A stretch of DNA of 64,000 bases from a bacterium (GTDB lineage: Bacteria > BMS3Abin14). Positions 1 to 64,000 of this stretch are shown piece by piece. The stretch covers positions 899,109 through 963,108 of the forward strand of contig CP070719.1 of NCBI GenBank assembly GCA_020350725.1, in the 5' to 3' direction. Under the pieces are notes generated by a model. The model was not told where the DNA came from. It searched no databases and was given only the letters and a program-made list of their open reading frames with translations. Both the position numbers and the translations under genes were made by a program. How positions within the stretch are numbered: position 1 is the stretch's first letter; the number at the start of each line of letters is the position of its first letter.

Positions 1-1224
<1,224 letters not shown>

Positions 1225-2373
1225 TTAACGGCCCAAGGCCTTCTTGAGGTCTTCAACGCGGTCTGTCCGCTCCCACGTGAACTCCGGTTCTTCCCTTCCG
1301 AAGTGCCCGTATGCCGCGGTCTTGACGTATATGGGCCTCAGCAGGTCCAGCGTTTTAATGATCTCACGGGGCTTTAACGGGAATATTTCTCTGACGGCAA
1401 CGGCTATTCTGTCGGGGGCGACACGTGATGTGCCGAAGGAGTTGATCATCACGGAAACCGGTTCCGCAATCCCGATGGCATAAGCGAGCTGAACTTCGCA
1501 TTTATCAGCAAGGCCGGCGGCGACGATATTCTTGGCTATGTATCGAGCCATATAGGATGCCGACCTGTCGACCTTTGACGGATCTTTGCCTGAAAAACAG
1601 CCGCCCCCATGGCTGCCCTGACCGCCGTATGTGTCGACAATGATCTTGCGGCCCGTGAGACCTGTGTCCCCCATCGGTCCCCCGATGACGAAGCGGCCCG
1701 TGGGATTGATGTAATATTTCGTATTTTCGTCGATCATGTCCAGGGGAAGGACCTTTCTGATGACCTCCTCGATGATGCCCTCTCTTATCTGCTTGTCCCC
1801 CGCGTCGGGATGGTGCTGGGAAGAGACGACGACATTGTCTATTCTGATCGGCTTGTCCTCCTGGTACTCTATGCTGACCTGAGACTTGCCGTCGGGCCTC
1901 AGGAAATCAAGGATGCCCTCTTTCCGGCAGTTCGTCAGGCGTTTCGTCAGCCGGTGCGCGAAGATGATGGGCATGGGCATCAGCTCTTCGGTCTCAATGC
2001 AGGCATAACCGAACATGAGTCCCTGGTCGCCGGCCCCTCCCGGATCCACCCCCATGGCGATGTCCGGCGACTGACGGTGTATGGAGGTCAGAACACCGCA
2101 TGATTCCCAATCGAAGCCCATGTCCGAGCTGTTATAACCGACCTCTCTGATCGTGGCCCTTGCGATCTCCGGGATCTCCACGTAGGTGGACGTGGTGATC
2201 TCTCCGGCCACAACGACCAGGCCGGTGGTGACCAATGTCTCACAGGCGACGCGACATCCCGGGTCATCCGAGATGATGGCATCCAGGATGGCATCCGAGA
2301 TCTGGTCCGAGACCTTATCCGGATGGCCCTCTGTAACTGATTCAGATGTGAAGAGAAACTCTGTCATGCTCAT
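1225..2373 (-). CDS. metK: S-adenosylmethionine synthetase
   Basis: Makes S-adenosylmethionine from methionine and ATP. 382 aa, normal for the bacterial family. Visible family signatures: the N-terminal [17 protein letters not shown], the [15 protein letters not shown]-site loop, and the glycine-rich [17 protein letters not shown] chose the ATG at 2373 because AGGAG lies eight bases upstream and the protein then begins like other MetK proteins; the frame stays open a further 16 codons but those match nothing. First gene of a metK-ahcY pair. The 161-bp gap upstream holds no recognisable SAM riboswitch; a weak TTGTCG/GATAAT pair with a short 15-bp spacer is the only promoter-like signal I see. 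Confidence 0.97.
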
Positions 2374-2534
2374 GGGATATGCTCCTTTTCCGTACCTAAT
2401 GTGTTGATCAACGCCGTGCAACGGGGTTAATTATCAGATCGTGCCGGGATCGACAAGGTGTTTGTTGCCTGCCTGACGGCATGAGGGGGACGGGGAAGGG
2501 AGGTGGGGATGATCCGCCCATGGGGACTTTCACT

Positions 2535-2804
2535 TCAATCGACCTCCCCGAAGCGGCCGTCGACGATATCAACCAGGGTCCTGAGTGTCTCCTCCTCTCC
2601 CGGCCCCTCGACTTCGATCAGGACCATTTCCCCCCGGGCCGCGGCCAAGGTGAGAATACCCATGATGCTCTTGCCGTTGACCCGGTTCTTTCCCTTGGTC
2701 AGCCAGACCTCTCCATCATAATTCGTCGTTTGCCTGACGAAGATGGCGGCGGCACGGGCATGCATCCCGAGCCTGTTACGGATGGTCACTTCAGCGGAAA
2801 CCAT
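2535..2804 (-). CDS. ptsH: phosphocarrier protein HPr
   Basis: HPr relays phosphate from Enzyme I to EIIA domains. 89 aa. The active-site His15 sits in RNRLGMHARAAA and the regulatory Ser46 in NGKSIMGIL, the residue that HprK (at 5980-6951) phosphorylates in other bacteria. The ATG at 2804 gives the standard HPr start; it overlaps the end of the EIID gene by 19 bp, so the two are probably translationally coupled. In many relatives the next gene is ptsI (Enzyme I); here the next gene is metK and no Enzyme I gene is visible in the window. Confidence 0.95.
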   Translation of the reverse strand: MVSAEVTIRNRLGMHARAAAIFVRQTTNYDGEVWLTKGKNRVNGKSIMGILTLAAARGEMVLIEVEGPGEEETLRTLVDIVDGRFGEVD

Positions 2805-3526
2805 GGCATTTCCATCCTCAATCCGAGCACTCCGAGCAATACGGATACAGTTATGACGGTCCAGAGAACAGGCCATGTCCTCTGCTTCCTGAGGGTGAGC
2901 CCAAGGGCGACAAGGAAAACCGCCATAACTGTGCCGGGGATACCTGTTTTCATTCCCACGCTGCCGAGCAGAAAACCAAGGAGGGGGGTGAGGACCGACG
3001 ACAGTTTGTTTATCAGGACCCTGTCCTTTCGCTCAACAATATATTCCAGGGGTTTGTCGGCACCGTCATATCCCCTCTCGAAAAGCTTCCATCTCGTCAA
3101 GATGCCGAAGGCGTTGAAGGTGGCGAGCATGAGAAGGATGCCGGCAAGGGGAGAAAAGAATGCCATGCAGATCCCCAGGACCGCCGAGAGCGGACACAGG
3201 GTGGCCCAGAAAAGACCATCCCCGTTGGCTCCAAGGGGACCCATGAGGGCGCTCTTTGCTCCCTGTGTCTCCTCCGACCGGCCGTCGGCTTCCAGCCTCG
3301 ACACAACCCCGATCAAATAGGAAGCCATGTAGGGGTTGGTGTTAAAGAACGCGGTGTGCCGCCTGAGGGAGTCCTTGGGATTTTCCGGATGGAGCTTCGC
3401 CAGCCATGGAGAGAGGATATAGAAGAAGCCGAGTCCCTGCATATGCTGGAAGCACCAGGAACCCTGTAACGAGAGGGAGCGGAGAAGGAATCGGATCCTC
3501 TCGGCCAAACCGGGGCGCTTCTCCAT
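2786..3526 (-). CDS. PTS system mannose/fructose/sorbose family EIID
   Basis: Membrane subunit IID of a mannose-type PTS permease. 246 aa, somewhat shorter than typical family members (about 270-280). Family marks: an N-terminal stretch with QGSWCFQHMQGLGFFY, then RRHTAFFNTNPYMASYLIGVV, a GPLGANGDGLFWATLCPL loop and hydrophobic helices to the C-terminus. Its start overlaps the EIIC stop by one base (TGATG). All four EII parts lie in one run with HPr. The sugar cannot be read from sequence; in related deltaproteobacteria such units are sometimes regulatory rather than transporting, which I cannot decide here. Confidence 0.9.
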   Translation of the reverse strand: MEKRPGLAERIRFLLRSLSLQGSWCFQHMQGLGFFYILSPWLAKLHPENPKDSLRRHTAFFNTNPYMASYLIGVVSRLEADGRSEETQGAKSALMGPLGANGDGLFWATLCPLSAVLGICMAFFSPLAGILLMLATFNAFGILTRWKLFERGYDGADKPLEYIVERKDRVLINKLSSVLTPLLGFLLGSVGMKTGIPGTVMAVFLVALGLTLRKQRTWPVLWTVITVSVLLGVLGLRMEMPWFPLK

Positions 3527-4215
3527 CAGATCACACTCCAGAAGAGAAGGCCTACGGCGAGACCTCCGGCAAAACCCAGCCAGCCGCGTCCCTTGACCTT
3601 CGCGGCCGACAGACCTGCCAGTCCGACGAGCAAAGGGGCCATTCCGACCAGGGCCAGAGCGCCGGCGAGGGAGGGGATAGATCTCAGGACCAGTACAGCG
3701 AGCCCCGACAGCGTTGCAGCGCAGAGAAGGATGGCCGCCGTGTTCAGGACAAAAGCCCTTAGAATGGCCGTGAGATGAAGGGCACGGGCCAAACGGATCT
3801 TTTCCAGCCTGATGAGCGCCTCTGCCCGCTGGAGAAGGCCGTCGTTGGATCTCCTCCAGATGTCCTCAACGAGCCTGTCGGCCCACACCGAGGGTAAAGC
3901 GAAAAGAATTGCCGGAGGGACCATCTCCCAACCGTTCCGTGAGGGATCCAGTGCCACGAAGGCGGCGACCGCCACCAGGGACGGATACAGTGGGTGGTGT
4001 GGAATAAAGGATCCCACCGGGAGGGAGGAGAGGAAGAGGAGCTCGAGACTGACGCCGACAAAGGCACCCTGGTAAGGACAGCCGAGGATGGCTCCCGTCA
4101 GGCTCGCCGACACCAGGGGCCTGGAGAGGAGGAACTGTCCGAAAGCCGTCCTGTCGAGGCTCAGAAGGCCGCCGAGAAAGCCGGTCACGACCACAGCAAG
4201 AGGGGACACCGCCAT
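3526..4215 (-). CDS. PTS system mannose/fructose/sorbose family EIIC
   Basis: Integral membrane subunit IIC; with EIID it forms the sugar channel. 229 aa, a little short for the family (about 250-265). Several hydrophobic segments; the conserved region GCPYQGAFVGVSLELLFLSSLPVGSFIPHHP is clear at about residues 46-76. The ATG at 4215 overlaps the EIIB stop by one base (TAATG), which fixes the start. Same operon and orientation as EIIA, EIIB, EIID and HPr. Confidence 0.9.
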   Translation of the reverse strand: MAVSPLAVVVTGFLGGLLSLDRTAFGQFLLSRPLVSASLTGAILGCPYQGAFVGVSLELLFLSSLPVGSFIPHHPLYPSLVAVAAFVALDPSRNGWEMVPPAILFALPSVWADRLVEDIWRRSNDGLLQRAEALIRLEKIRLARALHLTAILRAFVLNTAAILLCAATLSGLAVLVLRSIPSLAGALALVGMAPLLVGLAGLSAAKVKGRGWLGFAGGLAVGLLFWSVI

Positions 4216-4694
4216 TAAATGTCTTCTTCCATAAGATGATAGAGATCGTAATACCGTCCCTGAGGAACATCCCTGGCCTCGATCCTGATGCCTTTCATAA
4301 ATAGCTCACGGATCACTCCGATGTCCTTTCTGTTCAGGAAAACGGACGGGCTGACCTCGACACCGCCACGGACGTGATGAAGGTTTCCCACGTTGATGGT
4401 CATCAGGCGCGCGCCGGCCTGAACGGCAGCCAGGACATCCGTGAGGGAGTCGAAAAGAAGGAGGACCTTTCTCTGGTCATCCCCGTCCAGAACCCCTTTA
4501 AGGTCAGCCGGGGCCAACACTCTGAAACTGAGGTGCTCCGGCACAACCATGCGCATGAACCGGCATCTGGACTCGTCCTCGCAGATCCTGCCGTTGACAA
4601 CGTAGATGGAGTCGGCATGGACGAAGGGAACCCAGCCCTCCACCACCTGTCCGTGGACCAGCCTGTCATCGACCCGTGCGAGGACGACCGGCAT
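4215..4694 (-). CDS. PTS system mannose/fructose/sorbose family EIIB
   Basis: Cytoplasmic EIIB that takes phosphate from EIIA and passes it to sugar at the IIC/IID channel. 159 aa, normal length. The phosphorylated residue is His14 in VDDRLVHGQV, the family signature. The later GNLHH and RKDIGVIRELFMKGIRIEARDVP segments also fit the family. ATG at 4694 with GGAG about eight bases upstream, inside the last codons of the EIIA gene. Confidence 0.93.
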   Translation of the reverse strand: MPVVLARVDDRLVHGQVVEGWVPFVHADSIYVVNGRICEDESRCRFMRMVVPEHLSFRVLAPADLKGVLDGDDQRKVLLLFDSLTDVLAAVQAGARLMTINVGNLHHVRGGVEVSPSVFLNRKDIGVIRELFMKGIRIEARDVPQGRYYDLYHLMEEDI

Positions 4695-4696
4695 CT

Positions 4697-5110
4697 CTAT
4701 TTCTCCGAAAGATAATCGGCAGCCACCTTTATGTGCTCCTTGCCGTAATCCCTCAGAACCCCGGCTGCCTGAGCCAGCTTGAGGTTGGGATCGAGGGTGG
4801 CAAGCTTCGTCAACATTGGGAGATTGACACCGGTGACGACTTCAATTCCTTCATCGGCCAGAAAAGAGAGGCTTATGTTGGACGGGGTGCCGCCGAACAT
4901 GTCCACGAGAAGGATCGTTCCTTCGGATCCCCTCACCCTGTCTATTGCCCGCTCTATAAGGTCTCGCACTTCCTCGACGGCGTCGGATGCCCTCACCGAT
5001 ACGCTGGTGACGTTCTTCAGATCACCTATGATCAGCGAGCTGGTCTCGACCATTGCGTGACCCAGTTCACCGTGGGTCACCAGGACGATCCCGATCCTGT
5101 TTTCCACCAT
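4697..5110 (-). CDS. PTS system mannose-type EIIA
   Basis: EIIA of the mannose family as a free-standing 137-aa protein. The phospho-acceptor is His13 in VLVTHGELG, and the second conserved block LLVDMFGGTPSNIS is intact, so the phosphorelay through this subunit should work. The start at 5110 has GAGGAG six bases upstream; that ribosome site is made by the last sense codons of rapZ, which ends four bases before. This tight packing links the PTS to rapZ and hprK. Confidence 0.94.
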   Translation of the reverse strand: MVENRIGIVLVTHGELGHAMVETSSLIIGDLKNVTSVSVRASDAVEEVRDLIERAIDRVRGSEGTILLVDMFGGTPSNISLSFLADEGIEVVTGVNLPMLTKLATLDPNLKLAQAAGVLRDYGKEHIKVAADYLSEK

Positions 5111-5113
5111 GGC

Positions 5114-5983
5114 TTACTCCTCGAACAGCTCCCGGTGTCGGACCTGAATATTGGCAATGTCACTGGTCCCGAAAGTTCTGGACAGCCTCTCCACCACCAC
5201 CACCGATCTGTGCATTCCTCCGGTGCATCCAACAGCCACCGTCAGGTAGCCTCGCCCTTCATCAGCGTATCTCGGGAGGAGATCGGCCAGAAAGGATTCC
5301 AAATTCATCATGAATTGTGCATAAGCCCCCGATCCCTCCACGAACCTCTGGACGTCGGGGTTCATGCCGTTGAGATCCTTCAGACTCTGGTGGAAAAAGG
5401 GGTTGGGCAGAAACCGAACGTCGAAGACGAGGTCGGCCTCAGAGGGGAGGCCGTACTTGTAACCGAAGGAGACGAAGGAAAGGAGCAGCCGACCTCGGGG
5501 TTCCAGTACGCTGAAGCGCTTTCTGATGTGGCGCCTGAGGTCGTGCAGGGTCATTTCCGAGGTGTCGATATGGACATCCGCAACTCCGCACAGCGGGCGG
5601 AGCAGCTCAGCCTCTTTTGCAAGAGCCTCCTTCAGAGGTATGGTCGGGTCCAGGGGGTGAACCCGTCTCGTCTCGCTGAATCTTTTCTGCAGAACGTCAC
5701 GGTCGGCTTCCAGGCAGACGACGTTGACGAGATAGCCGCTCTCCTTCATGGACCGCACGACATCGGGAAAGCGCTTGTGCAGGTCCCTCTCCCGGATGTC
5801 CATGACCATCGCGGCCCTTCTGATGTCTGCATGGCCCTTTTCCACAAGGTGGGCAAAGTCGTGAACCAGGTCTGCCGGCAGGTTGTCGACCGCGTAATAC
5901 CCTATGTCCTCGAGGGTTTTCAATGCCGTGCTTTTGCCGGTACCGGAGGCGCCGGTGATGATGACGAATTCGGTCCTGTTCAC
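5114..5983 (-). CDS. rapZ: RNase adapter / nucleotide-binding protein RapZ (YvcJ family)
   Basis: 289 aa, usual size. In enterobacteria RapZ binds GlcN6P and steers RNase E to GlmZ RNA; its role outside them is less clear. Walker A is GASGTGKS at residues 11-18. The C-terminal domain has the family CTGGxHRSVVVVERL motif, with Met in the usually polar x position. GTG start at 5983, overlapping the hprK stop in GTGA. It lies between hprK and the mannose-PTS genes, a grouping known from other Proteobacteria. Confidence 0.95.
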   Translation of the reverse strand: MNRTEFVIITGASGTGKSTALKTLEDIGYYAVDNLPADLVHDFAHLVEKGHADIRRAAMVMDIRERDLHKRFPDVVRSMKESGYLVNVVCLEADRDVLQKRFSETRRVHPLDPTIPLKEALAKEAELLRPLCGVADVHIDTSEMTLHDLRRHIRKRFSVLEPRGRLLLSFVSFGYKYGLPSEADLVFDVRFLPNPFFHQSLKDLNGMNPDVQRFVEGSGAYAQFMMNLESFLADLLPRYADEGRGYLTVAVGCTGGMHRSVVVVERLSRTFGTSDIANIQVRHRELFEE

Positions 5984-6951
5984 TCCACCGACCCCAGATC
6001 AGGTTTCTCACGCTCCCATTTATCTTCGTTCAGCTGGCTGTGAAACTGGCGGTCCAATTCCTGGGCAGCGTTGTAACCCATCCTCTTAAGGAGATGGTTT
6101 CGTGCGGCAACCTCCATGATCAGGGAAAGGTCCCTGGCCGGGCGGACTGGAATCTTCAGGTAGGGGATCTCGATACCGAGGATGGAATAGGTGTGTTCCT
6201 CCAGACCCACCCTCTCCACATCGATATTCTGATCCCATTCCACCAGTTCGACGACCAGCTCGAGTTTCTTTGTTTTCCTGATGGAACTGACACCGTAGAG
6301 ATCCTTGATATTGATGATGCCGAGACCTCGAATCTCCATGTGGTGTTTTATCAGTTCGGCACCGCTCCCGAATAGCACCCCGGGTCCCTTCCTCCGAATG
6401 ACGATGACGTCGTCTCCTACCAGCCGATGTCCTCTCTCGATCAATCCCAGTGCGCATTCGCTTTTCCCGATGCCGCTCTTGCCCAGGAGAAGGATGCCGA
6501 CACCGTATACATCGACGAAACAACCGTGAAGGGAGGTCTCCGGGGCGAGGACCTCTTCGAGGTAGGTCGTAACGCGTCTGATGAGGGTTGAGGATATTTC
6601 CGGGCTTCTGAAGAGGGGGACCTTGTGTTCTTCGGCCAGTTCAACCAGCCTGTCCGGCACAGCGAGGCCCTTGGCGACTATGAGGCAGGAGACTTCCGCC
6701 AGGCATAGTTCTTTTATTCGCCGATCGGCCAGTTGCGGATCCAACGTGCCGAGATAGGAGATCTCCGTCTGACCGAGAACTTGAACCCTTTCCCGGTGGA
6801 GTTGATCGATATATCCGGCCAGCGCCAATCCCGGCTTTTGGATCCTTGCGATTCGAATCTGCCTGTCCATTCCGCCCTTCCCGGCGAGAACCTCAAGATG
6901 AAGGTCCTCCCGGTTGTGTTCAAAGAAGTAACGGACGGGAATGGTAACCAT
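5980..6951 (-). CDS. hprK: HPr kinase/phosphorylase
   Basis: Bifunctional serine kinase/phosphorylase that controls Ser46 of HPr. 323 aa from the ATG at 6951, which matches the family N-terminus and has a GGTGA element nine bases upstream; an earlier in-frame ATG at 6981 abuts an AGGAGG with no spacer and is less likely. The C-terminal kinase core carries Walker A GKSGIGKS (157-164) and the HprK signature MEIRGLGIINI (about 205-215); a conserved His lies just before it in LHGCFVDVYG. The matching target Ser46 is present in the HPr of the same cluster. Confidence 0.95.
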   Translation of the reverse strand: MVTIPVRYFFEHNREDLHLEVLAGKGGMDRQIRIARIQKPGLALAGYIDQLHRERVQVLGQTEISYLGTLDPQLADRRIKELCLAEVSCLIVAKGLAVPDRLVELAEEHKVPLFRSPEISSTLIRRVTTYLEEVLAPETSLHGCFVDVYGVGILLLGKSGIGKSECALGLIERGHRLVGDDVIVIRRKGPGVLFGSGAELIKHHMEIRGLGIINIKDLYGVSSIRKTKKLELVVELVEWDQNIDVERVGLEEHTYSILGIEIPYLKIPVRPARDLSLIMEVAARNHLLKRMGYNAAQELDRQFHSQLNEDKWEREKPDLGSVE

Positions 6952-6967
6952 GCTTTTGGCATCACCG

Positions 6968-7429
6968 TCAGTGTCTCTCATCCTCCTGAGAGATCACCTC
7001 GAAAAGTTTCTCCCCGTTGGCGGACTCCATTAATGCCCGGCGGCAATCGGGACTTTTAAGGATTTTTGATATCCGCGCGAGGGCTTTCAGGTGCGCTCCG
7101 GCCGATTCTTCGGGAGCGACCAGAAGGAAAAAAAGATGTACCGGCTGATCATCGTGGGCATGAAAATCGATCCCCGACGGGGAGCGTCCAAAGGCGACGA
7201 GGATCTTGTCCAACCCGGGGAGGCGGCCATGGGGAATGGCGACGCCGTTCCCTATTCCGGTGCTGCCCAGCTTTTCCCTCTCGAGGAGTATTTCCACGAG
7301 CTTCTCCGGGTCCTTGACCTTTTTCAGCGATCCAAGGTGCTGGGCAAATTCTCTCAGGACATCCTCCAGATTATCGGCCTCCAGGGTGGGCACGATGTCC
7401 TGTGGAGATAAATAGTCGATTATTTTCAT
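6968..7429 (-). CDS. ptsN: PTS IIA-like nitrogen regulatory protein PtsN
   Basis: EIIA-Ntr type domain, 153 aa, the usual length. Phospho-acceptor His67 lies in NGVAIPHGRLPGL. PtsN proteins act as regulators rather than sugar transporters and are typically encoded near rpoN and hpf, as here. ATG at 7429 with GGAG five bases upstream; the stop lies just inside the longer possible hprK start, so the two genes are tightly coupled. Confidence 0.94.
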   Translation of the reverse strand: MKIIDYLSPQDIVPTLEADNLEDVLREFAQHLGSLKKVKDPEKLVEILLEREKLGSTGIGNGVAIPHGRLPGLDKILVAFGRSPSGIDFHAHDDQPVHLFFLLVAPEESAGAHLKALARISKILKSPDCRRALMESANGEKLFEVISQEDERH

Positions 7430-7446
7430 TAGATCTCCCCGATCCG

Positions 7447-7986
7447 CTATTCCGTCATATGAGGTTCGATCAATCCATAGTGCCCGTCATCACGGACATA
7501 GATCACATTGAGATTGTTGGACTGTGCATTGTTGAAAAGAAGGAAGTTCTTGTTCATCAGTTCCATCTGCATGACGGCCTCATCCACCGTCATGGGCTTG
7601 AGGATGATCTCCTTCCGCTGAACGACCTCGCGGACATCCTCCTCCGCCTCCGGCAGGACCCGGTGGCTGGCCCGGAACACCCGGACCGATTGCCGGTTGC
7701 CGTGTCCCTGTATCCTGTCCCTGTATCTTTTAACCTGCCTGTCCAGCTTGTCCAGGACCAAATCGATGGAGGAGTACATGTCATTGGTCTCCTCCTTACC
7801 CTTGATGATGATACCATTGGCGCTGACCGTTACCTTGGTGATGTGTCTGTACTTCTCGACCTGGAGGACACATTGGGCACTTACAGGTTCCACCAGGGGC
7901 TTCAGGATCTTAGCCAGTTTGTCCTCGACGTAATTCCGCAGCGCGTCGCTCTGCTCCATCTGTTTGAAGGACACGTCTATAAGCAT
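7447..7986 (-). CDS. hpf: ribosome hibernation-promoting factor, long form
   Basis: 179 aa: an N-terminal S30AE ribosome-binding domain (about 1-100) and a C-terminal dimerisation domain (about 120-179) with the conserved IILKPMTVDEAVMQMEL and NVIYVRDDGHYGLIEP segments. The long form makes 100S ribosome dimers by itself in other bacteria. Start chosen at 7986, where GGGAGG sits seven bases upstream; the frame is open 15 codons further without homology. The rpoN-hpf-ptsN order is conserved across many Proteobacteria. Confidence 0.95.
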   Translation of the reverse strand: MLIDVSFKQMEQSDALRNYVEDKLAKILKPLVEPVSAQCVLQVEKYRHITKVTVSANGIIIKGKEETNDMYSSIDLVLDKLDRQVKRYRDRIQGHGNRQSVRVFRASHRVLPEAEEDVREVVQRKEIILKPMTVDEAVMQMELMNKNFLLFNNAQSNNLNVIYVRDDGHYGLIEPHMTE

Positions 7987-8198
7987 TCGGAGACCTCCCG
8001 GAGGGTTCGAGGGGAAAATATAGGGACACAATCACATATGTCCATCAAAGTCAACCCTGGTCTGGCTCAAGCGGATCGTGGAGACAGGTGGTTCCCCTGT
8101 CAGAGTCGGAGGCACCTGACCCGTCCCGCGGCCCCCCCTTCTCTCGGTCCCGGCTGGGTCAGCCCCTCTCGTCCCCACTCGGGAGGGCCGGGAGGTGA
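7987..8198. other. rpoN-hpf intergenic region
   Basis: 212 bp without a gene. It holds a short hairpin with stem GACAGG/CCTGTC near 8090 and, at its left-to-right end, a perfect 14-bp palindrome at 8192-8205 that spans the rpoN stop codon. No T-run follows either, so I do not call a terminator. I see no convincing sigma-54 or sigma-70 promoter for hpf here. Confidence 0.4.
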
Positions 8199-9650
8199 TC
8201 ACCTCTGCTTTCTTCGCGAGGACGGAGCCACCCTCATGGATTCTCTGTACTTGGCCACCGTCCTCCTGGCAATATCGATCCCCTCCAGCCGCAGCATGTC
8301 AGAGATGGCCTGATCGCTCAACGGTCTGGTGGGATTCTCGGCCTTGATGATGTCCCGGATTTTTGCCCGAACACTTTCAGAGGCGAGCATCTCCCCCGAA
8401 TGGGTCTGAATCCCCGGATTGAAAAAGTACTTGAGCTCGAACAGGCCATGGGGACAGTTGAGGTACTTCTGGGTCGTCACGCGGCTCACCGTCGATTCGT
8501 GGACACCTATGTCCTCCGCCACATCCCTGAGGACCATGGGCTTCAGGTACCGGACACCCTTATCGAAGAATCCCTTCTGCTTATCGAGGATGCTCTTGAC
8601 GACCTTGTAGATCGTCCTCTGCCTCTGGTCGATGCTCTTGATGAGCCATGAAGCAGATCTTATTTTGTCGAGGAGAAATTCTCTGTCCTCCTTGGGAAGT
8701 TTATCTCCCCGCTGCAGGAGCTCCCGGTAGTAACTGTTGATCCGGAGCTTCGGCATACCGTCGTCGTTGAGCATAATGGTCCACTCGTCACCCATTTTAA
8801 ACACATAGGCATCAGGTGTGACATAGACTGCTTCCTCGCCTCCGAAGGGACGTCCCGGCTTCGGTTCAAGTTGTTGGATGATCGAATAGGCCTCCTGGAC
8901 CTCGGCCCTGGTCAGACCGCAATCCCGGGCGACCTGATCCACGTCACCCCTGGAGAGTGCATTCAGATGCTCCTCTATCAGGGTCCTGTAGATATCGCTG
9001 TCAAAACCCAGTTGGGTCAACTGGATGAGAAGGCACTCCCTGAGATCTCTTGCGGCCACCCCCGCCGGATCAAAGCTCTGGATCCTCAGCAGAACATCCT
9101 CCCCCATCGATACTGCCCTGTCGCCGAGAGGTTTGAGGATCTCCTCCAGGTTCCCCCTCAGGTAACCGTCCTCGTCCAGATTGCCGATGATGGCTATCCC
9201 GACGGCCGTTTCATCCTGGTTGAACTTGGACATCCTGAGCTGCCACGTCAGGTGATCGGCCAGAGTGTCCGGCCTGCTGACCAGTCCTTCGAAGGACGGT
9301 TTCTCCATCTCTTCACGGACATAATAGGGCAGGTTCTGGTTGGATTCGAGATAGGACTCCCAATCCGATATGTTCTCGGGGATCGACAGGATATGGACTT
9401 CCTCCTCCCTGTCGGAGGCCGGCTTGACGGGTTCCTCGGCGGATGCTTCGGGTTGATCGATAGAGATGGGTTCAGAGCCGTCGGCGGGCGAGGTATCGTC
9501 CAGGACAGGATTTTCCAGGATCTCCTCGCGGATCATTTCGGCCAGCTCCAGTCTGGAGAGTTGAAGGAGCTTTATGGCCTGCTGCAACTGGGGAGTCATG
9601 ACCAGTTGCTGGGTCTGTTTCATCAATAGCTGCGTCTTGATGTTTACCAC
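8199..9650 (-). CDS. rpoN: RNA polymerase sigma-54 factor
   Basis: 483 aa, full length. Region I is Gln/Leu rich (KQTQQLVMTPQLQQAIKLLQ); region II is acidic (about 50-85); the core-binding and helix-turn-helix regions follow, and the RpoN box ARRTVAKYRE lies at about 461-470 near the C-terminus. GTG start at 9650 with AAGGA eight bases upstream. In such clusters sigma-54 is encoded next to ptsN and hpf and downstream of lptB, exactly as here. Confidence 0.97.
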   Translation of the reverse strand: MVNIKTQLLMKQTQQLVMTPQLQQAIKLLQLSRLELAEMIREEILENPVLDDTSPADGSEPISIDQPEASAEEPVKPASDREEEVHILSIPENISDWESYLESNQNLPYYVREEMEKPSFEGLVSRPDTLADHLTWQLRMSKFNQDETAVGIAIIGNLDEDGYLRGNLEEILKPLGDRAVSMGEDVLLRIQSFDPAGVAARDLRECLLIQLTQLGFDSDIYRTLIEEHLNALSRGDVDQVARDCGLTRAEVQEAYSIIQQLEPKPGRPFGGEEAVYVTPDAYVFKMGDEWTIMLNDDGMPKLRINSYYRELLQRGDKLPKEDREFLLDKIRSASWLIKSIDQRQRTIYKVVKSILDKQKGFFDKGVRYLKPMVLRDVAEDIGVHESTVSRVTTQKYLNCPHGLFELKYFFNPGIQTHSGEMLASESVRAKIRDIIKAENPTRPLSDQAISDMLRLEGIDIARRTVAKYRESMRVAPSSRRKQR

Positions 9651-9726
9651 GTGAAGGTTCCTTTAATAATGAAGTTTCGAAGGAAAGATCACCGAGTGCG
9701 AGGGTGAAAACCTACCCGCTCACTCC

Positions 9727-9782
9727 CGGTTCTCGGTCCTCCGTGCTCAGTTCGCGGTCCTCACCTCTTCGTTCTGCATCCT
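9727..9782. repeat. degenerate tandem heptamers (8 units)
   Basis: Eight 7-bp units in register between lptB and rpoN, for example CGGTTCT, CGGTCCT, CCGTGCT, CAGTTCG, CGGTCCT. The array ends three bases before the lptB stop codon. One of a family of intergenic heptamer arrays in the window. Confidence 0.8.
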
Positions 9783-9784
9783 CT

Positions 9785-10507
9785 TCACAGACTGAAACCG
9801 TCCCCCAGATAGACCCTTCTGGCCTCCCTGCTGGAGGCTATCTGGGCCGGGTCCCCTTCCTCCAGTATGCGGCCGCCGGCCAGTATGTAGGCCCGGTCGG
9901 TGATGCCGAGCGTTTCCCTGACATTGTGGTCGGTGATCAGGACACCGAGGCCCCTGTCCTTGAGTATTCCTATGAGCCCCTGGATCTCGAGAACCGTCTT
10001 CGGATCGATCCCCGCAAAGGGCTCGTCGAGAAGAAGATAGTGGGGATCCGAGATGAGGGATCTGGCGATCTCCACTCTCCTCCTTTCACCCCCTGACAGA
10101 TTGGCTCCCAGGCTGTCCTCAAGGTGACCGATCCCCATGGAGTCTGAAAGATCCTCCAACATGGACGCCTGGGATCTCTTCGGAACGCCAACCGCCTCCA
10201 TGATCGACAGCAGATTTCCCTTGACCGTCATCCCTCTGAATATCGAGGGCTCCTGGGGAAGATATCCCAGGCCAAAGCGGGCTCTTCTGTGAATGGGCCA
10301 GTTCGTAATATCGACGCCGTTCAGGTAAACCTGCCCTCCATTGGGTCTTACCAGCCCCGATATCATGTAAAAGGCCGTTGTCTTGCCTGCGCCGTTGGGG
10401 CCCAAGAGCCCGACAACCTCTCCCTGGTTGAGGGCAATGGAGACGCCGTCAACTACCGTCTGTCCCCGGTAGGTCTTTACCAGTGAGTCGGCCCTGAGCT
10501 GCATCAT
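9785..10507 (-). CDS. lptB: LPS export ABC transporter ATP-binding protein LptB
   Basis: ATPase that powers LptFG-dependent extraction of LPS from the inner membrane. 240 aa, normal. Walker A GPNGAGKT at 36-43, Q-loop in GYLPQEPSIFR, ABC signature NLSGGERRR, Walker B YLLLDEP, and switch His in LITDHNVRETL. Start ATG at 10507 overlaps the lptA stop (ATGA). The lptC-lptA-lptB order before rpoN is the classical one. Confidence 0.97.
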   Translation of the reverse strand: MMQLRADSLVKTYRGQTVVDGVSIALNQGEVVGLLGPNGAGKTTAFYMISGLVRPNGGQVYLNGVDITNWPIHRRARFGLGYLPQEPSIFRGMTVKGNLLSIMEAVGVPKRSQASMLEDLSDSMGIGHLEDSLGANLSGGERRRVEIARSLISDPHYLLLDEPFAGIDPKTVLEIQGLIGILKDRGLGVLITDHNVRETLGITDRAYILAGGRILEEGDPAQIASSREARRVYLGDGFSL

Positions 10508-10968
10508 GGTTCGTCCCCCCCGGGCAGTATCTTTGCCTTTACCGGGCCTTCGAACCTGGCAAGACCGTTATCGACCTGGTAGGCAATTCTCGCTGCGCTT
10601 ATCCTGCTGCCTCCCCGCGTCAGGTGGGGCGAATCCTCAAGTTCAACAACCCCTCTTTTTATATCGAAATAAGCACTGCCCGCTTCGAGCCTGTCCTCCA
10701 GGCGGGTAAGGCGGACATCCCCCATGGCTTGGCCCCTGACCACCTCCCCCGTCCCGCCCCCTTCTGTGAAGAGGATCAGGGTATTACAGGACATTTCAAC
10801 ATCCCCGTACTCGAGCGTGACGCCCCCTTCGAAACGGATCTCGCCCCTGGCTTCTTCGATCTGGAGGGTGTCGGCCCGTATACTGATCTCCCTCTCTGAA
10901 CCGGCATGCCCTGGAGGGGCCATGACAAGCAGCAGGATGGCGAACAGGCCGGAAGCTGTCCTAATCAT
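10504..10968 (-). CDS. lptA: LPS transport periplasmic protein LptA
   Basis: Periplasmic bridge of the Lpt machine. 154 aa with an N-terminal signal peptide (hydrophobic residues about 8-17, likely cut after GHAG) and one OstA/LptA beta-jellyroll region: ISIRADTLQIEEARGEIRFEGGVTL is the typical opening. Its start overlaps the lptC end by 8 bp. Confidence 0.92.
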   Translation of the reverse strand: MIRTASGLFAILLLVMAPPGHAGSEREISIRADTLQIEEARGEIRFEGGVTLEYGDVEMSCNTLILFTEGGGTGEVVRGQAMGDVRLTRLEDRLEAGSAYFDIKRGVVELEDSPHLTRGGSRISAARIAYQVDNGLARFEGPVKAKILPGGDEP

Positions 10969-11500
10969 CTTCTCTCACCGAACCGTCGAACCTCCAGACG
11001 GACCGGACCTTTCCGTCGAGGATGGTGCGCCGGTCGCCTATGGAATAGTGCAGCCTCTCTCCCCAGACCGTGATCTCGCGGCTGACCAGTTCCACTCCCT
11101 CCTTCGACTGAATCGTTCCCTCACCTCCGTTCCACTCCATGACAGGGGTGGTGAACCGATAGCCTGCATCGGTCCTGATCGTCACGTTTCCCTCCAGGGA
11201 GAGGATCTTTTCTGCCGACCTGAAACGTCCGTGTGAACCCTGGACATCCACCCTGGTGATCGTCCCGTCAATGAGCTGGGCCCTGACTTCCTCGAGAACG
11301 GCTTCGGTCTGTGCATAGTAACTGGCCTCCGACGCCACGATCTCCCATCGGCCCGACTCCCCCTCCTGAGCCACCCTGAATCCGGTAATCTTGATTTCCG
11401 GGGGGCTGGCGAAGGACATCTTGGGCGACAGCAGGAGAAGACAGAGGGCCCCCAGGAGCAGGCCCCTGGAGTGTGCCGGGATGGTAATTCCCAATGTCAT
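10961..11500 (-). CDS. lptC: LPS export protein LptC
   Basis: Inner-membrane anchored link between LptFG/B and LptA. About 179 aa from the ATG at 11500; a TTG at 11530 is also in frame and neither has a clear ribosome site, so the start is uncertain. One N-terminal hydrophobic anchor (GLLLGALCLLLL), then a jellyroll domain similar in layout to LptA. Identification rests on position before lptA-lptB and on the fold pattern rather than on a strong motif. Confidence 0.85.
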   Translation of the reverse strand: MTLGITIPAHSRGLLLGALCLLLLSPKMSFASPPEIKITGFRVAQEGESGRWEIVASEASYYAQTEAVLEEVRAQLIDGTITRVDVQGSHGRFRSAEKILSLEGNVTIRTDAGYRFTTPVMEWNGGEGTIQSKEGVELVSREITVWGERLHYSIGDRRTILDGKVRSVWRFDGSVREDD

Positions 11501-11741
11501 GGGAGACAGATTAGCACAAAGCGAGAGCAAATGAAAGAATGTGGCGTAAAAGTTGCATGAGGCTTACCCGGCGGCTGGTTCGCCGGGTTTGGAGATCCGG
11601 CCTGCCCCGAACGGCAATCGGGGGTTGGGGGTTTGCATTTTACTGCTTGTTCTAACGGCGACTTCGAGGGGGGATGTGGGTGAATGGTTTACCGCTTCCT
11701 GTTGCAGCTGAGGGGAGCCATTATCCCGGCCTGATTCGGGC
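11501..11741. other. kdsC-lptC intergenic region with two hairpins
   Basis: 241 bp. Two clear stem-loops: a 7-bp stem CCCGGCG/CGCCGGG at 11567-11587 and a 6-bp stem CCCCGA/TCGGGG at 11605-11623. Neither is followed by a T-run in the direction of the flanking genes. They could attenuate or process the kdsC-lptC transcript; function unknown. Confidence 0.5.
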
Positions 11742-12242
11742 TCACACCAGGTATCTTTCCATCACTCCATCCCAAAGCCCCTTCGCCTTGAGAATGAGGA
11801 CGATCACCTCCCTGCCGGCGCCCATTCCCCCCGAGGCATCCGTGATCAGGTCTGCCGCCTGCCTGACCTCCTCGGGGGCATCGGCAACGGCACAGCCCAG
11901 CCCTACTCTCCGGATCAGGGGAATGTCCACCACATCATCACCAAGATAACAGATCTGGTCAGGCTCGAGGCCGGTAGTTGCGAGAAGCTCACCGAGGGCG
12001 ACGACCTTCTCCTTGACCCCCTGGTAAACATGGCTTATGCCGAGCTCCTCGGCTCGGACCGCCACCATGTCGCTCCTTCGCCCGGTGATCAGGGCGACCT
12101 GGAGCCCGGCTCTTTGGGCCAGCTTCATCGCGTGACCGTCTCGGACATGAAAGGATTTGATCTCATGTCCTTGAGATGTGTAGTGTATCTTTCCGTCGGT
12201 GAGAACACCGTCGACGTCGAAAGCGATAAGCTGGATCCTCAT
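11742..12242 (-). CDS. kdsC: 3-deoxy-D-manno-octulosonate 8-phosphate phosphatase
   Basis: HAD phosphatase that turns Kdo-8-phosphate into Kdo. 166 aa, typical of the cap-less KdsC family. Catalytic motif FDVDGVLTDG at about 8-17, motif II ITGRRS, and the late motif CYLGDDVVDIP. The ATG at 12242 gives the family N-terminus. It lies with kdsD, kdsA and kdsB in one leftward run, so the whole route from ribulose-5-phosphate to CMP-Kdo is encoded here. Confidence 0.95.
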   Translation of the reverse strand: MRIQLIAFDVDGVLTDGKIHYTSQGHEIKSFHVRDGHAMKLAQRAGLQVALITGRRSDMVAVRAEELGISHVYQGVKEKVVALGELLATTGLEPDQICYLGDDVVDIPLIRRVGLGCAVADAPEEVRQAADLITDASGGMGAGREVIVLILKAKGLWDGVMERYLV

Positions 12243-12322
12243 TGCCGCGTCGTGGACCCTGGCGTGATGTTTACCCGCAGTCAATCGTACTCCCTCCCCC
12301 TTTTTATCCTGTACCCTTTGCT

Positions 12323-13297
12323 TCAGGCAATGCCGGCCCTCAGAATATCATGCAGATGGACGACGCCCTCGATGACGCCCTCACCTCCGCTGACGATGAG
12401 GCTCGTGATGGCGTATTTTTCCATTATCTGAAGCGCTTTCGCCGCCAGAGCATCTCCATTGATGACCTTGGGGTCCCTGGTCATCACCTGGACAGCGGAC
12501 ATCGACAGGGGATTGGGCTCCCTCTCAAGCAGTCTCCGAATGTCCCCGTCTGTTATGATACCCTGAAGGCGACCTTCGTGGTCGACTACGGTGGTAATGC
12601 CGAGTTTTTTGACGGTCATCTCCACCAGGGCCTCCCTTACGGGAGCCCTCTCGGAGATCACCGGAACAGCGTCTCCCGTGTGCATGATGTCCGCCACCGT
12701 GAGCAGTCGCCTCCCGATGGTCCCTCCGGGATGAAAGAGAGCGAAATCCTCCTCCGTAAACCCTCTCATCTCCAGGAGGGCGACCGCAAGCGCGTCACCC
12801 AGGGCCATGGTGACGGTGGTGCTGGCCGTCGGGGCCAGGCCGAGGGGGCAGGCTTCCTCCGCCACGGAGATGTCCAGGACGACATCGGCCCTCTTCGCCA
12901 AAGTGGAAGAGGGATTGCCCGTCATGCATATCGTCGGAATGCCCAGGCGTTTTACAGCGGGAAGAATCCGGATCATCTCCTCCGTCTCTCCGCTGTTGGA
13001 GACGGCGATGAGGATATCGCCCCGAACCAGCATGCCCAGATCGCCGTGCCCGCCCTCAGCGGGGTGCAGGAACAGGGCGGGAGTCCCCGTGCTGGCGAAG
13101 GTGGCGGCGATCTTTCTGCAGACCAGACCCGATTTTCCCATGCCGGCGAAAACGACCCTGCCTTTCAGGTCCTGGAGCAGCTTTACGGCGACCGAGAATT
13201 CCGATCCGAGTCTCTTTTTGACGACCGCCAGGGACTCTATTTCGATGTCCAGGACCCTCCTGGCAATGGACAGGATCTTCTTTTCTGCGGTCTTCAA
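12323..13297 (-). CDS. kdsD: arabinose-5-phosphate isomerase
   Basis: Isomerises ribulose-5-phosphate to arabinose-5-phosphate, the first Kdo-specific step. 324 aa: SIS domain (about 30-165; [34 protein letters not shown]) and two C-terminal CBS domains (about 200-324). I place the start at a TTG (13297) because GGAGG lies six bases before it and it overlaps the kdsA stop as TTGA; the ATG-less frame further upstream has no family match. Confidence 0.93.
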
Positions 13298-14121
13298 GGA
13301 TGTCCTCCAGGGGACAGCGCATTTCTGATGGCCTGAAGGGATATGAGGAGATCCTCCAGTTGGTCGAGGGGCCACATATTGGGCCCGTCGCAGGGAGCGG
13401 AATCAGGTTCCGGATGGACCTCCATGAAGAGGGCATCGATCCCGCAGGCCACGGCCGCCCGACAGAGGTGGGGTATATACTGTCTCATTCCCCCTGAGCG
13501 ATCCCCCAATCCTCCCGGCAGCTGAAGGCTGTGTGTAGCATCGTAGACAACGGGTATTCCCAGGTCCCGGATAACCGGCAGGGATCGAAAATCCACTACC
13601 AGATTATTGTAACCGAAGGAGCTTCCCCGCTCGGTGATCAAAAGGCCTTCACCGTCCCTGACCTTGCCTATGATGCCTCTGACATCCCAGGGAGCCAGAA
13701 ACTGTCCCTTTTTTACATTCACCGGAAGGCCCGTGCCGGCGGCAGCCTCGAGGAGGCTGGTCTGGCGGCACAGGAATGCTGGGATCTGAATGAGGTCCAG
13801 GACCTCGGCGGCCAGTTTCATATCCTGCACATCGTGGACATCGGAGGTCACGGGTAGATCAAATTCGTCCTTGACGGCAGCCAGGACCTCCAGCCCCCTC
13901 TCCAGGCCGGGGCCGCGGAAGGAGTCCGCGGAAGTCCTGTTCGCCTTGTCGAAGGAGGATTTGAAGATGATGGGGATGCCCAGTCCGGTGCATGTTTTGA
14001 CGAGTCTTTCGGCCATTGTCAGGGTCTGGTCCAGACCCTCAATGACGCACGGGCCGGCGATGAGGACGAGAGGTCCGTCGCCTCCGATCTTTATGTCCGA
14101 TACCTCTACTATCCGGGTCAT
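13294..14121 (-). CDS. kdsA: 2-dehydro-3-deoxyphosphooctonate aldolase (Kdo-8-P synthase)
   Basis: Condenses arabinose-5-phosphate with phosphoenolpyruvate. About 275 aa. Family marks: [50 protein letters not shown] and [11 protein letters not shown]. Start taken as ATG 14121; a GTG at 14139 is also in frame and neither has a strong ribosome site. Coupled to kdsD through the overlapping TTGA. Confidence 0.95.
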
Positions 14122-14130
14122 ATCAATTGG

Positions 14131-14279
14131 CCGGTTCACAGTTTCCGGTTCACAGCTTACCGTTTAGATACCTCCGTGATCTGGAACGTGTGATTCGTGA
14201 TCGATCGACAGTTCCACCTTTCGGACTCCCAAAGGCTGGTTCGCCGTTCACAGTTGGTACCTGGAACCGGGAACTGCTT
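14131..14279. repeat. heptamer-type repeats upstream of kdsA
   Basis: Five units in register at 14131-14165 (CCGGTTC, ACAGTTT, CCGGTTC, ACAGCTT, ACCGTTT) and a looser set at 14238-14279 (CGTTCAC, AGTTGGT, ACCTGGA, ACCGGGA). They fill much of the pyrG-kdsA gap and the first array overlaps the possible GTG start of kdsA. Confidence 0.65.
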
Positions 14280-14320
14280 TCTTTTCACCCTCTCGCCCAG
14301 GTTCCAACCGTCCTGCCGTC

Positions 14321-16758
<2,438 letters not shown>

Positions 16759-16761
16759 CCG

Positions 16762-17766
16762 CTACCGCTCCAGAGCCGACAGTTCACGGAAGCGGGCTCT
16801 CATTTTTTCTGTGGTAATAGGCATGGTGCCAACTTCCCCGACCACGACGCCAGCGGCTACGTTTGCCAGCCATGCACACTGATCCATTTCCAATTCCGCG
16901 GCCATTGCCAGAGCCAGAGTTGCCACAACCGTATCGCCAGCTCCTGTGACGTCGTAAACCTCCTGCCCTACTGCAGGGATATGGGTCCATTCCCCCCCTT
17001 TTTTAAACAAAGTCATCCCCTGATCACCCCTGGTGATCAGCAGATAGCGACAATCCATATTCGCGATGATCCTCCAGCCGGCCTCCATCAGGGCTTCGAT
17101 GCTGTTAATAACCATGTTTGCCCCAGCGGCCGCTTCAAGGAGATTGGGCGTCAGAACCGTTACCCCTCGATAGGTGGGAAAGTGCTGTATCTTGGGGTCT
17201 ACGGCTACTGGAACACCGGCCTCATTCGCGAATCTGATGACTTCCTTTGTTAAGGTAGGGGTTATCACTCCTTTGGAGTAATCCGATATGATCACGGCTC
17301 CACTGTCGGAGAGGAAGGATTTGACGGAACTCAGCATGGTTGATTCCTCCTCCCTCGACATGGGTGTTGTCATCTCCCGGTCAACGCGGACAACCTGCTG
17401 GCTATGGGCAATAACTCTCGTTTTCATGGTTGTCGGCCTTTCCCGCGTAAATGAAATCCCTCTTCTGCCGATCCTTTTCTTCTCGAGTTCCTTGACCAAC
17501 CATCTCCCCATCTGGTCGTCGCCGACCAGTCCGCAGAGTTCGACCTCACCCCTCAGGGAGACTATATTGTTTGCGACATTGGCTGCCCCGCCAAGGCGAA
17601 GGGTCTCTTTCTGGACATCCACGATGGGTACCGGTGCCTCGGGAGACATCCTGGAGACATCGCCCCAGATGTATTCGTCAATCATAATATCCCCGACCAC
17701 CAGCACCTTCCTGCCGGCAATAGCATCCAGGAGCTGCTCGCCGCTGTTCAGATATGAGTTCTTCAT
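16762..17766 (-). CDS. rfaE1: D-glycero-beta-D-manno-heptose-7-phosphate kinase
   Basis: PfkB-family sugar kinase of ADP-heptose synthesis. 334 aa from ATG 17766 (GGAGG 12 bases upstream). Marks: VVGDIMIDEYIWGDVSRMSPEAPVP, LGGAANVANN, and the C-terminal anion-hole motif DVTGAGDTVVA. Only the kinase half of bifunctional HldE is here; the adenylyltransferase half must be elsewhere. GmhB (34498) supplies the next step of the same route. Confidence 0.93.
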   Translation of the reverse strand: MKNSYLNSGEQLLDAIAGRKVLVVGDIMIDEYIWGDVSRMSPEAPVPIVDVQKETLRLGGAANVANNIVSLRGEVELCGLVGDDQMGRWLVKELEKKRIGRRGISFTRERPTTMKTRVIAHSQQVVRVDREMTTPMSREEESTMLSSVKSFLSDSGAVIISDYSKGVITPTLTKEVIRFANEAGVPVAVDPKIQHFPTYRGVTVLTPNLLEAAAGANMVINSIEALMEAGWRIIANMDCRYLLITRGDQGMTLFKKGGEWTHIPAVGQEVYDVTGAGDTVVATLALAMAAELEMDQCAWLANVAAGVVVGEVGTMPITTEKMRARFRELSALER

Positions 17767-18158
17767 GGGAATTGTTTGCCTCCACTGAAAGAAGAAAACC
17801 CAGCATTCAGGGTCCAGTGCCCAAGGTAAAACCCGCATTTAGGTCTTTCACTGAAAGGCTTTTGTCGAATCAATATTCTACCACCTGATATCTGATTTCC
17901 AGTCTCTAACTCCTAACTATATCCTCCTGGATTGAACCTTAAACATCTACTTGTACAATTTTGAAGGGTCCCTTGCAAGAGCGATCCGGGGTTGCCAACA
18001 GCGAGATTGTTAAATACAGATCGTTGTGATACATACCACCTTTCAAGGAACAGTTCGACAACGCTTTTAACACTCTCTCTCAAAGATTGTCAGCATCCCG
18101 AGTATCCCCATTGACCTGGAGATGGACATAAGAATATCGATCAAACTGTCCCGCCGCT
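17767..18158. other. divergent intergenic region
   Basis: 392 bp between the leftward Kdo/heptose genes and the rightward glycan genes, so both promoters should lie here. I find no convincing TTGACA/TATAAT pair in either direction. A heptamer-type run lies at 17885-17919 (CTGATAT, CTGATTT, CCAGTCT, CTAACTC, CTAACTA). The rest is of moderate AT content with no ORF worth calling. Confidence 0.5.
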
Positions 18159-19217
18159 ATGAATACTGACAATGAAAATCCCTCGAACATCCTGATCATC
18201 AGGCTCTCAGCCATAGGCGATGTCGTTATGGCTTCGCCCCTGATCGGCTCTTTTCGTAGAACCTATCCTGAAGCCAGAATATCCTGGCTCGTCGACGACG
18301 GATCAAAAGACATTCTCCTGGGGCATCCGGACATCGACGAAATTATCATCTGGCCGAGGAGCGCCTGGCGGAGTCTACTGAGGGAGAAGCGCCTATTAAA
18401 GCTGGCGGGCGAGATCACCGCCTTCATGGGGGATCTGAGGAGAAAACCGAGATTTGACCTGGTCCTGGATGCTCAAGGGCTTCTAAAAAGCGGGTTCTGG
18501 GCATTCGTAACCGGTGCTAAGGAGAGGATAGGGCTTGGATCGGCTGAAGGAAGCCGGTATTTCATGACTCGGGTTATCGATCTCAAGGAGCCCGACGGAA
18601 GGATCAGCTTTCATTACCTTCAATGTGCAGAGGAATTGGGGCTCCATGCAGGTGATTTCAGGATGTCTTTGGCAACAGGGGGCGAAGAGGACAGATTCGC
18701 CCTGGAGTTTGCCGAGGAGTTCAGGGTCGAGGACGGGTATGCAGCTCTCTGTCCTTTCACGACAAGACCTCAGAAGCATTGGCGGCCGGAAAGATGGTCC
18801 GAGATCATCGGTCGTTTATCGGAAAATTATGGGTTGACCTCCGTTCTGCTCGGAGGACCCGGTGATCAGGCCACCGCCGATGATATCAGCGCGCATGTGA
18901 ATCGGGAAACAGTTAATCTCGTCGGAAAAACGACCCTCAAACAGGTTGCGGCGATCATCAAGCATGCCTCCCTCTTGATCGGGGTCGACACCGGCCTTAC
19001 ACACATGGGAACAGCATTTCTGGTGCCGACGGTGGCACTTTTCGGATCGACCTGTCCCTATACCAGGACCTATAGCCCACGGACAGCGGTCATCTACAGT
19101 GCCAGGGAATGCTCTCCGTGCAGGAGGCATCCTGATTGTGATGATACATTTGATTGCATGGTTGATATTGAAGTCGAGGATGTTTTAGATTCCGTCAGAA
19201 AGGTATTTGCCAACTGA
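18159..19217 (+). CDS. glycosyltransferase family 9 (heptosyltransferase-like)
   Basis: 352 aa GT-B enzyme of the ADP-heptose:LPS heptosyltransferase family, probably adding heptose to the inner core at the cytoplasmic face. Marks: N-terminal IRLSAIGDVVMASPLI, the middle LVLDAQGLLKSGF, and the donor-side GVDTGLTHMGTAFLVPTVALFG. A Cys-rich tail (ECSPCRRHPDCDDTFDC) near the C-terminus is common in GT9 proteins. No good ribosome site precedes the ATG, so the start is a little uncertain. Which heptose it adds cannot be told from sequence. Confidence 0.9.
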   Translation: MNTDNENPSNILIIRLSAIGDVVMASPLIGSFRRTYPEARISWLVDDGSKDILLGHPDIDEIIIWPRSAWRSLLREKRLLKLAGEITAFMGDLRRKPRFDLVLDAQGLLKSGFWAFVTGAKERIGLGSAEGSRYFMTRVIDLKEPDGRISFHYLQCAEELGLHAGDFRMSLATGGEEDRFALEFAEEFRVEDGYAALCPFTTRPQKHWRPERWSEIIGRLSENYGLTSVLLGGPGDQATADDISAHVNRETVNLVGKTTLKQVAAIIKHASLLIGVDTGLTHMGTAFLVPTVALFGSTCPYTRTYSPRTAVIYSARECSPCRRHPDCDDTFDCMVDIEVEDVLDSVRKVFAN

Positions 19218-19432
19218 TAAGCTGTTTGCCATCATCACCTGTCTTTTATGGCGGCTTGACCAATACCTATCCGACTCAGCGCCAGTCAGGTTGACGGTAA
19301 AAACAATGGAAAGTGGACTGGATCGCGAAAGACACCGCATAAAACCCCTTCCTGACTGGCTTCTTTCTTGCGCTTTGAAAGGGAATTTCGTGCCGGAAGC
19401 ACGGAATATCAATCACCCCCGTTGCTGAAGGA

Positions 19433-20560
19433 ATGCCGTTGATCAACATGTCACCTGAGGAAAAGATCAAGGTCCTGCATATAGAGCTGGGCAAACGTCG
19501 TCTGGGTGGATCCATGCAGGTATTCTATCTTGCAAGAGAGATGAAGCGTCGCCAGATGGACATCGCAGTGGTATGTCCGGATCAAAGCCCCCTGCATAGC
19601 ATGTGCGAAATGGAGGGGATTCCGGTCTTTCCGGTTCGGTATCGCGGGGATCTCGATCTGTCGCTTATCCCCAGGCTTATCAGGATGCTGAGTGACTACC
19701 GACCGAGAATAGTTCACATCCACAGCCGGAGAGGGGCCGATACCCTCGGTGCTTTTGCGGCGCGACTGGCAGGCGAAGTCAAGGTCGTCGTTTCCCGGCG
19801 AGTCGACAATCCGGTAAAACCGGGGATTTTTACCAGGATCCGGTATGGCTGGCTCTGCGATCGCATCGTGGCTGTATCAGGGGGTATCGTGAAGGAACTT
19901 GTTCGTGGGGGTATTCCTGAAGAAAAGATCTCCCTCGTCTACAGCGCTGTGGAAGCCTCTGATTTTCAGGTGAGGACTGATGCTGCCAAAGTAAGGGCAG
20001 ATCTCGGACTTGATCTTCAGGACTCAGTCGTCGCTGTCATTGCACAACTCATAGATCGTAAGGGCCACCGATTCCTTCTCCGGGGTGCTCCGGCTATACT
20101 TGCCCGGCACAACAAGGTTAAATTCCTTCTCCTCGGTGAGGGTGAGACCGAGAGTAAACTGCGAAATCTCTCCCGGGAATTGGACATCGAAGAACATGTC
20201 ATCTTCGCCGGGTACAGGGATAATATCGGTGAGATCCTATCTATCGTGGATGTCCTTGTTCATCCTGCGACCATGGAAGGTTTCGCCAATTGCGTTCTTC
20301 AGGCGATGGCCGCACAGGTTCCCGTCGTGGCGACATCGGTAGGTGGGATGCCTGAATCTGTTCTACACGGTATCAACGGGATCCTTGTCCCGCCCCGCGA
20401 TAGCAAGGCGATAGCCGATGCGGTAATTGAGCTCTTAAATGATGCTTCATTGAGGAAGAATATGGGAGCGGAGGGAAGGCGGATCGTGGAGGACAGGTTC
20501 AATGTTAAGAACATGGTGGATGGCAATCTCGCTCTATACTTTGCCGCCATGAAATTGTAG
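19433..20560 (+). CDS. glycosyltransferase family 4
   Basis: 375 aa GT-B fold enzyme. N-terminal domain opens KVLHIELGKRRLGGSMQVFYLAREM; the C-terminal domain has the GT4 donor motif EGFANCVLQAMAAQVPVVAT with its two Glu residues about eight apart. ATG at 19433 overlaps AAGGA; a TTG two codons later has ideal spacing and may be the true start. A 10-bp inverted repeat (19281-19290 / 19351-19360) lies in the 215-bp gap before it. Substrate unknown; likely core or outer-core sugar given the neighbours. Confidence 0.88.
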   Translation: MPLINMSPEEKIKVLHIELGKRRLGGSMQVFYLAREMKRRQMDIAVVCPDQSPLHSMCEMEGIPVFPVRYRGDLDLSLIPRLIRMLSDYRPRIVHIHSRRGADTLGAFAARLAGEVKVVVSRRVDNPVKPGIFTRIRYGWLCDRIVAVSGGIVKELVRGGIPEEKISLVYSAVEASDFQVRTDAAKVRADLGLDLQDSVVAVIAQLIDRKGHRFLLRGAPAILARHNKVKFLLLGEGETESKLRNLSRELDIEEHVIFAGYRDNIGEILSIVDVLVHPATMEGFANCVLQAMAAQVPVVATSVGGMPESVLHGINGILVPPRDSKAIADAVIELLNDASLRKNMGAEGRRIVEDRFNVKNMVDGNLALYFAAMKL

Positions 20561-20591
20561 ATATGTTTGTAATTTTTCCAGGAGGAAGTAA

Positions 20592-21740
20592 GTGATCCGA
20601 TACTGTTCTAAATGCATCATGCCGGATAGCCGGCCTGAACAGGTATTCAATGGGGAAGGCATCTGCGATGCCTGTGTTTCTGCTGAAACCAAACACGGTC
20701 ATATAGACTGGGATGCCCGCAGGGCGGAGATGGAGGATATCCTCGCCGATTACCGGAGTGACGGCTCGACCTATGACTGCATAATCCCTGTGAGCGGTGG
20801 GAAGGACAGCTTCTTCCAGTCGGTCACGATGCGTGACACCTTCGGGATGAATCCCCTATGCGTCAATCACATACCGTGTGAATTCACAGACGTGGGCTGG
20901 AAGAATCTCCTTTTTCTCCGTGACCTCGGTTTTGATATAGTACATGTGGCCGGCAACCGGAAGGCCTATCGTGAAATGGTGCGAATCGGTTTTTTTAAGC
21001 TCGGTGATTGTTGTTGGCCGGAACACATCGGGATTTTCACCGCTCCAGTCAGGGTCGCTGTTCAGTATCGTATACCCCTCCTGATATGGGGGGAGAATTC
21101 TCAATTTGAATATGGTGGGCCGGCCTCAAAACGTGGAAATAATTACCTTGACCGAAACTGGCTGGAGCAATTCCAAATGCTTGGATATCGCATATCGGAC
21201 GTCGTTCATGACGGGATGGACCTGAACGACATTAAAACATTCCATTATCCGACCGATGAAGAGATCCGAGATGTCGGTGTGACTGGCCTTTTCCTGGGTT
21301 ATTACATCAAATGGGACTCCATGAAGAATGCCGAAGCGGCCATCGCTGCAGGTTGGAATCGTAACCCCGGAGGACCTGTGGAGGGGGCCTATAATGATAT
21401 TGAAAATCTCGACTGCAAATGGATCGGCGGCCTCCATGATTATATGAAATTCATCAAGTTCGGCTACGGCAGAGCTACCGATCAACTCTGCATTGAGATA
21501 CGGGCCGGACGAATGTCGCGTGATAAAGCAATCGTGGAGTTAAAGAACAGTTCCGAAGGGACCGTACCGTGGAAATATGTGCCCGATTTTCTTGAATACC
21601 TCAATATAACAGAAAAGGAATTCGTGGATAATCTCGACAGATTCACCAATCGTCGACTTTTTCTATGTGATGATAGCGGAAAGTTGATCAAGGATAAACT
21701 GGGCAACCTGACGAGACGTTTTCCAATATGGGATCATTAA
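20592..21740 (+). CDS. N-acetyl sugar amidotransferase (WbpG/PseA family)
   Basis: 382 aa. Turns an N-acetyl group on a sugar into an acetamidino group using ammonia and ATP. The PP-loop ATP site SGGKDSFFQ is at about 68-76; zinc-type Cys pairs YCSKCIMPDSRP and ICDACV mark the N-terminus. GTG start at 20592 with AGGAGG upstream. The next two genes are HisH and HisF relatives, the ammonia-delivery pair known to serve WbpG in Pseudomonas. The nearby pseudaminic acid genes suggest a nonulosonic acid or its precursor as substrate; this is inference. Confidence 0.9.
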   Translation: MIRYCSKCIMPDSRPEQVFNGEGICDACVSAETKHGHIDWDARRAEMEDILADYRSDGSTYDCIIPVSGGKDSFFQSVTMRDTFGMNPLCVNHIPCEFTDVGWKNLLFLRDLGFDIVHVAGNRKAYREMVRIGFFKLGDCCWPEHIGIFTAPVRVAVQYRIPLLIWGENSQFEYGGPASKRGNNYLDRNWLEQFQMLGYRISDVVHDGMDLNDIKTFHYPTDEEIRDVGVTGLFLGYYIKWDSMKNAEAAIAAGWNRNPGGPVEGAYNDIENLDCKWIGGLHDYMKFIKFGYGRATDQLCIEIRAGRMSRDKAIVELKNSSEGTVPWKYVPDFLEYLNITEKEFVDNLDRFTNRRLFLCDDSGKLIKDKLGNLTRRFPIWDH

Positions 21741-22345
21741 TAGGAATCGTTAATATAGGCCTCGGGAATATAGACAGTGTCGGTAGAGCTGTCAGGTATC
21801 TCGGATACGAATTCAAACTATGTGAGGTCCCTGGCGATCTTGATTCTGTAGATAAAATCATTTTCCCGGGCGTAGGAAGCTTCAGGGCAGCGGTTGCCAT
21901 TCTGGCTGAGACGACCTTCGATGAAGCGATAAAGGACCAGGTCCTGAAAGGCAACAAACCCATCCTCGGAATTTGCCTGGGTATGCAGCTGTTGGCTCAG
22001 CATGGTTCAGAGGACGGCGGTGCCGACGGTCTTGGTCTGATCGGGGGACACGTCGAGCTTCATAGAGGTGCCTTGGAAGGCGTTTCCATCCCCCACATCG
22101 GGTGGAACGATGTCCACCATCAGGGTGGGGAGCTTTACAAAGGCATAGAGAGCGGAACCTGCTTCTATTTTGTCCACAGTTACGAATTACTTCTGGACTC
22201 GGTTCCTCCTTATGTTGCAACGGCGAATCACGGCGTCGATTTCATCGCAGGATTTGAAGCAGGCCACATCTTCGGTGTTCAATTTCACCCAGAGAAGAGT
22301 CAGGAGAAGGGGCTCCAGTTACTCAGGAATTATATCGAGTACTGA
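21728..22345 (+). CDS. hisH: HisH-type glutamine amidotransferase, surface-sugar paralogue
   Basis: 205 aa class I glutaminase. Nucleophile Cys lies in GICLGMQLL and the His/Glu pair in VQFHPEKSQ, so it should release ammonia from glutamine. Start overlaps the amidotransferase gene by 13 bp and hisF follows two bases after its stop. No other histidine gene is near. I read it as the ammonia source for the upstream amidotransferase, as with HisH2 of Pseudomonas O-antigen loci, not as histidine biosynthesis. Confidence 0.9.
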   Translation: MGSLIGIVNIGLGNIDSVGRAVRYLGYEFKLCEVPGDLDSVDKIIFPGVGSFRAAVAILAETTFDEAIKDQVLKGNKPILGICLGMQLLAQHGSEDGGADGLGLIGGHVELHRGALEGVSIPHIGWNDVHHQGGELYKGIESGTCFYFVHSYELLLDSVPPYVATANHGVDFIAGFEAGHIFGVQFHPEKSQEKGLQLLRNYIEY

Positions 22346-22346
22346 A

Positions 22347-23099
22347 ATGCTTAAACATCGAGTCATTCCAATTGTACTTTTAGACGGGTATTCGGTCGTT
22401 AAAACCATCAACTTCGACACCCGCAGGAATCTAGGCAATCCGATCACAGTGGCGCGAATCTATAACAGCAGGAACGTGGATGAGCTTATTCTGTTGGACA
22501 TAAACGCATCCAAATCCGGTGAAAAGATAGATGAATTTACCGTTGCTGAAGTCGCATCCGAGTGTTTTATGCCCCTTGCTGTTGGTGGAGGCCTGCGGAG
22601 TGCCGAGGACATTTCTCGAATACTCTCTAAAGGAGCAGACAAGGTCGTTCTAAATTCCATTGCCCTGGAAAATCCCGATTTTATCGCTGATGGGGCGAGT
22701 CGATTCGGCGCTCAATGTATCGTGGTTTCGATAGACGTAAAGAAGAACGGTGCAGGCCAATACACTGTTTATTCCCATTCTGGGAAAGATGTCAGGTACA
22801 GCCTCTTAGATTGGGTAAAGGAAGTGGAAAGGAAGGGCGCTGGGGAGATCGTTCTCAATTCCGTGGATAACGACGGATGCATGGAAGGATGCGATCTTGA
22901 GCTGGTTCGATCAGTTTCCTCGTGTGTTAAAATTCCGGTAATCGCCGTAGGTGGGGTAAAGGAACCCTCGGACGCCGTCGGGTTGATAAGGAGCGGAGCG
23001 GCAGCCGTAGCCGCTTCGAGCATTTTCCATTTTACGAGCATTACACCAAACGATCTTAAGGACGAAATGCTGGCCGCTGGCCTGCCGGTAAGACGATAG
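22347..23099 (+). CDS. hisF: HisF-like cyclase-subunit paralogue lacking catalytic Asp11
   Basis: 250 aa (beta/alpha)8 barrel. It aligns without gaps to HisF at the start: position 11, the first catalytic Asp of imidazole glycerol phosphate synthase, is Leu here (IPIVLLDGYSVVK), with an Asp at 13 instead. Asp130 is kept (VVSID). ATG 22347 follows the hisH stop directly. Loss of Asp11 suggests it no longer makes imidazole glycerol phosphate and serves only as an ammonia conduit from HisH to the amidotransferase. Confidence 0.9.
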   Translation: MLKHRVIPIVLLDGYSVVKTINFDTRRNLGNPITVARIYNSRNVDELILLDINASKSGEKIDEFTVAEVASECFMPLAVGGGLRSAEDISRILSKGADKVVLNSIALENPDFIADGASRFGAQCIVVSIDVKKNGAGQYTVYSHSGKDVRYSLLDWVKEVERKGAGEIVLNSVDNDGCMEGCDLELVRSVSSCVKIPVIAVGGVKEPSDAVGLIRSGAAAVAASSIFHFTSITPNDLKDEMLAAGLPVRR

Positions 23100-23146
23100 G
23101 CCTCAATTAAAGGACCTATTTATGCTGCCAGTTAATTTGTTCCTCT

Positions 23147-24115
23147 ATGATGGGAAGTCCAATGTCCACTGAAACCAGAGACCTGCATAATAAAAGAAAG
23201 AAGATGTGGGAGGCCAGCATGGCCAATCATAGAAAATATATCGACTCGGCATCAGGCCTGTTCGCTGACAGGTTTGTGGAAAACAGGCCGTGTCCGGTAT
23301 GTGATGTGGACAGCGAAATATTCCTATTCGCGAAAGAAGGGGGCCAATATAAGAAGTGCACCCGGTGTGACATTGTATACCTGAATCCGGTATTCAAGGA
23401 CAAGTATCTCGAAGAGTATTACCGTGCGAATCATGACCTTCAAAGTGAGATTGTGGAGGAAGATTCGGAGTTTTACATTGATCTGTATGAAAAAGGGCTG
23501 CGTTCCATTGAGAAAGTAGTGAAACCAGGTAACATCCTCGATATCGGATGCTCAGCTGGTCTCTTCCTGGACGTGTGCAAAATGGCTGGTTGGAACACAT
23601 ACGGCGTGGAGTTGAACACCAAGGAGGCTGAGTACGCCAAGGGAAAATCTCACACCGTTTACAATGAGCTCATTGAATCAGTTCCGTTCGATACAAAATT
23701 TGACGCCGTCACACTCTGGGATGTCTTCGAACACCTCAAGAATGGAGCCTATTATTTAAAGCACATCTCTACTCTTCTGGCGGATGGAGGAGTTATCTTC
23801 ATGCAGATTCCGAGTGCCGATTCACTGGCTGCCAAAATACTTCAGGAAAAATGCAACATGTTCGATGGATTGGAGCACGTCAACATCTACTCATATAGGG
23901 CGCTTGAGAAACTGGCGGGAAAATGTAAACTCACGGTCATTGATATGGACACGGTTATTTCTGAAGTTGGCGTTATTAACAACTATTTAAATTATGAATC
24001 CCCCTATTTTGGAAAGGCAGACAAGACCTCCTGTTTATTGAATCTGATCGATGAAGAAGCACTTCATCAACATAAACTAGGCTATAAAATGCAGGTTGTT
24101 TTGGGCCGTGCCTGA
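23147..24115 (+). CDS. class I SAM-dependent methyltransferase with Cys-rich N-terminus
   Basis: 322 aa. N-terminal zinc-ribbon-like pairs CPVC and CTRC (about 47-70), then a Rossmann methyltransferase domain with SAM motif ILDIGCSAGLFLDV and a later LWDVFEHL. Such proteins are common in surface-sugar loci. Three in-frame ATGs (23147, 23150, 23162) compete; a 16-codon ORF at 23122-23172 with a good AAAGGA ribosome site ends just past the last of them, so coupled starting at 23162 is possible. Substrate unknown. Confidence 0.82.
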   Translation: MMGSPMSTETRDLHNKRKKMWEASMANHRKYIDSASGLFADRFVENRPCPVCDVDSEIFLFAKEGGQYKKCTRCDIVYLNPVFKDKYLEEYYRANHDLQSEIVEEDSEFYIDLYEKGLRSIEKVVKPGNILDIGCSAGLFLDVCKMAGWNTYGVELNTKEAEYAKGKSHTVYNELIESVPFDTKFDAVTLWDVFEHLKNGAYYLKHISTLLADGGVIFMQIPSADSLAAKILQEKCNMFDGLEHVNIYSYRALEKLAGKCKLTVIDMDTVISEVGVINNYLNYESPYFGKADKTSCLLNLIDEEALHQHKLGYKMQVVLGRA

Positions 24116-24126
24116 ATATTCAGGCA
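24109..24126. other. 18-bp palindrome spanning two convergent stop codons
   Basis: TGCCTGAATATTCAGGCA is a perfect palindrome. It contains the stops of the + strand methyltransferase and of the - strand gene, both ending GCC TGA, four bases apart. No T-run on either side. Confidence 0.6.
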
Positions 24127-25463
24127 AATCCTGTAACCGTCTTGATAAAACGTTCCAGTAGAACAGCGTTATTTCCGTCCGAATACCCCTCGACAATCTC
24201 TATATAATCGGGATCCACCACACCGGGAAACATCTTTCTGGTTAGCTCCCTGAATGTTTCCTTCAGTTCGACCGGATCCACGGTCGTCTCCGTAATTTCC
24301 GAGAGCTGTAACCCTTCCCTGAATTTCACAACACCAGGAAAGGACATGTACCACGGACGGCCGAAAACCAGGACGGGCCTGCCGCTGCAGATTGATTCCC
24401 ATCCGGCGGTTCCGGTAACAACCGATGTGAATCTCGCCTTTTCCATCAATTTGTATGTATCGATTCCTCTGGATACAAGAGTAGCTCCCGGTATCCGGTC
24501 GATCCTTCTGTAGAAATATTCACCTCGTTGTCGATACCTCTGCTTGGGATTTTCCTTAATATAGAGTAACCAGTCATCCGGAATAAGCTCCCTAACTTTT
24601 TCCACCGCACTCAGCTGGTCGGCGTAACCATCCCCCAAGGCAGAGGTTGTTAATTCCGGCTGTAATTGGAGCGGAAAATATACAAACGGTCTATCGAGGT
24701 CGACCTCCGATAATTCCCTTTGACTCTGAAATTTCTGGAAGTTTCTGCACTCCTGATACTTCTGAAACACTCCGGCCAGGGTGTTCGGTTTTCGTCTTCC
24801 TGAGGTTGTCAATTTCAGCAGATCAGCTATGAGGCTGGCTCGACAATGATGCTTTACCGGTTTCGGCTGCTCAATGTAAAAATAGCCGTTCCGGGAATCC
24901 TCCGTAGGATCATAATCATAGGCCTCCTCATACGGTTGGATGCCATCGAAAACCCCGAAATCATCCAGATTCTCGATATACAGAAATCGATTGGGGAACA
25001 AAGACTGGTACGTTATTACGACCTTGATCCCCAAGGCCTCAGCGACGCGATACAGCACGTAATCAGGACCGAAAACAGGCGGTGCCTGCAAAAAAACCAC
25101 ATCGACCCTATTTCTTATGAGGAGAGAGGAAAAGAAATCGATATAGAGATGAAAAATGTGTCCCAGTTCCTGGACGGGTTTTCCCTGGGCCAACGGAATA
25201 CGGGAGAACATATCCAGAAAAGTGATGAAACCGTCTGATACGATTGAGGATATATGATTCGCATCCCCCGAAAAGGGGGCTTCGCCGAGTTTACACTGGT
25301 AAACTACCTCATCGATGCTGTGCGTACATTCCCCCGCAGGGCCGAACCAGGCGGCTACTTTTATGGCTCCCTCCTTTTCAAGGGTCTTAATCGCTTTTAC
25401 ACCTCCCGGCCAGTGCCAACCCCAAAATACCGAAATCCTCTGGTTGTGATTTTCCATAATCAT
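24120..25463 (-). CDS. capsule-synthesis-like surface polysaccharide protein
   Basis: 447 aa, no signal peptide. I do not recognise it firmly. The C-terminal half resembles the Capsule_synth (KpsC/KpsS-type) group: VYFPLQLQPELTTS, LLYIKENPKQ, then TGTAGWESICSGRPVLVFGRPWY. Members are GT-B glycosyltransferases or capsule-linked enzymes. It is co-directional with, and about 20 bp from, the GT52-like gene at the end of the pseudaminic acid operon, so a role in moving or attaching that sugar is plausible. Start ATG 25463 has AGGAGG 16 bases off, so it may begin a few codons away. Confidence 0.6.
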   Translation of the reverse strand: MIMENHNQRISVFWGWHWPGGVKAIKTLEKEGAIKVAAWFGPAGECTHSIDEVVYQCKLGEAPFSGDANHISSIVSDGFITFLDMFSRIPLAQGKPVQELGHIFHLYIDFFSSLLIRNRVDVVFLQAPPVFGPDYVLYRVAEALGIKVVITYQSLFPNRFLYIENLDDFGVFDGIQPYEEAYDYDPTEDSRNGYFYIEQPKPVKHHCRASLIADLLKLTTSGRRKPNTLAGVFQKYQECRNFQKFQSQRELSEVDLDRPFVYFPLQLQPELTTSALGDGYADQLSAVEKVRELIPDDWLLYIKENPKQRYRQRGEYFYRRIDRIPGATLVSRGIDTYKLMEKARFTSVVTGTAGWESICSGRPVLVFGRPWYMSFPGVVKFREGLQLSEITETTVDPVELKETFRELTRKMFPGVVDPDYIEIVEGYSDGNNAVLLERFIKTVTGFA

Positions 25464-25484
25464 GATCTTTATTACCGGTCCTCC

Positions 25485-26549
25485 TTACCGATGATCGACC
25501 ATCTCAACACCTGACTTCCTGAAAACGGAAAGGATGCTTTCCCGCTGGATCTGATCCTTGAAAGTCATGGCGTTTATCCCATAGGCTACGACCCGACAGT
25601 TCTCTCCGACAAGGGATCTGGCGGTGAGAAGGCCGGTGCTGCATATACCCACGACAAGATCGTAGGAATTATCCATTAAAGATATCTCCAGCGGCACGCT
25701 GGTCTCATCCTTATGGTAACTCCCATGGTAAAGCTCGTTATTTGGATCTCGCGGATGTCCACGATAAACCACCTCATGGATCCCTTCCTCGGATAGCATC
25801 CGCCTGATCCCCTCGGTAACATCCTCCATAACATTTCGTGACATCCTGCCAATTGCAGAGAGAGGTTGGCCGATAACAAGAGCCCTGCCGCCTGGAGGCA
25901 TGGATCGATCCTTCTGTATGGGATCCACCAGGGATGTTATCTGCACCACCTTCGCAGGATCATATTCGTGGGGAAACTTGGGCAGGATATATATCCTGTC
26001 GACCACCTCAGAATCGGTTCCAACACGGTCACCCCTGAAGACAAAATAATTAAGCGAAGGGTATATCAGTCTCCGCATTTTTTTTAGGTATTGGCCGACC
26101 TCTTTCATCCTGCTCAGGGGCCAACGTCTGACGTTTAACAGGCCATCGGGCAGGACCCTGACGCTGAAAACCGCAAAAGGATATTTACCGCGAAGGAAAT
26201 TAATGTGGTAATTAATCGCCTCGGTATCTATTACCGGAACATGCAGACGGATAACGGTTGCGCCAGCACATTTTTCCGCTACAACATCGCAATTCGCCCT
26301 TGTTCTCCTGATACGTCCGAAAGGACCTTCCTTGGGATAGAACCGCGGCCAGGGCAGGTATGTGACTGTCGTCCAGCCCTCTGGTTTCACAACTTCCTCA
26401 AGGAAATCCCTGTTGTAGAAAAGATGGCATTCCTCTCCCGAACAGAAATGCCTCGCAATAGCCTTGGCGGCCAGGTAATGCAAAGGGGATGCAACTATAA
26501 AAAGATTTACTGATCGATTCAATTTCCCGCTACCAGACCGGTTCAGCAC
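25485..26549 (-). CDS. predicted nonulosonic acid transferase (GT52-like)
   Basis: 354 aa. Opens with LFIVASPLHYLAAKAIA, the pattern of sialyltransferase-like GT52 and polysialyltransferase families, and later has VYRGHPRDPNNE and DLVVGICSTGLLTARSL, as in those families. GTG start at 26549 overlaps the pseI stop, so it is made with the CMP-pseudaminic acid pathway. The best reading is a transferase that uses CMP-pseudaminic acid (or its modified form); the family call is from motif memory, not a search. Confidence 0.62.
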   Translation of the reverse strand: MLNRSGSGKLNRSVNLFIVASPLHYLAAKAIARHFCSGEECHLFYNRDFLEEVVKPEGWTTVTYLPWPRFYPKEGPFGRIRRTRANCDVVAEKCAGATVIRLHVPVIDTEAINYHINFLRGKYPFAVFSVRVLPDGLLNVRRWPLSRMKEVGQYLKKMRRLIYPSLNYFVFRGDRVGTDSEVVDRIYILPKFPHEYDPAKVVQITSLVDPIQKDRSMPPGGRALVIGQPLSAIGRMSRNVMEDVTEGIRRMLSEEGIHEVVYRGHPRDPNNELYHGSYHKDETSVPLEISLMDNSYDLVVGICSTGLLTARSLVGENCRVVAYGINAMTFKDQIQRESILSVFRKSGVEMVDHR

Positions 26550-27595
26550 ATCATCTCCCAGGTCAGCCGTGTCCCCCTTTTTACATCCCTCGAAGCACGC
26601 TTCCCGATCACCATATTCAGATATCTTGGCGGAAGTCCGAAGCCCGGACGAATAGACCTGATGTTATCGTGACTGAAAATTTCTCCCTGTTTCATATCTT
26701 TTACGACGTAAAGGGAACGGCGAAATTTCAATGATCCTTCCTCATCCCGAGTTGGCCCGTAACTGACCTTCCCGATGGATCTCCAGCAGGCTTCCGATTC
26801 TTTGACAAGCGACCTGAATTCATCAGGCTCCAATGAGAAGGCAGAATCAACCCCACCGTCCGCACGTGACAGCGTAAAATGTTTTTCTACCGCAACCGCA
26901 CCGAGTGCTATACCGGCCAGGGCTGCCCCGATGCCGGGCGTGTGATCGGATAATCCCACGTGGCAATCGAACAGGTCCTTCATGTGAGGAATGGTCAAAA
27001 GGTTTGAATTATCAGGTGATGCCGGATATGTACTGGTGCATTTAAGAAGGATCAGCTGATCACAACCGGCGTCCGTTGCTGCTTGTACAGTTTCACTGAG
27101 CTCGGCCACAGAAGCCATGCCAGTTGAGATGATTAATGGCTTACCTCTTCCTGCGACCTTTTGTATCAGGGGGATATCGACGTTCTCGAAGGAAGCTATT
27201 TTATAGCATGGAACATCCAGTGACTCGAGGAAGTCCACAGCTGAGTCGTCAAATGGTGTGCTAAAGAAGATAAGTCCATACTCCCTGCAGCGATCCATGA
27301 TCTCTTCATGCCACTCCCATGGGGTATGGGCCTCCTGATAGAGCCTGTAGAGGGAGTAACCACTCCAGAGACTGCCGGTATCATCGATAACGAAATCACC
27401 TTCTTCAATATCAAGGGTCATGGTGTCCGCGGTATAGGTTTGAAGTTTAATAGCATGCGCTCCCGCATGAGCGGCCGATTCTACCAGCTGCAATGCCTTT
27501 GACAGCGATTGGTTGTGGTTGGCAGACATCTCAGCGATGATGAAGGGTGGATGATTTGGACCGATTCTATATTCTCCAATCAAAATGTCCTTCAT
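26543..27595 (-). CDS. pseI: pseudaminic acid synthase
   Basis: 350 aa NeuB-family enzyme; condenses the 6-deoxy-diacetamido-altrose with phosphoenolpyruvate. N-terminal TIM barrel (FIIAEMSANHNQS, LQTYTADTMT, GLSDHTPG) and a C-terminal antifreeze-like SAF domain (about 290-350). The LWSGYSLYRLYQEAHTPWEWH stretch is the mark that separates PseI from NeuB and LegI. GGAG lies 11 bases before the ATG. Confidence 0.93.
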   Translation of the reverse strand: MKDILIGEYRIGPNHPPFIIAEMSANHNQSLSKALQLVESAAHAGAHAIKLQTYTADTMTLDIEEGDFVIDDTGSLWSGYSLYRLYQEAHTPWEWHEEIMDRCREYGLIFFSTPFDDSAVDFLESLDVPCYKIASFENVDIPLIQKVAGRGKPLIISTGMASVAELSETVQAATDAGCDQLILLKCTSTYPASPDNSNLLTIPHMKDLFDCHVGLSDHTPGIGAALAGIALGAVAVEKHFTLSRADGGVDSAFSLEPDEFRSLVKESEACWRSIGKVSYGPTRDEEGSLKFRRSLYVVKDMKQGEIFSHDNIRSIRPGFGLPPRYLNMVIGKRASRDVKRGTRLTWEMMC

Positions 27596-27680
27596 ATGAT
27601 AATTTTCTCCTTTTCGATCGCCGTCCGGCTTCAGGTAGGTTCATTTATGATACGGGAGAATGCCGGGGAAAATGGTTGTA

Positions 27681-28241
27681 TCAACGTCCTTGCGATCCGA
27701 AGACGGAGCCCTCCAGCTCCATCCTGTTCCTCTCCCAATCGCTCCTGAGAAGACCGAAAACAACGATATCCTCGTACTTTTCACCCTTCAATACATGCTT
27801 TCGAAGCCGACCCTCCTCAACAAAACCCAATTTAAGATGAAACCTGATACTCGCCTGGTTGAAGGCGAATGACTCTCCTACGATCTTCCTGAGTCCCAGC
27901 TCTATAAATGCGAATTCTACACCGAGCAGACCCATTATGGAGCCCGTTCCCCGCGGCGCCTCCTCTACACCAATATAGAATCCCCAATGGCCTGTTCCGT
28001 TTACTTTGTCTATGCGGTTGATCTGAACAACGCCAAACGGGGTTTCCCGAATCTCAAAAATCATGAAGACATCTGTACTATTGTTCTGGAGCCTGTCGAA
28101 CCATGCCATATGCTCATCGGGAGTGATCACGTGATCGCTGTAACTGCTCGCACGCACCCGATCCGAATTCCGCCAGGCAAGGACCATTTCCAGATCCTCT
28201 TCGGATATGGCCCTTAACAGGTAATCTGAGCGACCCGACAT
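27681..28241 (-). CDS. pseH: PseH-like GNAT N-acetyltransferase
   Basis: 186 aa GNAT enzyme, expected to acetylate the 4-amino group of UDP-4-amino-4,6-dideoxy-beta-L-AltNAc. Family pattern: LRAISEEDLEMVLAWRN, WGFYIGVEEAPRGTGSIMG (acetyl-CoA loop) and FHLKLGFVEEGRLRKHV. ATG 28241 with GGGGAG five bases upstream. Position between pseF-pseG and pseI supports the call. Confidence 0.9.
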   Translation of the reverse strand: MSGRSDYLLRAISEEDLEMVLAWRNSDRVRASSYSDHVITPDEHMAWFDRLQNNSTDVFMIFEIRETPFGVVQINRIDKVNGTGHWGFYIGVEEAPRGTGSIMGLLGVEFAFIELGLRKIVGESFAFNQASIRFHLKLGFVEEGRLRKHVLKGEKYEDIVVFGLLRSDWERNRMELEGSVFGSQGR

Positions 28242-28243
28242 GC

Positions 28244-30088
28244 CTACTCCCCTCGAAGGGCCAAGAGAACCTCGGATCCGACCGAAGACCCGTTACTTCC
28301 CGTCAAAGCCATGGATTTGACAGAAATTTCCATGAGACGGTCAGGATTGTTGAGGACCGATTTTAGAGTCCGGGTTATCAATTCAACATCGACCTTTTCA
28401 CACCGACCAAGGTTGATCACTGCACCAGCCTCGTCCAAGGCCCGCGCTATTTCTAACTGGTTTTCAGCCACAACAAGAATAATGGAAGGGAGGCCCAGAT
28501 AACATCTCTCCCAGGTTGTGGTGCCACACGCCCCGATGGATAGATCCGACCGGGCCATCATTTGAGCCATGTTACTCACATGACGGTGGAAACGGAGGCC
28601 GGGTCTTTGGCCGTACCGTTTTTGCAGATCCTCCGCATGCGGGTTCGAATATCCCAGAACGATATCGACTCTAAGATCGGCTCCGAGCTCGATGACTGCC
28701 TCCAGGGCCTTACCGGTCTCGTTTGAGGAGTCTGTCCCGCCGAAGAAGATAAGCACCGTCTCTATAATGCCATCCCTCTTTTTCAGCTTAGCCCTGGCTT
28801 CTTTGAATTCAGGACGCAGCAAAGCATGCCTGGGACCGAGCAGCATCCTGCAATGGGATGGCACCAGATCCCGATAAATATTCTCGTGATCATAGCGAAG
28901 ATTCTGATCCAACAGGAGATCGCAATCGTGGGGCCGATTGGCCAGATCATCGATTACCATTATTCTGTCAACGAGGGAGCGCATCATCTGCTCCCACCTT
29001 CTGTCTATGCCGTAGTGGTCAATTATGAGCCAGTCAACCGGCGATCCGGTTGAATTTATTTCCTCTATGGCCTGCGATGTGTCCAGGGCGTCCGTTTTCC
29101 AGTCCGTCCCCAGCCACTCTTCATAACCATTGTCCTGAAATCTTCCGGATTCTGATTCCCTGTACTCGAGCTGTATGACTGGAATTTCCGCCTTATGGAC
29201 GATTTCGGATAGATGACCGGGATGTTTCCGGGATATGAAAGTAACGTGATGGCCTTCGAGAAGCAGTACGTGGGCTAGAGTCAGGCATCTCATGACATGG
29301 CCGCTACCGATAAGATTTGATGCGTCTACACGAAAAGCAACATGATAATTAATTTTTTTCTGAAGAACATGGGTGTTGATCTGGATCAGTTCAGGGCGTT
29401 TCCTGAGAAGCCTGACTACATCATCTGTGGTAAACACTTCCCCTTCTTCAAAAAGGGATCCATAGATCTCCTTTATCAACGTGAAATCATCTTCTACGTC
29501 CAGTGTCCAACGGTGTTCAGAGAGGTCGGTGTCCGATCGGTAGTTCCTCAACCTGAATATGTCGGGGTGGTTATACATATAGGGTGTTACGTGTTCTCGT
29601 TCAAATGTTTCCTTCGCCTCCATATGGGCTTTTTCTAAAGCAGAATACGTGAAGATCTCAACATCGAGTCCGCGCGGGAAAGTTCTCTCCAAAGTATTGC
29701 TCAGGTAATCGATGGACTCCCCGTCCGATTTACGACCAGTAAAACTATTCAGCATACCGGTCAAAACCTGAGGATCCAAAAGAGGGCAATCCGAGGTGAC
29801 TCGAACTATTACTTCAGCGCCTGCCTTGACCGCCGCTTCATAGTAACGTTCCAGGACATTTTCCTCGCTGCCCCGGTAGGACGCGACTCCATTCCGACAG
29901 GCCTCTTCCGCGATGACGTCATCCTCTGGATTAATGGTGGTGGCAACGACAATGTCGTCCACCAAGGGGCAGGATCGGACTCTCTCTATGACGTGGCTCA
30001 GAACCGATCGACCGGCCAGGTCAAACATCACCTTCCCTGGAAGGCGGGTCGACCCCATGCGCGCCTGGACGATGGATACTACCCTCAA
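28244..30088 (-). CDS. PseF-PseG fusion: pseudaminic acid cytidylyltransferase / UDP-sugar hydrolase
   Basis: 614 aa with two full domains. Residues 1-240 are a CMP-sugar synthetase of the PseF group (VSIVQARMGSTRLPGKVM, VTSDCPLLDP). Residues 249-614 are PseG (FRVDASNLIGSGHVMRC, IIDHYGIDRRWE, DLLLDQNLRY, ACGTTTWERCYLGLPS), which removes UDP to give free 2,4-diacetamido-2,4,6-trideoxy-altrose. They act two steps apart, before and after PseI. TTG start at 30088 inside TTGA with the pseC stop, AGGAG eight bases upstream. The frame is open throughout, so this is a true fusion. Confidence 0.93.
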   Translation of the reverse strand: MRVVSIVQARMGSTRLPGKVMFDLAGRSVLSHVIERVRSCPLVDDIVVATTINPEDDVIAEEACRNGVASYRGSEENVLERYYEAAVKAGAEVIVRVTSDCPLLDPQVLTGMLNSFTGRKSDGESIDYLSNTLERTFPRGLDVEIFTYSALEKAHMEAKETFEREHVTPYMYNHPDIFRLRNYRSDTDLSEHRWTLDVEDDFTLIKEIYGSLFEEGEVFTTDDVVRLLRKRPELIQINTHVLQKKINYHVAFRVDASNLIGSGHVMRCLTLAHVLLLEGHHVTFISRKHPGHLSEIVHKAEIPVIQLEYRESESGRFQDNGYEEWLGTDWKTDALDTSQAIEEINSTGSPVDWLIIDHYGIDRRWEQMMRSLVDRIMVIDDLANRPHDCDLLLDQNLRYDHENIYRDLVPSHCRMLLGPRHALLRPEFKEARAKLKKRDGIIETVLIFFGGTDSSNETGKALEAVIELGADLRVDIVLGYSNPHAEDLQKRYGQRPGLRFHRHVSNMAQMMARSDLSIGACGTTTWERCYLGLPSIILVVAENQLEIARALDEAGAVINLGRCEKVDVELITRTLKSVLNNPDRLMEISVKSMALTGSNGSSVGSEVLLALRGE

Positions 30089-31251
30089 ACCATTAGCTCC
30101 TGAACAGTCTCCCGGACCATATCCACAACATAGCTGATGTCATCTTTCTTCATGAGAGGAAACAGCGGCAAGGTTAAGACCCTGGCGTAATATCTTTCAG
30201 CAACAGGGAAGTCACCATAGTGATGGGAAAGGCTTTTGCGGTAAAAAGGATGCCGATAAATCGGGATGTAGTGTACGTTCACGCCTAAGCCCTTCTCCCT
30301 CAGGCGGTTAAAAACATCCAAACGATCGAGGGTTCGGAACTGAATGACATATAAATGCCAGGAGGAATTCGCCCATGTGCTTTCTTGAGGCAAAATAAGT
30401 TCCTCAATGTTCTCAAAAGCCTTGTTGTAGGTTTGGGCGATCTTCCTGCGACGGGAGATAAAGGTATCAAGCCTCTTCATCTGGCTGAGTCCAAGGGCGC
30501 ACTGGATGTCTGTGATGCGATAATTAAAACCAAGTGCTTTCATCTCATAGTACCATGGTCCTTCAACGTTTCCGATAAGGTCCGGCTCTCGAGTGATCCC
30601 GTGGCTTCTAAAAAGGAGTAATTTTTTGAAAATATATTCATCATTCGTGGTAATCATTCCGCCTTCACCGGAAGTTATATGCTTGACGGGGTGGAAACTG
30701 AACGTGGTCATGTGGCTGTGAGCACAGGAACCCACCTTGAAGGTCTGTCCTTCCCAACTGTAGGATGCCCCCAGAGCGTGGGCAGCATCCTCTATCAGGA
30801 TCAGACCGTGTTCCTTGGCAATCTCCCAGAGACGTGGCATGTCGCACGGGTGTCCGGCGAAATGAATCGGGATAACACCTCTGGTAGAAGGTGTGATTCT
30901 CTCGGCGACCCTGTCAGGATCGATACAGATATTTTCCTCATTAATATCCGCAAGGACCGGGTTAGCTCCGGCATAAAGGATACAGTTCGCCGAAGCCACA
31001 AATGTTACTGGGGATGTAATGACTTCATCTGTGGTATCGAATTCGGCTGCTAATGCCGCCAGATGGAGAGCCGCTGTACCGTTGGCTACCGCGACGGCAT
31101 ACCGTGCGCCGCAGTATTCAGCGAAGGCCCCCTCGAAACTCTCCACGGTCGGGCCCTGTGTGATCCAATCCGACCTGAGGACATCGACAACCGCCTCGAT
31201 ATCCTCGTCCGTGATCCACTGGCGGCCATATGGGATGAATCTTTTAGACAA
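30085..31251 (-). CDS. pseC: UDP-4-amino-4,6-dideoxy-N-acetyl-beta-L-altrosamine transaminase
   Basis: 388 aa PLP enzyme of the DegT family that aminates the 4-keto sugar from PseB. Marks: IPYGRQWITDEDIEAVV opening typical of PseC, NGTAALHLAALA, EDAAHALGA, and the PLP Lys in FSFHPVKHITSGEGG. TTG start at 31251, GAGG about ten bases upstream; pseB ends five bases before. Confidence 0.94.
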   Translation of the reverse strand: MSKRFIPYGRQWITDEDIEAVVDVLRSDWITQGPTVESFEGAFAEYCGARYAVAVANGTAALHLAALAAEFDTTDEVITSPVTFVASANCILYAGANPVLADINEENICIDPDRVAERITPSTRGVIPIHFAGHPCDMPRLWEIAKEHGLILIEDAAHALGASYSWEGQTFKVGSCAHSHMTTFSFHPVKHITSGEGGMITTNDEYIFKKLLLFRSHGITREPDLIGNVEGPWYYEMKALGFNYRITDIQCALGLSQMKRLDTFISRRRKIAQTYNKAFENIEELILPQESTWANSSWHLYVIQFRTLDRLDVFNRLREKGLGVNVHYIPIYRHPFYRKSLSHHYGDFPVAERYYARVLTLPLFPLMKKDDISYVVDMVRETVQELMV

Positions 31252-31256
31252 ACTTT

Positions 31257-32267
31257 CTAGACCTCAAAGTGAGGGTCGCAATTCTCCCTGATCAGCTCCC
31301 TGATTTGATTCACCGTAAGCCATTCGCTGTTGGTTCCACTATTGTAGCGGAAACCGTCGGGACAAAGCCTCCCACCGTTTTTCTTCATATACTCATCGGC
31401 GTCCATGAACTGAAGGGCGGGAAGGATAACATAGTGATCGTCAAACTCGAGGGAACTTAGGGCATCCGTTTCGGTGATCATCTCCTCATGTAGCTTCTCC
31501 CCCGGCCGGATACCGACCACCTCTGTTCTGCATCCGGGACAGACGGCTTCTGCGAGATCCGTAATCCTGAAACTGGGAATCTTAGGGACAAAAATCTCCC
31601 CACCCCACATCCTCTCCAGGCACTTAAGGACAAAATCGACACCCTCTTGCAGGGTTATGTTAAATCGCGTCATCCTCTCGTCCGTAACAGGAAGGATACC
31701 CTTGTCTCTTTTTTCCAGGAAAAACGGAATGACGCTACCGCGGCTTCCCATGACGTTGCCGTACCGCACCACCGAGAATTTAAGGTCCCTTAAGCCCTTG
31801 AAACTGTTGGCCGCTATAAAGAGCTTGTCCGAGCACAGCTTTGTCGCTCCGTACAGATTTATCGGTCCGGCCGCTTTGTCTGTGCTCAGAGCCACGACCT
31901 TCTTTACATCCCTTTCCAGACAAACTTCGATCACATTCTGCGCACCTATAATGTTGGTCTTGATCGTTTCAAAGGGATTATATTCCGCTGTGGGAACGTG
32001 CTTGAGGGCTGCGGCATGTACGACTACGTCAATTCTCTCCATAGCCCTGTACAGCCGGTCCTTGTCCCTGACATCGCCGATAAAATACCTGAGCTGCTCA
32101 TATTTCTCGACGGGGAACCTTTGGGCCATATCGAACTGTTTATGTTCGTCCCGTGAAAATACCACGACCCTTCTGACCCGTGGATACCGGTTGATGATAT
32201 TCTCGATAAACTTCTGGCCGAAGGAACCGGTGCCTCCGGTTACCAAAACTGAATGTTCATTTAGCAA
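31257..32267 (-). CDS. pseB: UDP-N-acetylglucosamine 4,6-dehydratase (inverting)
   Basis: 336 aa SDR enzyme; first step of pseudaminic acid synthesis. NAD site VTGGTGSFGQKF at about 9-20, catalytic region AAALKHVPTAEYNP and ALSTDKAAGPINLYGATKL. TTG start at 32267 with AAAGGAG five bases upstream; first gene of the leftward pse operon. Confidence 0.95.
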   Translation of the reverse strand: MLNEHSVLVTGGTGSFGQKFIENIINRYPRVRRVVVFSRDEHKQFDMAQRFPVEKYEQLRYFIGDVRDKDRLYRAMERIDVVVHAAALKHVPTAEYNPFETIKTNIIGAQNVIEVCLERDVKKVVALSTDKAAGPINLYGATKLCSDKLFIAANSFKGLRDLKFSVVRYGNVMGSRGSVIPFFLEKRDKGILPVTDERMTRFNITLQEGVDFVLKCLERMWGGEIFVPKIPSFRITDLAEAVCPGCRTEVVGIRPGEKLHEEMITETDALSSLEFDDHYVILPALQFMDADEYMKKNGGRLCPDGFRYNSGTNSEWLTVNQIRELIRENCDPHFEV

Positions 32268-32415
32268 AGAGTTCTCCTTTGGCTATCCATCGCTATTATT
32301 GGAGATGGGTTGTTGGCCGAAAGAAAGAGGTACCCGGTTATTCTTCCTCTCCACTCCGTGGGCCATGCGGACTGAAAACTAGAGAGGTTAAACATGAGCA
32401 TTATTATCACATAAG

Positions 32416-33711
32416 CTATGGCTCGCCAAACTTCATTTTCAGGATTTCCAGAACGATATCTGCGTTTCTATTCGAAGCACCGGTAGAGCCTCTCAGGGCA
32501 TTCATGGATGCGTGGCCCATCGACATGCGCAGCTCTTCGTCCTGTTTTAGTCTTACGGCAGCCTCCTTAAGGGCATGGCTGTCATCAACTATCCAACAAC
32601 CATTACCCTTGATGAGAATATCCGTTACGTCTCTGAAATTATGCATATTCGGCCCGGTGAGAACGGGTTTGCCGTGCATGGCCGGCTCCAGCAGATTATG
32701 CCCTCCCACAGGCACAAGACTGCCTCCGACAAAAGCGATGTCGGCCATAGCATAGAAACCATCCAAAACCCCCATTGCATCGACCAGCATTACATTCGAA
32801 TCCATCCCGGCAGGATGGTTAAGTGCTGAGTAACGCACGAAGGATATATTCCTTCTGCTCAACAGGGTCTCCACTTCGTCAAAACGTTCCGGATGCCGCG
32901 GAACAAGAACAATCTTGGATCCCTCCAATCCCGGTTCTCCAAGAATATCGATCAAGACCTCTTCTTCACCTCTGTGTGTACTGCCTGCTACCAGAAGGAA
33001 GGAATCTTTTGCCCAGTCATGAACGGCATCAGGCAGAGCAAATTGTTTTGGCCTAATATCGTACTTCATGTTCCCCGTTACCTGGACCCTGTCCTCAGGG
33101 GCCCCGAGAGCTATGACCCTTCTGGCATCCTCCTCGCTCTGCATGAGGAGGACATCAAAGATTCTCATAAAAGGCCCGAAGAACCAGCGGAAGAATCTGT
33201 ACCTGGTGAAGGAACGGTCGGATATCCGGCCGTTGACGAGAACGACCGGTATCCTCTGTCTATAGCAGGTGTAGAGGAAATTGGGCCATATCTCCGTCTC
33301 AGTGGTCACAAACAGAGAAGGTCTTATCCGGGAAAGGGCCCTCTTTACCGGGATGAGGAGATCGAGGGGGAAGTAAAAGATCCTGTCAGCGCTTTCAATT
33401 TCACGACGGGCGGTGCCATGCCCCGTTACCGTCACAGTGGAGAGTAAAAGGCGGCAGTTGCCTGTCAGTTTCTCTGAGAGAAGCTTTACCATGGGTGATA
33501 CAGCCCGGACCTCTCCCACAGATACGGCGTGGATCCAGACGTTATTTCCACTATCCTGTGGAGCCCAGCCTAATCTCTCCTTGATGCCCGCTTTTCTCCT
33601 GGGGACGAAGATAAGCTGGAGGATGACCCAGGGCAGGAGAGCCAAGGACACGCCGTGGAGGATCAGGTTATATAGGGCAATTCTCCACCCGAGCCCCTGT
33701 ACCTTACTCAC
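32416..33711 (-). CDS. waaA: 3-deoxy-D-manno-octulosonic acid transferase
   Basis: 431 aa GT30 enzyme that adds Kdo to lipid IVA at the inner membrane. One N-terminal hydrophobic segment (about 20-35), then WIHAVSVGEVRAVSPMV, TTETEIWPNF, RISDRSFTRY and MQSEEDARRVIALGA, all typical. How many Kdo residues it adds cannot be read from sequence. GTG start at 33711 overlapping the end of the DUF3108 gene. It lies between the pse operon and lipid A genes. Confidence 0.95.
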   Translation of the reverse strand: MSKVQGLGWRIALYNLILHGVSLALLPWVILQLIFVPRRKAGIKERLGWAPQDSGNNVWIHAVSVGEVRAVSPMVKLLSEKLTGNCRLLLSTVTVTGHGTARREIESADRIFYFPLDLLIPVKRALSRIRPSLFVTTETEIWPNFLYTCYRQRIPVVLVNGRISDRSFTRYRFFRWFFGPFMRIFDVLLMQSEEDARRVIALGAPEDRVQVTGNMKYDIRPKQFALPDAVHDWAKDSFLLVAGSTHRGEEEVLIDILGEPGLEGSKIVLVPRHPERFDEVETLLSRRNISFVRYSALNHPAGMDSNVMLVDAMGVLDGFYAMADIAFVGGSLVPVGGHNLLEPAMHGKPVLTGPNMHNFRDVTDILIKGNGCWIVDDSHALKEAAVRLKQDEELRMSMGHASMNALRGSTGASNRNADIVLEILKMKFGEP

Positions 33712-34501
33712 TCTTATTCATCCCTTCCGGTGAAGTATCCGCAGCATCGATGTATTGAACCAACTCGGCGTTGATGCTGCCGACGCTGACCTTGCTCCTC
33801 ATCAAAACGGGTATGTGGCGTTCGTCGTCCGTCATCCACACGAACAATTCACCCTTTCTGCGGAAAATTCCTTCGAACTTCAGTTTCGGCTGGACCTTGA
33901 TTGTCATAAACCGGCCCGCAGCCACCTCCACTTCTTCTCGGGCAAGGACGTCCACCTCGAGTTCATAGTTCTTTCTGTTGTCGAAGACCTTGAATGTCAC
34001 ACTGTCACCGACAGCGAACTGCATGTTCCTCATGGCATAGAGGGAGGACAGGGTGTCGTATGTCTGTCTTTCTATCTCGTACACAATGTTGCTTGTCCTA
34101 TCATCCTCCCTCTCGATCCTCTTCACCAGCTGCCTGTTCTGGTCGAAGAGGAAGATCCTGTCACTCCTCTTACTTCCCTCCCGCATGTGATGGATGTACT
34201 TTCTCGGCAGGCCGTCCTCAGGGGATATGTGGGACTCGTAGCGGTTGCGGACCGGATAGATCATGTCGATGACCGCACGTGATTCGGCTGTATTGACAAG
34301 CTTATATATGGTTCTGCCCCTGAGGTCCTTTGCCTCTTCCACAGACATGACGGTGTCTGCGGCAGCGATACCTGCCCAGGTCAGAACGAATTCGAGACGT
34401 TCCCCGGGACCGAAGGCACTGACGGGACTGGTATCCCCTTCAATTGGAAAGCATGCCAGAAAGAACAGGATGATGGTGGCAAAAGAAATCCTGGAAATCA
34501 T
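33704..34501 (-). CDS. DUF3108 domain protein, exported
   Basis: 265 aa with an N-terminal signal peptide (hydrophobic about 6-17). The rest fits DUF3108: GERLEFVLTWAGIAAADTVMSV opening and the repeated charged strands typical of that periplasmic beta-rich family. Function is not established. Start ATG 34501 overlaps the gmhB stop (ATGA), and it overlaps waaA, so it is embedded in the LPS operon and probably has an envelope role. Confidence 0.8.
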   Translation of the reverse strand: MISRISFATIILFFLACFPIEGDTSPVSAFGPGERLEFVLTWAGIAAADTVMSVEEAKDLRGRTIYKLVNTAESRAVIDMIYPVRNRYESHISPEDGLPRKYIHHMREGSKRSDRIFLFDQNRQLVKRIEREDDRTSNIVYEIERQTYDTLSSLYAMRNMQFAVGDSVTFKVFDNRKNYELEVDVLAREEVEVAAGRFMTIKVQPKLKFEGIFRRKGELFVWMTDDERHIPVLMRSKVSVGSINAELVQYIDAADTSPEGMNKSE

Positions 34502-35058
34502 GATCCTTCTCCTGCGATCATCCGGGCGGCCTCCAAAAGATCCTTCGCCCTTGCAGTACCCTCCGGAACTGTGCCCTTATCCTCCCTTCCGGTGACCACG
34601 AGGATGGACCTTGCCCCTGCCCTCTGGGCCATAATGATGTCCCTGGCTGCGTCACCGACAACCCAGGACCGCTGAATATCGAGGGAAAAATCAGCCACCG
34701 CCCGTTGGGTCATCTTTATCCCCGGCTTCCGACATGCACAGCCGTCATCCGGCGAGTGGGGACAGTGATATATCCCTTTGATGTGGATTCCCTTTTCGTC
34801 CAGAAGCGCCGAAAGACGAAGATTGACGGCAATCGCGTCCTCATCTGAAAAGTATCCCCTTCCGATTCCCGATTGATTGGTGACCACGATCAGAACGTAA
34901 CCAGCCTGCTGGAGGATCCGAAGGGCCTCGATGGCGCCCGGCAGAAAATGAATGCCTTCCGGATCCCCGAGGTATCCCGTCTCGTCGATGATCGTTCCAT
35001 CCCGGTCGAGAAGCACAGCGGGATGTAATTCTTTATCGTTGTCGGATCGATCACTCAT
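34498..35058 (-). CDS. gmhB: D-glycero-beta-D-manno-heptose 1,7-bisphosphate 7-phosphatase
   Basis: HAD phosphatase of ADP-heptose synthesis; 186 aa. Catalytic LLDRDGTIIDETGYL, the VVTNQSGIGRGYF motif and the zinc-binding YHCPHSPDDGCACRKP loop are all present. ATG at 35058 gives the family start; the open frame upstream runs through a heptamer repeat and is non-coding. Works with the kinase at 16762-17766. Confidence 0.94.
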   Translation of the reverse strand: MSDRSDNDKELHPAVLLDRDGTIIDETGYLGDPEGIHFLPGAIEALRILQQAGYVLIVVTNQSGIGRGYFSDEDAIAVNLRLSALLDEKGIHIKGIYHCPHSPDDGCACRKPGIKMTQRAVADFSLDIQRSWVVGDAARDIIMAQRAGARSILVVTGREDKGTVPEGTARAKDLLEAARMIAGEGS

Positions 35059-35082
35059 GTGAGTTTCAGGTTCCCAACATTT

Positions 35083-35110
35083 GATCCAGAGTCCAAAATC
35101 CAAATCCCGG
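35083..35110. repeat. heptamer repeat, left arm
   Basis: Four units upstream of gmhB: GATCCAG, AGTCCAA, AATCCAA, ATCCCGG. Opposite in orientation to the related units at 35214-35234, so the two can be read as an imperfect inverted pair about 100 bp apart. Confidence 0.65.
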
Positions 35111-35213
35111 AATAATGATCTCAAAAGAAGTGGGCCGCACCCTGGAATACCGACTGGAGCACCACACATTGGGTGAAGGAGAACACTCCCTGATCCCGCC
35201 AGGAGTCCTGCTT

Positions 35214-35234
35214 TTGGATTTAGGATTTAGGATT
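35214..35234. repeat. heptamer repeat, right arm, encodes lpxL stop
   Basis: Three units TTGGATT, TAGGATT, TAGGATT on +. Read on - they form the last codons and the TAA stop of lpxL (35220), so the repeat sets that gene's C-terminus. Confidence 0.7.
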
Positions 35235-36128
35235 TTGACCGATCGATTCCCCTTCCGGCCTGGTTTTCCACCTGTTGTGTATCCACATCCACTGCTCCGG
35301 ATATCTGCGCACGACCTTTTCCGTCCAAAGGGTGTAGGCTTTCGTCCTCTCCTTAACGTCCTCTTCCTTGTCCTGGAGCGGCGTCCACGTCATGACGGGT
35401 TCAATAACGATCCTGTGCTTCCTTCCTGTGCGGTGAATGTAGGCCGGCACGACCGCTGCCCCTGTTTTCCTGGCCAGGACACCCAAACTGCTCAGGGTGG
35501 AGGCCTCCCGGTTAAAGAAAGGGACGAAGATGCCGTCTTTTGCCAAGGCGTTCTGGTCCAGAACGAAACCGACGATCCCTCCATTCCTGAGGTGCTGAAG
35601 GATTTCCCTCATGTTGCCGCTGCCGGCGAAAACCGTGGCCCCGGATGATTCCCGGGCCATTATCACCGCCCTGTTAACCGCTACGTTCCTGATGTTCTTG
35701 GTTATGCTGCCCATGGGATACCCCCGAAGGGCCAGGGCAATGCCCAGCAGATCGACGTTGTCCAGATGAACGGTAAGGAGAAGGACTCCCCGCCCTTTGT
35801 CCAGGGATGACCGGAGATGCTCCTCGCCGACAAAATCGATAATGCCGTCTATTCTGTGGCCCATAAGGGATGGAAAAGCCAGGTACTCCATGAAGGCCAT
35901 GCCCAGGTTCATGAAGGACCTCCTGGCAATGGATCTTAATTCCTTTTCCGAATGGGTATCTCCCAGGGATTGCCTGAGGTTGTCCATCGCCAGCCGTCTC
36001 CTCCTGCCAGCGAGAACATACCCGAGCAGCCCGATCGGTTTGCCAATTTCCAGCGCCCAGAACCGGGGCAAAACCCGCCCGAACGCAAACAATAACCTTA
36101 ACAGGGCCGAGATGATCCGATCAGCCAT
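35220..36128 (-). CDS. lpxL: lysophospholipid/lipid A acyltransferase LpxL/HtrB family
   Basis: 302 aa inner-membrane enzyme that adds a secondary acyl chain to Kdo-lipid A. Hydrophobic N-terminus; catalytic HX4D pair is His121 and Asp126 in TVHLDNVDLLG; GFVLDQNA and the WMWIHNRWKTRP tail are typical. ATG 36128 overlaps the lpxK stop and has GGAG six bases upstream. The last residues come from a heptamer repeat. Only one LpxL-type gene is in the window. Confidence 0.9.
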   Translation of the reverse strand: MADRIISALLRLLFAFGRVLPRFWALEIGKPIGLLGYVLAGRRRRLAMDNLRQSLGDTHSEKELRSIARRSFMNLGMAFMEYLAFPSLMGHRIDGIIDFVGEEHLRSSLDKGRGVLLLTVHLDNVDLLGIALALRGYPMGSITKNIRNVAVNRAVIMARESSGATVFAGSGNMREILQHLRNGGIVGFVLDQNALAKDGIFVPFFNREASTLSSLGVLARKTGAAVVPAYIHRTGRKHRIVIEPVMTWTPLQDKEEDVKERTKAYTLWTEKVVRRYPEQWMWIHNRWKTRPEGESIGQNPKS

Positions 36129-37218
36129 CTCCTGCTCCGCCGGCACGCTCTCCCACCAGGGAAATGACACGGTCGATGAGGATGTCCTCACCCGAGAGAA
36201 ATACTGCGTCCATCGCCAGGGCATAGCAGGGAATCGTCGGACGACGGGACGGCCAGCGTACCAGATCCTTCTCCGTGGTCAACAGTGCCCGGGCTCCCAT
36301 CTTTTCAGCCCTCTCGGAAAGGAAGTTCACCTCATGAGATGAATACCGGTGATGATCCCGAAAACGGACATGGTCGACCACGATCAGGGGCAACTCTCTC
36401 AGGGACAATTCGAAAGAACGGGGGTTGGCGATCCCGGAAAACGCCAGGAAATGTGTGGATTCGAGATCTCTCACGTTCAATACCCTGTCCTCTCCGGGAT
36501 GGATGAGTCCCACAGGAACATAGTTGGCCCAGGATATCGGAGCATCGGTCATTTCCTTTAGACTTCCGGTGAACTTTTCATCAATGGCCCCCGCTTTGGT
36601 GACCACGATGAAGTCGGCGTCCCTCAGCCTGGTTGCGGGCTCCCGCAGGATACCGGAGGGAATCAGGGTGCCATTGCCCAGCCTTCTGTGATCGTCGATA
36701 ACCACAACATCAAGGTCTCGGTGAAGGGCAAAATGTTGAAATCCGTCATCCAACAGGAACAGGTCAATTTCCCTTCTGCCGATGGCGTACAACCCCGCCC
36801 GATATCTGTCGGCGCAGACATAAATGGGCACATCCTCCAGTTTTTGGGACATGAGTGTCGGTTCGTCGCCGGCCCGCAGGGCTCCCGGTCCGATGGAATC
36901 GTGGAGTTCCGAGATCGCTCCCTTCTTTCCTTCCTTAAAACTACCGTACCCTCTTGTGAGAACAGCAACCCTGATCCCTCGTTTCCGGAGGCGGGACGCC
37001 AACCATATCACGAGGGGCGTCTTGCCGCCCCCGCCCACCGCAATGTTGCCCACACTGACAACCGGCCTGGGAAGTCGTCTGATCCTCCTGAGCCGGCGGC
37101 GAAATATCATTCGATTAAAGGCACTTACAGCGCCGTACAGAAGGGAAAGGGCAAACAGCAGGGGGATCAGCCAGAACGGGGGCCCGTCCAGAATCTTTGC
37201 CAGACCTCTACGATCCAT
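36121..37218 (-). CDS. lpxK: tetraacyldisaccharide 4'-kinase
   Basis: 365 aa. N-terminal membrane helix (about 14-34), then Walker A VGNIAVGGGGKTPLV (about 55-69) typical of LpxK; DDGFQHFALHRDLDVVVID is the second conserved block. Phosphorylates the lipid A precursor made by LpxB. ATG 37218 lies six bases after the Trm112-like gene. Confidence 0.95.
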   Translation of the reverse strand: MDRRGLAKILDGPPFWLIPLLFALSLLYGAVSAFNRMIFRRRLRRIRRLPRPVVSVGNIAVGGGGKTPLVIWLASRLRKRGIRVAVLTRGYGSFKEGKKGAISELHDSIGPGALRAGDEPTLMSQKLEDVPIYVCADRYRAGLYAIGRREIDLFLLDDGFQHFALHRDLDVVVIDDHRRLGNGTLIPSGILREPATRLRDADFIVVTKAGAIDEKFTGSLKEMTDAPISWANYVPVGLIHPGEDRVLNVRDLESTHFLAFSGIANPRSFELSLRELPLIVVDHVRFRDHHRYSSHEVNFLSERAEKMGARALLTTEKDLVRWPSRRPTIPCYALAMDAVFLSGEDILIDRVISLVGERAGGAGDG

Positions 37219-37224
37219 CCGAAT

Positions 37225-37392
37225 TCAAATCTCTTCTGCCTCGTCGATGAGCATAATGGGGATGTCATCCTCAATGCGGTACCTCAGTCTGCAGGTGTCA
37301 CAAGTGAGGCCTTTCCCGTCCTCCTGTAGCTCGATCGGTCCCTTGCACTTGGGACAGGCCAGGATCTCTAAGAGTTCTTTATCTATCGCCAT
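37225..37392 (-). CDS. Trm112-family zinc-ribbon protein
   Basis: 55 aa. Two Cys pairs, CPKC and CDTC, and the ILACPKCKGPIEL...YRIEDDIPIML pattern are those of the Trm112/YcaR family. In many Proteobacteria this small gene lies next to lpxK and kdsB; its role in bacteria is unclear. ATG 37392 with AGGAG six bases upstream. Confidence 0.88.
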   Translation of the reverse strand: MAIDKELLEILACPKCKGPIELQEDGKGLTCDTCRLRYRIEDDIPIMLIDEAEEI

Positions 37393-37411
37393 AACGATCT
37401 CCTGAAGAATA

Positions 37412-37446
37412 GATGAAGGTTGAAGGGTTAAGGGTTCCGTGGTCAG
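37412..37446. repeat. heptamer repeat
   Basis: Five units between the Trm112 and DUF374 genes: GATGAAG, GTTGAAG, GGTTAAG, GGTTCCG, TGGTCAG. Confidence 0.6.
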
Positions 37447-37511
37447 CACATAATCCAAAACCGAAAAATACAAATTATCCCCTGTTCGCAATCTCTTTTC
37501 TCTATCCTCTC

Positions 37512-38237
37512 TTAATTACCTTTCCCCTTTCCGCTTTCCACTTTCTTCCTCCCCGCTATTCTGTCTGCCTCCTCCTGGAGGGAGAGCATGCGATCACTCA
37601 GGTTTGTCCGGTCCCGCTCCATGGAATCACGATCCATGTCCGGATCGAAATGCATCGGTTCGCCGAAAAGGATAACCGCCCGCGCGAAGGGGACAGGAAG
37701 CATATACCTGTCCCAGGCTTTTTCCAAGACGACAGCCGGATTCATTGAAGCCGACACCGGAATGACCGACGCCCCGGTTTTTTTCGCCAGGTAAATGACA
37801 CCCGGCTTCACCTCATGAAGCGGACCTCGGGGACCGTCCACCGCCAGGGTTGCGTGATATCCTTCCCCCATGGCCTTTTTCATCCCGATCAGACCTCTCG
37901 CGCCGCCGCGAGAGGTTGACCCTCGGACGATGCGGTGCCCGAAACCCGCCAGAACCTGGGCCTGTAATTCCCCGTCCCGGCTCATGCTGGACATGACCGT
38001 GGTCTTTCTTCCTGCAAAATAGGACACAAGAGGAAACTGTCTGCCGTGGAAGAAGGGGATAATGGCGCACTCACCTTTACTCTCTACGGAGTCGAGCCAC
38101 CCGATTCCGAAATCAGCGATCCTGAGGGTGCCGTAGAGCAGGCGGATAAAGGACCTCACCAAGACGACGGTCAGGTGCCCCTTCAAACCCATCGATCCCC
38201 GGTCACCGACAGGATCGGATGTCATGCACTGATTCAA
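37512..38237 (-). CDS. DUF374 lysophospholipid acyltransferase family protein
   Basis: Up to 241 aa. DUF374 pattern: IIPFFHGRQFPLV (acyltransferase His region), then SRDGELQAQVLAGFG, RGSTSRGGARGL and AVDGPRGPLHEVKPGV. Probably a membrane-linked acyltransferase for lipid A or phospholipid, as it lies in the lpxK-msbA run. Start is ambiguous: TTG 38237 (TTGA overlap with msbA stop, GAGG ten bases off), ATG 38225 or ATG 38192, the last giving the usual family N-terminus. The Lys/Gly-rich C-terminus is encoded by a heptamer repeat. Confidence 0.85.
   Translation of the reverse strand: MNQCMTSDPVGDRGSMGLKGHLTVVLVRSFIRLLYGTLRIADFGIGWLDSVESKGECAIIPFFHGRQFPLVSYFAGRKTTVMSSMSRDGELQAQVLAGFGHRIVRGSTSRGGARGLIGMKKAMGEGYHATLAVDGPRGPLHEVKPGVIYLAKKTGASVIPVSASMNPAVVLEKAWDRYMLPVPFARAVILFGEPMHFDPDMDRDSMERDRTNLSDRMLSLQEEADRIAGRKKVESGKGKGN
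37519..37546. repeat. heptamer repeat inside the 3' end of the DUF374 gene
   Basis: Four near-identical units CCTTTCC, CCTTTCC, GCTTTCC, ACTTTCT. They lie seven bases inside the stop codon and encode the basic tail KKVESGKGKG. Confidence 0.7.
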
Positions 38238-39985
38238 TGATCATTGTCCTCTATCAGCAGGGAGTAGAGACGGGAGTACTCTCCCCCGAGTTCGACGAGT
38301 TCGTCGTGCCGCCCCGACTCCACTATGCGTCCGTCGGACAGGACGATGATCCGGTCGGCGTCCTTCACTGTGGAAATCCGGTGGGCGATGACCAAGGTCG
38401 TCCGACCCCTGACCAGATTTTCCAGGGCCCGCTGGACGAGGTACTCGGACTCGGTGTCGAGGGAGGACGTGGCCTCGTCGAGGATAAGGATCGGTGAATC
38501 CTTGATCAGGGCCCGGGCGATGGACAACCTCTGTCTCTGGCCCCCGGAAAGACGTGTTCCCCGCTCCCCGATCACCGTATCGAGGCCATCGGGCAAGGAG
38601 GCGATGAAGTCGTGAGCGTAGGCGGCGTCGAGAACCTGTTCCAACTCTCGGTCGCCGACATGCTCCATGCCGTAGCAGATGTTGCTCTTGATGGTCTCGT
38701 TAAAGAGGATCACATCCTGGGAGACGACCGAGATCTGCTGGCGGAGGCTCTTCTGGGTGACCGAGCGCACATCGTAATCGTCGATCCATACCGCTCCCGA
38801 GGTGACATCGTAGAACCGAGGGATGAGGTTGACGAGGGTTGTCTTGCCTCCCCCGCTGGATCCGACAATGGCCAATTTCGTGCCGGCCTCGACCTCCAGG
38901 TTAATTCCCCTTAACACCCACTCCGTATCGTACCGGAAGGAAACGTCCTCGAACCGGATTCTCCCCCTGATCCTCGGCAAGATAACGGCGTCAGGACTGT
39001 CCTCGATCTCCGGTGAGATGTCCAGAACGTCGAAGACCCGTTCGGCAGCGGCAAGGCCCTGCTGGATCAGGTTGTTTACGGAGGTCAAATGCTTGATCGG
39101 CTCATAGAGGAGCATCAGGGCCGTGAGGAAGGAGAAGAATTCTCCCACGGTCATGGACCCCCTCATGACCATCAGTCCGCCTACCCAGACGATGACCGCC
39201 ACGGACCCGGCTCCGATAAGCTCCATCACGGGGCTGGACAGGGCCCTGACCTTCTGGATCTTGAGAAAGGTCTTGACCAGCTTTTCGTTGTCCGCTTGAA
39301 AACGGTCCAGCTCCGTCTCTTCTGTTCCGCAGGCCTTGACTAATCCGATGCCTGCGATGCGTTCCTGCATGAGCTTGTTGAGTTCACCCATCTGTTCCTG
39401 GCTGCGTCTGCTGGCCTTCTTCATTTTCCGCCCAAACTGAACCAGCGGATACATGGCCACCGGCAGGACGACCAGGGTAATGATCCCCAGAGTCATGTTT
39501 CTGTAAAGCACCACTCCGGAGAGGATCACGACGGTAAAGACATCACGTATCGCACCTGTCAGGGCCTCGGTGACAGCTCCCTGGATCATCGACACATCGT
39601 AGGTGACCCGGGACATGAGGGTCCCGGTGGGTGTCTCCGTAAAAAAGGACATGGAAAGTGTGTTCAGGTGCCGGTAGAGTTCGTTCCGTATATCCTTCAC
39701 CATCCGGATTCCCGCAGAGTTCATGATGTACATCCTGACAAAACGGCATAGACCCTTGATGAGATAGATCAAAAGGATTGCAAGGGGGACCAGGACAAGC
39801 ATCTGTCTGTCCCGTTCGATGAACACGTCATCGAGCACGTTCTTCATGAGAAGCGCCGACAGGCCGGTGCACAACGAGACACCCACCATGGCCACCGCCG
39901 AGATAACCAGCATCCCGGTATAAGGCTTCACATAGTGGAACAGGCGTCTGTAGAGACGCAGGGCGTGGCTGGTTTTTCCGGACAT
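38234..39985 (-). CDS. msbA: lipid A export ABC transporter MsbA
   Basis: 583 aa half-transporter: six membrane helices in residues 1-320 and a nucleotide-binding domain with Walker A VGSSGGGKTTLV, signature LSGGQRQRLSIARAL and Walker B ILILDEATSSLD. It would flip lipid A-core to the periplasmic face. Type and length match MsbA, and the lpxK neighbourhood supports this over a drug exporter. Confidence 0.94.
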   Translation of the reverse strand: MSGKTSHALRLYRRLFHYVKPYTGMLVISAVAMVGVSLCTGLSALLMKNVLDDVFIERDRQMLVLVPLAILLIYLIKGLCRFVRMYIMNSAGIRMVKDIRNELYRHLNTLSMSFFTETPTGTLMSRVTYDVSMIQGAVTEALTGAIRDVFTVVILSGVVLYRNMTLGIITLVVLPVAMYPLVQFGRKMKKASRRSQEQMGELNKLMQERIAGIGLVKACGTEETELDRFQADNEKLVKTFLKIQKVRALSSPVMELIGAGSVAVIVWVGGLMVMRGSMTVGEFFSFLTALMLLYEPIKHLTSVNNLIQQGLAAAERVFDVLDISPEIEDSPDAVILPRIRGRIRFEDVSFRYDTEWVLRGINLEVEAGTKLAIVGSSGGGKTTLVNLIPRFYDVTSGAVWIDDYDVRSVTQKSLRQQISVVSQDVILFNETIKSNICYGMEHVGDRELEQVLDAAYAHDFIASLPDGLDTVIGERGTRLSGGQRQRLSIARALIKDSPILILDEATSSLDTESEYLVQRALENLVRGRTTLVIAHRISTVKDADRIIVLSDGRIVESGRHDELVELGGEYSRLYSLLIEDNDH

Positions 39986-40310
39986 GTCAGCTGGACACTC
40001 ACCTCTCTCGGGGAAGAGCGGCCTTCCCTTTTCGATTACCTGCCCCCCGTGATTTCGGCGGGGCTTTCCGAAATGCCATGATCTACATAGAAGAACCGGG
40101 TGAAAAGGTCAATGTTTCGCTGATAATAACACGCAGGGAGTAAAAATGCCTCGTTTCACCTTTACAAAGATGTTCGAAGGGTTTATCAGAGACGGTGTCG
40201 GGTCCGGGTCACCGGAAGCAGGATCGTTCAGGCGACGAAAACCCGGGCAGAATCACTTTCCATCCTGAAATCCGGGATGTGGAATCTGGAACGGGATCCG
40301 GGGGAATTCT
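39986..40310. other. divergent msbA / gnnA intergenic region
   Basis: 325 bp holding the promoters of two divergent lipid A operons. A GC-rich hairpin (GCCCC/GGGGC plus CCG/CGG) lies at about 40043-40065. A GATAAT at about 40121 is a possible -10 for the + strand but lacks a good -35. A short ORF with a good ribosome site is listed separately. Confidence 0.5.
40146..40268 (+). CDS. possible 40-aa leader ORF upstream of gnnA
   Basis: ATG preceded by GGGAG with five-base spacing, 40 codons, stop 42 bp before gnnA. The peptide is basic (FRRRKPG near the end) and matches nothing I know. It could be a leader peptide or chance; only the ribosome site argues for it. Confidence 0.25.
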   Translation: MPRFTFTKMFEGFIRDGVGSGSPEAGSFRRRKPGQNHFPS

Positions 40311-41267
40311 ATGGATAAGCTTAAAGCGGCCGTGATCGGCGTAGGCTACCTGGGCAGGTTCCACGCTCAGAAGTATGCGGCTATGGAGGATGTGGAACTG
40401 ATCGGTGTTGTGGACGCCGATGCGGCCAGGGCGGCAGATGTCGCCGCGGAGCTCGGTACAGCCCCTTATGAGGATCACAGGGTCATTCTGGACAGTGTTG
40501 ATCTCGTCTCCATAGCAGTCCCGACCACCTCCCACTTCGAGGTGGCCAGGTCCTGTCTTCGGGCAGGGGTCCATATCCTGCTGGAAAAACCCATTACCCG
40601 GACCGTGGCCGAGGCGGAATCCCTCATCGAAGAGGCCAAGGCCCGCGATCTGGTCTTTCAGGTAGGTCACCTTGAGCGGTTCAACGAGGCCGTCATGGCC
40701 CTCGAGGGAGCCATTAAAAACCCCATGTTCGTCGAATCCCACCGGCTGGCGCAGTTTCGTCCGAGAGGGACCGACGTCGATGTCGTCCTCGACCTGATGA
40801 TCCACGACATCGACATCATCCTGAGCATCGTTCCCTCAGCGGTCTCTTCGGTGGATTCGGTCGGTGTTCCAGTGCTGTCCGACGAGGTGGACATTGCCAA
40901 CGCCCGGCTGCGATTCGACAACGGCTGTGTGGCCAACGTGACGGCAAGCCGGGTCAGCCGTGAGACCCTGAGAAAGATCAGGATCTTCCAACCGGATTCC
41001 TACATCACCATAGACTATCAGACAAAAAGGATCTCCCTCTTTCGGAAAAACGGGGACGGCGCCCCCGTTCCAGGCCTCCCCAACATCTCCATGGAGGAAA
41101 AGACATTTGAGAGCGGGGACACCCTCTTCGCCGAGATCAGGTCCTTTGTGGATTCCGTGAAAAACGGAACACCGCCTCTCGTCAGCGGAGAGGACGGCAA
41201 AAGAGCCCTGGAGCTGGCCCACGTTATCACGGCAAACCTCACGGGGAAACCGATCGAAGAGGGTTGA
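40311..41267 (+). CDS. gnnA: Gfo/Idh/MocA oxidoreductase, GnnA-like
   Basis: 318 aa. NAD-binding Rossmann start VIGVGYLGRFHAQKY, then EKPITRTVAEAE, the family catalytic Lys motif. In Acidithiobacillus ferrooxidans and Leptospira, GnnA oxidises C3 of UDP-GlcNAc and GnnB aminates it to make UDP-GlcNAc3N for lipid A. The call rests on family, on the DegT partner next door, and on the direct run into lpxB with two lpxA genes nearby. GGGGGA lies five bases before the ATG. Confidence 0.85.
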   Translation: MDKLKAAVIGVGYLGRFHAQKYAAMEDVELIGVVDADAARAADVAAELGTAPYEDHRVILDSVDLVSIAVPTTSHFEVARSCLRAGVHILLEKPITRTVAEAESLIEEAKARDLVFQVGHLERFNEAVMALEGAIKNPMFVESHRLAQFRPRGTDVDVVLDLMIHDIDIILSIVPSAVSSVDSVGVPVLSDEVDIANARLRFDNGCVANVTASRVSRETLRKIRIFQPDSYITIDYQTKRISLFRKNGDGAPVPGLPNISMEEKTFESGDTLFAEIRSFVDSVKNGTPPLVSGEDGKRALELAHVITANLTGKPIEEG

Positions 41268-41357
41268 ACCGGGGAGGGCGCAGACGGATCTGTCCTTTCC
41301 CCTGTCCTCTGTTTGATTAAAGCTGTTCCATCCGCACGGTAGAAAGGAACCGTTGCC

Positions 41358-42452
41358 ATGAAAATCCCCATGGTGGACCTGAAAGTCCAATACCAGGGAC
41401 TTAAGGACGAGATCGAGGAGGGCATCGGAGAGGTCCTGGAGACGGCCCGGTTCATCCTGGGTCCTAACGTCCAATCCCTCGAGGAGGAGGTGGCATCCTA
41501 CTGCGGGGTCAAGCACGCTGTCGGCGTCGCTTCCGGTACGGATGCACTCCATCTGGCCCTCAGGGCGTGCGGGATCGGTGCAGGTGATGAGGTGATCACA
41601 TCTCCGTTCACCTTCATCGCCACGGCGGAGGCCATATCGTACACCGGCGCACGCCCCGTTTTCGTGGATATCGACCCCAGGACGTTCAATATCGATCCGG
41701 ACCTCATCGAAAAGGCGATCACAGGGCGGACAAAGGCCGTGCTGCCCGTACACCTGTTCGGGCAACCGGTGGATATGGATCCGATAAGAGACATCTGCCG
41801 GAGACATTCCCTCAGGATCATTGAGGATTGCGCCCAGTCATTCGGGGCCGATTACGGATCGGTAAAGACCGGGGCAATAGGTGACGCCGGATGCTTCTCC
41901 TTTTTCCCGAGCAAGAACCTCGGCTGTTACGGTGACGGCGGCATGGTGATCACCGACGATGACACCGTTGCCGAAGAGGTCAGGGTCCTCCGCAACCACG
42001 GCAGCCGCATCCAGTACCATCACTCCAGCATAGGGTATAACAGCCGTCTGGACGAGATCCAGGCTGTTGTCCTCCGGACCAAGCTGAGGCGCATCGACGC
42101 TTTCAACGGCAGGCGGCGCGCCAACGCTGCAAGGTACACCGAGATCCTGGTTGGAAGCGGGATCGTCACACCTTTCGAGGACGAAAAGGGATTGCACGTC
42201 TACCACCAGTACACCGTCATGAGCGACCGCCGCGAAGAGCTCAGGCAGGCCCTTGCCGATCAGGGTATTGCCAGTGCAGTCTACTATCCAATCCCCCTTC
42301 ACAGGCAGGAGGTCTACGGGAAGGAGTGGAAGGGTGTTTCCCTGCCGGTTTCCGAGGAAACCGCTTCAAAGGTCCTCTCCCTGCCCATGTACCCGGAGCT
42401 TTCCCGGGTGCAGATCGAAGAGGTCTGCGACACCCTGACAGAGGTCCTTTAG
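41358..42452 (+). CDS. gnnB: DegT/DnrJ family aminotransferase, GnnB-like
   Basis: 364 aa PLP enzyme. IPMVDLKVQYQGLKDEI opening, GTDALHLALRA, EDCAQSFGA and PLP Lys in FSFFPSKNLGCYGDGG. Predicted to place an amino group on C3 of the 3-keto sugar from GnnA, giving UDP-2-acetamido-3-amino-2,3-dideoxyglucose. AAAGGA upstream of the ATG; its stop overlaps the lpxB start by one base. A close WbpE-like relative for another sugar cannot be ruled out by sequence alone. Confidence 0.85.
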   Translation: MKIPMVDLKVQYQGLKDEIEEGIGEVLETARFILGPNVQSLEEEVASYCGVKHAVGVASGTDALHLALRACGIGAGDEVITSPFTFIATAEAISYTGARPVFVDIDPRTFNIDPDLIEKAITGRTKAVLPVHLFGQPVDMDPIRDICRRHSLRIIEDCAQSFGADYGSVKTGAIGDAGCFSFFPSKNLGCYGDGGMVITDDDTVAEEVRVLRNHGSRIQYHHSSIGYNSRLDEIQAVVLRTKLRRIDAFNGRRRANAARYTEILVGSGIVTPFEDEKGLHVYHQYTVMSDRREELRQALADQGIASAVYYPIPLHRQEVYGKEWKGVSLPVSEETASKVLSLPMYPELSRVQIEEVCDTLTEVL

Positions 42453-43621
42453 TGGAATTACCGATGGCGGGCCAGGCATCGGAGCGACGTGCCCTGATCG
42501 TCGCGGGGGAGGCATCCGGAGACCACCACGGCGCCAGCCTTGTCTCCGAGGCTGCGAAGATCGATCCGGACCTAACCTTTTTCGGGGTCGGCGGACCCCT
42601 GATGGTCAAGGCCGGGTGTGACGTCCTCATTTCCTACGAGGAACTCATGGCCTCCGGTTTCGTGGAGGTCGTCAGACATTTTCCCTCCATCCTGAAGGTT
42701 TTCCGGCGTTTAAAAAGGATGTTGACGGGGGGCGAGAGGCCGGATGTCCTCGTTCTCATTGATTATCCGGATTTTAACCTGCGCCTGGCCGAACACGCCA
42801 AACGGGCCGGGATACCTGTCCTGTTCTTCGTCAGCCCGCAGGTGTGGGCGTGGAGGAAGAGCAGGGTCAGGAGGATCGCCGGAGCGGTGGACAGGCTGGC
42901 CGTCATCTTCCCCTTCGAACCGGAACTCTATCGGGGACTGGACATTCGGGTCGATTACGTCGGCAATCCCCTCATGGACGAGGCCTTCATCGGCATCGAG
43001 CGGGAACTCTTTCGTCGACAGCTCGGCATGGATGCGGCAGACACCGTGGTGGGCCTCTTCCCGGGGAGCCGGCCGCACGAGATCCGGTACAATCTGGACA
43101 CCATCCTCAGGGCCGCAGCTATCGTGGCGCGAAGAATTCCCTCCGCCCAGTTTCTCCTTCCCCTCGCCCCCTTTCTCCCGGAGGAGAACGTCAGAACGAG
43201 CGTGGAAAGCTCAGCCCTTCCTGTTACCATAACGTCCGAGAGGATCTACGATGTGGCCAACGCCTGTGACGCGGTGATCACGGCGGCCGGAACCGCTACC
43301 CTCCAGACAGCCCTCATGGGGACACCGATGGTGATTCTGTACAGGATGTCCCCCATCAGCCACGCCATCGCAAGGCGTTTGGTCAGACTCGAGTATATCG
43401 GCCTTGCCAACATAGTCGCCGGCCGGGGAGTCGTGCGGGAGTTCCTGCAGGAACAGGCTGACCCGGACAACATCGCCGAAGAGGTCCTCCGCATCCTTCT
43501 GGACGAGGACTACCGCCAGGGTATCAAGGAGGGGCTGGCCGACATCAGGGCAAAGATGGGAGAACCTGGATGTTCGGCCCGGGTGGCGCACATCGCCTCG
43601 GAGATGAGCAAGGGAAGGTGA
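42452..43621 (+). CDS. lpxB: lipid-A-disaccharide synthase
   Basis: 389 aa GT19 enzyme that joins UDP-diacyl-GlcN to lipid X. N-terminal IVAGEASGDHHGASLV; VSPQVWAWRKSRV and LFPGSRPHEI are the family signatures; AAGTATLQTALMGTPMVILYRM is the donor site. I use the GTG at 42452 (GAGG seven bases upstream, overlapping the gnnB stop as TAGTG). Reading into lpxB from gnnA-gnnB is the main sign that those two serve lipid A. Confidence 0.95.
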   Translation: MELPMAGQASERRALIVAGEASGDHHGASLVSEAAKIDPDLTFFGVGGPLMVKAGCDVLISYEELMASGFVEVVRHFPSILKVFRRLKRMLTGGERPDVLVLIDYPDFNLRLAEHAKRAGIPVLFFVSPQVWAWRKSRVRRIAGAVDRLAVIFPFEPELYRGLDIRVDYVGNPLMDEAFIGIERELFRRQLGMDAADTVVGLFPGSRPHEIRYNLDTILRAAAIVARRIPSAQFLLPLAPFLPEENVRTSVESSALPVTITSERIYDVANACDAVITAAGTATLQTALMGTPMVILYRMSPISHAIARRLVRLEYIGLANIVAGRGVVREFLQEQADPDNIAEEVLRILLDEDYRQGIKEGLADIRAKMGEPGCSARVAHIASEMSKGR

Positions 43622-43640
43622 TCGTCCGACGCCAAGCGTC

Positions 43641-43668
43641 CGTGATTGGTGATTCGTGATTTGTGATT
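43641..43668. repeat. heptamer repeat, left arm of inverted element
   Basis: Four perfect-register units of the form xGTGATT (CGTGATT, GGTGATT, CGTGATT, TGTGATT) just after the lpxB stop. Matches the reverse complement of 43781-43808 at 25 of 28 positions. Confidence 0.85.
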
Positions 43669-43780
43669 TGGTTGTGAATCGATTGATTCAGTGACCATTG
43701 GGGATTATTCAAGTATATTTGCAAAGAATCTTGTCCGAAATAATAGTTCTCTATAATTTGGTTCGCAAGCGGCATTGGCT

Positions 43781-43808
43781 AATCACGAATAACGAATCAC
43801 AAATCACG
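43781..43808. repeat. heptamer repeat, right arm of inverted element
   Basis: Four units AATCACG, AATAACG, AATCACA, AATCACG, the inverse of 43641-43668. The 112 bp between the arms is AT-rich and without an ORF. The whole element fills the gap between the convergent lpxB and lpxA-like genes and could fold into a long hairpin. Confidence 0.85.
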
Positions 43809-43812
43809 TCCT

Positions 43813-44604
43813 TTATCTCGCAAACCCCCTCCTGCCGGACAGAAGAAACTCCATCAGGTGCTCGACCTCTGGCGTCGCGTCTCCGGAAGATCGGATTCTG
43901 GCCAGCGCGTCGTTGAGGAGAAGACCCTTTCGGAATATCGTATCGAAGGCGTCCTGAAGGCTGGATATCGACTTCCCTGAGTACCTGGCTTCTTTCAGGC
44001 CGGCCACATTCAGACCGACAAGTTCGGCTCGATCGCCTCTGGCGGCGCAGAAGGGCGGGATGTCCTTGACCACGATGCACCCCCTCTCGAGGGAAGCCAG
44101 TTTACCGATCCTGCAGAAGGGATGAACGGAACTGAAGCTTCCGAGATGGGCTCCGTCTTCTACGTCGACGTGCCCCCCGGGGTTGGCTCCACTCTCGAAT
44201 CTGACACCGCAACCGACCGTGCTGTCATGAGCCACGTGCGCACAGGCCATGAAGACGTTGTTGTCCCCGATCCTCGTCAGGCCCCTTCCCGTGGTCGTTC
44301 CCCGGTGGACGGTGCAGCACTCGCCGAATACGTTGCCATTACCGATAATGACCTCCGTGTCCTCACCCCTGTACTTGAGGTCCTGAGGGTCACCTCCCAG
44401 GGAGGAGAAGGGGAGAACCTGGTTGTCGGTTCCCATGATCGTTATTCCCATAATAACCGTGTTGGGCCCGATCCGGCTTCCTGATCCGATCCTTACGCGC
44501 GGCCCGATCACAGCGTGGCTGCCGACGACAACGCCATGGTCCAGTTCCGCGCCGGGCATGACGACGGCTCTGGGATCGATAGAGGTCTCGATGCCTGTTT
44601 TCAT
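43813..44604 (-). CDS. LpxA-like acyltransferase, divergent paralogue
   Basis: 263 aa left-handed beta-helix protein with the LpxA C-terminal helical domain. Catalytic His126 (E. coli H125), His123, His145 and His161 are kept, as is PQDLKYRGE. But E. coli Gln161 is Pro, Glu200 is Ala, Arg204 is Glu (GLKEARY) and the acyl-ruler Gly173 is Arg. So it should bind an acyl-ACP, but the acceptor and chain length are probably not those of the standard enzyme. A normal LpxA is two genes upstream (45544). ATG 44604 has a weak ribosome site. Confidence 0.85.
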   Translation of the reverse strand: MKTGIETSIDPRAVVMPGAELDHGVVVGSHAVIGPRVRIGSGSRIGPNTVIMGITIMGTDNQVLPFSSLGGDPQDLKYRGEDTEVIIGNGNVFGECCTVHRGTTTGRGLTRIGDNNVFMACAHVAHDSTVGCGVRFESGANPGGHVDVEDGAHLGSFSSVHPFCRIGKLASLERGCIVVKDIPPFCAARGDRAELVGLNVAGLKEARYSGKSISSLQDAFDTIFRKGLLLNDALARIRSSGDATPEVEHLMEFLLSGRRGFAR

Positions 44605-44692
44605 GGTCCGCGTCCGATACCGGCTTCGCCAGCCGGATGAAGAGGTTCTACTTTTGTCGCACCGGAGACCGTCACGGTGTCAACCGGGGGTG

Positions 44693-45547
44693 TCACGAAT
44701 GGTCTGAAACACCTTTGTCCAGGACATCTTCATCGGAGAGCGACACGAGGGAAATGGATCGATCCCGGCATAAGGCGTTCAGCTCCCTCAGCCCGAGGAG
44801 AAAACACCGGCCCGATTCCACGGCAATGACGCCGCCCCCTGCCCGGGCCAGGGATGAAGCGGTATGCGGTCCAACTGTGGGAACGTCGAACCGAAAATCA
44901 TGGTCCGGGCTGGACACTTTGACGACGACATTACCTCCGCCCGTGATCCGGCCGGCCCTCTCAATGGCTTCGTCGGTCCCCTCCATCGCCTCCACAGCGA
45001 CAACGGCGAGATCCTTGATGATGACAGTCTGGCCAACGTCCATTTCGGCGATCCTCTTGGCGATCTTCCATCCGAAGCGGGCATCCCGCATCTGTTCGGG
45101 CGTGGGCGGGGGACCGGCGATGTGTCCCTCAACGGCAACAAGCCCGGGGACGATATGGGTGAGCTCCCGGACGGGAAGTCCTTCAGCCGTCAGAAGGTCG
45201 ACAAAACCCGCGAGGATGGTTGATCCGCGTCTGTCGGGCAGCGAATGGAGAAGAGCCAGAAGTCGTGAGTCAAAATCGTCGTTGAAGAAGAGGGAATCGT
45301 GGGGGAGTTTTCCGGCGAGGACGATACTGGTGGATCCCGATCGTCTCAGACCTTCCAGGAGTGCTTCGAGATGACCCACCCGGAACCAGCGGACATCCCG
45401 TCCCGGTGTCTCAATGGAGGGGTCGGCTGCTCCCTCGAAGGCGGCTATGAACAGCTGCTTTCCGGAATCCTCAATGGCCTTCGCCACCTCGAGGGGGAGG
45501 TCGCTGGTCCCGGCCAGAAGGCCTATCCTCTCCTGCGATCCTGTCAC
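44693..45547 (-). CDS. lpxI: UDP-2,3-diacylglucosamine pyrophosphatase LpxI
   Basis: 284 aa, the LpxI (DUF1009) type, used in place of LpxH by many alpha- and deltaproteobacteria. Marks: IGLLAGTSDLPLEVAKA, FRVGHLEALLEGLRR, ILAGFVDLL, and FDVPTVGPHTASSLARAGGGVIAVE. GTG start inside GTGA with the lpxA stop. A 6-bp hairpin (CCGGCT/AGCCGG, 44620-44636) lies in the short gap after it. Confidence 0.93.
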   Translation of the reverse strand: MTGSQERIGLLAGTSDLPLEVAKAIEDSGKQLFIAAFEGAADPSIETPGRDVRWFRVGHLEALLEGLRRSGSTSIVLAGKLPHDSLFFNDDFDSRLLALLHSLPDRRGSTILAGFVDLLTAEGLPVRELTHIVPGLVAVEGHIAGPPPTPEQMRDARFGWKIAKRIAEMDVGQTVIIKDLAVVAVEAMEGTDEAIERAGRITGGGNVVVKVSSPDHDFRFDVPTVGPHTASSLARAGGGVIAVESGRCFLLGLRELNALCRDRSISLVSLSDEDVLDKGVSDHS

Positions 45548-46323
45548 CTGGTGATACCCCGTTCCGAGGCCTCGATGAAGTCGATCAGGTGCCGCACCTC
45601 AGGGCAGTCCGTCACACCATTACGGACCCTTTCGACCGCGTCCTCCAGTTTCAGATCCAGCCTGAAGATCAGCCGGTAGGCGGACTTCAGAGCGTCGATA
45701 GACTCGGGAGAGAAACCCTTCCTCTTCAGGCCGATGAGGTTCAGACCGAAAAGCCTGGCCCTGTCACCCTGAGCGCTGGTGTAGGGCGGAACATCCATGA
45801 CGACAACGGAACCTCCTCCCACCATGGCAAGGGATCCGATGCGGCAGAACTGGTGGATGCCGGACAGCCCCCCGATGATGGCACCGTCGTCGATCGTTAC
45901 GTGTCCACCCAGGGTAGCTGCATTCGCCATAACGACATCGTTTCCGATGATACAGTCGTGGGCGACATGGGTGTAGGCCATAAAAAGGTTCCCATCCCCC
46001 ACCCGGGTAACCATCCCTCCACCCTCGGTCCCCCGGTGGATGGTCGCGCACTCCCGGATCTGATTCCGGTCTCCTATGACGACCTCGCTGTCCTCGCTCC
46101 TGTACTTGAGGTCCTGAGGCTGTGCGCCGATGGAGGCAAAGGGGAAGATCCTGTTGTCCCTTCCGAGGGTGACCTTGCCGTCGACGAAGGCGTGGGAGAG
46201 GACCTCCGTGCCCGATCCGATCTTCACCTCAGGCCCGATGACCGCGAACGGACCGATGCGGACTCCTTCGTCAAGGGAGGCATCGGGGTGGACGACGGCT
46301 CTGGGATCGATGGATGTTTCCAA
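45544..46323 (-). CDS. lpxA: acyl-[ACP]-UDP-N-acetylglucosamine O-acyltransferase
   Basis: 259 aa. Catalytic His122 in THVAHDCIIGN, QDLKYRSE, IHQFCRIG and GLNLIGLKRKGF are all of the standard type, with the ruler glycines (MVGGGS) kept. TTG start at 46323 with GGAGG five bases upstream. In lpxD-fabZ-lpxA-lpxI order, as in many Proteobacteria. With gnnA/gnnB present it may act on UDP-GlcNAc3N and make an amide rather than an ester; sequence alone does not decide. Confidence 0.93.
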   Translation of the reverse strand: METSIDPRAVVHPDASLDEGVRIGPFAVIGPEVKIGSGTEVLSHAFVDGKVTLGRDNRIFPFASIGAQPQDLKYRSEDSEVVIGDRNQIRECATIHRGTEGGGMVTRVGDGNLFMAYTHVAHDCIIGNDVVMANAATLGGHVTIDDGAIIGGLSGIHQFCRIGSLAMVGGGSVVVMDVPPYTSAQGDRARLFGLNLIGLKRKGFSPESIDALKSAYRLIFRLDLKLEDAVERVRNGVTDCPEVRHLIDFIEASERGITR

Positions 46324-46345
46324 TTCAGCCTCCGTCTCCGCCTCA

Positions 46346-46813
46346 TCAATCCGAAGCGTCCCGTCCCTCTTCCCGGTCGACGAGAATGGCCTTCATCTCC
46401 GCCTCGCACACCAGATCATTTCCGACATAGGCTTTGCCGAGAAAACTGCCTATTTTCCTGCGCCTCTGGAGGACTACCACCTCACCCCGGAGCTGGTCCC
46501 CGGGGACGACGGGCTTGCGGAACTTGACCTTGTCGATGGACATGAAGTAGATGACCCTACCTTCCATTTCATCTTCATCGCTCGCGGCCTGGGGCTGGTA
46601 CGCGAGGATCCCCGCTATCTGGGCCATGAATTCGATGATCAGCACTCCGGGCATCACCGGATGCCCTGGAAAATGCCCCTGGAAGAAGTTCTCGTTGATC
46701 GTGACGTTCTTGATGCCCACGGCCCTCTGTTCAGGGACAATCTCCAGGATCCTGTCCACGAGCAGAAAGGGGTACCTGTGGGGCAAGATCTTCATGATAC
46801 CGTTGATATCCAT
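46346..46813 (-). CDS. fabZ: 3-hydroxyacyl-[ACP] dehydratase FabZ
   Basis: 155 aa hot-dog enzyme. ILPHRYPFLLVDRI and the active-site GHFPGHPVMPGVLIIEFMAQ (His and, on the helix, Glu) are intact. Shares the 3-hydroxyacyl-ACP pool with LpxA and LpxD, its direct neighbours. A longer C-terminal tail, about 10 residues, is acidic and unconserved. Confidence 0.96.
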   Translation of the reverse strand: MDINGIMKILPHRYPFLLVDRILEIVPEQRAVGIKNVTINENFFQGHFPGHPVMPGVLIIEFMAQIAGILAYQPQAASDEDEMEGRVIYFMSIDKVKFRKPVVPGDQLRGEVVVLQRRRKIGSFLGKAYVGNDLVCEAEMKAILVDREEGRDASD

Positions 46814-46815
46814 CC

Positions 46816-47856
46816 TCAGCTCTCCTTTTTATCTGCCTCGGACAGCCTCTTTACGGCCCTCTCCAGTTCGGCGATCCTGGATCTCATGGATTCGAGGTTC
46901 CTCACGAGAACCGTCGACCGCCTCCACTGCCCGGCATCAACGGCCGGAATACCTCCAACCACAGCGCCCGCCGGGACGTCCTTAATGATGAGGGACTTCG
47001 CCAGGACCACGGATCCGTCCTCCAGATTTAGATGTCCTGCGATGCCCACCTGACCGGCCAAAGTCACCCTGTCGCCAAGGGTGGTGCTGCCTGAAATGCC
47101 CACCTGCGCCACAATGAGGGAGTTTTTCCCTATCTTTACGTTGTGGGCAACCATGATCAGGTTGTCCAGCTTGCAGCCGTCGCCGATGACCGTCTCACCC
47201 ATCACGGCTCTGTCCACAGTGCAGTTCGCCCCGATCTCGACGTCGTCACCGACCCGCACGGTGCCGGCGTGGATGATCTTCCGGTAGTTCTCATCCTCCC
47301 TGGCAAAACCGAATCCGTCACCGCCGATGACGCAGCCTGAATGAACGATGCAGCGGCGGCCGACGATGACCTCCCTCTCCAGGACGACGTGGGGATGGAG
47401 AACACTGTCGTCGCCCACCCGAGCGCCCGGCCCGAGATAAGTGCCGGCCATCAGGGTGACCCGGTCGCCGACAACAGCCCCCTTCTCGACAACGGCGAAG
47501 GGGTGGATCGAGGGGTCGGCTCCGATGGCCGCTCCGTCATGGACGTGGGCAAGGGGGCTGATGCCCGAGCCGGAATATTCCACCCCGTAGAAGACCTCCA
47601 TTGCCTTTGCGTAGGCGAGGTAGGGGTCATCGGCGATCAGGAGGTTCTTGCCCTCATCGGAACAGCCCTTTGAAACAATAACAGCTTCCGCCCTGGTGGT
47701 GGCAAGGAACTCTCCGTATCTGGGGTTTGCGATGAAGGTCAGATCCCCTGGTCCGGCTTCCCTAACGGGACGGACAGCCGAGACCTTCGCGGTTCCGTCA
47801 CCCACCAGCTCCGCTCCGATCAGTTTCGCCAGGTCCTTGAGGGCAAAGCCGGTCAA
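46816..47856 (-). CDS. lpxD: UDP-3-O-acylglucosamine N-acyltransferase
   Basis: 346 aa: N-terminal uridine-binding domain (about 1-95), hexapeptide beta-helix (about 100-295) with catalytic His in MVAHNVKIG, and a C-terminal helix. TTG start at 47856 overlapping the skp stop (TTGA), GAGG four bases upstream. Adds the amide-linked acyl chain at C2. Confidence 0.95.
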   Translation of the reverse strand: MTGFALKDLAKLIGAELVGDGTAKVSAVRPVREAGPGDLTFIANPRYGEFLATTRAEAVIVSKGCSDEGKNLLIADDPYLAYAKAMEVFYGVEYSGSGISPLAHVHDGAAIGADPSIHPFAVVEKGAVVGDRVTLMAGTYLGPGARVGDDSVLHPHVVLEREVIVGRRCIVHSGCVIGGDGFGFAREDENYRKIIHAGTVRVGDDVEIGANCTVDRAVMGETVIGDGCKLDNLIMVAHNVKIGKNSLIVAQVGISGSTTLGDRVTLAGQVGIAGHLNLEDGSVVLAKSLIIKDVPAGAVVGGIPAVDAGQWRRSTVLVRNLESMRSRIAELERAVKRLSEADKKES

Positions 47857-48395
47857 TTTCCCTCTCCCCCTTTGTTCTGCTCGTTGTATATCTTGACCAC
47901 ACTCTCGGTCAGATCAACCACGTCCTGGGCAAAGACCACACCGCTGCTGCTCCTCTCGAGGATGATGGTATATTCGTCCCGCTTGCCGATTTCACGGGCT
48001 ATGCCGACCAGACCATCCAGGATCCTGCCGGAAAGGGCCTGGTTCTCTTTCTCCTCTTCCTCCCTTGCCTTGGCAACGAATTCGAGGAGTTCGCCCTTCT
48101 TCCTGCGGAAACGCTGCTGCAGATCGGCCTGAGCGTCTTCGCTCAATACCGGGCTTTTGAGCTTCTCTTCCATGGATGCGAGCTCAGCCTGCATGGCGTC
48201 GATCTCATCCTGTTTCACCTGGTGCTTTCTCCTCAGCGTCTCCTTTGCCGCCTGCCCTTCCGAGGTGGCATTCAGCGCCTTCTGGAGATCTATGACACCG
48301 ATCTTGACCATGCTCGCCGACTCGGCATCTCCCGGGTGGAAGACGCTCGCGACAGCAAAAAGAACAGCCCCGAAGAGAATCAAACGTTTTATCAT
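47853..48395 (-). CDS. skp: OmpH/Skp family periplasmic chaperone
   Basis: 180 aa with a signal peptide (about 1-27). KIGVIDLQKALNATSEGQAAKETL opens the mature part; a long charged coiled coil (about 55-130) forms the tentacle arms. Holds unfolded outer-membrane proteins for BamA, the adjacent upstream gene. ATG 48395 has AGGAGG eight bases upstream. Confidence 0.92.
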   Translation of the reverse strand: MIKRLILFGAVLFAVASVFHPGDAESASMVKIGVIDLQKALNATSEGQAAKETLRRKHQVKQDEIDAMQAELASMEEKLKSPVLSEDAQADLQQRFRRKKGELLEFVAKAREEEEKENQALSGRILDGLVGIAREIGKRDEYTIILERSSSGVVFAQDVVDLTESVVKIYNEQNKGGEGN

Positions 48396-48415
48396 CCTGA
48401 TATCCTCCTGAAATA

Positions 48416-48450
48416 CAGTCCAGAGTCCAGAGGCCAGAGTCCAGGGCCCG
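48416..48450. repeat. heptamer repeat between bamA and skp
   Basis: Five units: CAGTCCA, GAGTCCA, GAGGCCA, GAGTCCA, GGGCCCG, about 20 bp upstream of skp. Confidence 0.8.
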
Positions 48451-48528
48451 AGGCAGGACTTCATTTCACACGGAATGGTTGACCCCGTTTCCCAGTAACC
48501 TCAGGGCGCGTATCCAGATCACCCATTT

Positions 48529-48612
48529 CTAATGTCCACTATCCGATCCCGAATGTCCGATCAATGGCGTCCCGTCTCCAAACTCAAGATCCTAATGTCC
48601 GATGTCCCTTGT
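48529..48612. repeat. loose heptamer repeat after bamA
   Basis: A degenerate run with 7-bp register such as TAATGTC, CACTATC, GAATGTC, CGATCAA, then TAATGTC, CGATGTC. Fills the rest of the 225-bp bamA-skp gap, ending eight bases from the bamA stop. Confidence 0.6.
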
Positions 48613-48620
48613 TCTCCTGC

Positions 48621-50885
48621 TCAGAAAAGCGATCCGATGGAGAACTCCCAACCGGGCTTCTCCTCGCCAGGTTCGGGATCCAGGTTAAAACCCCACTCCA
48701 GCCTCAACAGCCCCATGGGCGAATACCAGCGGAAACCGAAGCCGGCTCCGTAACGAAGGTCCCCGACATCGACTTCCTCCCCGTCGGCCCAGACATTGCC
48801 GGCGTCGAAAAACAAAACACCCCTGATGTTCGCGTCCTTGATGAGGGGATAAACGGACTCGAAATTCAGGAGGAATGACCTGTTTCCGCCCACTGCCTCC
48901 CCATCCTCGTCGAGAGGACCGACCTTCCTGTATTCGAATCCCCTCAGCGAGTACAGCCCTCCCATGAAGAACCGCTCGGAAACGGGGAGGCTGTCGCCGT
49001 CGTAAGCGTTCACCGCACCCATTTCGAGGTGGGCCGAGCCGATCAGATCCCCGAAAAGCGGCCGAAAATAGCTCGCCTCGATGATGTTCCTGATAAAGTC
49101 GTTGGTGCCACCGAGTATGCCTCCCGCCACCTCCGCAGAAAGATTGAGTACCCACCCCATACGCGGGTCCAGGGGAAAATCCCTTGTATCATATCTGTAG
49201 GCAAAGGTCAGGGAGGAGGTAGCGCTCCTGCCCTCCTGCTCCTTGATCAGATTCGACGCGTCGATGTCCACATCGAAGATATTGAAATCGGTGTACCGGT
49301 AGCTGAGGGAAATGCTGGAAAAGTCGGAATAGCGGTAGCCGACCCTGAGGCCGCCCCCTTGACTGTCCTCGTCGTAAGTGGAATATTCCCTGCGCCTGTC
49401 GAAGGCATCCACTGTGAGGGAAAAATTGCCGGAAAACACCCTGGGCTCGGTAAAACTCACACTGTACGATGACTTTTCCCCGCCGAACTCCGTGTCGAGT
49501 TTCAGCCTGTGACCCCTGCCGAGGAGGTTGCTCTGGGCAAGCTGCAGGGTTCCCACCAGCCCGTCGATGGAGGAATAGGCCAATCCGGCGGTAAGGGTCC
49601 CGCTGCTGCCCTCCTCGACCACGACCTTGATATCCGCCAGCCCCTCCTCCGTCTTCTGGACATCGATAGTGACCTTGTCGAAGAAACCGAGGGCCCTTAC
49701 GAAGCGCCTTGAATCGTCCAGTTTTTTCTGGCTGAACAGATCGCCTTCAAGGAGGCGAACCTCCCTCCGGATGACATAATCCCTGGTTTTGGCGTTCCCG
49801 GAGATCTGCACCCGGCGGATCCGGACCAGCGGGCCCCTTGTCAGCCTGAGGTCGAGGTTCATGACGGCCCTCTCCGGATCCCTCAGCGTCCCGGGATCGA
49901 TCCTGGCCCAGGCGAAACCCTGATCACGGTAGGAGTTCTCCAGCATCCGGATATCTCCCATGAGCACACCGCGTTTGAACACGTCTCCCGTGCCCGCTTT
50001 CATCTCATCCCTGCGAAACTCGGGAATCCCGTCCCAATCACCGCTGAAGCGGACATCTCCTATCCTGTACTGCGTTCCCTCCTGGACTCTGATGGCCACG
50101 TAAAGCCCCTTGCCTTCGGGATGCGGTGTGACCACCGGCTGGTCCACGGTCACATCCAGGTAACCGTGTTCCATGTACAGAAGCTTAATCCTCATAAGGT
50201 CATCGTCTATGAGATCCTGGTTGAAGACGCCTGAACTGGATATCCACGAGAGGGGCCCGACTTCGCTTACCTCCATGGCCTTTTTGACGTCACGATCATC
50301 CAGGGAACGATTGCCCAGAATATCCACTTCTGAGATGAACTTCTTGTCGGCCTCCTTGACGGTAAAGGAGATCCGGACCCCCCGTTTCTCCTCCGCTATC
50401 TCGGCTGTCACCGTTGCGTCATAGTACCCTTCGGCCCGATAGGCCCGGACCACAGCATCGATCTCCTTTCGCAGGTCGACGGGATCGAAGAAACCGAAGG
50501 TCTTGAAGGCCAAAACCCTCTTGAGGGCCGCCTGATCGAGGGCCTTATTCCCGGCAAAGGAGATTCCGAGGATCATGGGAAGTTCCTTGACGAGGACCCT
50601 GACCACGACACCGGCGTCCGTCATTTCCTCTTCTATGCCGACCCGACTGAATGTCTTCAGGGCATAGACAGCCTTGACGCTCTCGGTGACGAGATTCGGT
50701 TCCCATGGATCGCCGACCCGCCAGGCGAGGGCATTGACAATGCTCGCCCGGTCCACTCTCACGTTTCCCTCTACCTCGACCGCTATCACAGGCGGAGGAG
50801 CGGACCATCCGGTCCCCGGGGACCCAGCGAGAACGAGGATAACGGCAAAGATCGATAGCGGACCTGCGGACCCGATGACGCGCAC
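48621..50885 (-). CDS. bamA: outer membrane protein assembly factor BamA
   Basis: 754 aa. Signal peptide (about 1-28), five POTRA domains (about 30-395) and a 16-strand C-terminal barrel with the LRGFEYR form of the VRGF/Y loop and a terminal Phe (FSIGSLF), the beta-signal. Folds outer-membrane proteins; skp follows. GTG start at 50885, six bases after lolD, GGAGG 11 bases upstream. Confidence 0.96.
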   Translation of the reverse strand: MRVIGSAGPLSIFAVILVLAGSPGTGWSAPPPVIAVEVEGNVRVDRASIVNALAWRVGDPWEPNLVTESVKAVYALKTFSRVGIEEEMTDAGVVVRVLVKELPMILGISFAGNKALDQAALKRVLAFKTFGFFDPVDLRKEIDAVVRAYRAEGYYDATVTAEIAEEKRGVRISFTVKEADKKFISEVDILGNRSLDDRDVKKAMEVSEVGPLSWISSSGVFNQDLIDDDLMRIKLLYMEHGYLDVTVDQPVVTPHPEGKGLYVAIRVQEGTQYRIGDVRFSGDWDGIPEFRRDEMKAGTGDVFKRGVLMGDIRMLENSYRDQGFAWARIDPGTLRDPERAVMNLDLRLTRGPLVRIRRVQISGNAKTRDYVIRREVRLLEGDLFSQKKLDDSRRFVRALGFFDKVTIDVQKTEEGLADIKVVVEEGSSGTLTAGLAYSSIDGLVGTLQLAQSNLLGRGHRLKLDTEFGGEKSSYSVSFTEPRVFSGNFSLTVDAFDRRREYSTYDEDSQGGGLRVGYRYSDFSSISLSYRYTDFNIFDVDIDASNLIKEQEGRSATSSLTFAYRYDTRDFPLDPRMGWVLNLSAEVAGGILGGTNDFIRNIIEASYFRPLFGDLIGSAHLEMGAVNAYDGDSLPVSERFFMGGLYSLRGFEYRKVGPLDEDGEAVGGNRSFLLNFESVYPLIKDANIRGVLFFDAGNVWADGEEVDVGDLRYGAGFGFRWYSPMGLLRLEWGFNLDPEPGEEKPGWEFSIGSLF

Positions 50886-50891
50886 TTCTTC

Positions 50892-51587
50892 TCAGACCTC
50901 CGCGTGAAGGGCGCCGTTCTTCAGCTCGAAGCGTCGATGGAATTTGGCGGCCATGTCCCTGTTATGTGTCACCACGAGGAAGGTGGTGCCCAGATCCCTG
51001 TTGAGTTCCAGGAAGAGATCCCGAACGGATCCGGCAGTTAACGCGTCCAGATTACCCGTGGGTTCATCGGCGAGAACGAGCGAGGGATTGTTCACCAGGG
51101 CCCTGGCCACCGCCGCCCGCTGCTGTTCTCCGCCGGAGAGTTCCCCCGGTCGGTGGTCCATTCGCTCGCCCAGCCCAACCCTCACCAGCAGCTCCTTCGA
51201 TTTTCCCAACAGGTCATTGCGATCATGGCCGGCGATGATACCCGGCATCATGACATTCTCCAGACAGGTGAACTCGGCCAGGAGATAGTGCATCTGGAAG
51301 ACGAAGCCGATCCTCCTGTTCCGGAATGAGGCAAGCTCATACTCCGACAGGCCGAATATGTCCCTCCCCTCATGCAAAACCCTCCCCGACGTCGGCTCGT
51401 CAAGACCCCCGACAATGTGCAGGAGGGTGCTCTTGCCTGCGCCCGATGCACCGAGGATACCGACGATCTCACCTCGAGGGAGGCTTATCTCCAGGTCGCG
51501 GAGCACTTCGATGGTTCGACCGCCTTTGGAGAATCTCTTGTGGAGTCTCTCGGTGGCGAGAACAGGCTGATTCTCACCGTTACTCAT
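50892..51587 (-). CDS. lolD: lipoprotein-releasing system ATP-binding protein LolD
   Basis: 231 aa ABC ATPase that drives release of lipoproteins to LolA. Walker A GASGAGKST, MHYLLAEFTCLENVMMP (the LolD/MacB-type Q-loop region), signature ELSGGEQQRAAVARAL and LADEPTGNLD. ATG 51587 overlaps the permease stop; GGAG is ten bases upstream. The frame is open far upstream but there it is antisense-like and shadows the permease gene. Confidence 0.95.
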   Translation of the reverse strand: MSNGENQPVLATERLHKRFSKGGRTIEVLRDLEISLPRGEIVGILGASGAGKSTLLHIVGGLDEPTSGRVLHEGRDIFGLSEYELASFRNRRIGFVFQMHYLLAEFTCLENVMMPGIIAGHDRNDLLGKSKELLVRVGLGERMDHRPGELSGGEQQRAAVARALVNNPSLVLADEPTGNLDALTAGSVRDLFLELNRDLGTTFLVVTHNRDMAAKFHRRFELKNGALHAEV

Positions 51588-52794
51588 ATCTGAGGATCTC
51601 CACCGGGTTGAGGGACGATGCCCTTCTCGACGGGTAGATAGTGGCGGCGAAACTGACTCCCACTGCCGCAAGGCAGATCGCGGTGATGTCCAGGAGCTTG
51701 ATTTTGACCGGAATGGTTGTAACATAGTAGACGCTGCTGGGCAGCTCAATAAAATTATACCTTGCCAGCGCCCAGGAAAGGGTAAGGCCCAGGACCAAAC
51801 CGAGAAGGGTGCCACCGATCCCGATGATGAGGCCCTCCAGCATGAATATCCGCCCGATGGCGTCGCGGGTGGCACCCATTGCCTTCAGAATGGCGATCTC
51901 CCGCCCTTTTTCCATGACGACGAGGATAAGAGTGCCGATAATATTGAAAGCTGCCACCACAATGATGAGAATGAGGATGACGAACATGGTTATCTTCTCC
52001 AGCTTCAGGGCGGAAAAGAGATTCTTGTTCATGTCCTTCCAGTCCCTCACCCAGAAGGAGAAGCCCAGGGCCTCCTGAAGGGAATCCGCAATCTGGTCGG
52101 TCCTGTAGATGTCATCCACTCGAACGGCGATCCCTGTCACCTTGTCTCCCAGGTCGAAGAAGGCACGCCCGGCTTCCATGGTGACAAGGATCAGGCCCGT
52201 ATCGTATTCGTACATCCCCGTGTCGAAGATCCCCCTGACGGTGAACCTCTCCATCAAGGGGACCATTCCGAAGGGAGAGGATATCTCCGACGGCGAGACC
52301 AGGGTCACGGTGTCCCCGGGCCGCACTCCGTGCGTCCTCATCATCTCTATGCCGACGATGACGCCGTCCCTGTCCAGATCCGCGAGGGAGCCCTCAACCA
52401 TGTTGGCGGCCAGATCGTTGACCTCTCCCTCCCTGGCCGGATCGATCCCCCGGACAACCACTCCGGTGACATTCCCGTCGAGCTTGAGAAGGGACTGGCC
52501 CATCACGTAGGGAGATGCGGCCACGACTCCGTCGTGTTCCAGCACCCTGGTGAGAACCTCCGGGACATCCTCGACACCGTTCGTCCCCTGGACGACGATA
52601 TGGGAGGTGGTACCCAGTATGCGATCCTGCATGTAACTCGAGAATCCGGTCATCACCGAGATGACCGTGATCAGGGCTGCCACACCGAGCGCGACGCCGA
52701 GTATGGAGATGACCGTGATCAGGGAGACGAAGGCGTGCCGCCTGCGTGAACGCAGGTGACGGAGGGCCACCATCCATTCGAATGAGAGTCTCAA
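51580..52794 (-). CDS. lolC: lipoprotein-releasing system permease (LolC/LolE family)
   Basis: 404 aa: N-terminal helix (about 22-50), a large periplasmic MacB-like domain and three C-terminal helices (about 270-395). FEWMVALRHLRSRRRHAFVSLITVISILGVALGV is the usual opening. Only one LolC/E-type gene is in the cluster, so the transporter may use a homodimer. TTG start at 52794 with a GGGG-type ribosome site. Confidence 0.92.
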   Translation of the reverse strand: MRLSFEWMVALRHLRSRRRHAFVSLITVISILGVALGVAALITVISVMTGFSSYMQDRILGTTSHIVVQGTNGVEDVPEVLTRVLEHDGVVAASPYVMGQSLLKLDGNVTGVVVRGIDPAREGEVNDLAANMVEGSLADLDRDGVIVGIEMMRTHGVRPGDTVTLVSPSEISSPFGMVPLMERFTVRGIFDTGMYEYDTGLILVTMEAGRAFFDLGDKVTGIAVRVDDIYRTDQIADSLQEALGFSFWVRDWKDMNKNLFSALKLEKITMFVILILIIVVAAFNIIGTLILVVMEKGREIAILKAMGATRDAIGRIFMLEGLIIGIGGTLLGLVLGLTLSWALARYNFIELPSSVYYVTTIPVKIKLLDITAICLAAVGVSFAATIYPSRRASSLNPVEILRYE

Positions 52795-52803
52795 TGGACA
52801 CCC

Positions 52804-54294
52804 CTAGGACTGGACGCTGCGCTGATGGGGAAAGAGAATAACATCCCTGATCGATGCCGAATCCGTGACCAGCATGGCGAGGCGGTCGATGCCGATACCC
52901 TCTCCCGCTGTGGGAGGAAGCCCGTAATCAAGGGCGGTGATATAGTCCCGATCCATCATGTGGGCCTCCTCATCCCCGGACTCCCTCTCGGCGACCTGTT
53001 CCCGGAACCGTTCCTCCTGATCCCGGGGATCGTTGAGTTCGGAAAAACCGTTGGCGATCTCCATACCGGCTATGAAGAGTTCGAATCTCTCGGCCGTTTC
53101 CGGTTCATCATCGCTGCGGCGGGAAAGCGGAGAGACCTCCACCGGGTAGTCGTAGACGAAGGTCGGATCCGTCAGGTCCGGCTCGAGGAGGTGCTCGAAG
53201 ATCTTCAGATGGATTTTGCCCAGCGGATCCCTGTCCGAAACCTGGATATCGCGCCCCCGGGCATAATCGAGGGCGTCCTCGGGGTTTTTCAGGTGTCGGT
53301 CCTCGAAACGGTCAAGCCCTCTCAGGGACTCGGCGAAGGAGATGCGGTCGAAGGGTCTGGAGAAATCGACGGCTTTGCCCTGATAGACCAGTTGCTCGGC
53401 CCCCGTCGTCCTCCTGACGACCTCCCGGAGCAGCTCCTCGGTGAAGTCCATCAGACCGTTGTATTCCGTGTAGGCCATATAGAATTCGAGCATGGTGAAC
53501 TCGGGGTTGTGCATGGTCGAGATGCCCTCATTCCGGAAATTCCGGTTGATCTCGTAGACTCTCTCGAAACCTCCCACCACCAGCCTCTTCAGATAGAGCT
53601 CCGGGGCTACCCTAAGATAGAGATCCATTTCAAGGGTGTTGTGGTGCGTGACGAAAGGCCTGGCGGTGGCACCACCCGGAATGGGCTGCATCATGGGCGT
53701 CTCCACCTCCAGGAATCCATGACCGTCGAGATATTCCCTGATGTTCGTTATGAGCCTGGACCGGGTCCGGAAGGTCTCTCTCACCTCCTCGTTGGCAATG
53801 AGATCGACGTATCTCTGGCGGTACCGGATCTCGATATCCTTCAATCCATGCCACTTCTCCGGGAGGGGACGAACCGATTTGGTCAGGAGGACGGCATCGC
53901 TGGCCTGGATCGTCAACTCACCGGTCCGTGTCACGAAGGGTGTGCCGGCGATGCCGACAATATCGCCGACGTCCCAGAGTTTGAAATGCCTGTAACCCTC
54001 CTCGCCCAGCACATCCTTTTTCATGAAGACCTGGATCCTGCCGGACCCATCCTCGATGTGAATGAAGGATGCCTTGCCGAAGTCCCGTACCGCCATCAGG
54101 CGGCCGGCGAGGACGTATTCGGCCCCCGATGCCTCGATCTCCTCATGGGTCCGGTCCTCCATATCACGGTGCACATCCTGCGCCACATGCCTGCGCCTGA
54201 ATCGATTGGGGTAGGGGTTGATCCCCTGGTCACGGATCTGTTCGACCTTCTCCCTGCGGAGTCGATGGAGCCGGCCCTCGCTCTCTTGGCTCAT
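52804..54294 (-). CDS. lysS: lysyl-tRNA synthetase (class II)
   Basis: 496 aa. N-terminal OB-fold anticodon domain (about 60-150; [23 protein letters not shown]), then the class II core: motif 1 around [23 protein letters not shown], motif 2 [15 protein letters not shown] and motif 3 [10 protein letters not shown] near the C-terminus. The gene precedes lolC-lolD as in many deltaproteobacteria. Confidence 0.97.
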
Positions 54295-54491
54295 GGTTAT
54301 CAGTTCATCCTTCCTTTAAACACGGGGGGATCCACCCTAAAAACCAAGTCCATCACCGTAATAGACCACCACGGATTCGTCAAGGTATTATGAGGACAAA
54401 AGGGGATCCTGGATTCAGAGGGGCCGGAACTCTCCCATCGAACGTCCCCGCTTCTCACCCGCCGGAAACCGGCTGCTGTCCGGGTCCAGGA

Positions 54492-54704
54492 TCATTTTCT
54501 GAAAAGGTTGAAAAGGACCGTGAGGATGATGCTGATAAGGATAGAGGTGGTGATGGGAAAGTAGAAGACCGCGTTTCGTCTCCTGATAACGATGTCCCCG
54601 GGGAGCTTTCCCAGCCATGGAAGCCGCGGTGCCATGAGCAGCACGACGCCCACCGCAGCCAGGCAGATACCGGCGATGAGGAGAAACTTTCCGAGATTGT
54701 TCAT
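54492..54704 (-). CDS. DUF2905 family small membrane protein
   Basis: 70 aa with two hydrophobic helices (about 5-24 and 50-67) and the signature LPWLGKLPGDIVIRR between them. Function unknown. ATG 54704 overlaps the stop of the Mut7-C gene (ATGA). Confidence 0.9.
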   Translation of the reverse strand: MNNLGKFLLIAGICLAAVGVVLLMAPRLPWLGKLPGDIVIRRRNAVFYFPITTSILISIILTVLFNLFRK

Positions 54705-55195
54705 GGACCCCTGGCCTCTTCGAGCATGAGTTCGATCCCTTTCCGCATGCTGCCGGAGTGGGTCCCCTCCCAATAGATCTTGCCACACTTCGGGCAGCGC
54801 ATAAAATCCCTGCAGGAGGCGAAAACGTATCGCGGCACGTTACCCTCGGCCTCGGCATGCTTCATAGACGTCAGTTTCTCATTGCAATCCATGCACCGGC
54901 TCAGGGGATCGAACCGGCAGGCCAGATGCCTGAGAAGAGGGACCAGCGAGGTGAACTCCTCCGCCACCTTGCTTCCGTATACGAGGTATGCATCCGAACC
55001 GAGAATTGCCGCCAACCGTCTGTCCTTCGTCAATACAAGCCTTGATTCCCGTCTCGAGGTGTACCGGATCAGATGATCATCGGCGTCCGGATCGTACAGA
55101 ACGTCCAGACCGAGCATGCGGAGCCTCCTGGCCAGGCGTCCGAGCATGGCGTCGGCCAGAAACCGCGGCTGTTGTATCCTTTCCTGCACCGGCAT
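54701..55195 (-). CDS. Mut7-C RNase domain protein
   Basis: 164 aa. FLADAMLGRLARRLRMLGLDVLYD is the typical opening of the Mut7-C (DUF82) PIN-like fold, followed by VLTKDRRLA; the C-terminal zinc ribbon has C-x2-C pairs (RCMDCNEKL and RCPKCGKIYWEGTH). A nuclease role is inferred from the family; targets unknown. Confidence 0.9.
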   Translation of the reverse strand: MPVQERIQQPRFLADAMLGRLARRLRMLGLDVLYDPDADDHLIRYTSRRESRLVLTKDRRLAAILGSDAYLVYGSKVAEEFTSLVPLLRHLACRFDPLSRCMDCNEKLTSMKHAEAEGNVPRYVFASCRDFMRCPKCGKIYWEGTHSGSMRKGIELMLEEARGP

Positions 55196-55292
55196 CGGGA
55201 TGGGCCACTGAGGTCACAGATTCCAAATCCAGGATCATGAGGACGGATTGCCCCTCTGTATCCTCTGTGATCTCCGTGATCGGATGACTGCC

Positions 55293-55949
55293 CTACGGTA
55301 GTGCGGCGGGATCGAGGACCAGTGTCCCGGCGGGAAGATCCTCCGCCAAAAGGATCACCTCGGGGCCGCCCACCCTGGTCACACCCTTGCGATCGGCCAG
55401 GAAGTTGTCGACCGGTGCGATGGGGAAATCCACACCATCCGTTTTAAAATGCATCGGGATCACGAGACGGGGCGACAGGGCGCCGATAATGTCGTCGGAT
55501 TCCTCGGCTCCGATGGCGAAGAAGCCTCCCACTGGCAGGAGGAGGATATCAACGGGTTTGAGTCGAGAGGCCTCATTTTCGTCCAGGGTATGTCCCAGAT
55601 CCCCCAGATGACAGATCGCCAGTTTATCCACCACCAGCCTGAAGATGACGTTGCCGCCTCGCTCGGAACCCTGCGATGTGTCATGGAAAGTGGCAACACC
55701 GATGATCTCTATTCCCTTCACGGTCCGGGGGCTTCCGTCGCTGATTATCACCGGGTCTCCCCCCACCCCGGAAGACCAGTTGTGATCCGCGTGGTCGTGT
55801 GAGATCAGGACGATATCGGCCTCCTCCGACACCGGCCGGTATTTCATGGCCCCGTCGTAGCAGCCCGGCTCATAGGGATCCGTGATAACCCTTGTCCCGT
55901 CGGCCGCCTCGATGAGAAAGCATGAGTGTCCGATGTATTTTACCCTCAT
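55293..55949 (-). CDS. MBL-fold metallo-hydrolase (UlaG-like)
   Basis: 218 aa. VKYIGHSCFLIEAADGTRVITDPY and the metal motif SHDHADHN are those of the small UlaG/YtkP-like branch. Substrate unknown. GGGAGG lies five bases before the ATG. Confidence 0.88.
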   Translation of the reverse strand: MRVKYIGHSCFLIEAADGTRVITDPYEPGCYDGAMKYRPVSEEADIVLISHDHADHNWSSGVGGDPVIISDGSPRTVKGIEIIGVATFHDTSQGSERGGNVIFRLVVDKLAICHLGDLGHTLDENEASRLKPVDILLLPVGGFFAIGAEESDDIIGALSPRLVIPMHFKTDGVDFPIAPVDNFLADRKGVTRVGGPEVILLAEDLPAGTLVLDPAALP

Positions 55950-55999
55950 CTTGTCCTCCCCGGGGAAACCACCCCCACACCGAATGTACCACCCTGTCC

Positions 56000-56176
56000 C
56001 TATTCGGAGGATTCCTCGCCGGTCCCCTCCTCCGCAGGAGCCTCGGGCGAACCGACCTCCTCCTTGTTCACGAGGAGGATACTCCTCACCTCGATACCGG
56101 CCCCCTGAAGGGCTTTCCTGACGTCCGGCAGGGACGCATCCTTGACTTTAACCATATAGTTACTGTGTACGGCCAA
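56000..56176 (-). CDS. small hypothetical protein, 58 aa
   Basis: TTG start with a full GGAGG six bases upstream and a clean 58-codon frame. Residues 8-37 look like one folded unit (YMVKVKDASLPDVRKAL, then GIEVRSILLVNKEE); the last 18 residues are Glu-rich (PEAPAEEGTGEESSE). I do not recognise a family. No other gene fits this gap between the MBL and OmpA-like genes. Confidence 0.6.
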   Translation of the reverse strand: MAVHSNYMVKVKDASLPDVRKALQGAGIEVRSILLVNKEEVGSPEAPAEEGTGEESSE

Positions 56177-56222
56177 TGGTCACCTCCTGGTGTGGTGTTC
56201 CAGAATGATGCTTGAAGGTTCG

Positions 56223-56334
56223 AGTTTCCAGTTTGATCCCACCTGCCTCTCCACCTCGGGCGGACTTGAGCCTCTTCGGACCACCGGCAACCTCAAAGCG
56301 TAAACCGTGATCGGTGACAATCAAACTGGAAACT
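56223..56334. repeat. inverted repeat of heptamer type
   Basis: A perfect 15-bp inverted repeat, AGTTTCCAGTTTGAT at 56223-56237 and its complement at 56320-56334, with 82 bp between. Each arm is two related heptamers (AGTTTCC, AGTTTGA). It lies between the OmpA-like gene and the 58-aa ORF. Confidence 0.8.
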
Positions 56335-56359
56335 GTGCGCTTTTACCCTATCGCGCTTC

Positions 56360-57388
56360 CTATTCCGCCCCTGTGGTCTCCTGGGCCTCGGAGATCTGCT
56401 CGTACGGAGCAAGGAGAACGATCTCGATCCTTCTGTTGGCTGCCTGGCCCTCCAGTGTCTCGTTGGACGCCGCCGGCTGATATTCCCCGTAGGCACCCGC
56501 CGAGAGATTCGCCGGATCGATGCCGACCTTCTCCTGGAGGAAGTGGACCACCGCGATGGCCCGGCTGGCGGACAGCTCCCAGTTTGTGGCAAACCTCTCC
56601 TTCAACTTCCCTCCTATGGGGACATCGTCCGTGTGGCCCTCGATCTGGATCCTCTTGCCCTTGATCTTCGACAGCTCCTCGCCGACTTTGCTCAATACCT
56701 GGATGCCGGATGACTTCAGGTCGGCCCTGCCCGAATCGAACAGGATCTTCTCAACGAGGTTCACCGACAGCCTGTCCTTCATCCTCCTGATCTGGATCTC
56801 TCCAGCTTCGATCTCGCTCTTGAGGCCCTGGACCAGTTCGTCGTAGGTGGACTTCAGCTGCTGGAGTTCCTCCTCCTTGCGCGTTTTCACCTCCTGGAGT
56901 TCCGCCTGGGCCATATTCAGTTCCCCGACCAGTCTCTTGTTCTCGCTGTCCCTGCGGACGATCTCCTCCCGGAGCTCCACGTTGGTCGCCTGCAGCTTCT
57001 TGTTGATGTCCATGGTCTCCTGGATGATCTGCGATTGGGACACTTCCTTGCTCTTGAGGAGATCTCCGAGCCTGGCATTCTGTTCCTTGAGTTCCTCGTT
57101 GACGGCCTCCTGTGTACCCAGGCGCGCCTGGAGCTCGTCACGCTGCCCCCTCACGGCATCCAGCTGGCCGGAAAGATCCTCACCTCTCTTCTCGCTGGAG
57201 GTGAGGCTTTCCTGGGTGGACGACAGCTCGCTCTTCAGGGTGCTGTTCTCGTCCACACATTGAGCCAGGTTCGAGGCGCACCTGTCTGCCTCGTCGGACT
57301 TCAGCACGTAATCCTTTTTGCTCACCAGGCAGCCGGTGGAGAGAAACAGGAGAAAGCATATTGCCGATAGGGAAACGGTTCTGGTCAT
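56360..57388 (-). CDS. OmpA-family lipoprotein with long coiled coil
   Basis: 342 aa. Signal peptide ending in a lipobox-like STGC (Cys20), then a charged coiled coil (about 40-210) and a C-terminal OmpA/MotB peptidoglycan-binding domain (about 215-330: LFDSGRADLK, EGHTDDVPI, NWELSASRA, NRRIEI). Probably spans from a membrane anchor to the cell wall. I prefer the second ATG (57388; AGGAG six bases upstream) over 57394. A good promoter lies upstream. Confidence 0.9.
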   Translation of the reverse strand: MTRTVSLSAICFLLFLSTGCLVSKKDYVLKSDEADRCASNLAQCVDENSTLKSELSSTQESLTSSEKRGEDLSGQLDAVRGQRDELQARLGTQEAVNEELKEQNARLGDLLKSKEVSQSQIIQETMDINKKLQATNVELREEIVRRDSENKRLVGELNMAQAELQEVKTRKEEELQQLKSTYDELVQGLKSEIEAGEIQIRRMKDRLSVNLVEKILFDSGRADLKSSGIQVLSKVGEELSKIKGKRIQIEGHTDDVPIGGKLKERFATNWELSASRAIAVVHFLQEKVGIDPANLSAGAYGEYQPAASNETLEGQAANRRIEIVLLAPYEQISEAQETTGAE

Positions 57389-57733
57389 GGACATCTCCTC
57401 TCTTTACCCGCGGTCACGTAGGGTGCGTCAGGAAGGCAAAATTATCCCACATGGCCCGAGGGTGTCAAGGAAACGGGGTGGATCCGGACCGGATGAAGCC
57501 CACTGTCAATAGTTAAACTGATATATTATATTATTGCCATATCTATTTATTATATAATAACTAATTTATGTAAATTTTTTCAAGAAACGGCCTTGTCAAG
57601 GGGTCCTGGTGTCCTTGCCTGAGAACAGCTCTCTCCCCCCTGGCCGTCTGTCATTAATGTCAATGATCACTGATGTTCCTTCGCAGACAAGGGCTTTCCC
57701 TTTCCCCTTTGCACCCCTGTCCGATTGCCTCCG
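57389..57733. other. intergenic region with AT-rich island
   Basis: 345 bp. Contains the promoter listed next, three TTGACA hexamers on the - strand (57463, 57504, 57594) and a very AT-rich run at 57504-57591 that includes the 14-bp palindrome TTATTATATAATAA (57547-57560) and a T6 tract. The base composition is unlike anything else in the window. Confidence 0.6.
57441..57468 (-). promoter_or_regulatory. sigma-70-like promoter of the OmpA-like gene
   Basis: On the - strand: TTGACA (57468-57463), 16-bp spacer, GATAAT (57446-57441), about 50 bp before the start codon. The -35 is perfect and the -10 has five of six bases. Confidence 0.6.
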
Positions 57734-58591
57734 CTACACCAGCCTGAACGGCGCGGGGACGAACGTGAGGACGAATATGGCCAGGGCGATGAATCCGAGT
57801 TTTCTTCGTCCGGGGTCCAGTTCGATGTGATCCATGAGGACCGGCGGATGGCCGACACCGATGAAAATAAGGACCAGGGCCCATACGAGCCACCCCTCCC
57901 AGAATATGATGCCCATGGCGATAAGGGAGAGGTGGATGATGCGGGCCACCAGATCGAACCGGACCGGGAACATGGCCTTCGCGATATGCCCGCCGTCCAG
58001 CTGGCCCACGGGAAGGAGGTTGAGGGATGTCACGAACAGCCCGATCCAGCCGGCGAAAGCCACCGGATGGAGGACCACTGTGGCATCATGAGGCAGGTTT
58101 CCGAGGATGAGCTTCCCGGTGAGGGCCACGATAAGGCTGTCGCCGAGCACGAAACCCACGGTCTCCTCACCCGTAGCGGGGAGCACCTCGGAGAACAGGA
58201 AGCCGATGGCGAGGGCAGGGAGAGCGACCAGAAAACCGGCCAGGGGACCTGAAACCCCGATGTCCAGAAGGGTCCTCCTGTCCCAGATAACCCCCTTCAT
58301 CCGGATCAGGGCACCGAAGGTACCGATGATGGAAGGGGCGGGGATAAAGTAGGGAAGGGTTGCCGGTACCCGGTGCCGATGGGACGTCAGGTAGTGTCCC
58401 ATCTCGTGGACCCCGAGGATGGTCATCAGGGTGAGGGAAAAAGGAAGGCCGGATACCAGGGACAGGGGATCGGAGAGAGGGTTGTTCCCCCTCTGAAGAG
58501 CACCGGCGGCGGTGGTCGTCAGCAGAGTCAACAGGAAGAGCGTGATGTGGACTCCGTGATTTCCTTTTACCGGACTGACGTCGCGCATCAT
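57734..58591 (-). CDS. site-2 protease family (M50) membrane metallopeptidase
   Basis: 285 aa, five or six membrane helices. Zinc motif GVHEMGHYL (HExxH) and the late NLLPVGQLDGGH motif are intact, so it should be active inside the membrane. Substrate unknown; no anti-sigma factor is nearby. Two adjacent ATGs (58591, 58588) with no strong ribosome site. Confidence 0.9.
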   Translation of the reverse strand: MMRDVSPVKGNHGVHITLFLLTLLTTTAAGALQRGNNPLSDPLSLVSGLPFSLTLMTILGVHEMGHYLTSHRHRVPATLPYFIPAPSIIGTFGALIRMKGVIWDRRTLLDIGVSGPLAGFLVALPALAIGFLFSEVLPATGEETVGFVLGDSLIVALTGKLILGNLPHDATVVLHPVAFAGWIGLFVTSLNLLPVGQLDGGHIAKAMFPVRFDLVARIIHLSLIAMGIIFWEGWLVWALVLIFIGVGHPPVLMDHIELDPGRRKLGFIALAIFVLTFVPAPFRLV

Positions 58592-58596
58592 TAATT

Positions 58597-58680
58597 CAGT
58601 GTCCAGGATCCAGTCTTAGTCCTTAGTTCTCAGTACAGAGTTCTCAGTTCTTAGCACTTGAGTACTAAGTCCTTAGCGCT
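58597..58680. repeat. tandem heptamers, 12 units
   Basis: Twelve units in unbroken 7-bp register: CAGTGTC, CAGGATC, CAGTCTT, AGTCCTT, AGTTCTC, AGTACAG, AGTTCTC, AGTTCTT and four more. It fills the HAD-M50 gap almost exactly. Confidence 0.9.
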
Positions 58681-58684
58681 ATTT

Positions 58685-59401
58685 TCACCACAATCCCAGG
58701 ATCCTCCCCAGCTCCTCCAGATCCCCCCTCATGTCCGGGTCGACCCTGCCGGTTCCACGGTGGATGACGTTGCGCTCGACGAGGAAGGTCTTCATGCCCA
58801 CTTCAGCGGCCGGCAGGTCCTGTTCGACGTCGTTGCCCACCATGAGACATCTCTCCGGGTCGACTCCAAGGGCGTCGGACATCTCGATGAAATACTCCCT
58901 CTGGGGCTTGCAAGATCTCATGTGGTCCAGGACCGAGATCACGTCGAAGAGCCCCGGCGCAAGTCCTCCCCAGCGCAGTCGCTCCACCACCGATTCGGCC
59001 GGGAAAATGGGGTTGGTGGCCAGGGCGAGGCGAAGCCCCTTTTCCCTTGCTGCCCTGACAAAAGGTTCGGCTGACGGGGCCGCGGATCCCTGGTCGGAGT
59101 GTCCGGGAAAGACCTCCAGGTAGTAAGCACGGAAGACCTTTTCAGCCAGGGAGGCGTCGAGCCCGGTCATCCTCTCGAATGCGGAGTAAAAGGCCTCCCG
59201 GTTGGTCTCTCCGTCCCTTCTGGGAGCCGACAGGATGGCATCGATGGCCCCGTATAGACCGTCGCTGAAGACGGCCGGATCCAGGTGGGGGCGGAAATGA
59301 TCCTGCATGGACTTGATCATGGTGTCCAGAAAAAAAGAGACCTCGATGTCTATCAGGGTGCCATCGAGGTCGAGCAGCAAGGCCTGGATCCCCTTTAACA
59401 T
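58685..59401 (-). CDS. HAD family hydrolase
   Basis: 238 aa. Motif I LLDLDGTLID, motif II LALATNP, motif III CKPQ with a downstream MVGNDVEQDLPAA. Resembles phosphoglycolate-phosphatase-like or YjjG-type HAD enzymes; the substrate cannot be told. ATG 59401, GAGG four bases upstream. Confidence 0.88.
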   Translation of the reverse strand: MLKGIQALLLDLDGTLIDIEVSFFLDTMIKSMQDHFRPHLDPAVFSDGLYGAIDAILSAPRRDGETNREAFYSAFERMTGLDASLAEKVFRAYYLEVFPGHSDQGSAAPSAEPFVRAAREKGLRLALATNPIFPAESVVERLRWGGLAPGLFDVISVLDHMRSCKPQREYFIEMSDALGVDPERCLMVGNDVEQDLPAAEVGMKTFLVERNVIHRGTGRVDPDMRGDLEELGRILGLW

Positions 59402-59429
59402 GTCACCTCTGGTGGAAACGGTGTCACGA

Positions 59430-60671
59430 TCAAGGTCGGAATTTCCGGAAGGCGAGGCAGGCGTTGGTTCCGCCGAACCCGAATGAGTTGGTCAATGCCA
59501 CATCCACCTCACGTTCCCTGGCTTCGTTGGGGACATAGTCCAGATCGCACTCCGGATCCGGCTCTTCGTAGTTGATGGTGGGGGGGATTTTGTCCTCGGC
59601 GACTGATTTGACCGAGATCACCGCTTCCACACCCCCGGCCGCCCCGAGCAGGTGCCCGATCATGGATTTGGTGGAGCTCACGGCGAGTCCGTAGGCCGCC
59701 TCACCGAAAACGGTCTTGATGGCCTGGGTCTCAAAGAGGTCGTTGAACTGGGTACTGGTCCCGTGGGCATTGATGTAGCTGACGTCCCCGGGGGTGATGG
59801 CCGCGTCCCCGAGTGTGGCCCTCATGCACTGTGCCGCGCCGGTGCCACCCTCCGGGGGCGCGGTGATGTGGAAAGCGTCCCCGGACATGCCGAAGCCGAC
59901 GATCTCCGCGAGAACATTGGCCCCTCTCGCAAGGGCCGATCCCATCTCCTCGAGGACCAGAATACCCGCCCCCACCCCCATTACGAAACCGTCCCTTCCC
60001 TTGTCGAAGGGGCGACTTGCCCTCTCGGGTTCGTCGTTTCTCGTCGACAGAGCCCGCATGGCGTTGAATCCGGCAAAGCCGAGGGCCGTGATCGTCGATT
60101 CCGTACCTCCGGCTATGGCTGCATCGGCATCCCCGTACTGGATCATTCGGAAGGCGTCACCGATGCAATGGGTCCCGGTGGCGCAGGCCGTCACAACGCA
60201 GCTGTTGGGGCCCTTGGCCCCGGTCTGGATGGAGACGTGTCCCGAGGCCAGATTGGCGATCACCATGGGAATGAAAAACGGGGAAACCCGTCGAGGCCCC
60301 TTGGTCAGGAGAATCTCTGCGTATTCCTCGATGTAGGGCAGACCTCCCATTCCCGTTCCCACCACCACCGCGACCCGTTCAGCGTTTGTCTCATCGATGA
60401 CCAGTCCTGACTGTTCCAGAGCCTCGAAAGACGCGAAGATGGCATAGGCGATGAACAGGTCCATCTTCTTGAGTTCCTTGCGGTCAATGCGTCGCTCCGG
60501 GTCGAACCCCTTGACCTCCGCGGCGATCTTAGAGGCGTGATCTGTCGCATCGAATTTGGTAATGGGCCCGATGCCCGATCGACCCTCCAGAAGAGCATGC
60601 CAGGTCTCATCAACGTCCAGGCCGAGGGGCGTGACCGCCCCCAGGCCCGTTATGACAACCCTTCGTTTCAC
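59430..60671 (-). CDS. fabF: 3-oxoacyl-[ACP] synthase II
   Basis: 413 aa. Catalytic Cys163 in TACATGTHC, His in NAHGTST and [13 protein letters not shown], and the [10 protein letters not shown] end are all present. Elongates acyl-ACP chains. GTG start at 60671 with AGGA six bases upstream; acpP ends eight bases before. Confidence 0.97.
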
Positions 60672-60679
60672 GTCACGTC

Positions 60680-60913
60680 CTAACCCTGTTTTTCCTGGAT
60701 GTAGTTAATGGCGTCCTGAACAGTCTGGATCTTTTCGGCATCCTCATCCGGTATCTCCAGGTCGAAAGCCTCCTCGAAAGCCATGACCAGTTCGACAACA
60801 TCCAGGGAGTCCGCGCCAAGATCGTTGACGAAATGGGCATTGACGTCGATACTGTCTGCATCCTGGTTGAGCTGCTCAGCTATGATCTCATTGATTTTCC
60901 CGGCTACGTCCAT
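60680..60913 (-). CDS. acpP: acyl carrier protein
   Basis: 77 aa, acidic. Phosphopantetheine Ser36 lies in [13 protein letters not shown]. Very strong ribosome site (AAGGAGG, five bases). Carries the growing acyl chain for the fab genes here and the donors for LpxA and LpxD. Confidence 0.97.
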
Positions 60914-60935
60914 AGGTCCCTCCTTAAAGGCAGTT

Positions 60936-61020
60936 TCTAGCTTCCAGGGTCTGGTTTTTGGGTCTAGGTTATAGTGTCTGGTTTCCGGTGTCTAGGTTCG
61001 AATTTCCAGTGTCTGGATCC
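60936..61020. repeat. tandem heptamers, 14-bp super-period
   Basis: About twelve units upstream of acpP: TCTAGCT, TCCAGGG, TCTGGTT, a 6-bp unit, then TCTAGGT, TATAGTG, TCTGGTT, TCCGGTG, TCTAGGT, TCGAATT, TCCAGTG, TCTGGAT. Two sub-themes alternate. Confidence 0.85.
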
Positions 61021-61056
61021 CCTTTTCTGCAGGGTCAAAATGTATATATATCCTAT

Positions 61057-61133
61057 GTTCCGAGTTCTCGGTTCCCAGCTCTCAGTTCTTAGCTCTTAGT
61101 TCCTAGCTCTTAGCCCTTTGCCCTTTGCCCTTT
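61057..61133. repeat. tandem heptamers, 11 units
   Basis: Eleven units in perfect register: GTTCCGA, GTTCTCG, GTTCCCA, GCTCTCA, GTTCTTA, GCTCTTA, GTTCCTA, GCTCTTA and three GCCCTTT. It ends ten bases from the fabG stop. Confidence 0.9.
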
Positions 61134-61142
61134 ACACTGCAT

Positions 61143-61880
61143 TCACATATACATCCCGCCGTTGACGTGAATCACCTGTCCGGTGATATAGGAAGCCCCA
61201 TCCGACAGCAGGAAACGAACGGATGCGGCAACGTCCTCCGGGGTTCCGAGACGCTGAGACGGGATCAGGGCGACCAGCTCATCACGGGCCTTTTCCGGCA
61301 GGGCGTCGGTCATGGCGGTCTTGATGAATCCCGGGGCGACCGCATTGACCGTGATGTTGCGGGGAGCCACCTCCCTGGCAAGGGATTTGGTAAAGCCGAT
61401 CACTCCGGCCTTGGAGGCGGCGTAGTTGGTCTGGCCTGCGTTGCCCATGGCGCCGACGACCGATGAGATATTGACGATCCTGCCCTGACGCTGCTTCATC
61501 ATGGTCTTGACGACCGCCTTGGAGCAGAGATAGGTTCCTGTGAGGTTGATGTCGATGACTGTCCGCCACGCGTCATCGTCCATCCTCATGAGAAGGTTGT
61601 CCCTTGTAACACCCGCATTATTGACGAGATGATCGATCCTGCCGAAGGTCTCCAGGGCCGAGTTGATCATCCTGTCCACGTCTCCGGCGCTTGACACGTC
61701 AACTCCCAGTCCCAGCGCCTGGACACCGCGGGATTCAGCCTCCCTGGCAGCCTCGACGGCCGCATGTTCGTTGATATCCGCCGCAACGACATCGATTCCG
61801 GTCGAAGCAAGGTCCAGGAGAACGGCCTTTCCGATGCCCTGCCCTCCCCCTGTGATTATGGCGACCCTCTTCTCAGCCAT
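61143..61880 (-). CDS. fabG: 3-oxoacyl-[ACP] reductase
   Basis: 245 aa SDR. NADPH site TGGGQGIGKAV, catalytic Ser140, Tyr153 and Lys157 (NYAASKAG). ATG 61880 gives the family start with a G-rich ribosome site. The 229-bp gap to acpP is taken up mainly by two heptamer arrays. Confidence 0.96.
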   Translation of the reverse strand: MAEKRVAIITGGGQGIGKAVLLDLASTGIDVVAADINEHAAVEAAREAESRGVQALGLGVDVSSAGDVDRMINSALETFGRIDHLVNNAGVTRDNLLMRMDDDAWRTVIDINLTGTYLCSKAVVKTMMKQRQGRIVNISSVVGAMGNAGQTNYAASKAGVIGFTKSLAREVAPRNITVNAVAPGFIKTAMTDALPEKARDELVALIPSQRLGTPEDVAASVRFLLSDGASYITGQVIHVNGGMYM

Positions 61881-61941
61881 CCATTCCCCCTGTACCCTTT
61901 CCGGACCGACCAGCTCCTGCCGGCGGAGGAGCCGCACCTCC

Positions 61942-62886
61942 TCAGTCCGTCTTCTCCATCATGGCAACCACTGCGTCCAGGTCCTCCGGCCTGCCGAAGG
62001 CCTGAGCCACTGCATCCCTGCGAATTCTCCTGGTGAGACCGGTGAGCACGTTTCCCGGGCCTACCTCCAGGAAGGCCCCCACAGCCATATTGGCGATATA
62101 TTGGATCGAGTCCTCCCACAGAACGGGAGACGTTACCTGTGCCACCAGGGAGGGTACGACTTCATCGGCAGACGTTAAAGGCCTCGCCTCAGCGTTGTTT
62201 ATCAGAACGGTCTTCGGACTGTCAATGACGATATCGGCGAGGACCTCCTCCATGCGCCTGGCCGCCGGTTCCATGAGGCTGCAGTGGAAGGGTGCGCTCA
62301 CCGGCAGCTGGACGGCCCTCTTGCCTCCCCTCTCCTTGAAAAGATCGAGGGCGCGGAGGACGTTTTCCCGGGTGCCGGCTATGACGACCTGCCCCGGGGA
62401 ATTATAATTGGCCGGAGACACCAATCCATGGTCGTCCGTCGCATCCGAGCACAGGGATTCGATCTCATTTCTCTCCATCCCCATGAGGGCCGCCATGGCG
62501 CCCCTCCCGGCAGGGACCGCCTCCTGCATGGCCTTACCCCTCTCCCTCACCGACCTTATGGCATCGGGGAAGGACAGACTCCGGGCCGCAACCAGCGCCG
62601 AGTATTCTCCCAGGCTGTGTCCGGCCACGAAGGAGGGCTCGAGGTCTACCTGGCCGGCCAGCACCCTGTGGGCGGCTACACTGACGGCCAGGATCGCCGG
62701 CTGCGTATTCTCCGTGAGCCTGAGGTCCTCTTCAGGACCTTCGAAAAGAAGCCTGGTGAGAGCGAACCGCAGCGTATCGTCGGCCTCCTCCAGGGTCTCC
62801 CTGGCAGCGGGTGACCACTGAGCCAGCTCCCTGCCCATTCCCACGTACTGGGAGCCCTGTCCCGGATAGACGAGAGCGATCTTCAC
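61942..62886 (-). CDS. fabD: malonyl CoA-ACP transacylase
   Basis: 314 aa. PGQGSQYVGMG opening, nucleophile Ser91 in AGHSLGEYSAL, and SAPFHCSLM with the second catalytic His. GTG start overlapping the etfA stop as GTGA, so it is coupled to etfA. Confidence 0.96.
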   Translation of the reverse strand: MKIALVYPGQGSQYVGMGRELAQWSPAARETLEEADDTLRFALTRLLFEGPEEDLRLTENTQPAILAVSVAAHRVLAGQVDLEPSFVAGHSLGEYSALVAARSLSFPDAIRSVRERGKAMQEAVPAGRGAMAALMGMERNEIESLCSDATDDHGLVSPANYNSPGQVVIAGTRENVLRALDLFKERGGKRAVQLPVSAPFHCSLMEPAARRMEEVLADIVIDSPKTVLINNAEARPLTSADEVVPSLVAQVTSPVLWEDSIQYIANMAVGAFLEVGPGNVLTGLTRRIRRDAVAQAFGRPEDLDAVVAMMEKTD

Positions 62887-64000
62887 GGACCGGACCCTGC
62901 CGTCCTGAGAAGACGGGTTATCTGCGGTATGATCTCAAAGAGATCGCCCACCAGGCCGTAGTTGGCCACGTCGAAAATCGGGGCGTCCGGGTCCTTATTG
63001 ATCGCAACGATCACGTCGGAGGCCTGCATTCCGGCAAGATGCTGAACGGCACCGGAAATACCACAGGCGATGTAGAGTTTCGGCTGCACGGTCTTCCCCG
63101 TCTGACCGACCTGGTGCGAATAGGGGATCCATCCGGCATCCACCACGGACCTTGACGCCCCTACCGCCCCGCCGAGCTCCAGGGCCAGTTCCTCGATGAG
63201 CTTGAATCCCTCCGGACTGCCCAGGCCCCTTCCGCCGGAGACGATTATGTCCGCCTCCGCCAGGTTAACCGTGTCCATGATCTCCTCGACGACCTCGATC
63301 ACCTCCGTGCGCTGATCAACGGTTTTGCCGTCCAGACCCTGGATGATGTGGACCTCCCCTTTATTGTTCTTATCCATGACGGCGGGCACCAGGACCTTGT
63401 GACGGACGGTGGCCATCTGGGGCCTGTGCCGGGGACAGATGATGGTGGCCATGATGTTTCCGCCGAAAGCGGGACGTGTCTGGAGGAGGTCGAGGGTCTC
63501 CGGATCGATGGACAGGGCGGTGCAGTCTGCGGTCAACCCCGTGTCGACCTTTGACGCCACCATGGGGATGAAGGAACGCCCCATGAAGGTCGCACCGGCA
63601 AGGACAATGGAGGGTTTCCTCTCCGTAATGAGGTCGGACAGGACGGAAGCGTAGGGACCGTCGTTGAAATGGGCGAGAAGGGGATCATCGACGTAGATCA
63701 CCTCATCGGCTCCGAAGGCAACGAGATCCCTTGCCTCGGGTTCCATACCGTGCCCGAGGAGGACGGCCGTCAGAACCTCGCCGAGGTCGTCGGCGAGCTT
63801 GCGGCCCTCGCCGAGCAATTCCATGACAACGCTTGACACCTTGCCCATGCGCTGCTCGGCGAAGACCCACACGCCGGAAAAATCCTCTTTAGCCACCCCG
63901 ACCGGGACGTCTTCCCTCTCCTCGCTGATGATGGCCTCGACAGGGCAGGACTCGAGACAGGCCATGCACATGGTGCAGGCCTCATTGATGTACGCGACCC
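62883..64000 (-). CDS. etfA: electron transfer flavoprotein alpha subunit with N-terminal ferredoxin (5' end off window)
   Basis: 372 residues visible; the N-terminus is beyond the right edge. It begins in a ferredoxin domain with the 4Fe-4S motif C-x2-C-x2-C-x3-CP (CTMCMACLESCP); a second cluster motif may be cut off. Then the ETF alpha domain (about 35-200) and the FAD-binding C-terminal domain (VSGGRGLGSPEGF, YSHQVGQTGKTV, GISGAVQHLAGM, INKDPDAPIF). Ferredoxin-ETF fusions occur in anaerobes and deltaproteobacteria, often in electron-bifurcating or membrane-linked systems. Its stop overlaps fabD. Confidence 0.93.
   Translation of the reverse strand, partial: VAYINEACTMCMACLESCPVEAIISEEREDVPVGVAKEDFSGVWVFAEQRMGKVSSVVMELLGEGRKLADDLGEVLTAVLLGHGMEPEARDLVAFGADEVIYVDDPLLAHFNDGPYASVLSDLITERKPSIVLAGATFMGRSFIPMVASKVDTGLTADCTALSIDPETLDLLQTRPAFGGNIMATIICPRHRPQMATVRHKVLVPAVMDKNNKGEVHIIQGLDGKTVDQRTEVIEVVEEIMDTVNLAEADIIVSGGRGLGSPEGFKLIEELALELGGAVGASRSVVDAGWIPYSHQVGQTGKTVQPKLYIACGISGAVQHLAGMQASDVIVAINKDPDAPIFDVANYGLVGDLFEIIPQITRLLRTAGSGP

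Follow-up and report, generated by a model that had tools for sequence, protein, structure and literature searches.

Degenerate 7-bp arrays with many words, often laid out as inverted pairs within a gap, in the intergenic DNA of a bacterial family

The window analysed here, a 64,000-nt stretch of a bacterial genome (G000), carries arrays of 7-bp units, most of them in the gaps between genes. They are listed below with their lag-7 scores.

9724..9782, degenerate array of the GTTCTCG/GTCCTCA type, 2 bp from the gene at 9785-10507 (minus strand); score 12.1
14132..14166, weak array of the GTTCACA type; score 7.0
14239..14276, array running from GTTCACA to CCTGGAA, its second half approximately the reverse complement of its first theme (by eye); score 10.9
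17883..17918, weak array running from CTGATAT to CTAACTC; score 7.8
35085..35108, short array GTCCAAAATCC, the left of two inverted arms (by eye), the other being 35210-35237; score 8.2
35210..35237, array GGATTTAGGATTTTG, overrunning the end of the gene at 35220-36146 (minus strand) and tallied as coding (64% within the gene); score 13.0
37412..37477, array TTGAAGGGTTAAGGG, the left of two inverted arms (by eye), the other being 37492-37545; score 13.4
37492..37545, array CCTTTCCCCTTTCC, overrunning the end of the gene at 37512-38192 (minus strand) and tallied as coding (63% within the gene); score 15.3
43642..43670, left arm (GTGATTN)4 of an inverted pair that separates two convergent genes, with the stop of the gene at 42452-43621 (plus strand) 20 bp away; score 15.3
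43671..43778, spacer between these arms, unlike the spacers of other inverted pairs (by eye)
43779..43807, right arm of four AATCAC-type units (one AATAAC), reverse complement of the left-arm word GTGATTN, 5 bp from the stop of the gene at 43813-44604 (minus strand); score 12.4
48415..48458, array of GAGTCCA/GAGGCCA units; score 17.4
56206..56234, array absent from the original prediction; score 9.4
56277..56317, array likewise absent from it; score 9.0
58595..58680, array that takes up the 93-bp gap bounded by the genes at 57734-58591 and 58685-59401 (both minus strand); score 18.2
60932..61013, array of the AGTTTCT/GGGTCTA/GTGTCTG type, upstream of the gene at 60680-60913 (minus strand); score 16.3
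61047..61138, array of the AGTTCTT/AGCTCTT type with a 14-bp super-period, reported with period 14 by Tandem Repeats Finder; score 36.5

The 7-bp register is visible in the printed sequence at all ten places named by the original prediction, seven of which score at least 8.5, the others being 14131 (7.0), 17885 (7.8) and 35083 (8.2). The window holds 11 intergenic lag-7 segments at or above 8.5, compared with 0-1 at the other lags from 4 to 13, and the eight segments at lag 14 are a harmonic of 7. Dinucleotide shuffles of 29 window gaps yielded a mean of 0.03 segments (maximum 1 in 200), and Tandem Repeats Finder, which needs cleaner copies, recovers merely parts of some of the arrays. Resemblance to other sampled gaps ranges from none for the gap of 9724..9782, through up to three gaps for 14134-14274, to as many as 13 for the gap holding the pair at 43642..43807 and for the array at 48415..48458, the word of which recurs as ACTCTGG in eight gaps (rotation and strand ignored). 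A different theme in each gap, as had been proposed, is a fair description of the places in the window and wrong genome-wide, where words recur.

In a 464-kb sample of the 2.78-Mb genome, intergenic matching at lag 7 reached z = 33.7 and had harmonics at lags 14, 21 and 28, and 173 intergenic segments were found at this lag, compared with 3-9 at lags 5, 9, 10, 11 and 13 and with 45 at lag 8. Shuffling reduced 148 lag-7 segments in 266 gaps to 1.4; arrays occupy 14% of gap bases, and an exact 7-bp dimer is present in 61 of 273 gaps (tests differed in their minimum gap length, which was 30, 40, 60 or 80 bp). Autocorrelation and shuffles therefore confirm the 7-bp intergenic arrays, with a stronger excess than had been claimed. 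The statement that arrays never sit within a gene nearly holds: the whole sample contains 14 coding lag-7 segments, a slight excess over the 5-8 at control lags 4, 5, 8, 10 and 11, and the arrays at 35085 and 48415 are inside the longest ORF (47853-48464 for the latter, if an upstream ATG is used), becoming intergenic only with the later start chosen by the gene finder. This home-made program calls protein genes only, so that some "gaps" contain RNA genes, and its start codons are possibly wrong.

Within arrays of at least 49 bp, unit identity falls with distance, from 0.638 between neighbours to 0.530, 0.449, 0.383 and 0.355 at two to five units, and transitions make up 45% of lag-7 mismatches (33% expected from composition); near-perfect arrays also occur, such as ATCGGTG x14 in the relative G008. 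One period with many words and drifting units, observed across the genome and the family, fits a shared slippage-like birth process, and this part of the original prediction stands. The period reaches further: 80 named loci, which all surround one gene and are hence a non-random sample of their genomes, contain 112 lag-7 segments, compared with 7-18 at four control lags. After removal of two near relatives (L022 and L023), the remaining 78, taken as other families on 47-56% identity alone, shared one word (2.99 expected), and a word list common to distant loci was rejected. Plain local slippage, with each array born in place and no copying between arms or loci, would account for both the distant 7-bp excess and the lineage-specific words; we nonetheless regard it as highly improbable, since it conflicts with the dispersed repeats, word sharing, inverted pairs and polarity described below.

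To place these results in the family, ten of its 12 genomes were sampled (G005 and G006 left out; nine genomes in the polarity tests), together with 18 of 19 relatives from other families (G013 left out); no genome of the same genus was found among the relatives. Pairing, polarity, edge position and folding were tested on gaps of up to 400 bp (320 bp in the fold and terminator comparison) that were free of masked bases.

Arrays of the same word often form inverted pairs inside a single gap, a feature that the original prediction missed. Among 56 same-gap pairs in G000, 17 were inverted and four direct, with 3.2 expected from different-gap pairs; the corresponding values were 13 inverted and one direct of 26 in G008 (1.9 expected), and 12 and two of 20 in the 78 distant loci (1.2 expected). 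Counted by array at a threshold of 12, an inverted partner in the own gap was found for 28 of 94 arrays in G000 (those of the 173 within the gap-length and masked-base limits), 23 of 51 in G008 and 24 of 72 in the distant loci, against an inverted null of 3-8%, and a direct partner for 11, two and eight, respectively. The excess appears with gaps of 60-400 bp without masked bases; a different similarity score based on shared 6-mers, applied to all G000 gaps, showed none (28 inverted, 28 direct, among 202 pairs), and none was seen in G007 and G003 combined at threshold 11 (three inverted and three direct of 13 pairs). Spacers in the 17 inverted pairs of G000 measure 15-157 bp, and most look unrelated by eye. 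The two arms agree in word and not in unit order (16.4 versus 15.4 after unit shuffling, with p <= 0.1 in six of 45 pairs), which would be expected from independent turnover of the arms; selected exact palindromes are disfavoured by this lack of collinearity.

Words are also shared between gaps. An exact word is common to 156 gap pairs, compared with 11.7 after word permutation, and the G000 sample contains 66 exact words. Of its 173 arrays, 72 lie within longer dispersed repeats, some copies of which are about 88-93% identical across 160-226 bp, 48 resemble others solely over the array itself, and 53 are without a match at E 1e-4, a threshold-dependent figure, as at a laxer cut-off each of the 94 arrays tested matches some other gap. 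Since 101 of the 173 arrays lack longer homology, a single mobile sequence is rejected as the full explanation. The original prediction had set a shared birth process against such a sequence as a clean alternative, and this does not hold: recurrent words and longer dispersed mosaics indicate that array sequence also spreads between loci. Gene cassettes with matching words on both sides of a gene are a weak tendency at most (sharing at 0.258 between adjacent gaps, 0.191 between random ones and 0.391 inside a single gap).

The same data bear on remnants of miniature mobile elements, of the REP/REPIN or MITE-like kind, with array-like terminal inverted repeats. The 72 arrays in longer homologous stretches would suit such remnants, as would two Y1 transposase matches in G000 and the similar loop that recurs, by eye, in the hairpins of L110 (6055-6164), L118 (16206-16299) and L121 (10477-10539). 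REP/REPIN sequences with their RAYT transposases likewise pair in opposite orientation, for the most part behind coding regions and where the flanking ORFs are unidirectional or convergent (PMC3733652); unlike these, for which a GTAG or CGTC tag on one conserved palindrome is diagnostic, the arrays display no constant tag or single palindrome to the eye, and the Y1 transposase does not track them, being without a match in array-rich G007, G010 and G011 (completeness 98, 71 and 91), the first of which carries 25 arrays in 100 kb. Given also the spacers, which mostly look unrelated, and the 101 arrays outside longer homology, we find this origin rather unlikely.

On the stop side and the start side alike, a word points away from the gene. 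In nine family genomes, polarity was the same in 1197 gap pairs and opposite in 442 (permutation p = 0.0002; arrays spanning the gap centre left out), and the ratio for lone arrays was 392:119; the non-array gap ends of the family are unbiased, and the outward polarity is independent of transcription direction. In a simple comparison, inverted pairs sharing a word had the same polarity in 82 cases and the opposite in 42. At the distant loci, non-array gap ends are slightly biased too (1151:1020, p = 0.0023), which makes the test unclean there. Counting arrays rather than gaps, CCAAAAT points outward in 18 cases and inward in one, and there are words without clear bias (AGTACTT 2:2, ATTAGAG 7:4, GTTCC 24:13). 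Stop-codon content was considered as the cause and leaves the rule unexplained, because the sense strand is richer in stop codons at 3' ends (4.89 versus 3.57 per 100 nt) and the outward strand is poorer at 5' ends (3.63 versus 4.65).

The edges of arrays had been described as lying 3-10 bp from stops or starts. In gaps of 60-400 bp without masked bases from ten family genomes, 82 of 218 arrays had an edge no more than 12 bp from the 3' end of a gene (32.6 expected from random placement in the gap) and 26 had one that close to a 5' end (22.7 expected), so that the description is borne out for stops and not for starts; array density is highest in convergent gaps. This placement would suit selection as RNA hairpins, acting as transcription terminators or 3'-end stabilisers, and so would the hairpin of 43622-43812 (-62.5 kcal/mol, z -3.96) and the rarity of terminator-like sites in gaps with arrays (five of 86, versus 22 of 135 without, from a crude detector applied to non-divergent gaps of 80-320 bp, unmatched in length, in two genomes). 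In three further stretches of the window, folding exceeds that of shuffles barely or not at all: the gap of 37412..37477 (z 1.34), the partly self-complementary 58595..58680 (z -1.84) and 35090-35220 (z -0.38). The overall shift is small, with a median fold z in G000 of -0.94 for array gaps versus -0.38 (MWU p 0.058; G008 p 0.018), the arms lack collinearity beyond the word, and polarity extends to the start side; selection for hairpins thus appears quite improbable.

The columns of the unit are unevenly conserved, and alike across loci, as in GTGATT followed by a loose seventh base or CCAAA followed by two loose bases. Among the first 100 of 139 GTGATTN triplets in G000, neighbours had an identical free base in eight, compared with 31.7 expected; the avoidance was weaker in the family samples, which are partly G000 (11 of 49 identical, 0.33 expected as a fraction), and is no general rule for other words. 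Uneven columns, recurrent words and outward polarity whatever the transcription direction would all be consistent with sites, paired and directional, that bind one or several global regulators or proteins organising the chromosome. Such sites have been proposed in Geobacter metallireducens, where predicted "global regulator binding sites" of the classes GTTGCTYN, TCTCCGTS[Y] and MTYCTGA are described as many-copy tandem runs of hepta- or octanucleotides, most of which have a partner on the other strand at a spacing that varies, with GGGACCG elements inside genes too (PMC2700814, 2009). The architecture matches ours; unlike the few defined classes of that description, the words here are many and degenerate, are matched within a gap and have array edges at stops. 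The 66 exact words of the G000 sample, the words not shared by the 78 distant loci, and the pairing of few-copy words no less often than common ones (two of three and four of ten arrays, versus 22 of 81, small numbers at a lax threshold at which every array matches at least one other gap) speak against binding sites, which we consider unlikely, if a serious contender.

Two repair genes lend some favour to the account of origin given below. MutS is present in G000 (994.9 bits). For SbcD, a hairpin nuclease subunit, no match better than 8e-5 was found in any of the 12 family genomes, and 14 of 19 other-family genomes have one at 3.6e-7 or better. SbcD loss as the sole cause was rejected, being neither sufficient (G015 and G025 lack SbcD, yet 78 and 76 kb of their sequence contained no array) nor necessary (G029, with four arrays in 17 kb, also has a below-cut-off SbcD match). 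The SbcC model TIGR00618 was of little use, giving mostly partial SMC/ABC ATPase-like matches.

Period, common words, inverted pairing, outward polarity, 3'-end placement and unit drift are observed; as to origin, we give about even chances to dispersed intergenic repeats, the unit of which is an inverted array pair with a 7-bp, sometimes 8-bp, step, sited after stop codons and born by slippage and copying. The basic layout would be a word array, a spacer and a reverse-complement array in the non-coding room after stops. Arrays may grow by replication slippage with a preferred 7-nt step overlooked by mismatch repair, and hairpin-type template switching could lay a second copy of the word inverted within the same gap. 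Array-bearing pieces would also spread to other gaps, keeping word polarity constant, and point mutation would then decay both arms, while selection would keep coding sequence and start regions free of arrays. Several points count against this account: slippage and template switching alone predict no fixed polarity per word at many loci, the uneven columns also fit binding sites, and the rarely shared free base of GTGATTN neighbours is opposite to naive slippage, an effect that copies by descent inflate.

Heptamer arrays were originally noted as known from cyanobacteria, which is correct and too narrow. Exact dimers of seven published words, three of them STRR words, were sought in the family sample in their printed rotation; six occurred in no gap, and GTGATTA (H. 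pylori) in one. In Xanthomonas (GGGAATC) and Nostoc (GGGGA(T/C)T), intergenic heptamer arrays are built from one G-rich, G-quadruplex word, found on the sense strand near stops and the antisense strand near starts; convergent pairs number 70 in one Xanthomonas genome and 75 in another, and are few in Nostoc (PMC4692102). Outward polarity and convergent pairs are as in our arrays, which differ in their many words and in fitting a G-quadruplex pattern in just seven of 218 cases, so that membership in a G-quadruplex family is rejected. The TAACTGA arrays of Beggiatoaceae, similar to ours and to the cyanobacterial STRR in being intergenic heptamers, consist of a single word that mostly faces start codons (Maribeggiatoa has one indirect repeat), and between two Cyanothece strains heptamer arrays differ mostly by indels in 7-nt increments (PMC4679880). 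Heptanucleotides are the commonest class of long SSRs in most genomes, a proposed cause being slippage with a 7-nt polymerase contact (Mrazek 2007, as reported in PMC4692102 and PMC4679880). That survey shares with our data the excess of 7-bp units and, as reported there, concerns statistically long runs, with no mention of word sharing, inverted pairing or polarity.

The arrays are a variant of a known sort of repeat, perhaps slippage arrays copied as hairpin-like pairs; no description of many words under one shared layout was found in the literature. Heptamer repeats have so far been reported piecemeal and explained apart, by G-quadruplexes, a regulator site, translational control or slippage. 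Here, many words follow one geometry in one bacterial family, with inverted pairing seen in more distant loci too, an argument for a shared origin or a shared reader and not for a separate function of each word. The step by which strains differ, the polarity and the sharing of words can be checked simply in any genome. A function or benefit of the arrays to the cell is unproven; the layout rule, with the same word inverted across the gap and pointing away from the gene on its start and its stop side, leads us to suggest, as a rather doubtful proposal, that the arrays may be directional marks of gene boundaries, read by a protein or by hairpin-forming DNA, the vocabulary of which would turn over between lineages while the 7-bp step is kept.

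The window spans bases 899109–963108 of a genome that consists of one contig of 2,777,163 bases. We sampled this genome as the window plus 20 evenly spaced 20-kb stretches (464 kb), with genes called by a home-made finder based on codon usage. Within intergenic gaps 40 bp or longer, the lag-7 match signal reached z = 33.7, with harmonics at lags 14 (z = 24.2), 21 (z = 14.0) and 28 (z = 9.2) and values of 9.8 and 9.7 at the neighbouring lags 6 and 8, whereas the lag-7 ratio in coding DNA was 0.95. Scoring at lag 7 returned 173 intergenic and 14 coding segments, compared with 3–9 intergenic segments at control lags 5, 9, 10, 11 and 13. The 266 gaps without masked bases held 148 segments, against a mean of 1.4 (maximum 5) in 20 dinucleotide shuffles; the window alone held 11, against a mean of 0.03, and arrays occupy 8,929 of the 62,706 gap bases. 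The original prediction of a family of 7-bp arrays in many gaps is borne out genome-wide: the arrays are real and strong. Outside genes, and with harmonics set aside, lag 8 ranks second behind lag 7 over lags 4–13, with 45 segments here and 32 in the relative G008, where long octamer arrays of the TAGACACC/TAGATACC type lie alongside heptamers (L123 4346–4496 and L130 13832–14036).

Comparison DNA comprised stretches from relatives of the same family (f1; 10 of 12 genomes sampled for arrays) and from 18 genomes of other families, together with 80 named loci surrounding relatives of one window gene, 78 of them distant (47–56% identity). The closest named neighbour by one protein (65% identity) is the metagenome-assembled chromosome CP070698.1, 'bacterium isolate bin582'. 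Nine of the ten sampled family genomes carry 10–72 segments per 100 kb, the top value coming from only 13 kb of G011; G009 yielded none in its first 9 kb and three in an additional 40 kb. In the first survey of the other families, 14 of the 18 genomes had 0–5.6 segments per 100 kb, and G012, G022, G027 and G029 had 16–24; with more sequence, G022 showed 8 lag-7 segments against a control-lag mean of 8.75. The named loci gave 112 segments at lag 7, 30 at lag 8 and 7–18 at lags 5, 10, 11 and 13. The period is therefore widespread but patchy among genomes.

Exact tandem dimers, present in 61 of the 273 sampled gaps, define 66 words (repeat units, ignoring rotation and strand), the most frequent being AAAATCC (12 gaps), ACTCTGG (8), AATCTCT (6) and AATCACG (6). 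In all, 156 gap pairs have a word in common, versus a mean of 11.7 (maximum 25) after permuting letters within words and of 8.6 (maximum 21) when random gap 7-mers were drawn. Across the whole genome, GTGATTNGTGATTNGTGATT occurs at 139 places and its reversed control at 2. Seven words are common to this genome and G008 (2.67 expected; 7 of 1,000 permutations as high) and four to this genome and G007 (1.26 expected; 18 of 1,000); sharing is not clear with G003 (2 versus 0.59 expected; 111 of 1,000) and is not seen with the distant loci (1 versus 2.99). Homology extends at least 20 bp past the array for 72 of the 173 arrays and is limited to the array itself for 48, the other 53 having none at E 1e-4. 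By eye, modules recur in similar order as mosaics in the printed gaps. Array gaps also contain non-heptamer dispersed repeats, namely CCCTTCGACAGGCTCAGGGCAGGC, GTTGTCATTGCGAGCC...GTGAAGCAATCTCG and CCACAGAGGACACAGAGG (L109 9429–10599, L118 15401–17256, L110 10343–11143), and strings like these occur in unrelated bacteria; steps of GAGGTATC/CTCGATACTT build a stretch of ~160–226 bp found at several places with ~88–93% identity.

A recurrent layout (36 gaps printed) places a word array, a spacer and the reverse-complement array within one gap, as in the window pair:

43642–43670, left arm, GTGATTN x4, between convergent genes
43779–43807, right arm, reverse complement of the GTGATTN arm, between convergent genes

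As RNA, this pair folds with z = −3.96. Compared with direct pairs and with pairs from different gaps, inverted pairs are clearly in excess in this genome, in G008 and in the distant loci; no inverted excess appeared in G007 and G003 taken together (3 of 13 pairs inverted, 3 of 13 direct), nor for shared 6-mers over all gaps of this genome (28 inverted versus 28 direct among 202 pairs). The two arms have their word in common, but not the order of units, and the spacers appear unrelated by eye. Word sharing is 0.391 within a gap (87 pairs), 0.258 between adjacent gaps (132) and 0.191 between random gaps (1,418). A nearly perfect ATCGGTG x14 array in G008 (L125 866–964), which crosses a called gene end and has a degenerate inverted partner, is possibly a recent expansion and a possible marker to compare strains; another ATCGGTG array lies at C1:476042–476130 of the same genome. 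A crude detector picked up fewer terminator-like hairpins in array-bearing non-divergent gaps (5 of 86) than in array-free ones (22 of 135; this genome and G008).

When read outward, away from the nearer gene, same-word arrays of different gaps mostly have the same sense, with same-to-opposite ratios of 224:72 in this genome (p = 0.0002), 69:36 in G008 (p = 0.0054), 225:58 in seven other family genomes (p = 0.0002) and 1197:442 for the nine pooled (p = 0.0002). These P-values derive from 5,000 random flips of whole gaps (floor 0.0002), a permutation that assumes independence between gaps, an assumption violated by copies related through descent. Lone arrays are polar too (392:119), and in the family the array-free gap ends have no significant bias at three thresholds (1468:1400, 663:631 and 236:232; p = 0.11, 0.20 and 0.44). 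For the distant loci (100:56, p = 0.0022) we claim no polarity, because array-free ends there are slightly biased as well. The polarity is seen among stop-side arrays (419:197), among start-side arrays (293:37) and in comparisons between the two classes (646:248), which makes it a rule of gap geometry and not of transcription direction. Such a rule would be expected of an elementary object consisting of an inverted pair whose left word is fixed. Because copying in either orientation preserves the polarity of an inverted pair, descent of such pairs is one possible cause of the common polarity and not only a nuisance.

Arrays are densest in convergent gaps (0.195), followed by co-directional (0.142) and divergent ones (0.112). 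Over the 10 bp next to a start the density is 0.02, and after a stop it rises from 0.10 in the first 10 bp to 0.20 at 20–30 bp. Array edges within 12 bp of a gene are in excess at 3' ends (82 of 218 versus 32.6 expected) and not at 5' ends (26 of 218 versus 22.7). Likeness of units is highest for neighbours and drops with distance along the array, and mismatches are enriched in transitions. Unit columns differ in variability in a manner alike across loci: mismatches in columns 1–7 number 2, 8, 20, 1, 14, 19 and 50 for GTGATTC (104 units, 36 gaps) and 5, 11, 6, 10, 35, 48 and 9 for CCAAAAT (98 units, 52 gaps), with no column pattern in GAATAGG (24 units; one of ten words tried). The uneven columns may reflect either inheritance from common founders or constraint. 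In GTGATTN triplets of this genome (139 places, 43642–43670 of the window among them), neighbours have the same seventh base in only 8 of the 100 first places versus 31.7 expected, which could stem from common descent or from deletions that remove exact repeats.

The hairpin nuclease SbcCD cuts long inverted repeats and was therefore suspected to be missing. All 12 family genomes lack a match to SbcD (TIGR00619) better than 8.2e-5; judged by this model, the whole family seems to be without the nuclease. Outside the family, 14 of 19 genomes have a match of 3.6e-7 or better, though the curated cut-off is exceeded in only 5 of the 31 genomes. SbcD is also absent from the array-free G015 and G025 and from all four genomes in the phylum of G027, where arrays number 7 in 40 kb (G027), 4 in 48 kb (G033), 2 in 57 kb (G032) and 0 in 29 kb (G034). 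Absence of SbcD can therefore be no more than permissive, in a comparison that does not correct for shared descent. This genome has a MutS, and the presence of a Y1 transposase does not track the arrays.

These arrays belong in kind with the hepta- and octanucleotide intergenic arrays already described. Heptamers are over-represented in many bacterial genomes, for which a 7-nt polymerase contact has been considered, and Xanthomonas GGGAATC arrays lie near stops on the sense strand and near starts on the antisense strand; convergent pairs number 70 and 75 in two species, and pairs are few in Nostoc (PMC4692102). Geobacter metallireducens has tandem octamers and heptamers as opposite-strand paired sites at variable distance (PMC2700814), and TAACTGA arrays have been reported alongside citation of a 2007 long-SSR survey (PMC4679880). 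Among the papers listed from open-licence PubMed Central, none has a title or abstract opening on arrays of many words that are matched within a gap and share one outward polarity. The present arrays extend those described in having many words and one geometry. Slippage with a 7-nt step, followed by inverted copying inside one gap, spread from gap to gap and decay, would account for most of the features, and the polarity and the unevenness of the columns are also compatible with a putative binding-site function.

Follow-up and report, generated by a model that had tools for sequence, protein, structure and literature searches.

Organization of the lipid A locus

The window, a 64,000-nucleotide stretch of bacterial DNA, contains two genes of the LpxA family, lpxA1 and lpxA2 (Table 1). 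LpxA begins the synthesis of the outer-membrane component lipid A, whose first acyl chain it determines; the enzyme is a drug target, and E. coli cannot do without it. Both genes belong to a single minus-strand operon with the order lolC-(lolD)-bamA-ompH-lpxD-fabZ-lpxA2-lpxI-lpxA1, in which lpxA2 lies two genes upstream of lpxA1. The product of the intervening lpxI gene falls below the NCBIfam LpxI cut-off. A plus-strand block, gnnA-gnnB-lpxB', is convergent to this operon, and the gnnA-like product has its best full-length NCBIfam match in UDP-GlcNAc 3-dehydrogenase, at a score under the cut-off of that model. Beyond the block, the minus strand resumes with msbA, a DUF374-type gene, lpxK, an LpxL-type acyltransferase gene and kdtA. 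The genome encodes exactly two LpxAs and one LpxC, the latter located elsewhere, and so possesses the standard pathway to lipid A. The kdtA gene is immediately followed by a nonulosonic-acid cluster of the pseudaminic or legionaminic type (24120-32267), with genes for a polysaccharide synthase type 2, a PseC-like aminotransferase, a cytidylyltransferase, NeuB and a polysialyltransferase-like protein.

Table 1 Coordinates of the genes and key codons of the lipid A locus
Feature	Position in window	Strand	Description
Rest of lipid A/Kdo genes	32416..37218	-	
kdtA	32416-33711	-	
LpxL-type acyltransferase	35220-36224	-	
lpxK	36121-37218	-	
msbA-like ABC transporter	38234..39985	-	Directly after lpxB in relatives
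gnnA-like Gfo/Idh oxidoreductase	40311..41267	+	62% identical to GnnA in L126
gnnB-like DegT aminotransferase	41358..42452	+	62% identical to GnnB of the L126 lpxA-gnnA-gnnB-lpxB operon
lpxB'	42464..43621	+	Foreign LpxB replacing the native one (probable); start codon approximate
lpxA1	43813..44604	-	LpxA-family paralogue, divergent; intact ORF of 263 aa that starts with ATG at 44604
Position 204 codon	43990..43992	-	GAA, Glu; Arg in 202/202 others
Position 173 codon (acyl ruler Gly)	44083..44085	-	AGG, Arg; preceding position 172 is Glu
Position 161 codon	44119..44121	-	CCC, Pro; Gln in 202/202 others
Catalytic base His125 codon	44227..44229	-	Kept
Position 93 codon	44323..44325	-	GGC, Gly; Arg in 202/202 others
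lpxI	44693..45547	-	UDP-2,3-diacylglucosamine hydrolase family; LpxI_N and LpxI_C above cut-off
lpxA2	45544..46323	-	Canonical LpxA; TTG start, GGAGG upstream
fabZ	46346..46813	-	Assigned by position and conservation in relatives
lpxD	46816..47856	-	

LpxA1 is a member of the LpxA sequence family

By profile matches over its full length and by its placement in the LpxA tree, LpxA1 is a member of the LpxA sequence family. The protein scores above the cut-off of both NCBIfam LpxA models (NF003657, 282 bits, cut-off 226; TIGR01852, 248 bits, cut-off 231), contains the C-terminal Acetyltransf_11 domain (PF13720, 75 bits, cut-off 24.5) and keeps 32 of the 34 hydrophobic hexapeptide positions of the helix core. 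The LpxD profile matches it at only 43-57 bits, far under cut-off. LpxA2, with which LpxA1 shares 51% identity, is the stronger LpxA match (384 bits versus 282 bits) and keeps all canonical residues except the non-conserved Glu200, which is Ile. A monomer model of LpxA1 made with AlphaFold from an eight-sequence alignment (pLDDT 80.5) gave a TM score of about 0.35 to solved LpxAs, and the LpxA2 control was of similarly low confidence (pLDDT 77.3, pTM 0.66). The LpxA1 model, which has a globally wrong fold, was discarded for reading the cleft.

LpxA1 lacks invariant residues of the active site

The active-site residues of LpxA1 were compared within a set of 203 distinct LpxAs from four phyla and from solved structures, about 40 of which are lower-scoring copies from two-LpxA genomes. 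The set draws on the 11 other genomes sampled from the phylum, on the phyla to which a Desulfuromonas, an Acidobacteria and a Verrucomicrobiales genome belong, and on the solved structures; residue numbers are those of E. coli LpxA, by alignment. Among the active-site positions checked, R93, H122, H125, G143, Q161, N198 and R204 are invariant in all 202 other sequences. LpxA1 retains H122, H125, G143 and N198 and carries R93G, Q161P and R204E, which makes it the only one of the 203 with a change at any of these seven positions. Residue 173 of the acyl ruler is Gly (171), Ala (27), Pro (3) or Met (1) in the other LpxAs and never Arg, the residue found in LpxA1. The UDP/acyl side of the cleft carries additional substitutions, namely I134R, A136E, I152H, M170S and G172E. 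The alignment thus bears out a sequence-only reading of this locus, which had noted in LpxA1 the kept catalytic His, the replacement of Gln161, Arg204 and the ruler Gly173, and in the second LpxA the retention of Gln161, Arg204 and the ruler glycines (Q161, R204, G172 and G173 in LpxA2). That reading also listed Ala for Glu200, which is the correct residue and carries no signal: Glu200 is present in only 8 of the 202 other LpxAs, and the substitution was rejected as evidence of an altered LpxA1. Its list did not include R93G or the wider group of UDP/acyl-side substitutions.

The tally of odd residues is by itself insufficient and the role of each residue matters, since the LpxA of P. aeruginosa, a real LpxA, departs at three positions that were near-invariant in an earlier, smaller set. 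LpxA active sites sit at the interfaces between subunits, where one monomer holds UDP and the adjacent one GlcNAc, and in the P. aeruginosa enzyme Arg200 of monomer A (E. coli R204) and Gln157 of monomer B (E. coli Q161) both hydrogen-bond the alpha-phosphate (PMC7072397). LpxA1, with Glu204 and Pro161 in their place, is the only one of the 203 sequences to lose two alpha-phosphate-binding residues. K76, H122, H125, H144, H160, G173 and R204 are among the residues given as essential for E. coli LpxA (PMC4322802), and G173M alone moves the chain length of LpxA from C14 to C10 (PMC6408518). Instead of a hydrophobic acyl groove with a small residue at position 173, LpxA1 has R173, E172, R134 and E136. 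The catalytic His125 is kept together with His122, Asp126, His144 and His160, and the residues retained in the GlcNAc/catalytic half are D74, K76, H99, H122, H125, G143, H144 and H160. Because H99, H144 and K76 vary in other LpxAs, their retention is weak evidence of activity. Having lost residues that are constant across the 202 other LpxAs, LpxA1 very probably no longer performs the standard LpxA reaction. The earlier proposal that it had changed substrate or chain length, or had become a regulator, holds up as regards this departure; among the three outcomes, the sequence does not pick one.

The changes are concentrated on one half-site

The UDP/acyl and GlcNAc/catalytic half-sites were defined from the literature, and their surprisal was compared among 154 sequences. 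LpxA1 differs from LpxA2 at 12 of the 14 residues of the UDP/acyl half and at 3 of the 14 of the GlcNAc/catalytic half (Q161P, T140N and G158S). The mean surprisal of its UDP/acyl half (4.05) ranks first of the 154, against a next value of 1.81 and a median of 0.87, whereas the remainder of the sequence is unremarkable (1.62, rank 14). Residues never seen in other LpxAs occupy 7 of the 14 UDP/acyl positions, compared with 13 of 229 among the remaining positions (Fisher p 2e-5) and 2 of 14 on the GlcNAc side (p 0.10). The newcomers in the cleft (R134, E136, H152, S170, E172, R173 and E204) are polar or charged. As judged from these comparisons, the change in LpxA1 is focal and lies on the UDP/acyl half, with the left-handed beta-helix core and the catalytic half retained.

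Putative mixed trimers of LpxA1 and LpxA2 would account for this one-sided pattern nearly as well as the reading favored below. In such trimers, LpxA1 would tune the amount or activity of LpxA: the GlcNAc/catalytic half of LpxA1 would form a site with the UDP/acyl half of LpxA2, and the reverse pairing would be dead. The two genes share one operon, and the damage in LpxA1 tracks the division of the site between subunits. The plant gamma-carbonic anhydrases, which are likewise a left-handed helix family, form mixed trimers that include inactive subunits. However, Q161P falls on the GlcNAc side, so that the mixed site would still be short of one phosphate contact, and LpxA2 has no complementary loss. 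Furthermore, for the two LpxAs of S. copri, which are 45% identical, AlphaFold3 preferred homotrimers over heterotrimers (PMC12643348). A literature search on heterotrimeric helix acyltransferases returned no papers. A partnership of this kind is considered unlikely.

The lpxA1 gene is intact and probably constrained

The lpxA1 frame has no stop across its 263 codons despite about one change per residue. Its GC3 (0.72) matches that of the neighboring genes, and its differences from lpxA2 at the three codon positions (0.40/0.29/0.57) are lowest at the second and highest at the third. This combination of open frame, codon-position pattern and neighbor-like GC3 suggests that LpxA1 is probably expressed and constrained in fold. 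Two artefacts were also considered and rejected: sequencing slips, as 9 of 10 unusual codons examined lie two to three bases away from their lpxA2 counterparts, and compensating frameshifts, as the two other frames of lpxA1 do not give back an LpxA2-like sequence.

The open frame, the codon-position pattern and the GC3 argue against a relaxed or decaying duplicate, in which LpxA2 would have kept the job and LpxA1 would drift with its fold and solubility still preserved, as does the concentration of substitutions on one half-site of a protein whose catalytic half and remainder are normal. In favor of decay are a terminal branch three times that of LpxA2, the 22 residues never seen elsewhere (compared with a median of 2 in other LpxAs), the presence of lpxA1 in one genome only and an ATG with no clear Shine-Dalgarno sequence in front. 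The long branch is also compatible with relaxed selection, and relaxed evolution of LpxA1 is a serious rival, if one of fairly low probability.

Origin of lpxA1 and of the neighboring block

In relatives with an intact context, except G011, the order is lpxD-fabZ-lpxA-lpxI-lpxB-msbA with a single lpxA. The source genome has no native lpxB, and the gap between lpxI and msbA is filled by lpxA1 and the inverted gnnA-gnnB-lpxB'. LpxB' clusters with deltaproteobacterial LpxBs and the LpxB of G011, apart from the native LpxBs of other relatives (starred supports). Likewise, gnnA groups with deltaproteobacterial genes, and its product is sister to the GnnA of G080 (support 98/98), whose operon (L126) has the gnnA-gnnB-lpxB order in common with window positions 40311-43621. 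In contrast, LpxA1 lies inside the LpxA clade of the phylum (support 91/88), and this clade together with one deltaproteobacterial LpxA is supported at 90.7/100. These groupings point to horizontal acquisition of gnnA-gnnB-lpxB' as a block that took the place of the native lpxB, and they do not support a foreign origin of lpxA1 along with it. On the tree, lpxA1 derives by duplication from the native lpxA of the phylum and has evolved fast (terminal branch 1.05 versus 0.33 for LpxA2); it is placed after lpxI. Neither candidate sister of LpxA1, LpxA2 or G011, was rejected (AU p 0.45 and 0.22). No orthologue of lpxA1 was found in the 11 other genomes sampled from the phylum, and one scan of 85,000 genomes matched only relatives of 33-43% identity; all evidence on LpxA1 thus comes from a single genome. 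As read from gene order, block acquisition and lpxA1 insertion are both at the same junction.

The spacer between the convergent lpxB' and lpxA1 (43630-43800), which lies at the junction with the acquired block, carries AT-rich repeats resembling GTGATT(C/T)GTGATT on one side and the complementary ATCACGAAT/AATCACAAATCACG motif on the other. In G011 (L054), the foreign lpxB' is inverted as well, with no lpxA1 between lpxI and lpxB'; gnnA was sought in this genome and not detected on a contig that ends just upstream of lpxB'. In another relative, G003, lpxA (L049:8206-8978) is split into two overlapping frames near E. coli residue 172, by either a frameshift or an assembly error.

The genes at 40311-42452 suggest a further role, in which LpxA1 would be dedicated to UDP-GlcNAc3N, the predicted product of GnnA and GnnB, and would give rise to a hybrid GlcN3N-GlcN lipid A. 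The lpxA1 gene adjoins the acquired block, a lipid-A-type gnnA beside lpxB and a second lpxA occur together in this genome only, of the 12 examined from the phylum, and Capnocytophaga canimorsus, which has a hybrid backbone, carries lpxA, lpxA', gnnA and gnnB (PMC3342949). However, UDP-GlcNAc3N still has a UDP carrier, the same as UDP-GlcNAc, and the changed residues of LpxA1 lie away from the sugar pocket, where a 3-amino group would be read against a 3-hydroxyl. In addition, Q161, R204 and R93 are all retained by the Leptospira LpxA (3HSQ) and by the LpxAs of other phyla encoded next to gnnA (L026, L030, L031, L126-L129, L131 and L203). An acceptor switch to UDP-GlcNAc3N alone, which the sequence-only reading had hinted at in the checks that it proposed, is disfavored on these grounds, and a dedicated UDP-GlcNAc3N acyltransferase is quite improbable. 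At E. coli position 99, most of the gnnA-adjacent LpxAs have Asn or Ser (L026, L030, L031, L127-L129 and L203) and those of operons without gnnA have His (L123-L125 and L130), with the exceptions of L126 and L131, which have His beside gnnA. Asn or Ser at this position is a possible marker of UDP-GlcNAc3N use.

Proposed role of LpxA1

The reading that we favor, with a probability of roughly 0.4, is that LpxA2 is the lipid A enzyme and that LpxA1 is a homotrimeric His125 transferase with a changed donor or acceptor. LpxA2 would make UDP-3-acyl-GlcNAc for lipid A. In LpxA1, R204E and Q161P replace two residues that contact the alpha-phosphate from both sides of the subunit interface, and the UDP/acyl half is rebuilt with the polar or charged residues R134, E136, H152, S170, E172 and R173, such that UDP-GlcNAc and a long 3-hydroxyacyl-ACP would no longer be bound normally. 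The homotrimer would then apply the same catalytic histidine to a different substrate pair, for which the candidates may be an acceptor that lacks UDP as a leaving group or an acyl donor that is short or polar. Worded so as to span the mixed-trimer alternative, the proposal is equally tentative, if marginally less probable: LpxA1 may have kept the sugar/catalytic half-site and lost the binding of UDP and long acyl chains, and may act either as a transferase for a new substrate or as a half-site regulator of LpxA in mixed trimers.

Second copies of LpxA are common in the sampled phyla, and their roles are mostly guessed. As the only sampled copy in which the UDP clamp is broken and the catalytic half is kept, LpxA1 offers a clean test of the fates of LpxA duplicates, namely whether they can leave the UDP-sugar reaction or partner a working enzyme.

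Comparison with known LpxAs and second copies

LpxA1 resembles the LpxAs of E. coli (1LXA/2QIA) and P. aeruginosa (5DEM) in its full-length homology, beta-helix core, Acetyltransf_11 domain, His125 and GlcNAc-pocket residues, and differs from them in the lack of R93, Q161 and R204, in Arg173 and in the polar and charged UDP/acyl side of its cleft. The LpxA of Leptospira interrogans (3HSQ), whose PDB title names the basis for sugar nucleotide and acyl chain selectivity, also departs from the E. coli enzyme at E200 and R205, as does LpxA1. Yet the Leptospira protein keeps Q161, R204, R93 and G173 and has Gly76, a pattern opposite to that of LpxA1.

Of the genomes sampled, those with two LpxAs number 24 of 49 for the Verrucomicrobia-type phylum, 12 of 119 for the Acidobacteria-type phylum and 11 of 148 for the Desulfuromonas-type phylum. 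In the last of these, the second LpxAs (L112-L122) form one separate clade, in which K76 is replaced by Ala or Gly in most members and H144 by Tyr in many. Since K76 and H144 count among the residues listed as essential for the E. coli enzyme, these copies too may have changed role. One of the genes (L114:4986-5801) lies between heptosyltransferase and glycosyltransferase genes in a locus resembling those of the LPS core. In the lower-scoring LpxAs of the Verrucomicrobiales phylum (L223-L272), position 76 is often Arg, Ala or Gly, and position 144 is Tyr or Glu in some of them.

A second lpxA has been reported in Geobacter sulfurreducens (PMC3087551), Capnocytophaga canimorsus (lpxA', PMC3342949), Segatella copri (PMC12643348) and Psychrobacter cryohalolentis (PMC4557000). 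Like these bacteria, the source genome has two LpxAs, an arrangement presumed to broaden the variety of lipid A. The Capnocytophaga, Segatella and Psychrobacter copies are compared here by description only, and those of S. copri are reported to keep the catalytic residues (PMC12643348). All of the lower-scoring copies sampled from two-LpxA genomes of the three other phyla keep Q161 and R204, whereas LpxA1 keeps neither. A second LpxA as such is already known, and a loss of the UDP clamp is seen in LpxA1 and in no other sequence examined.
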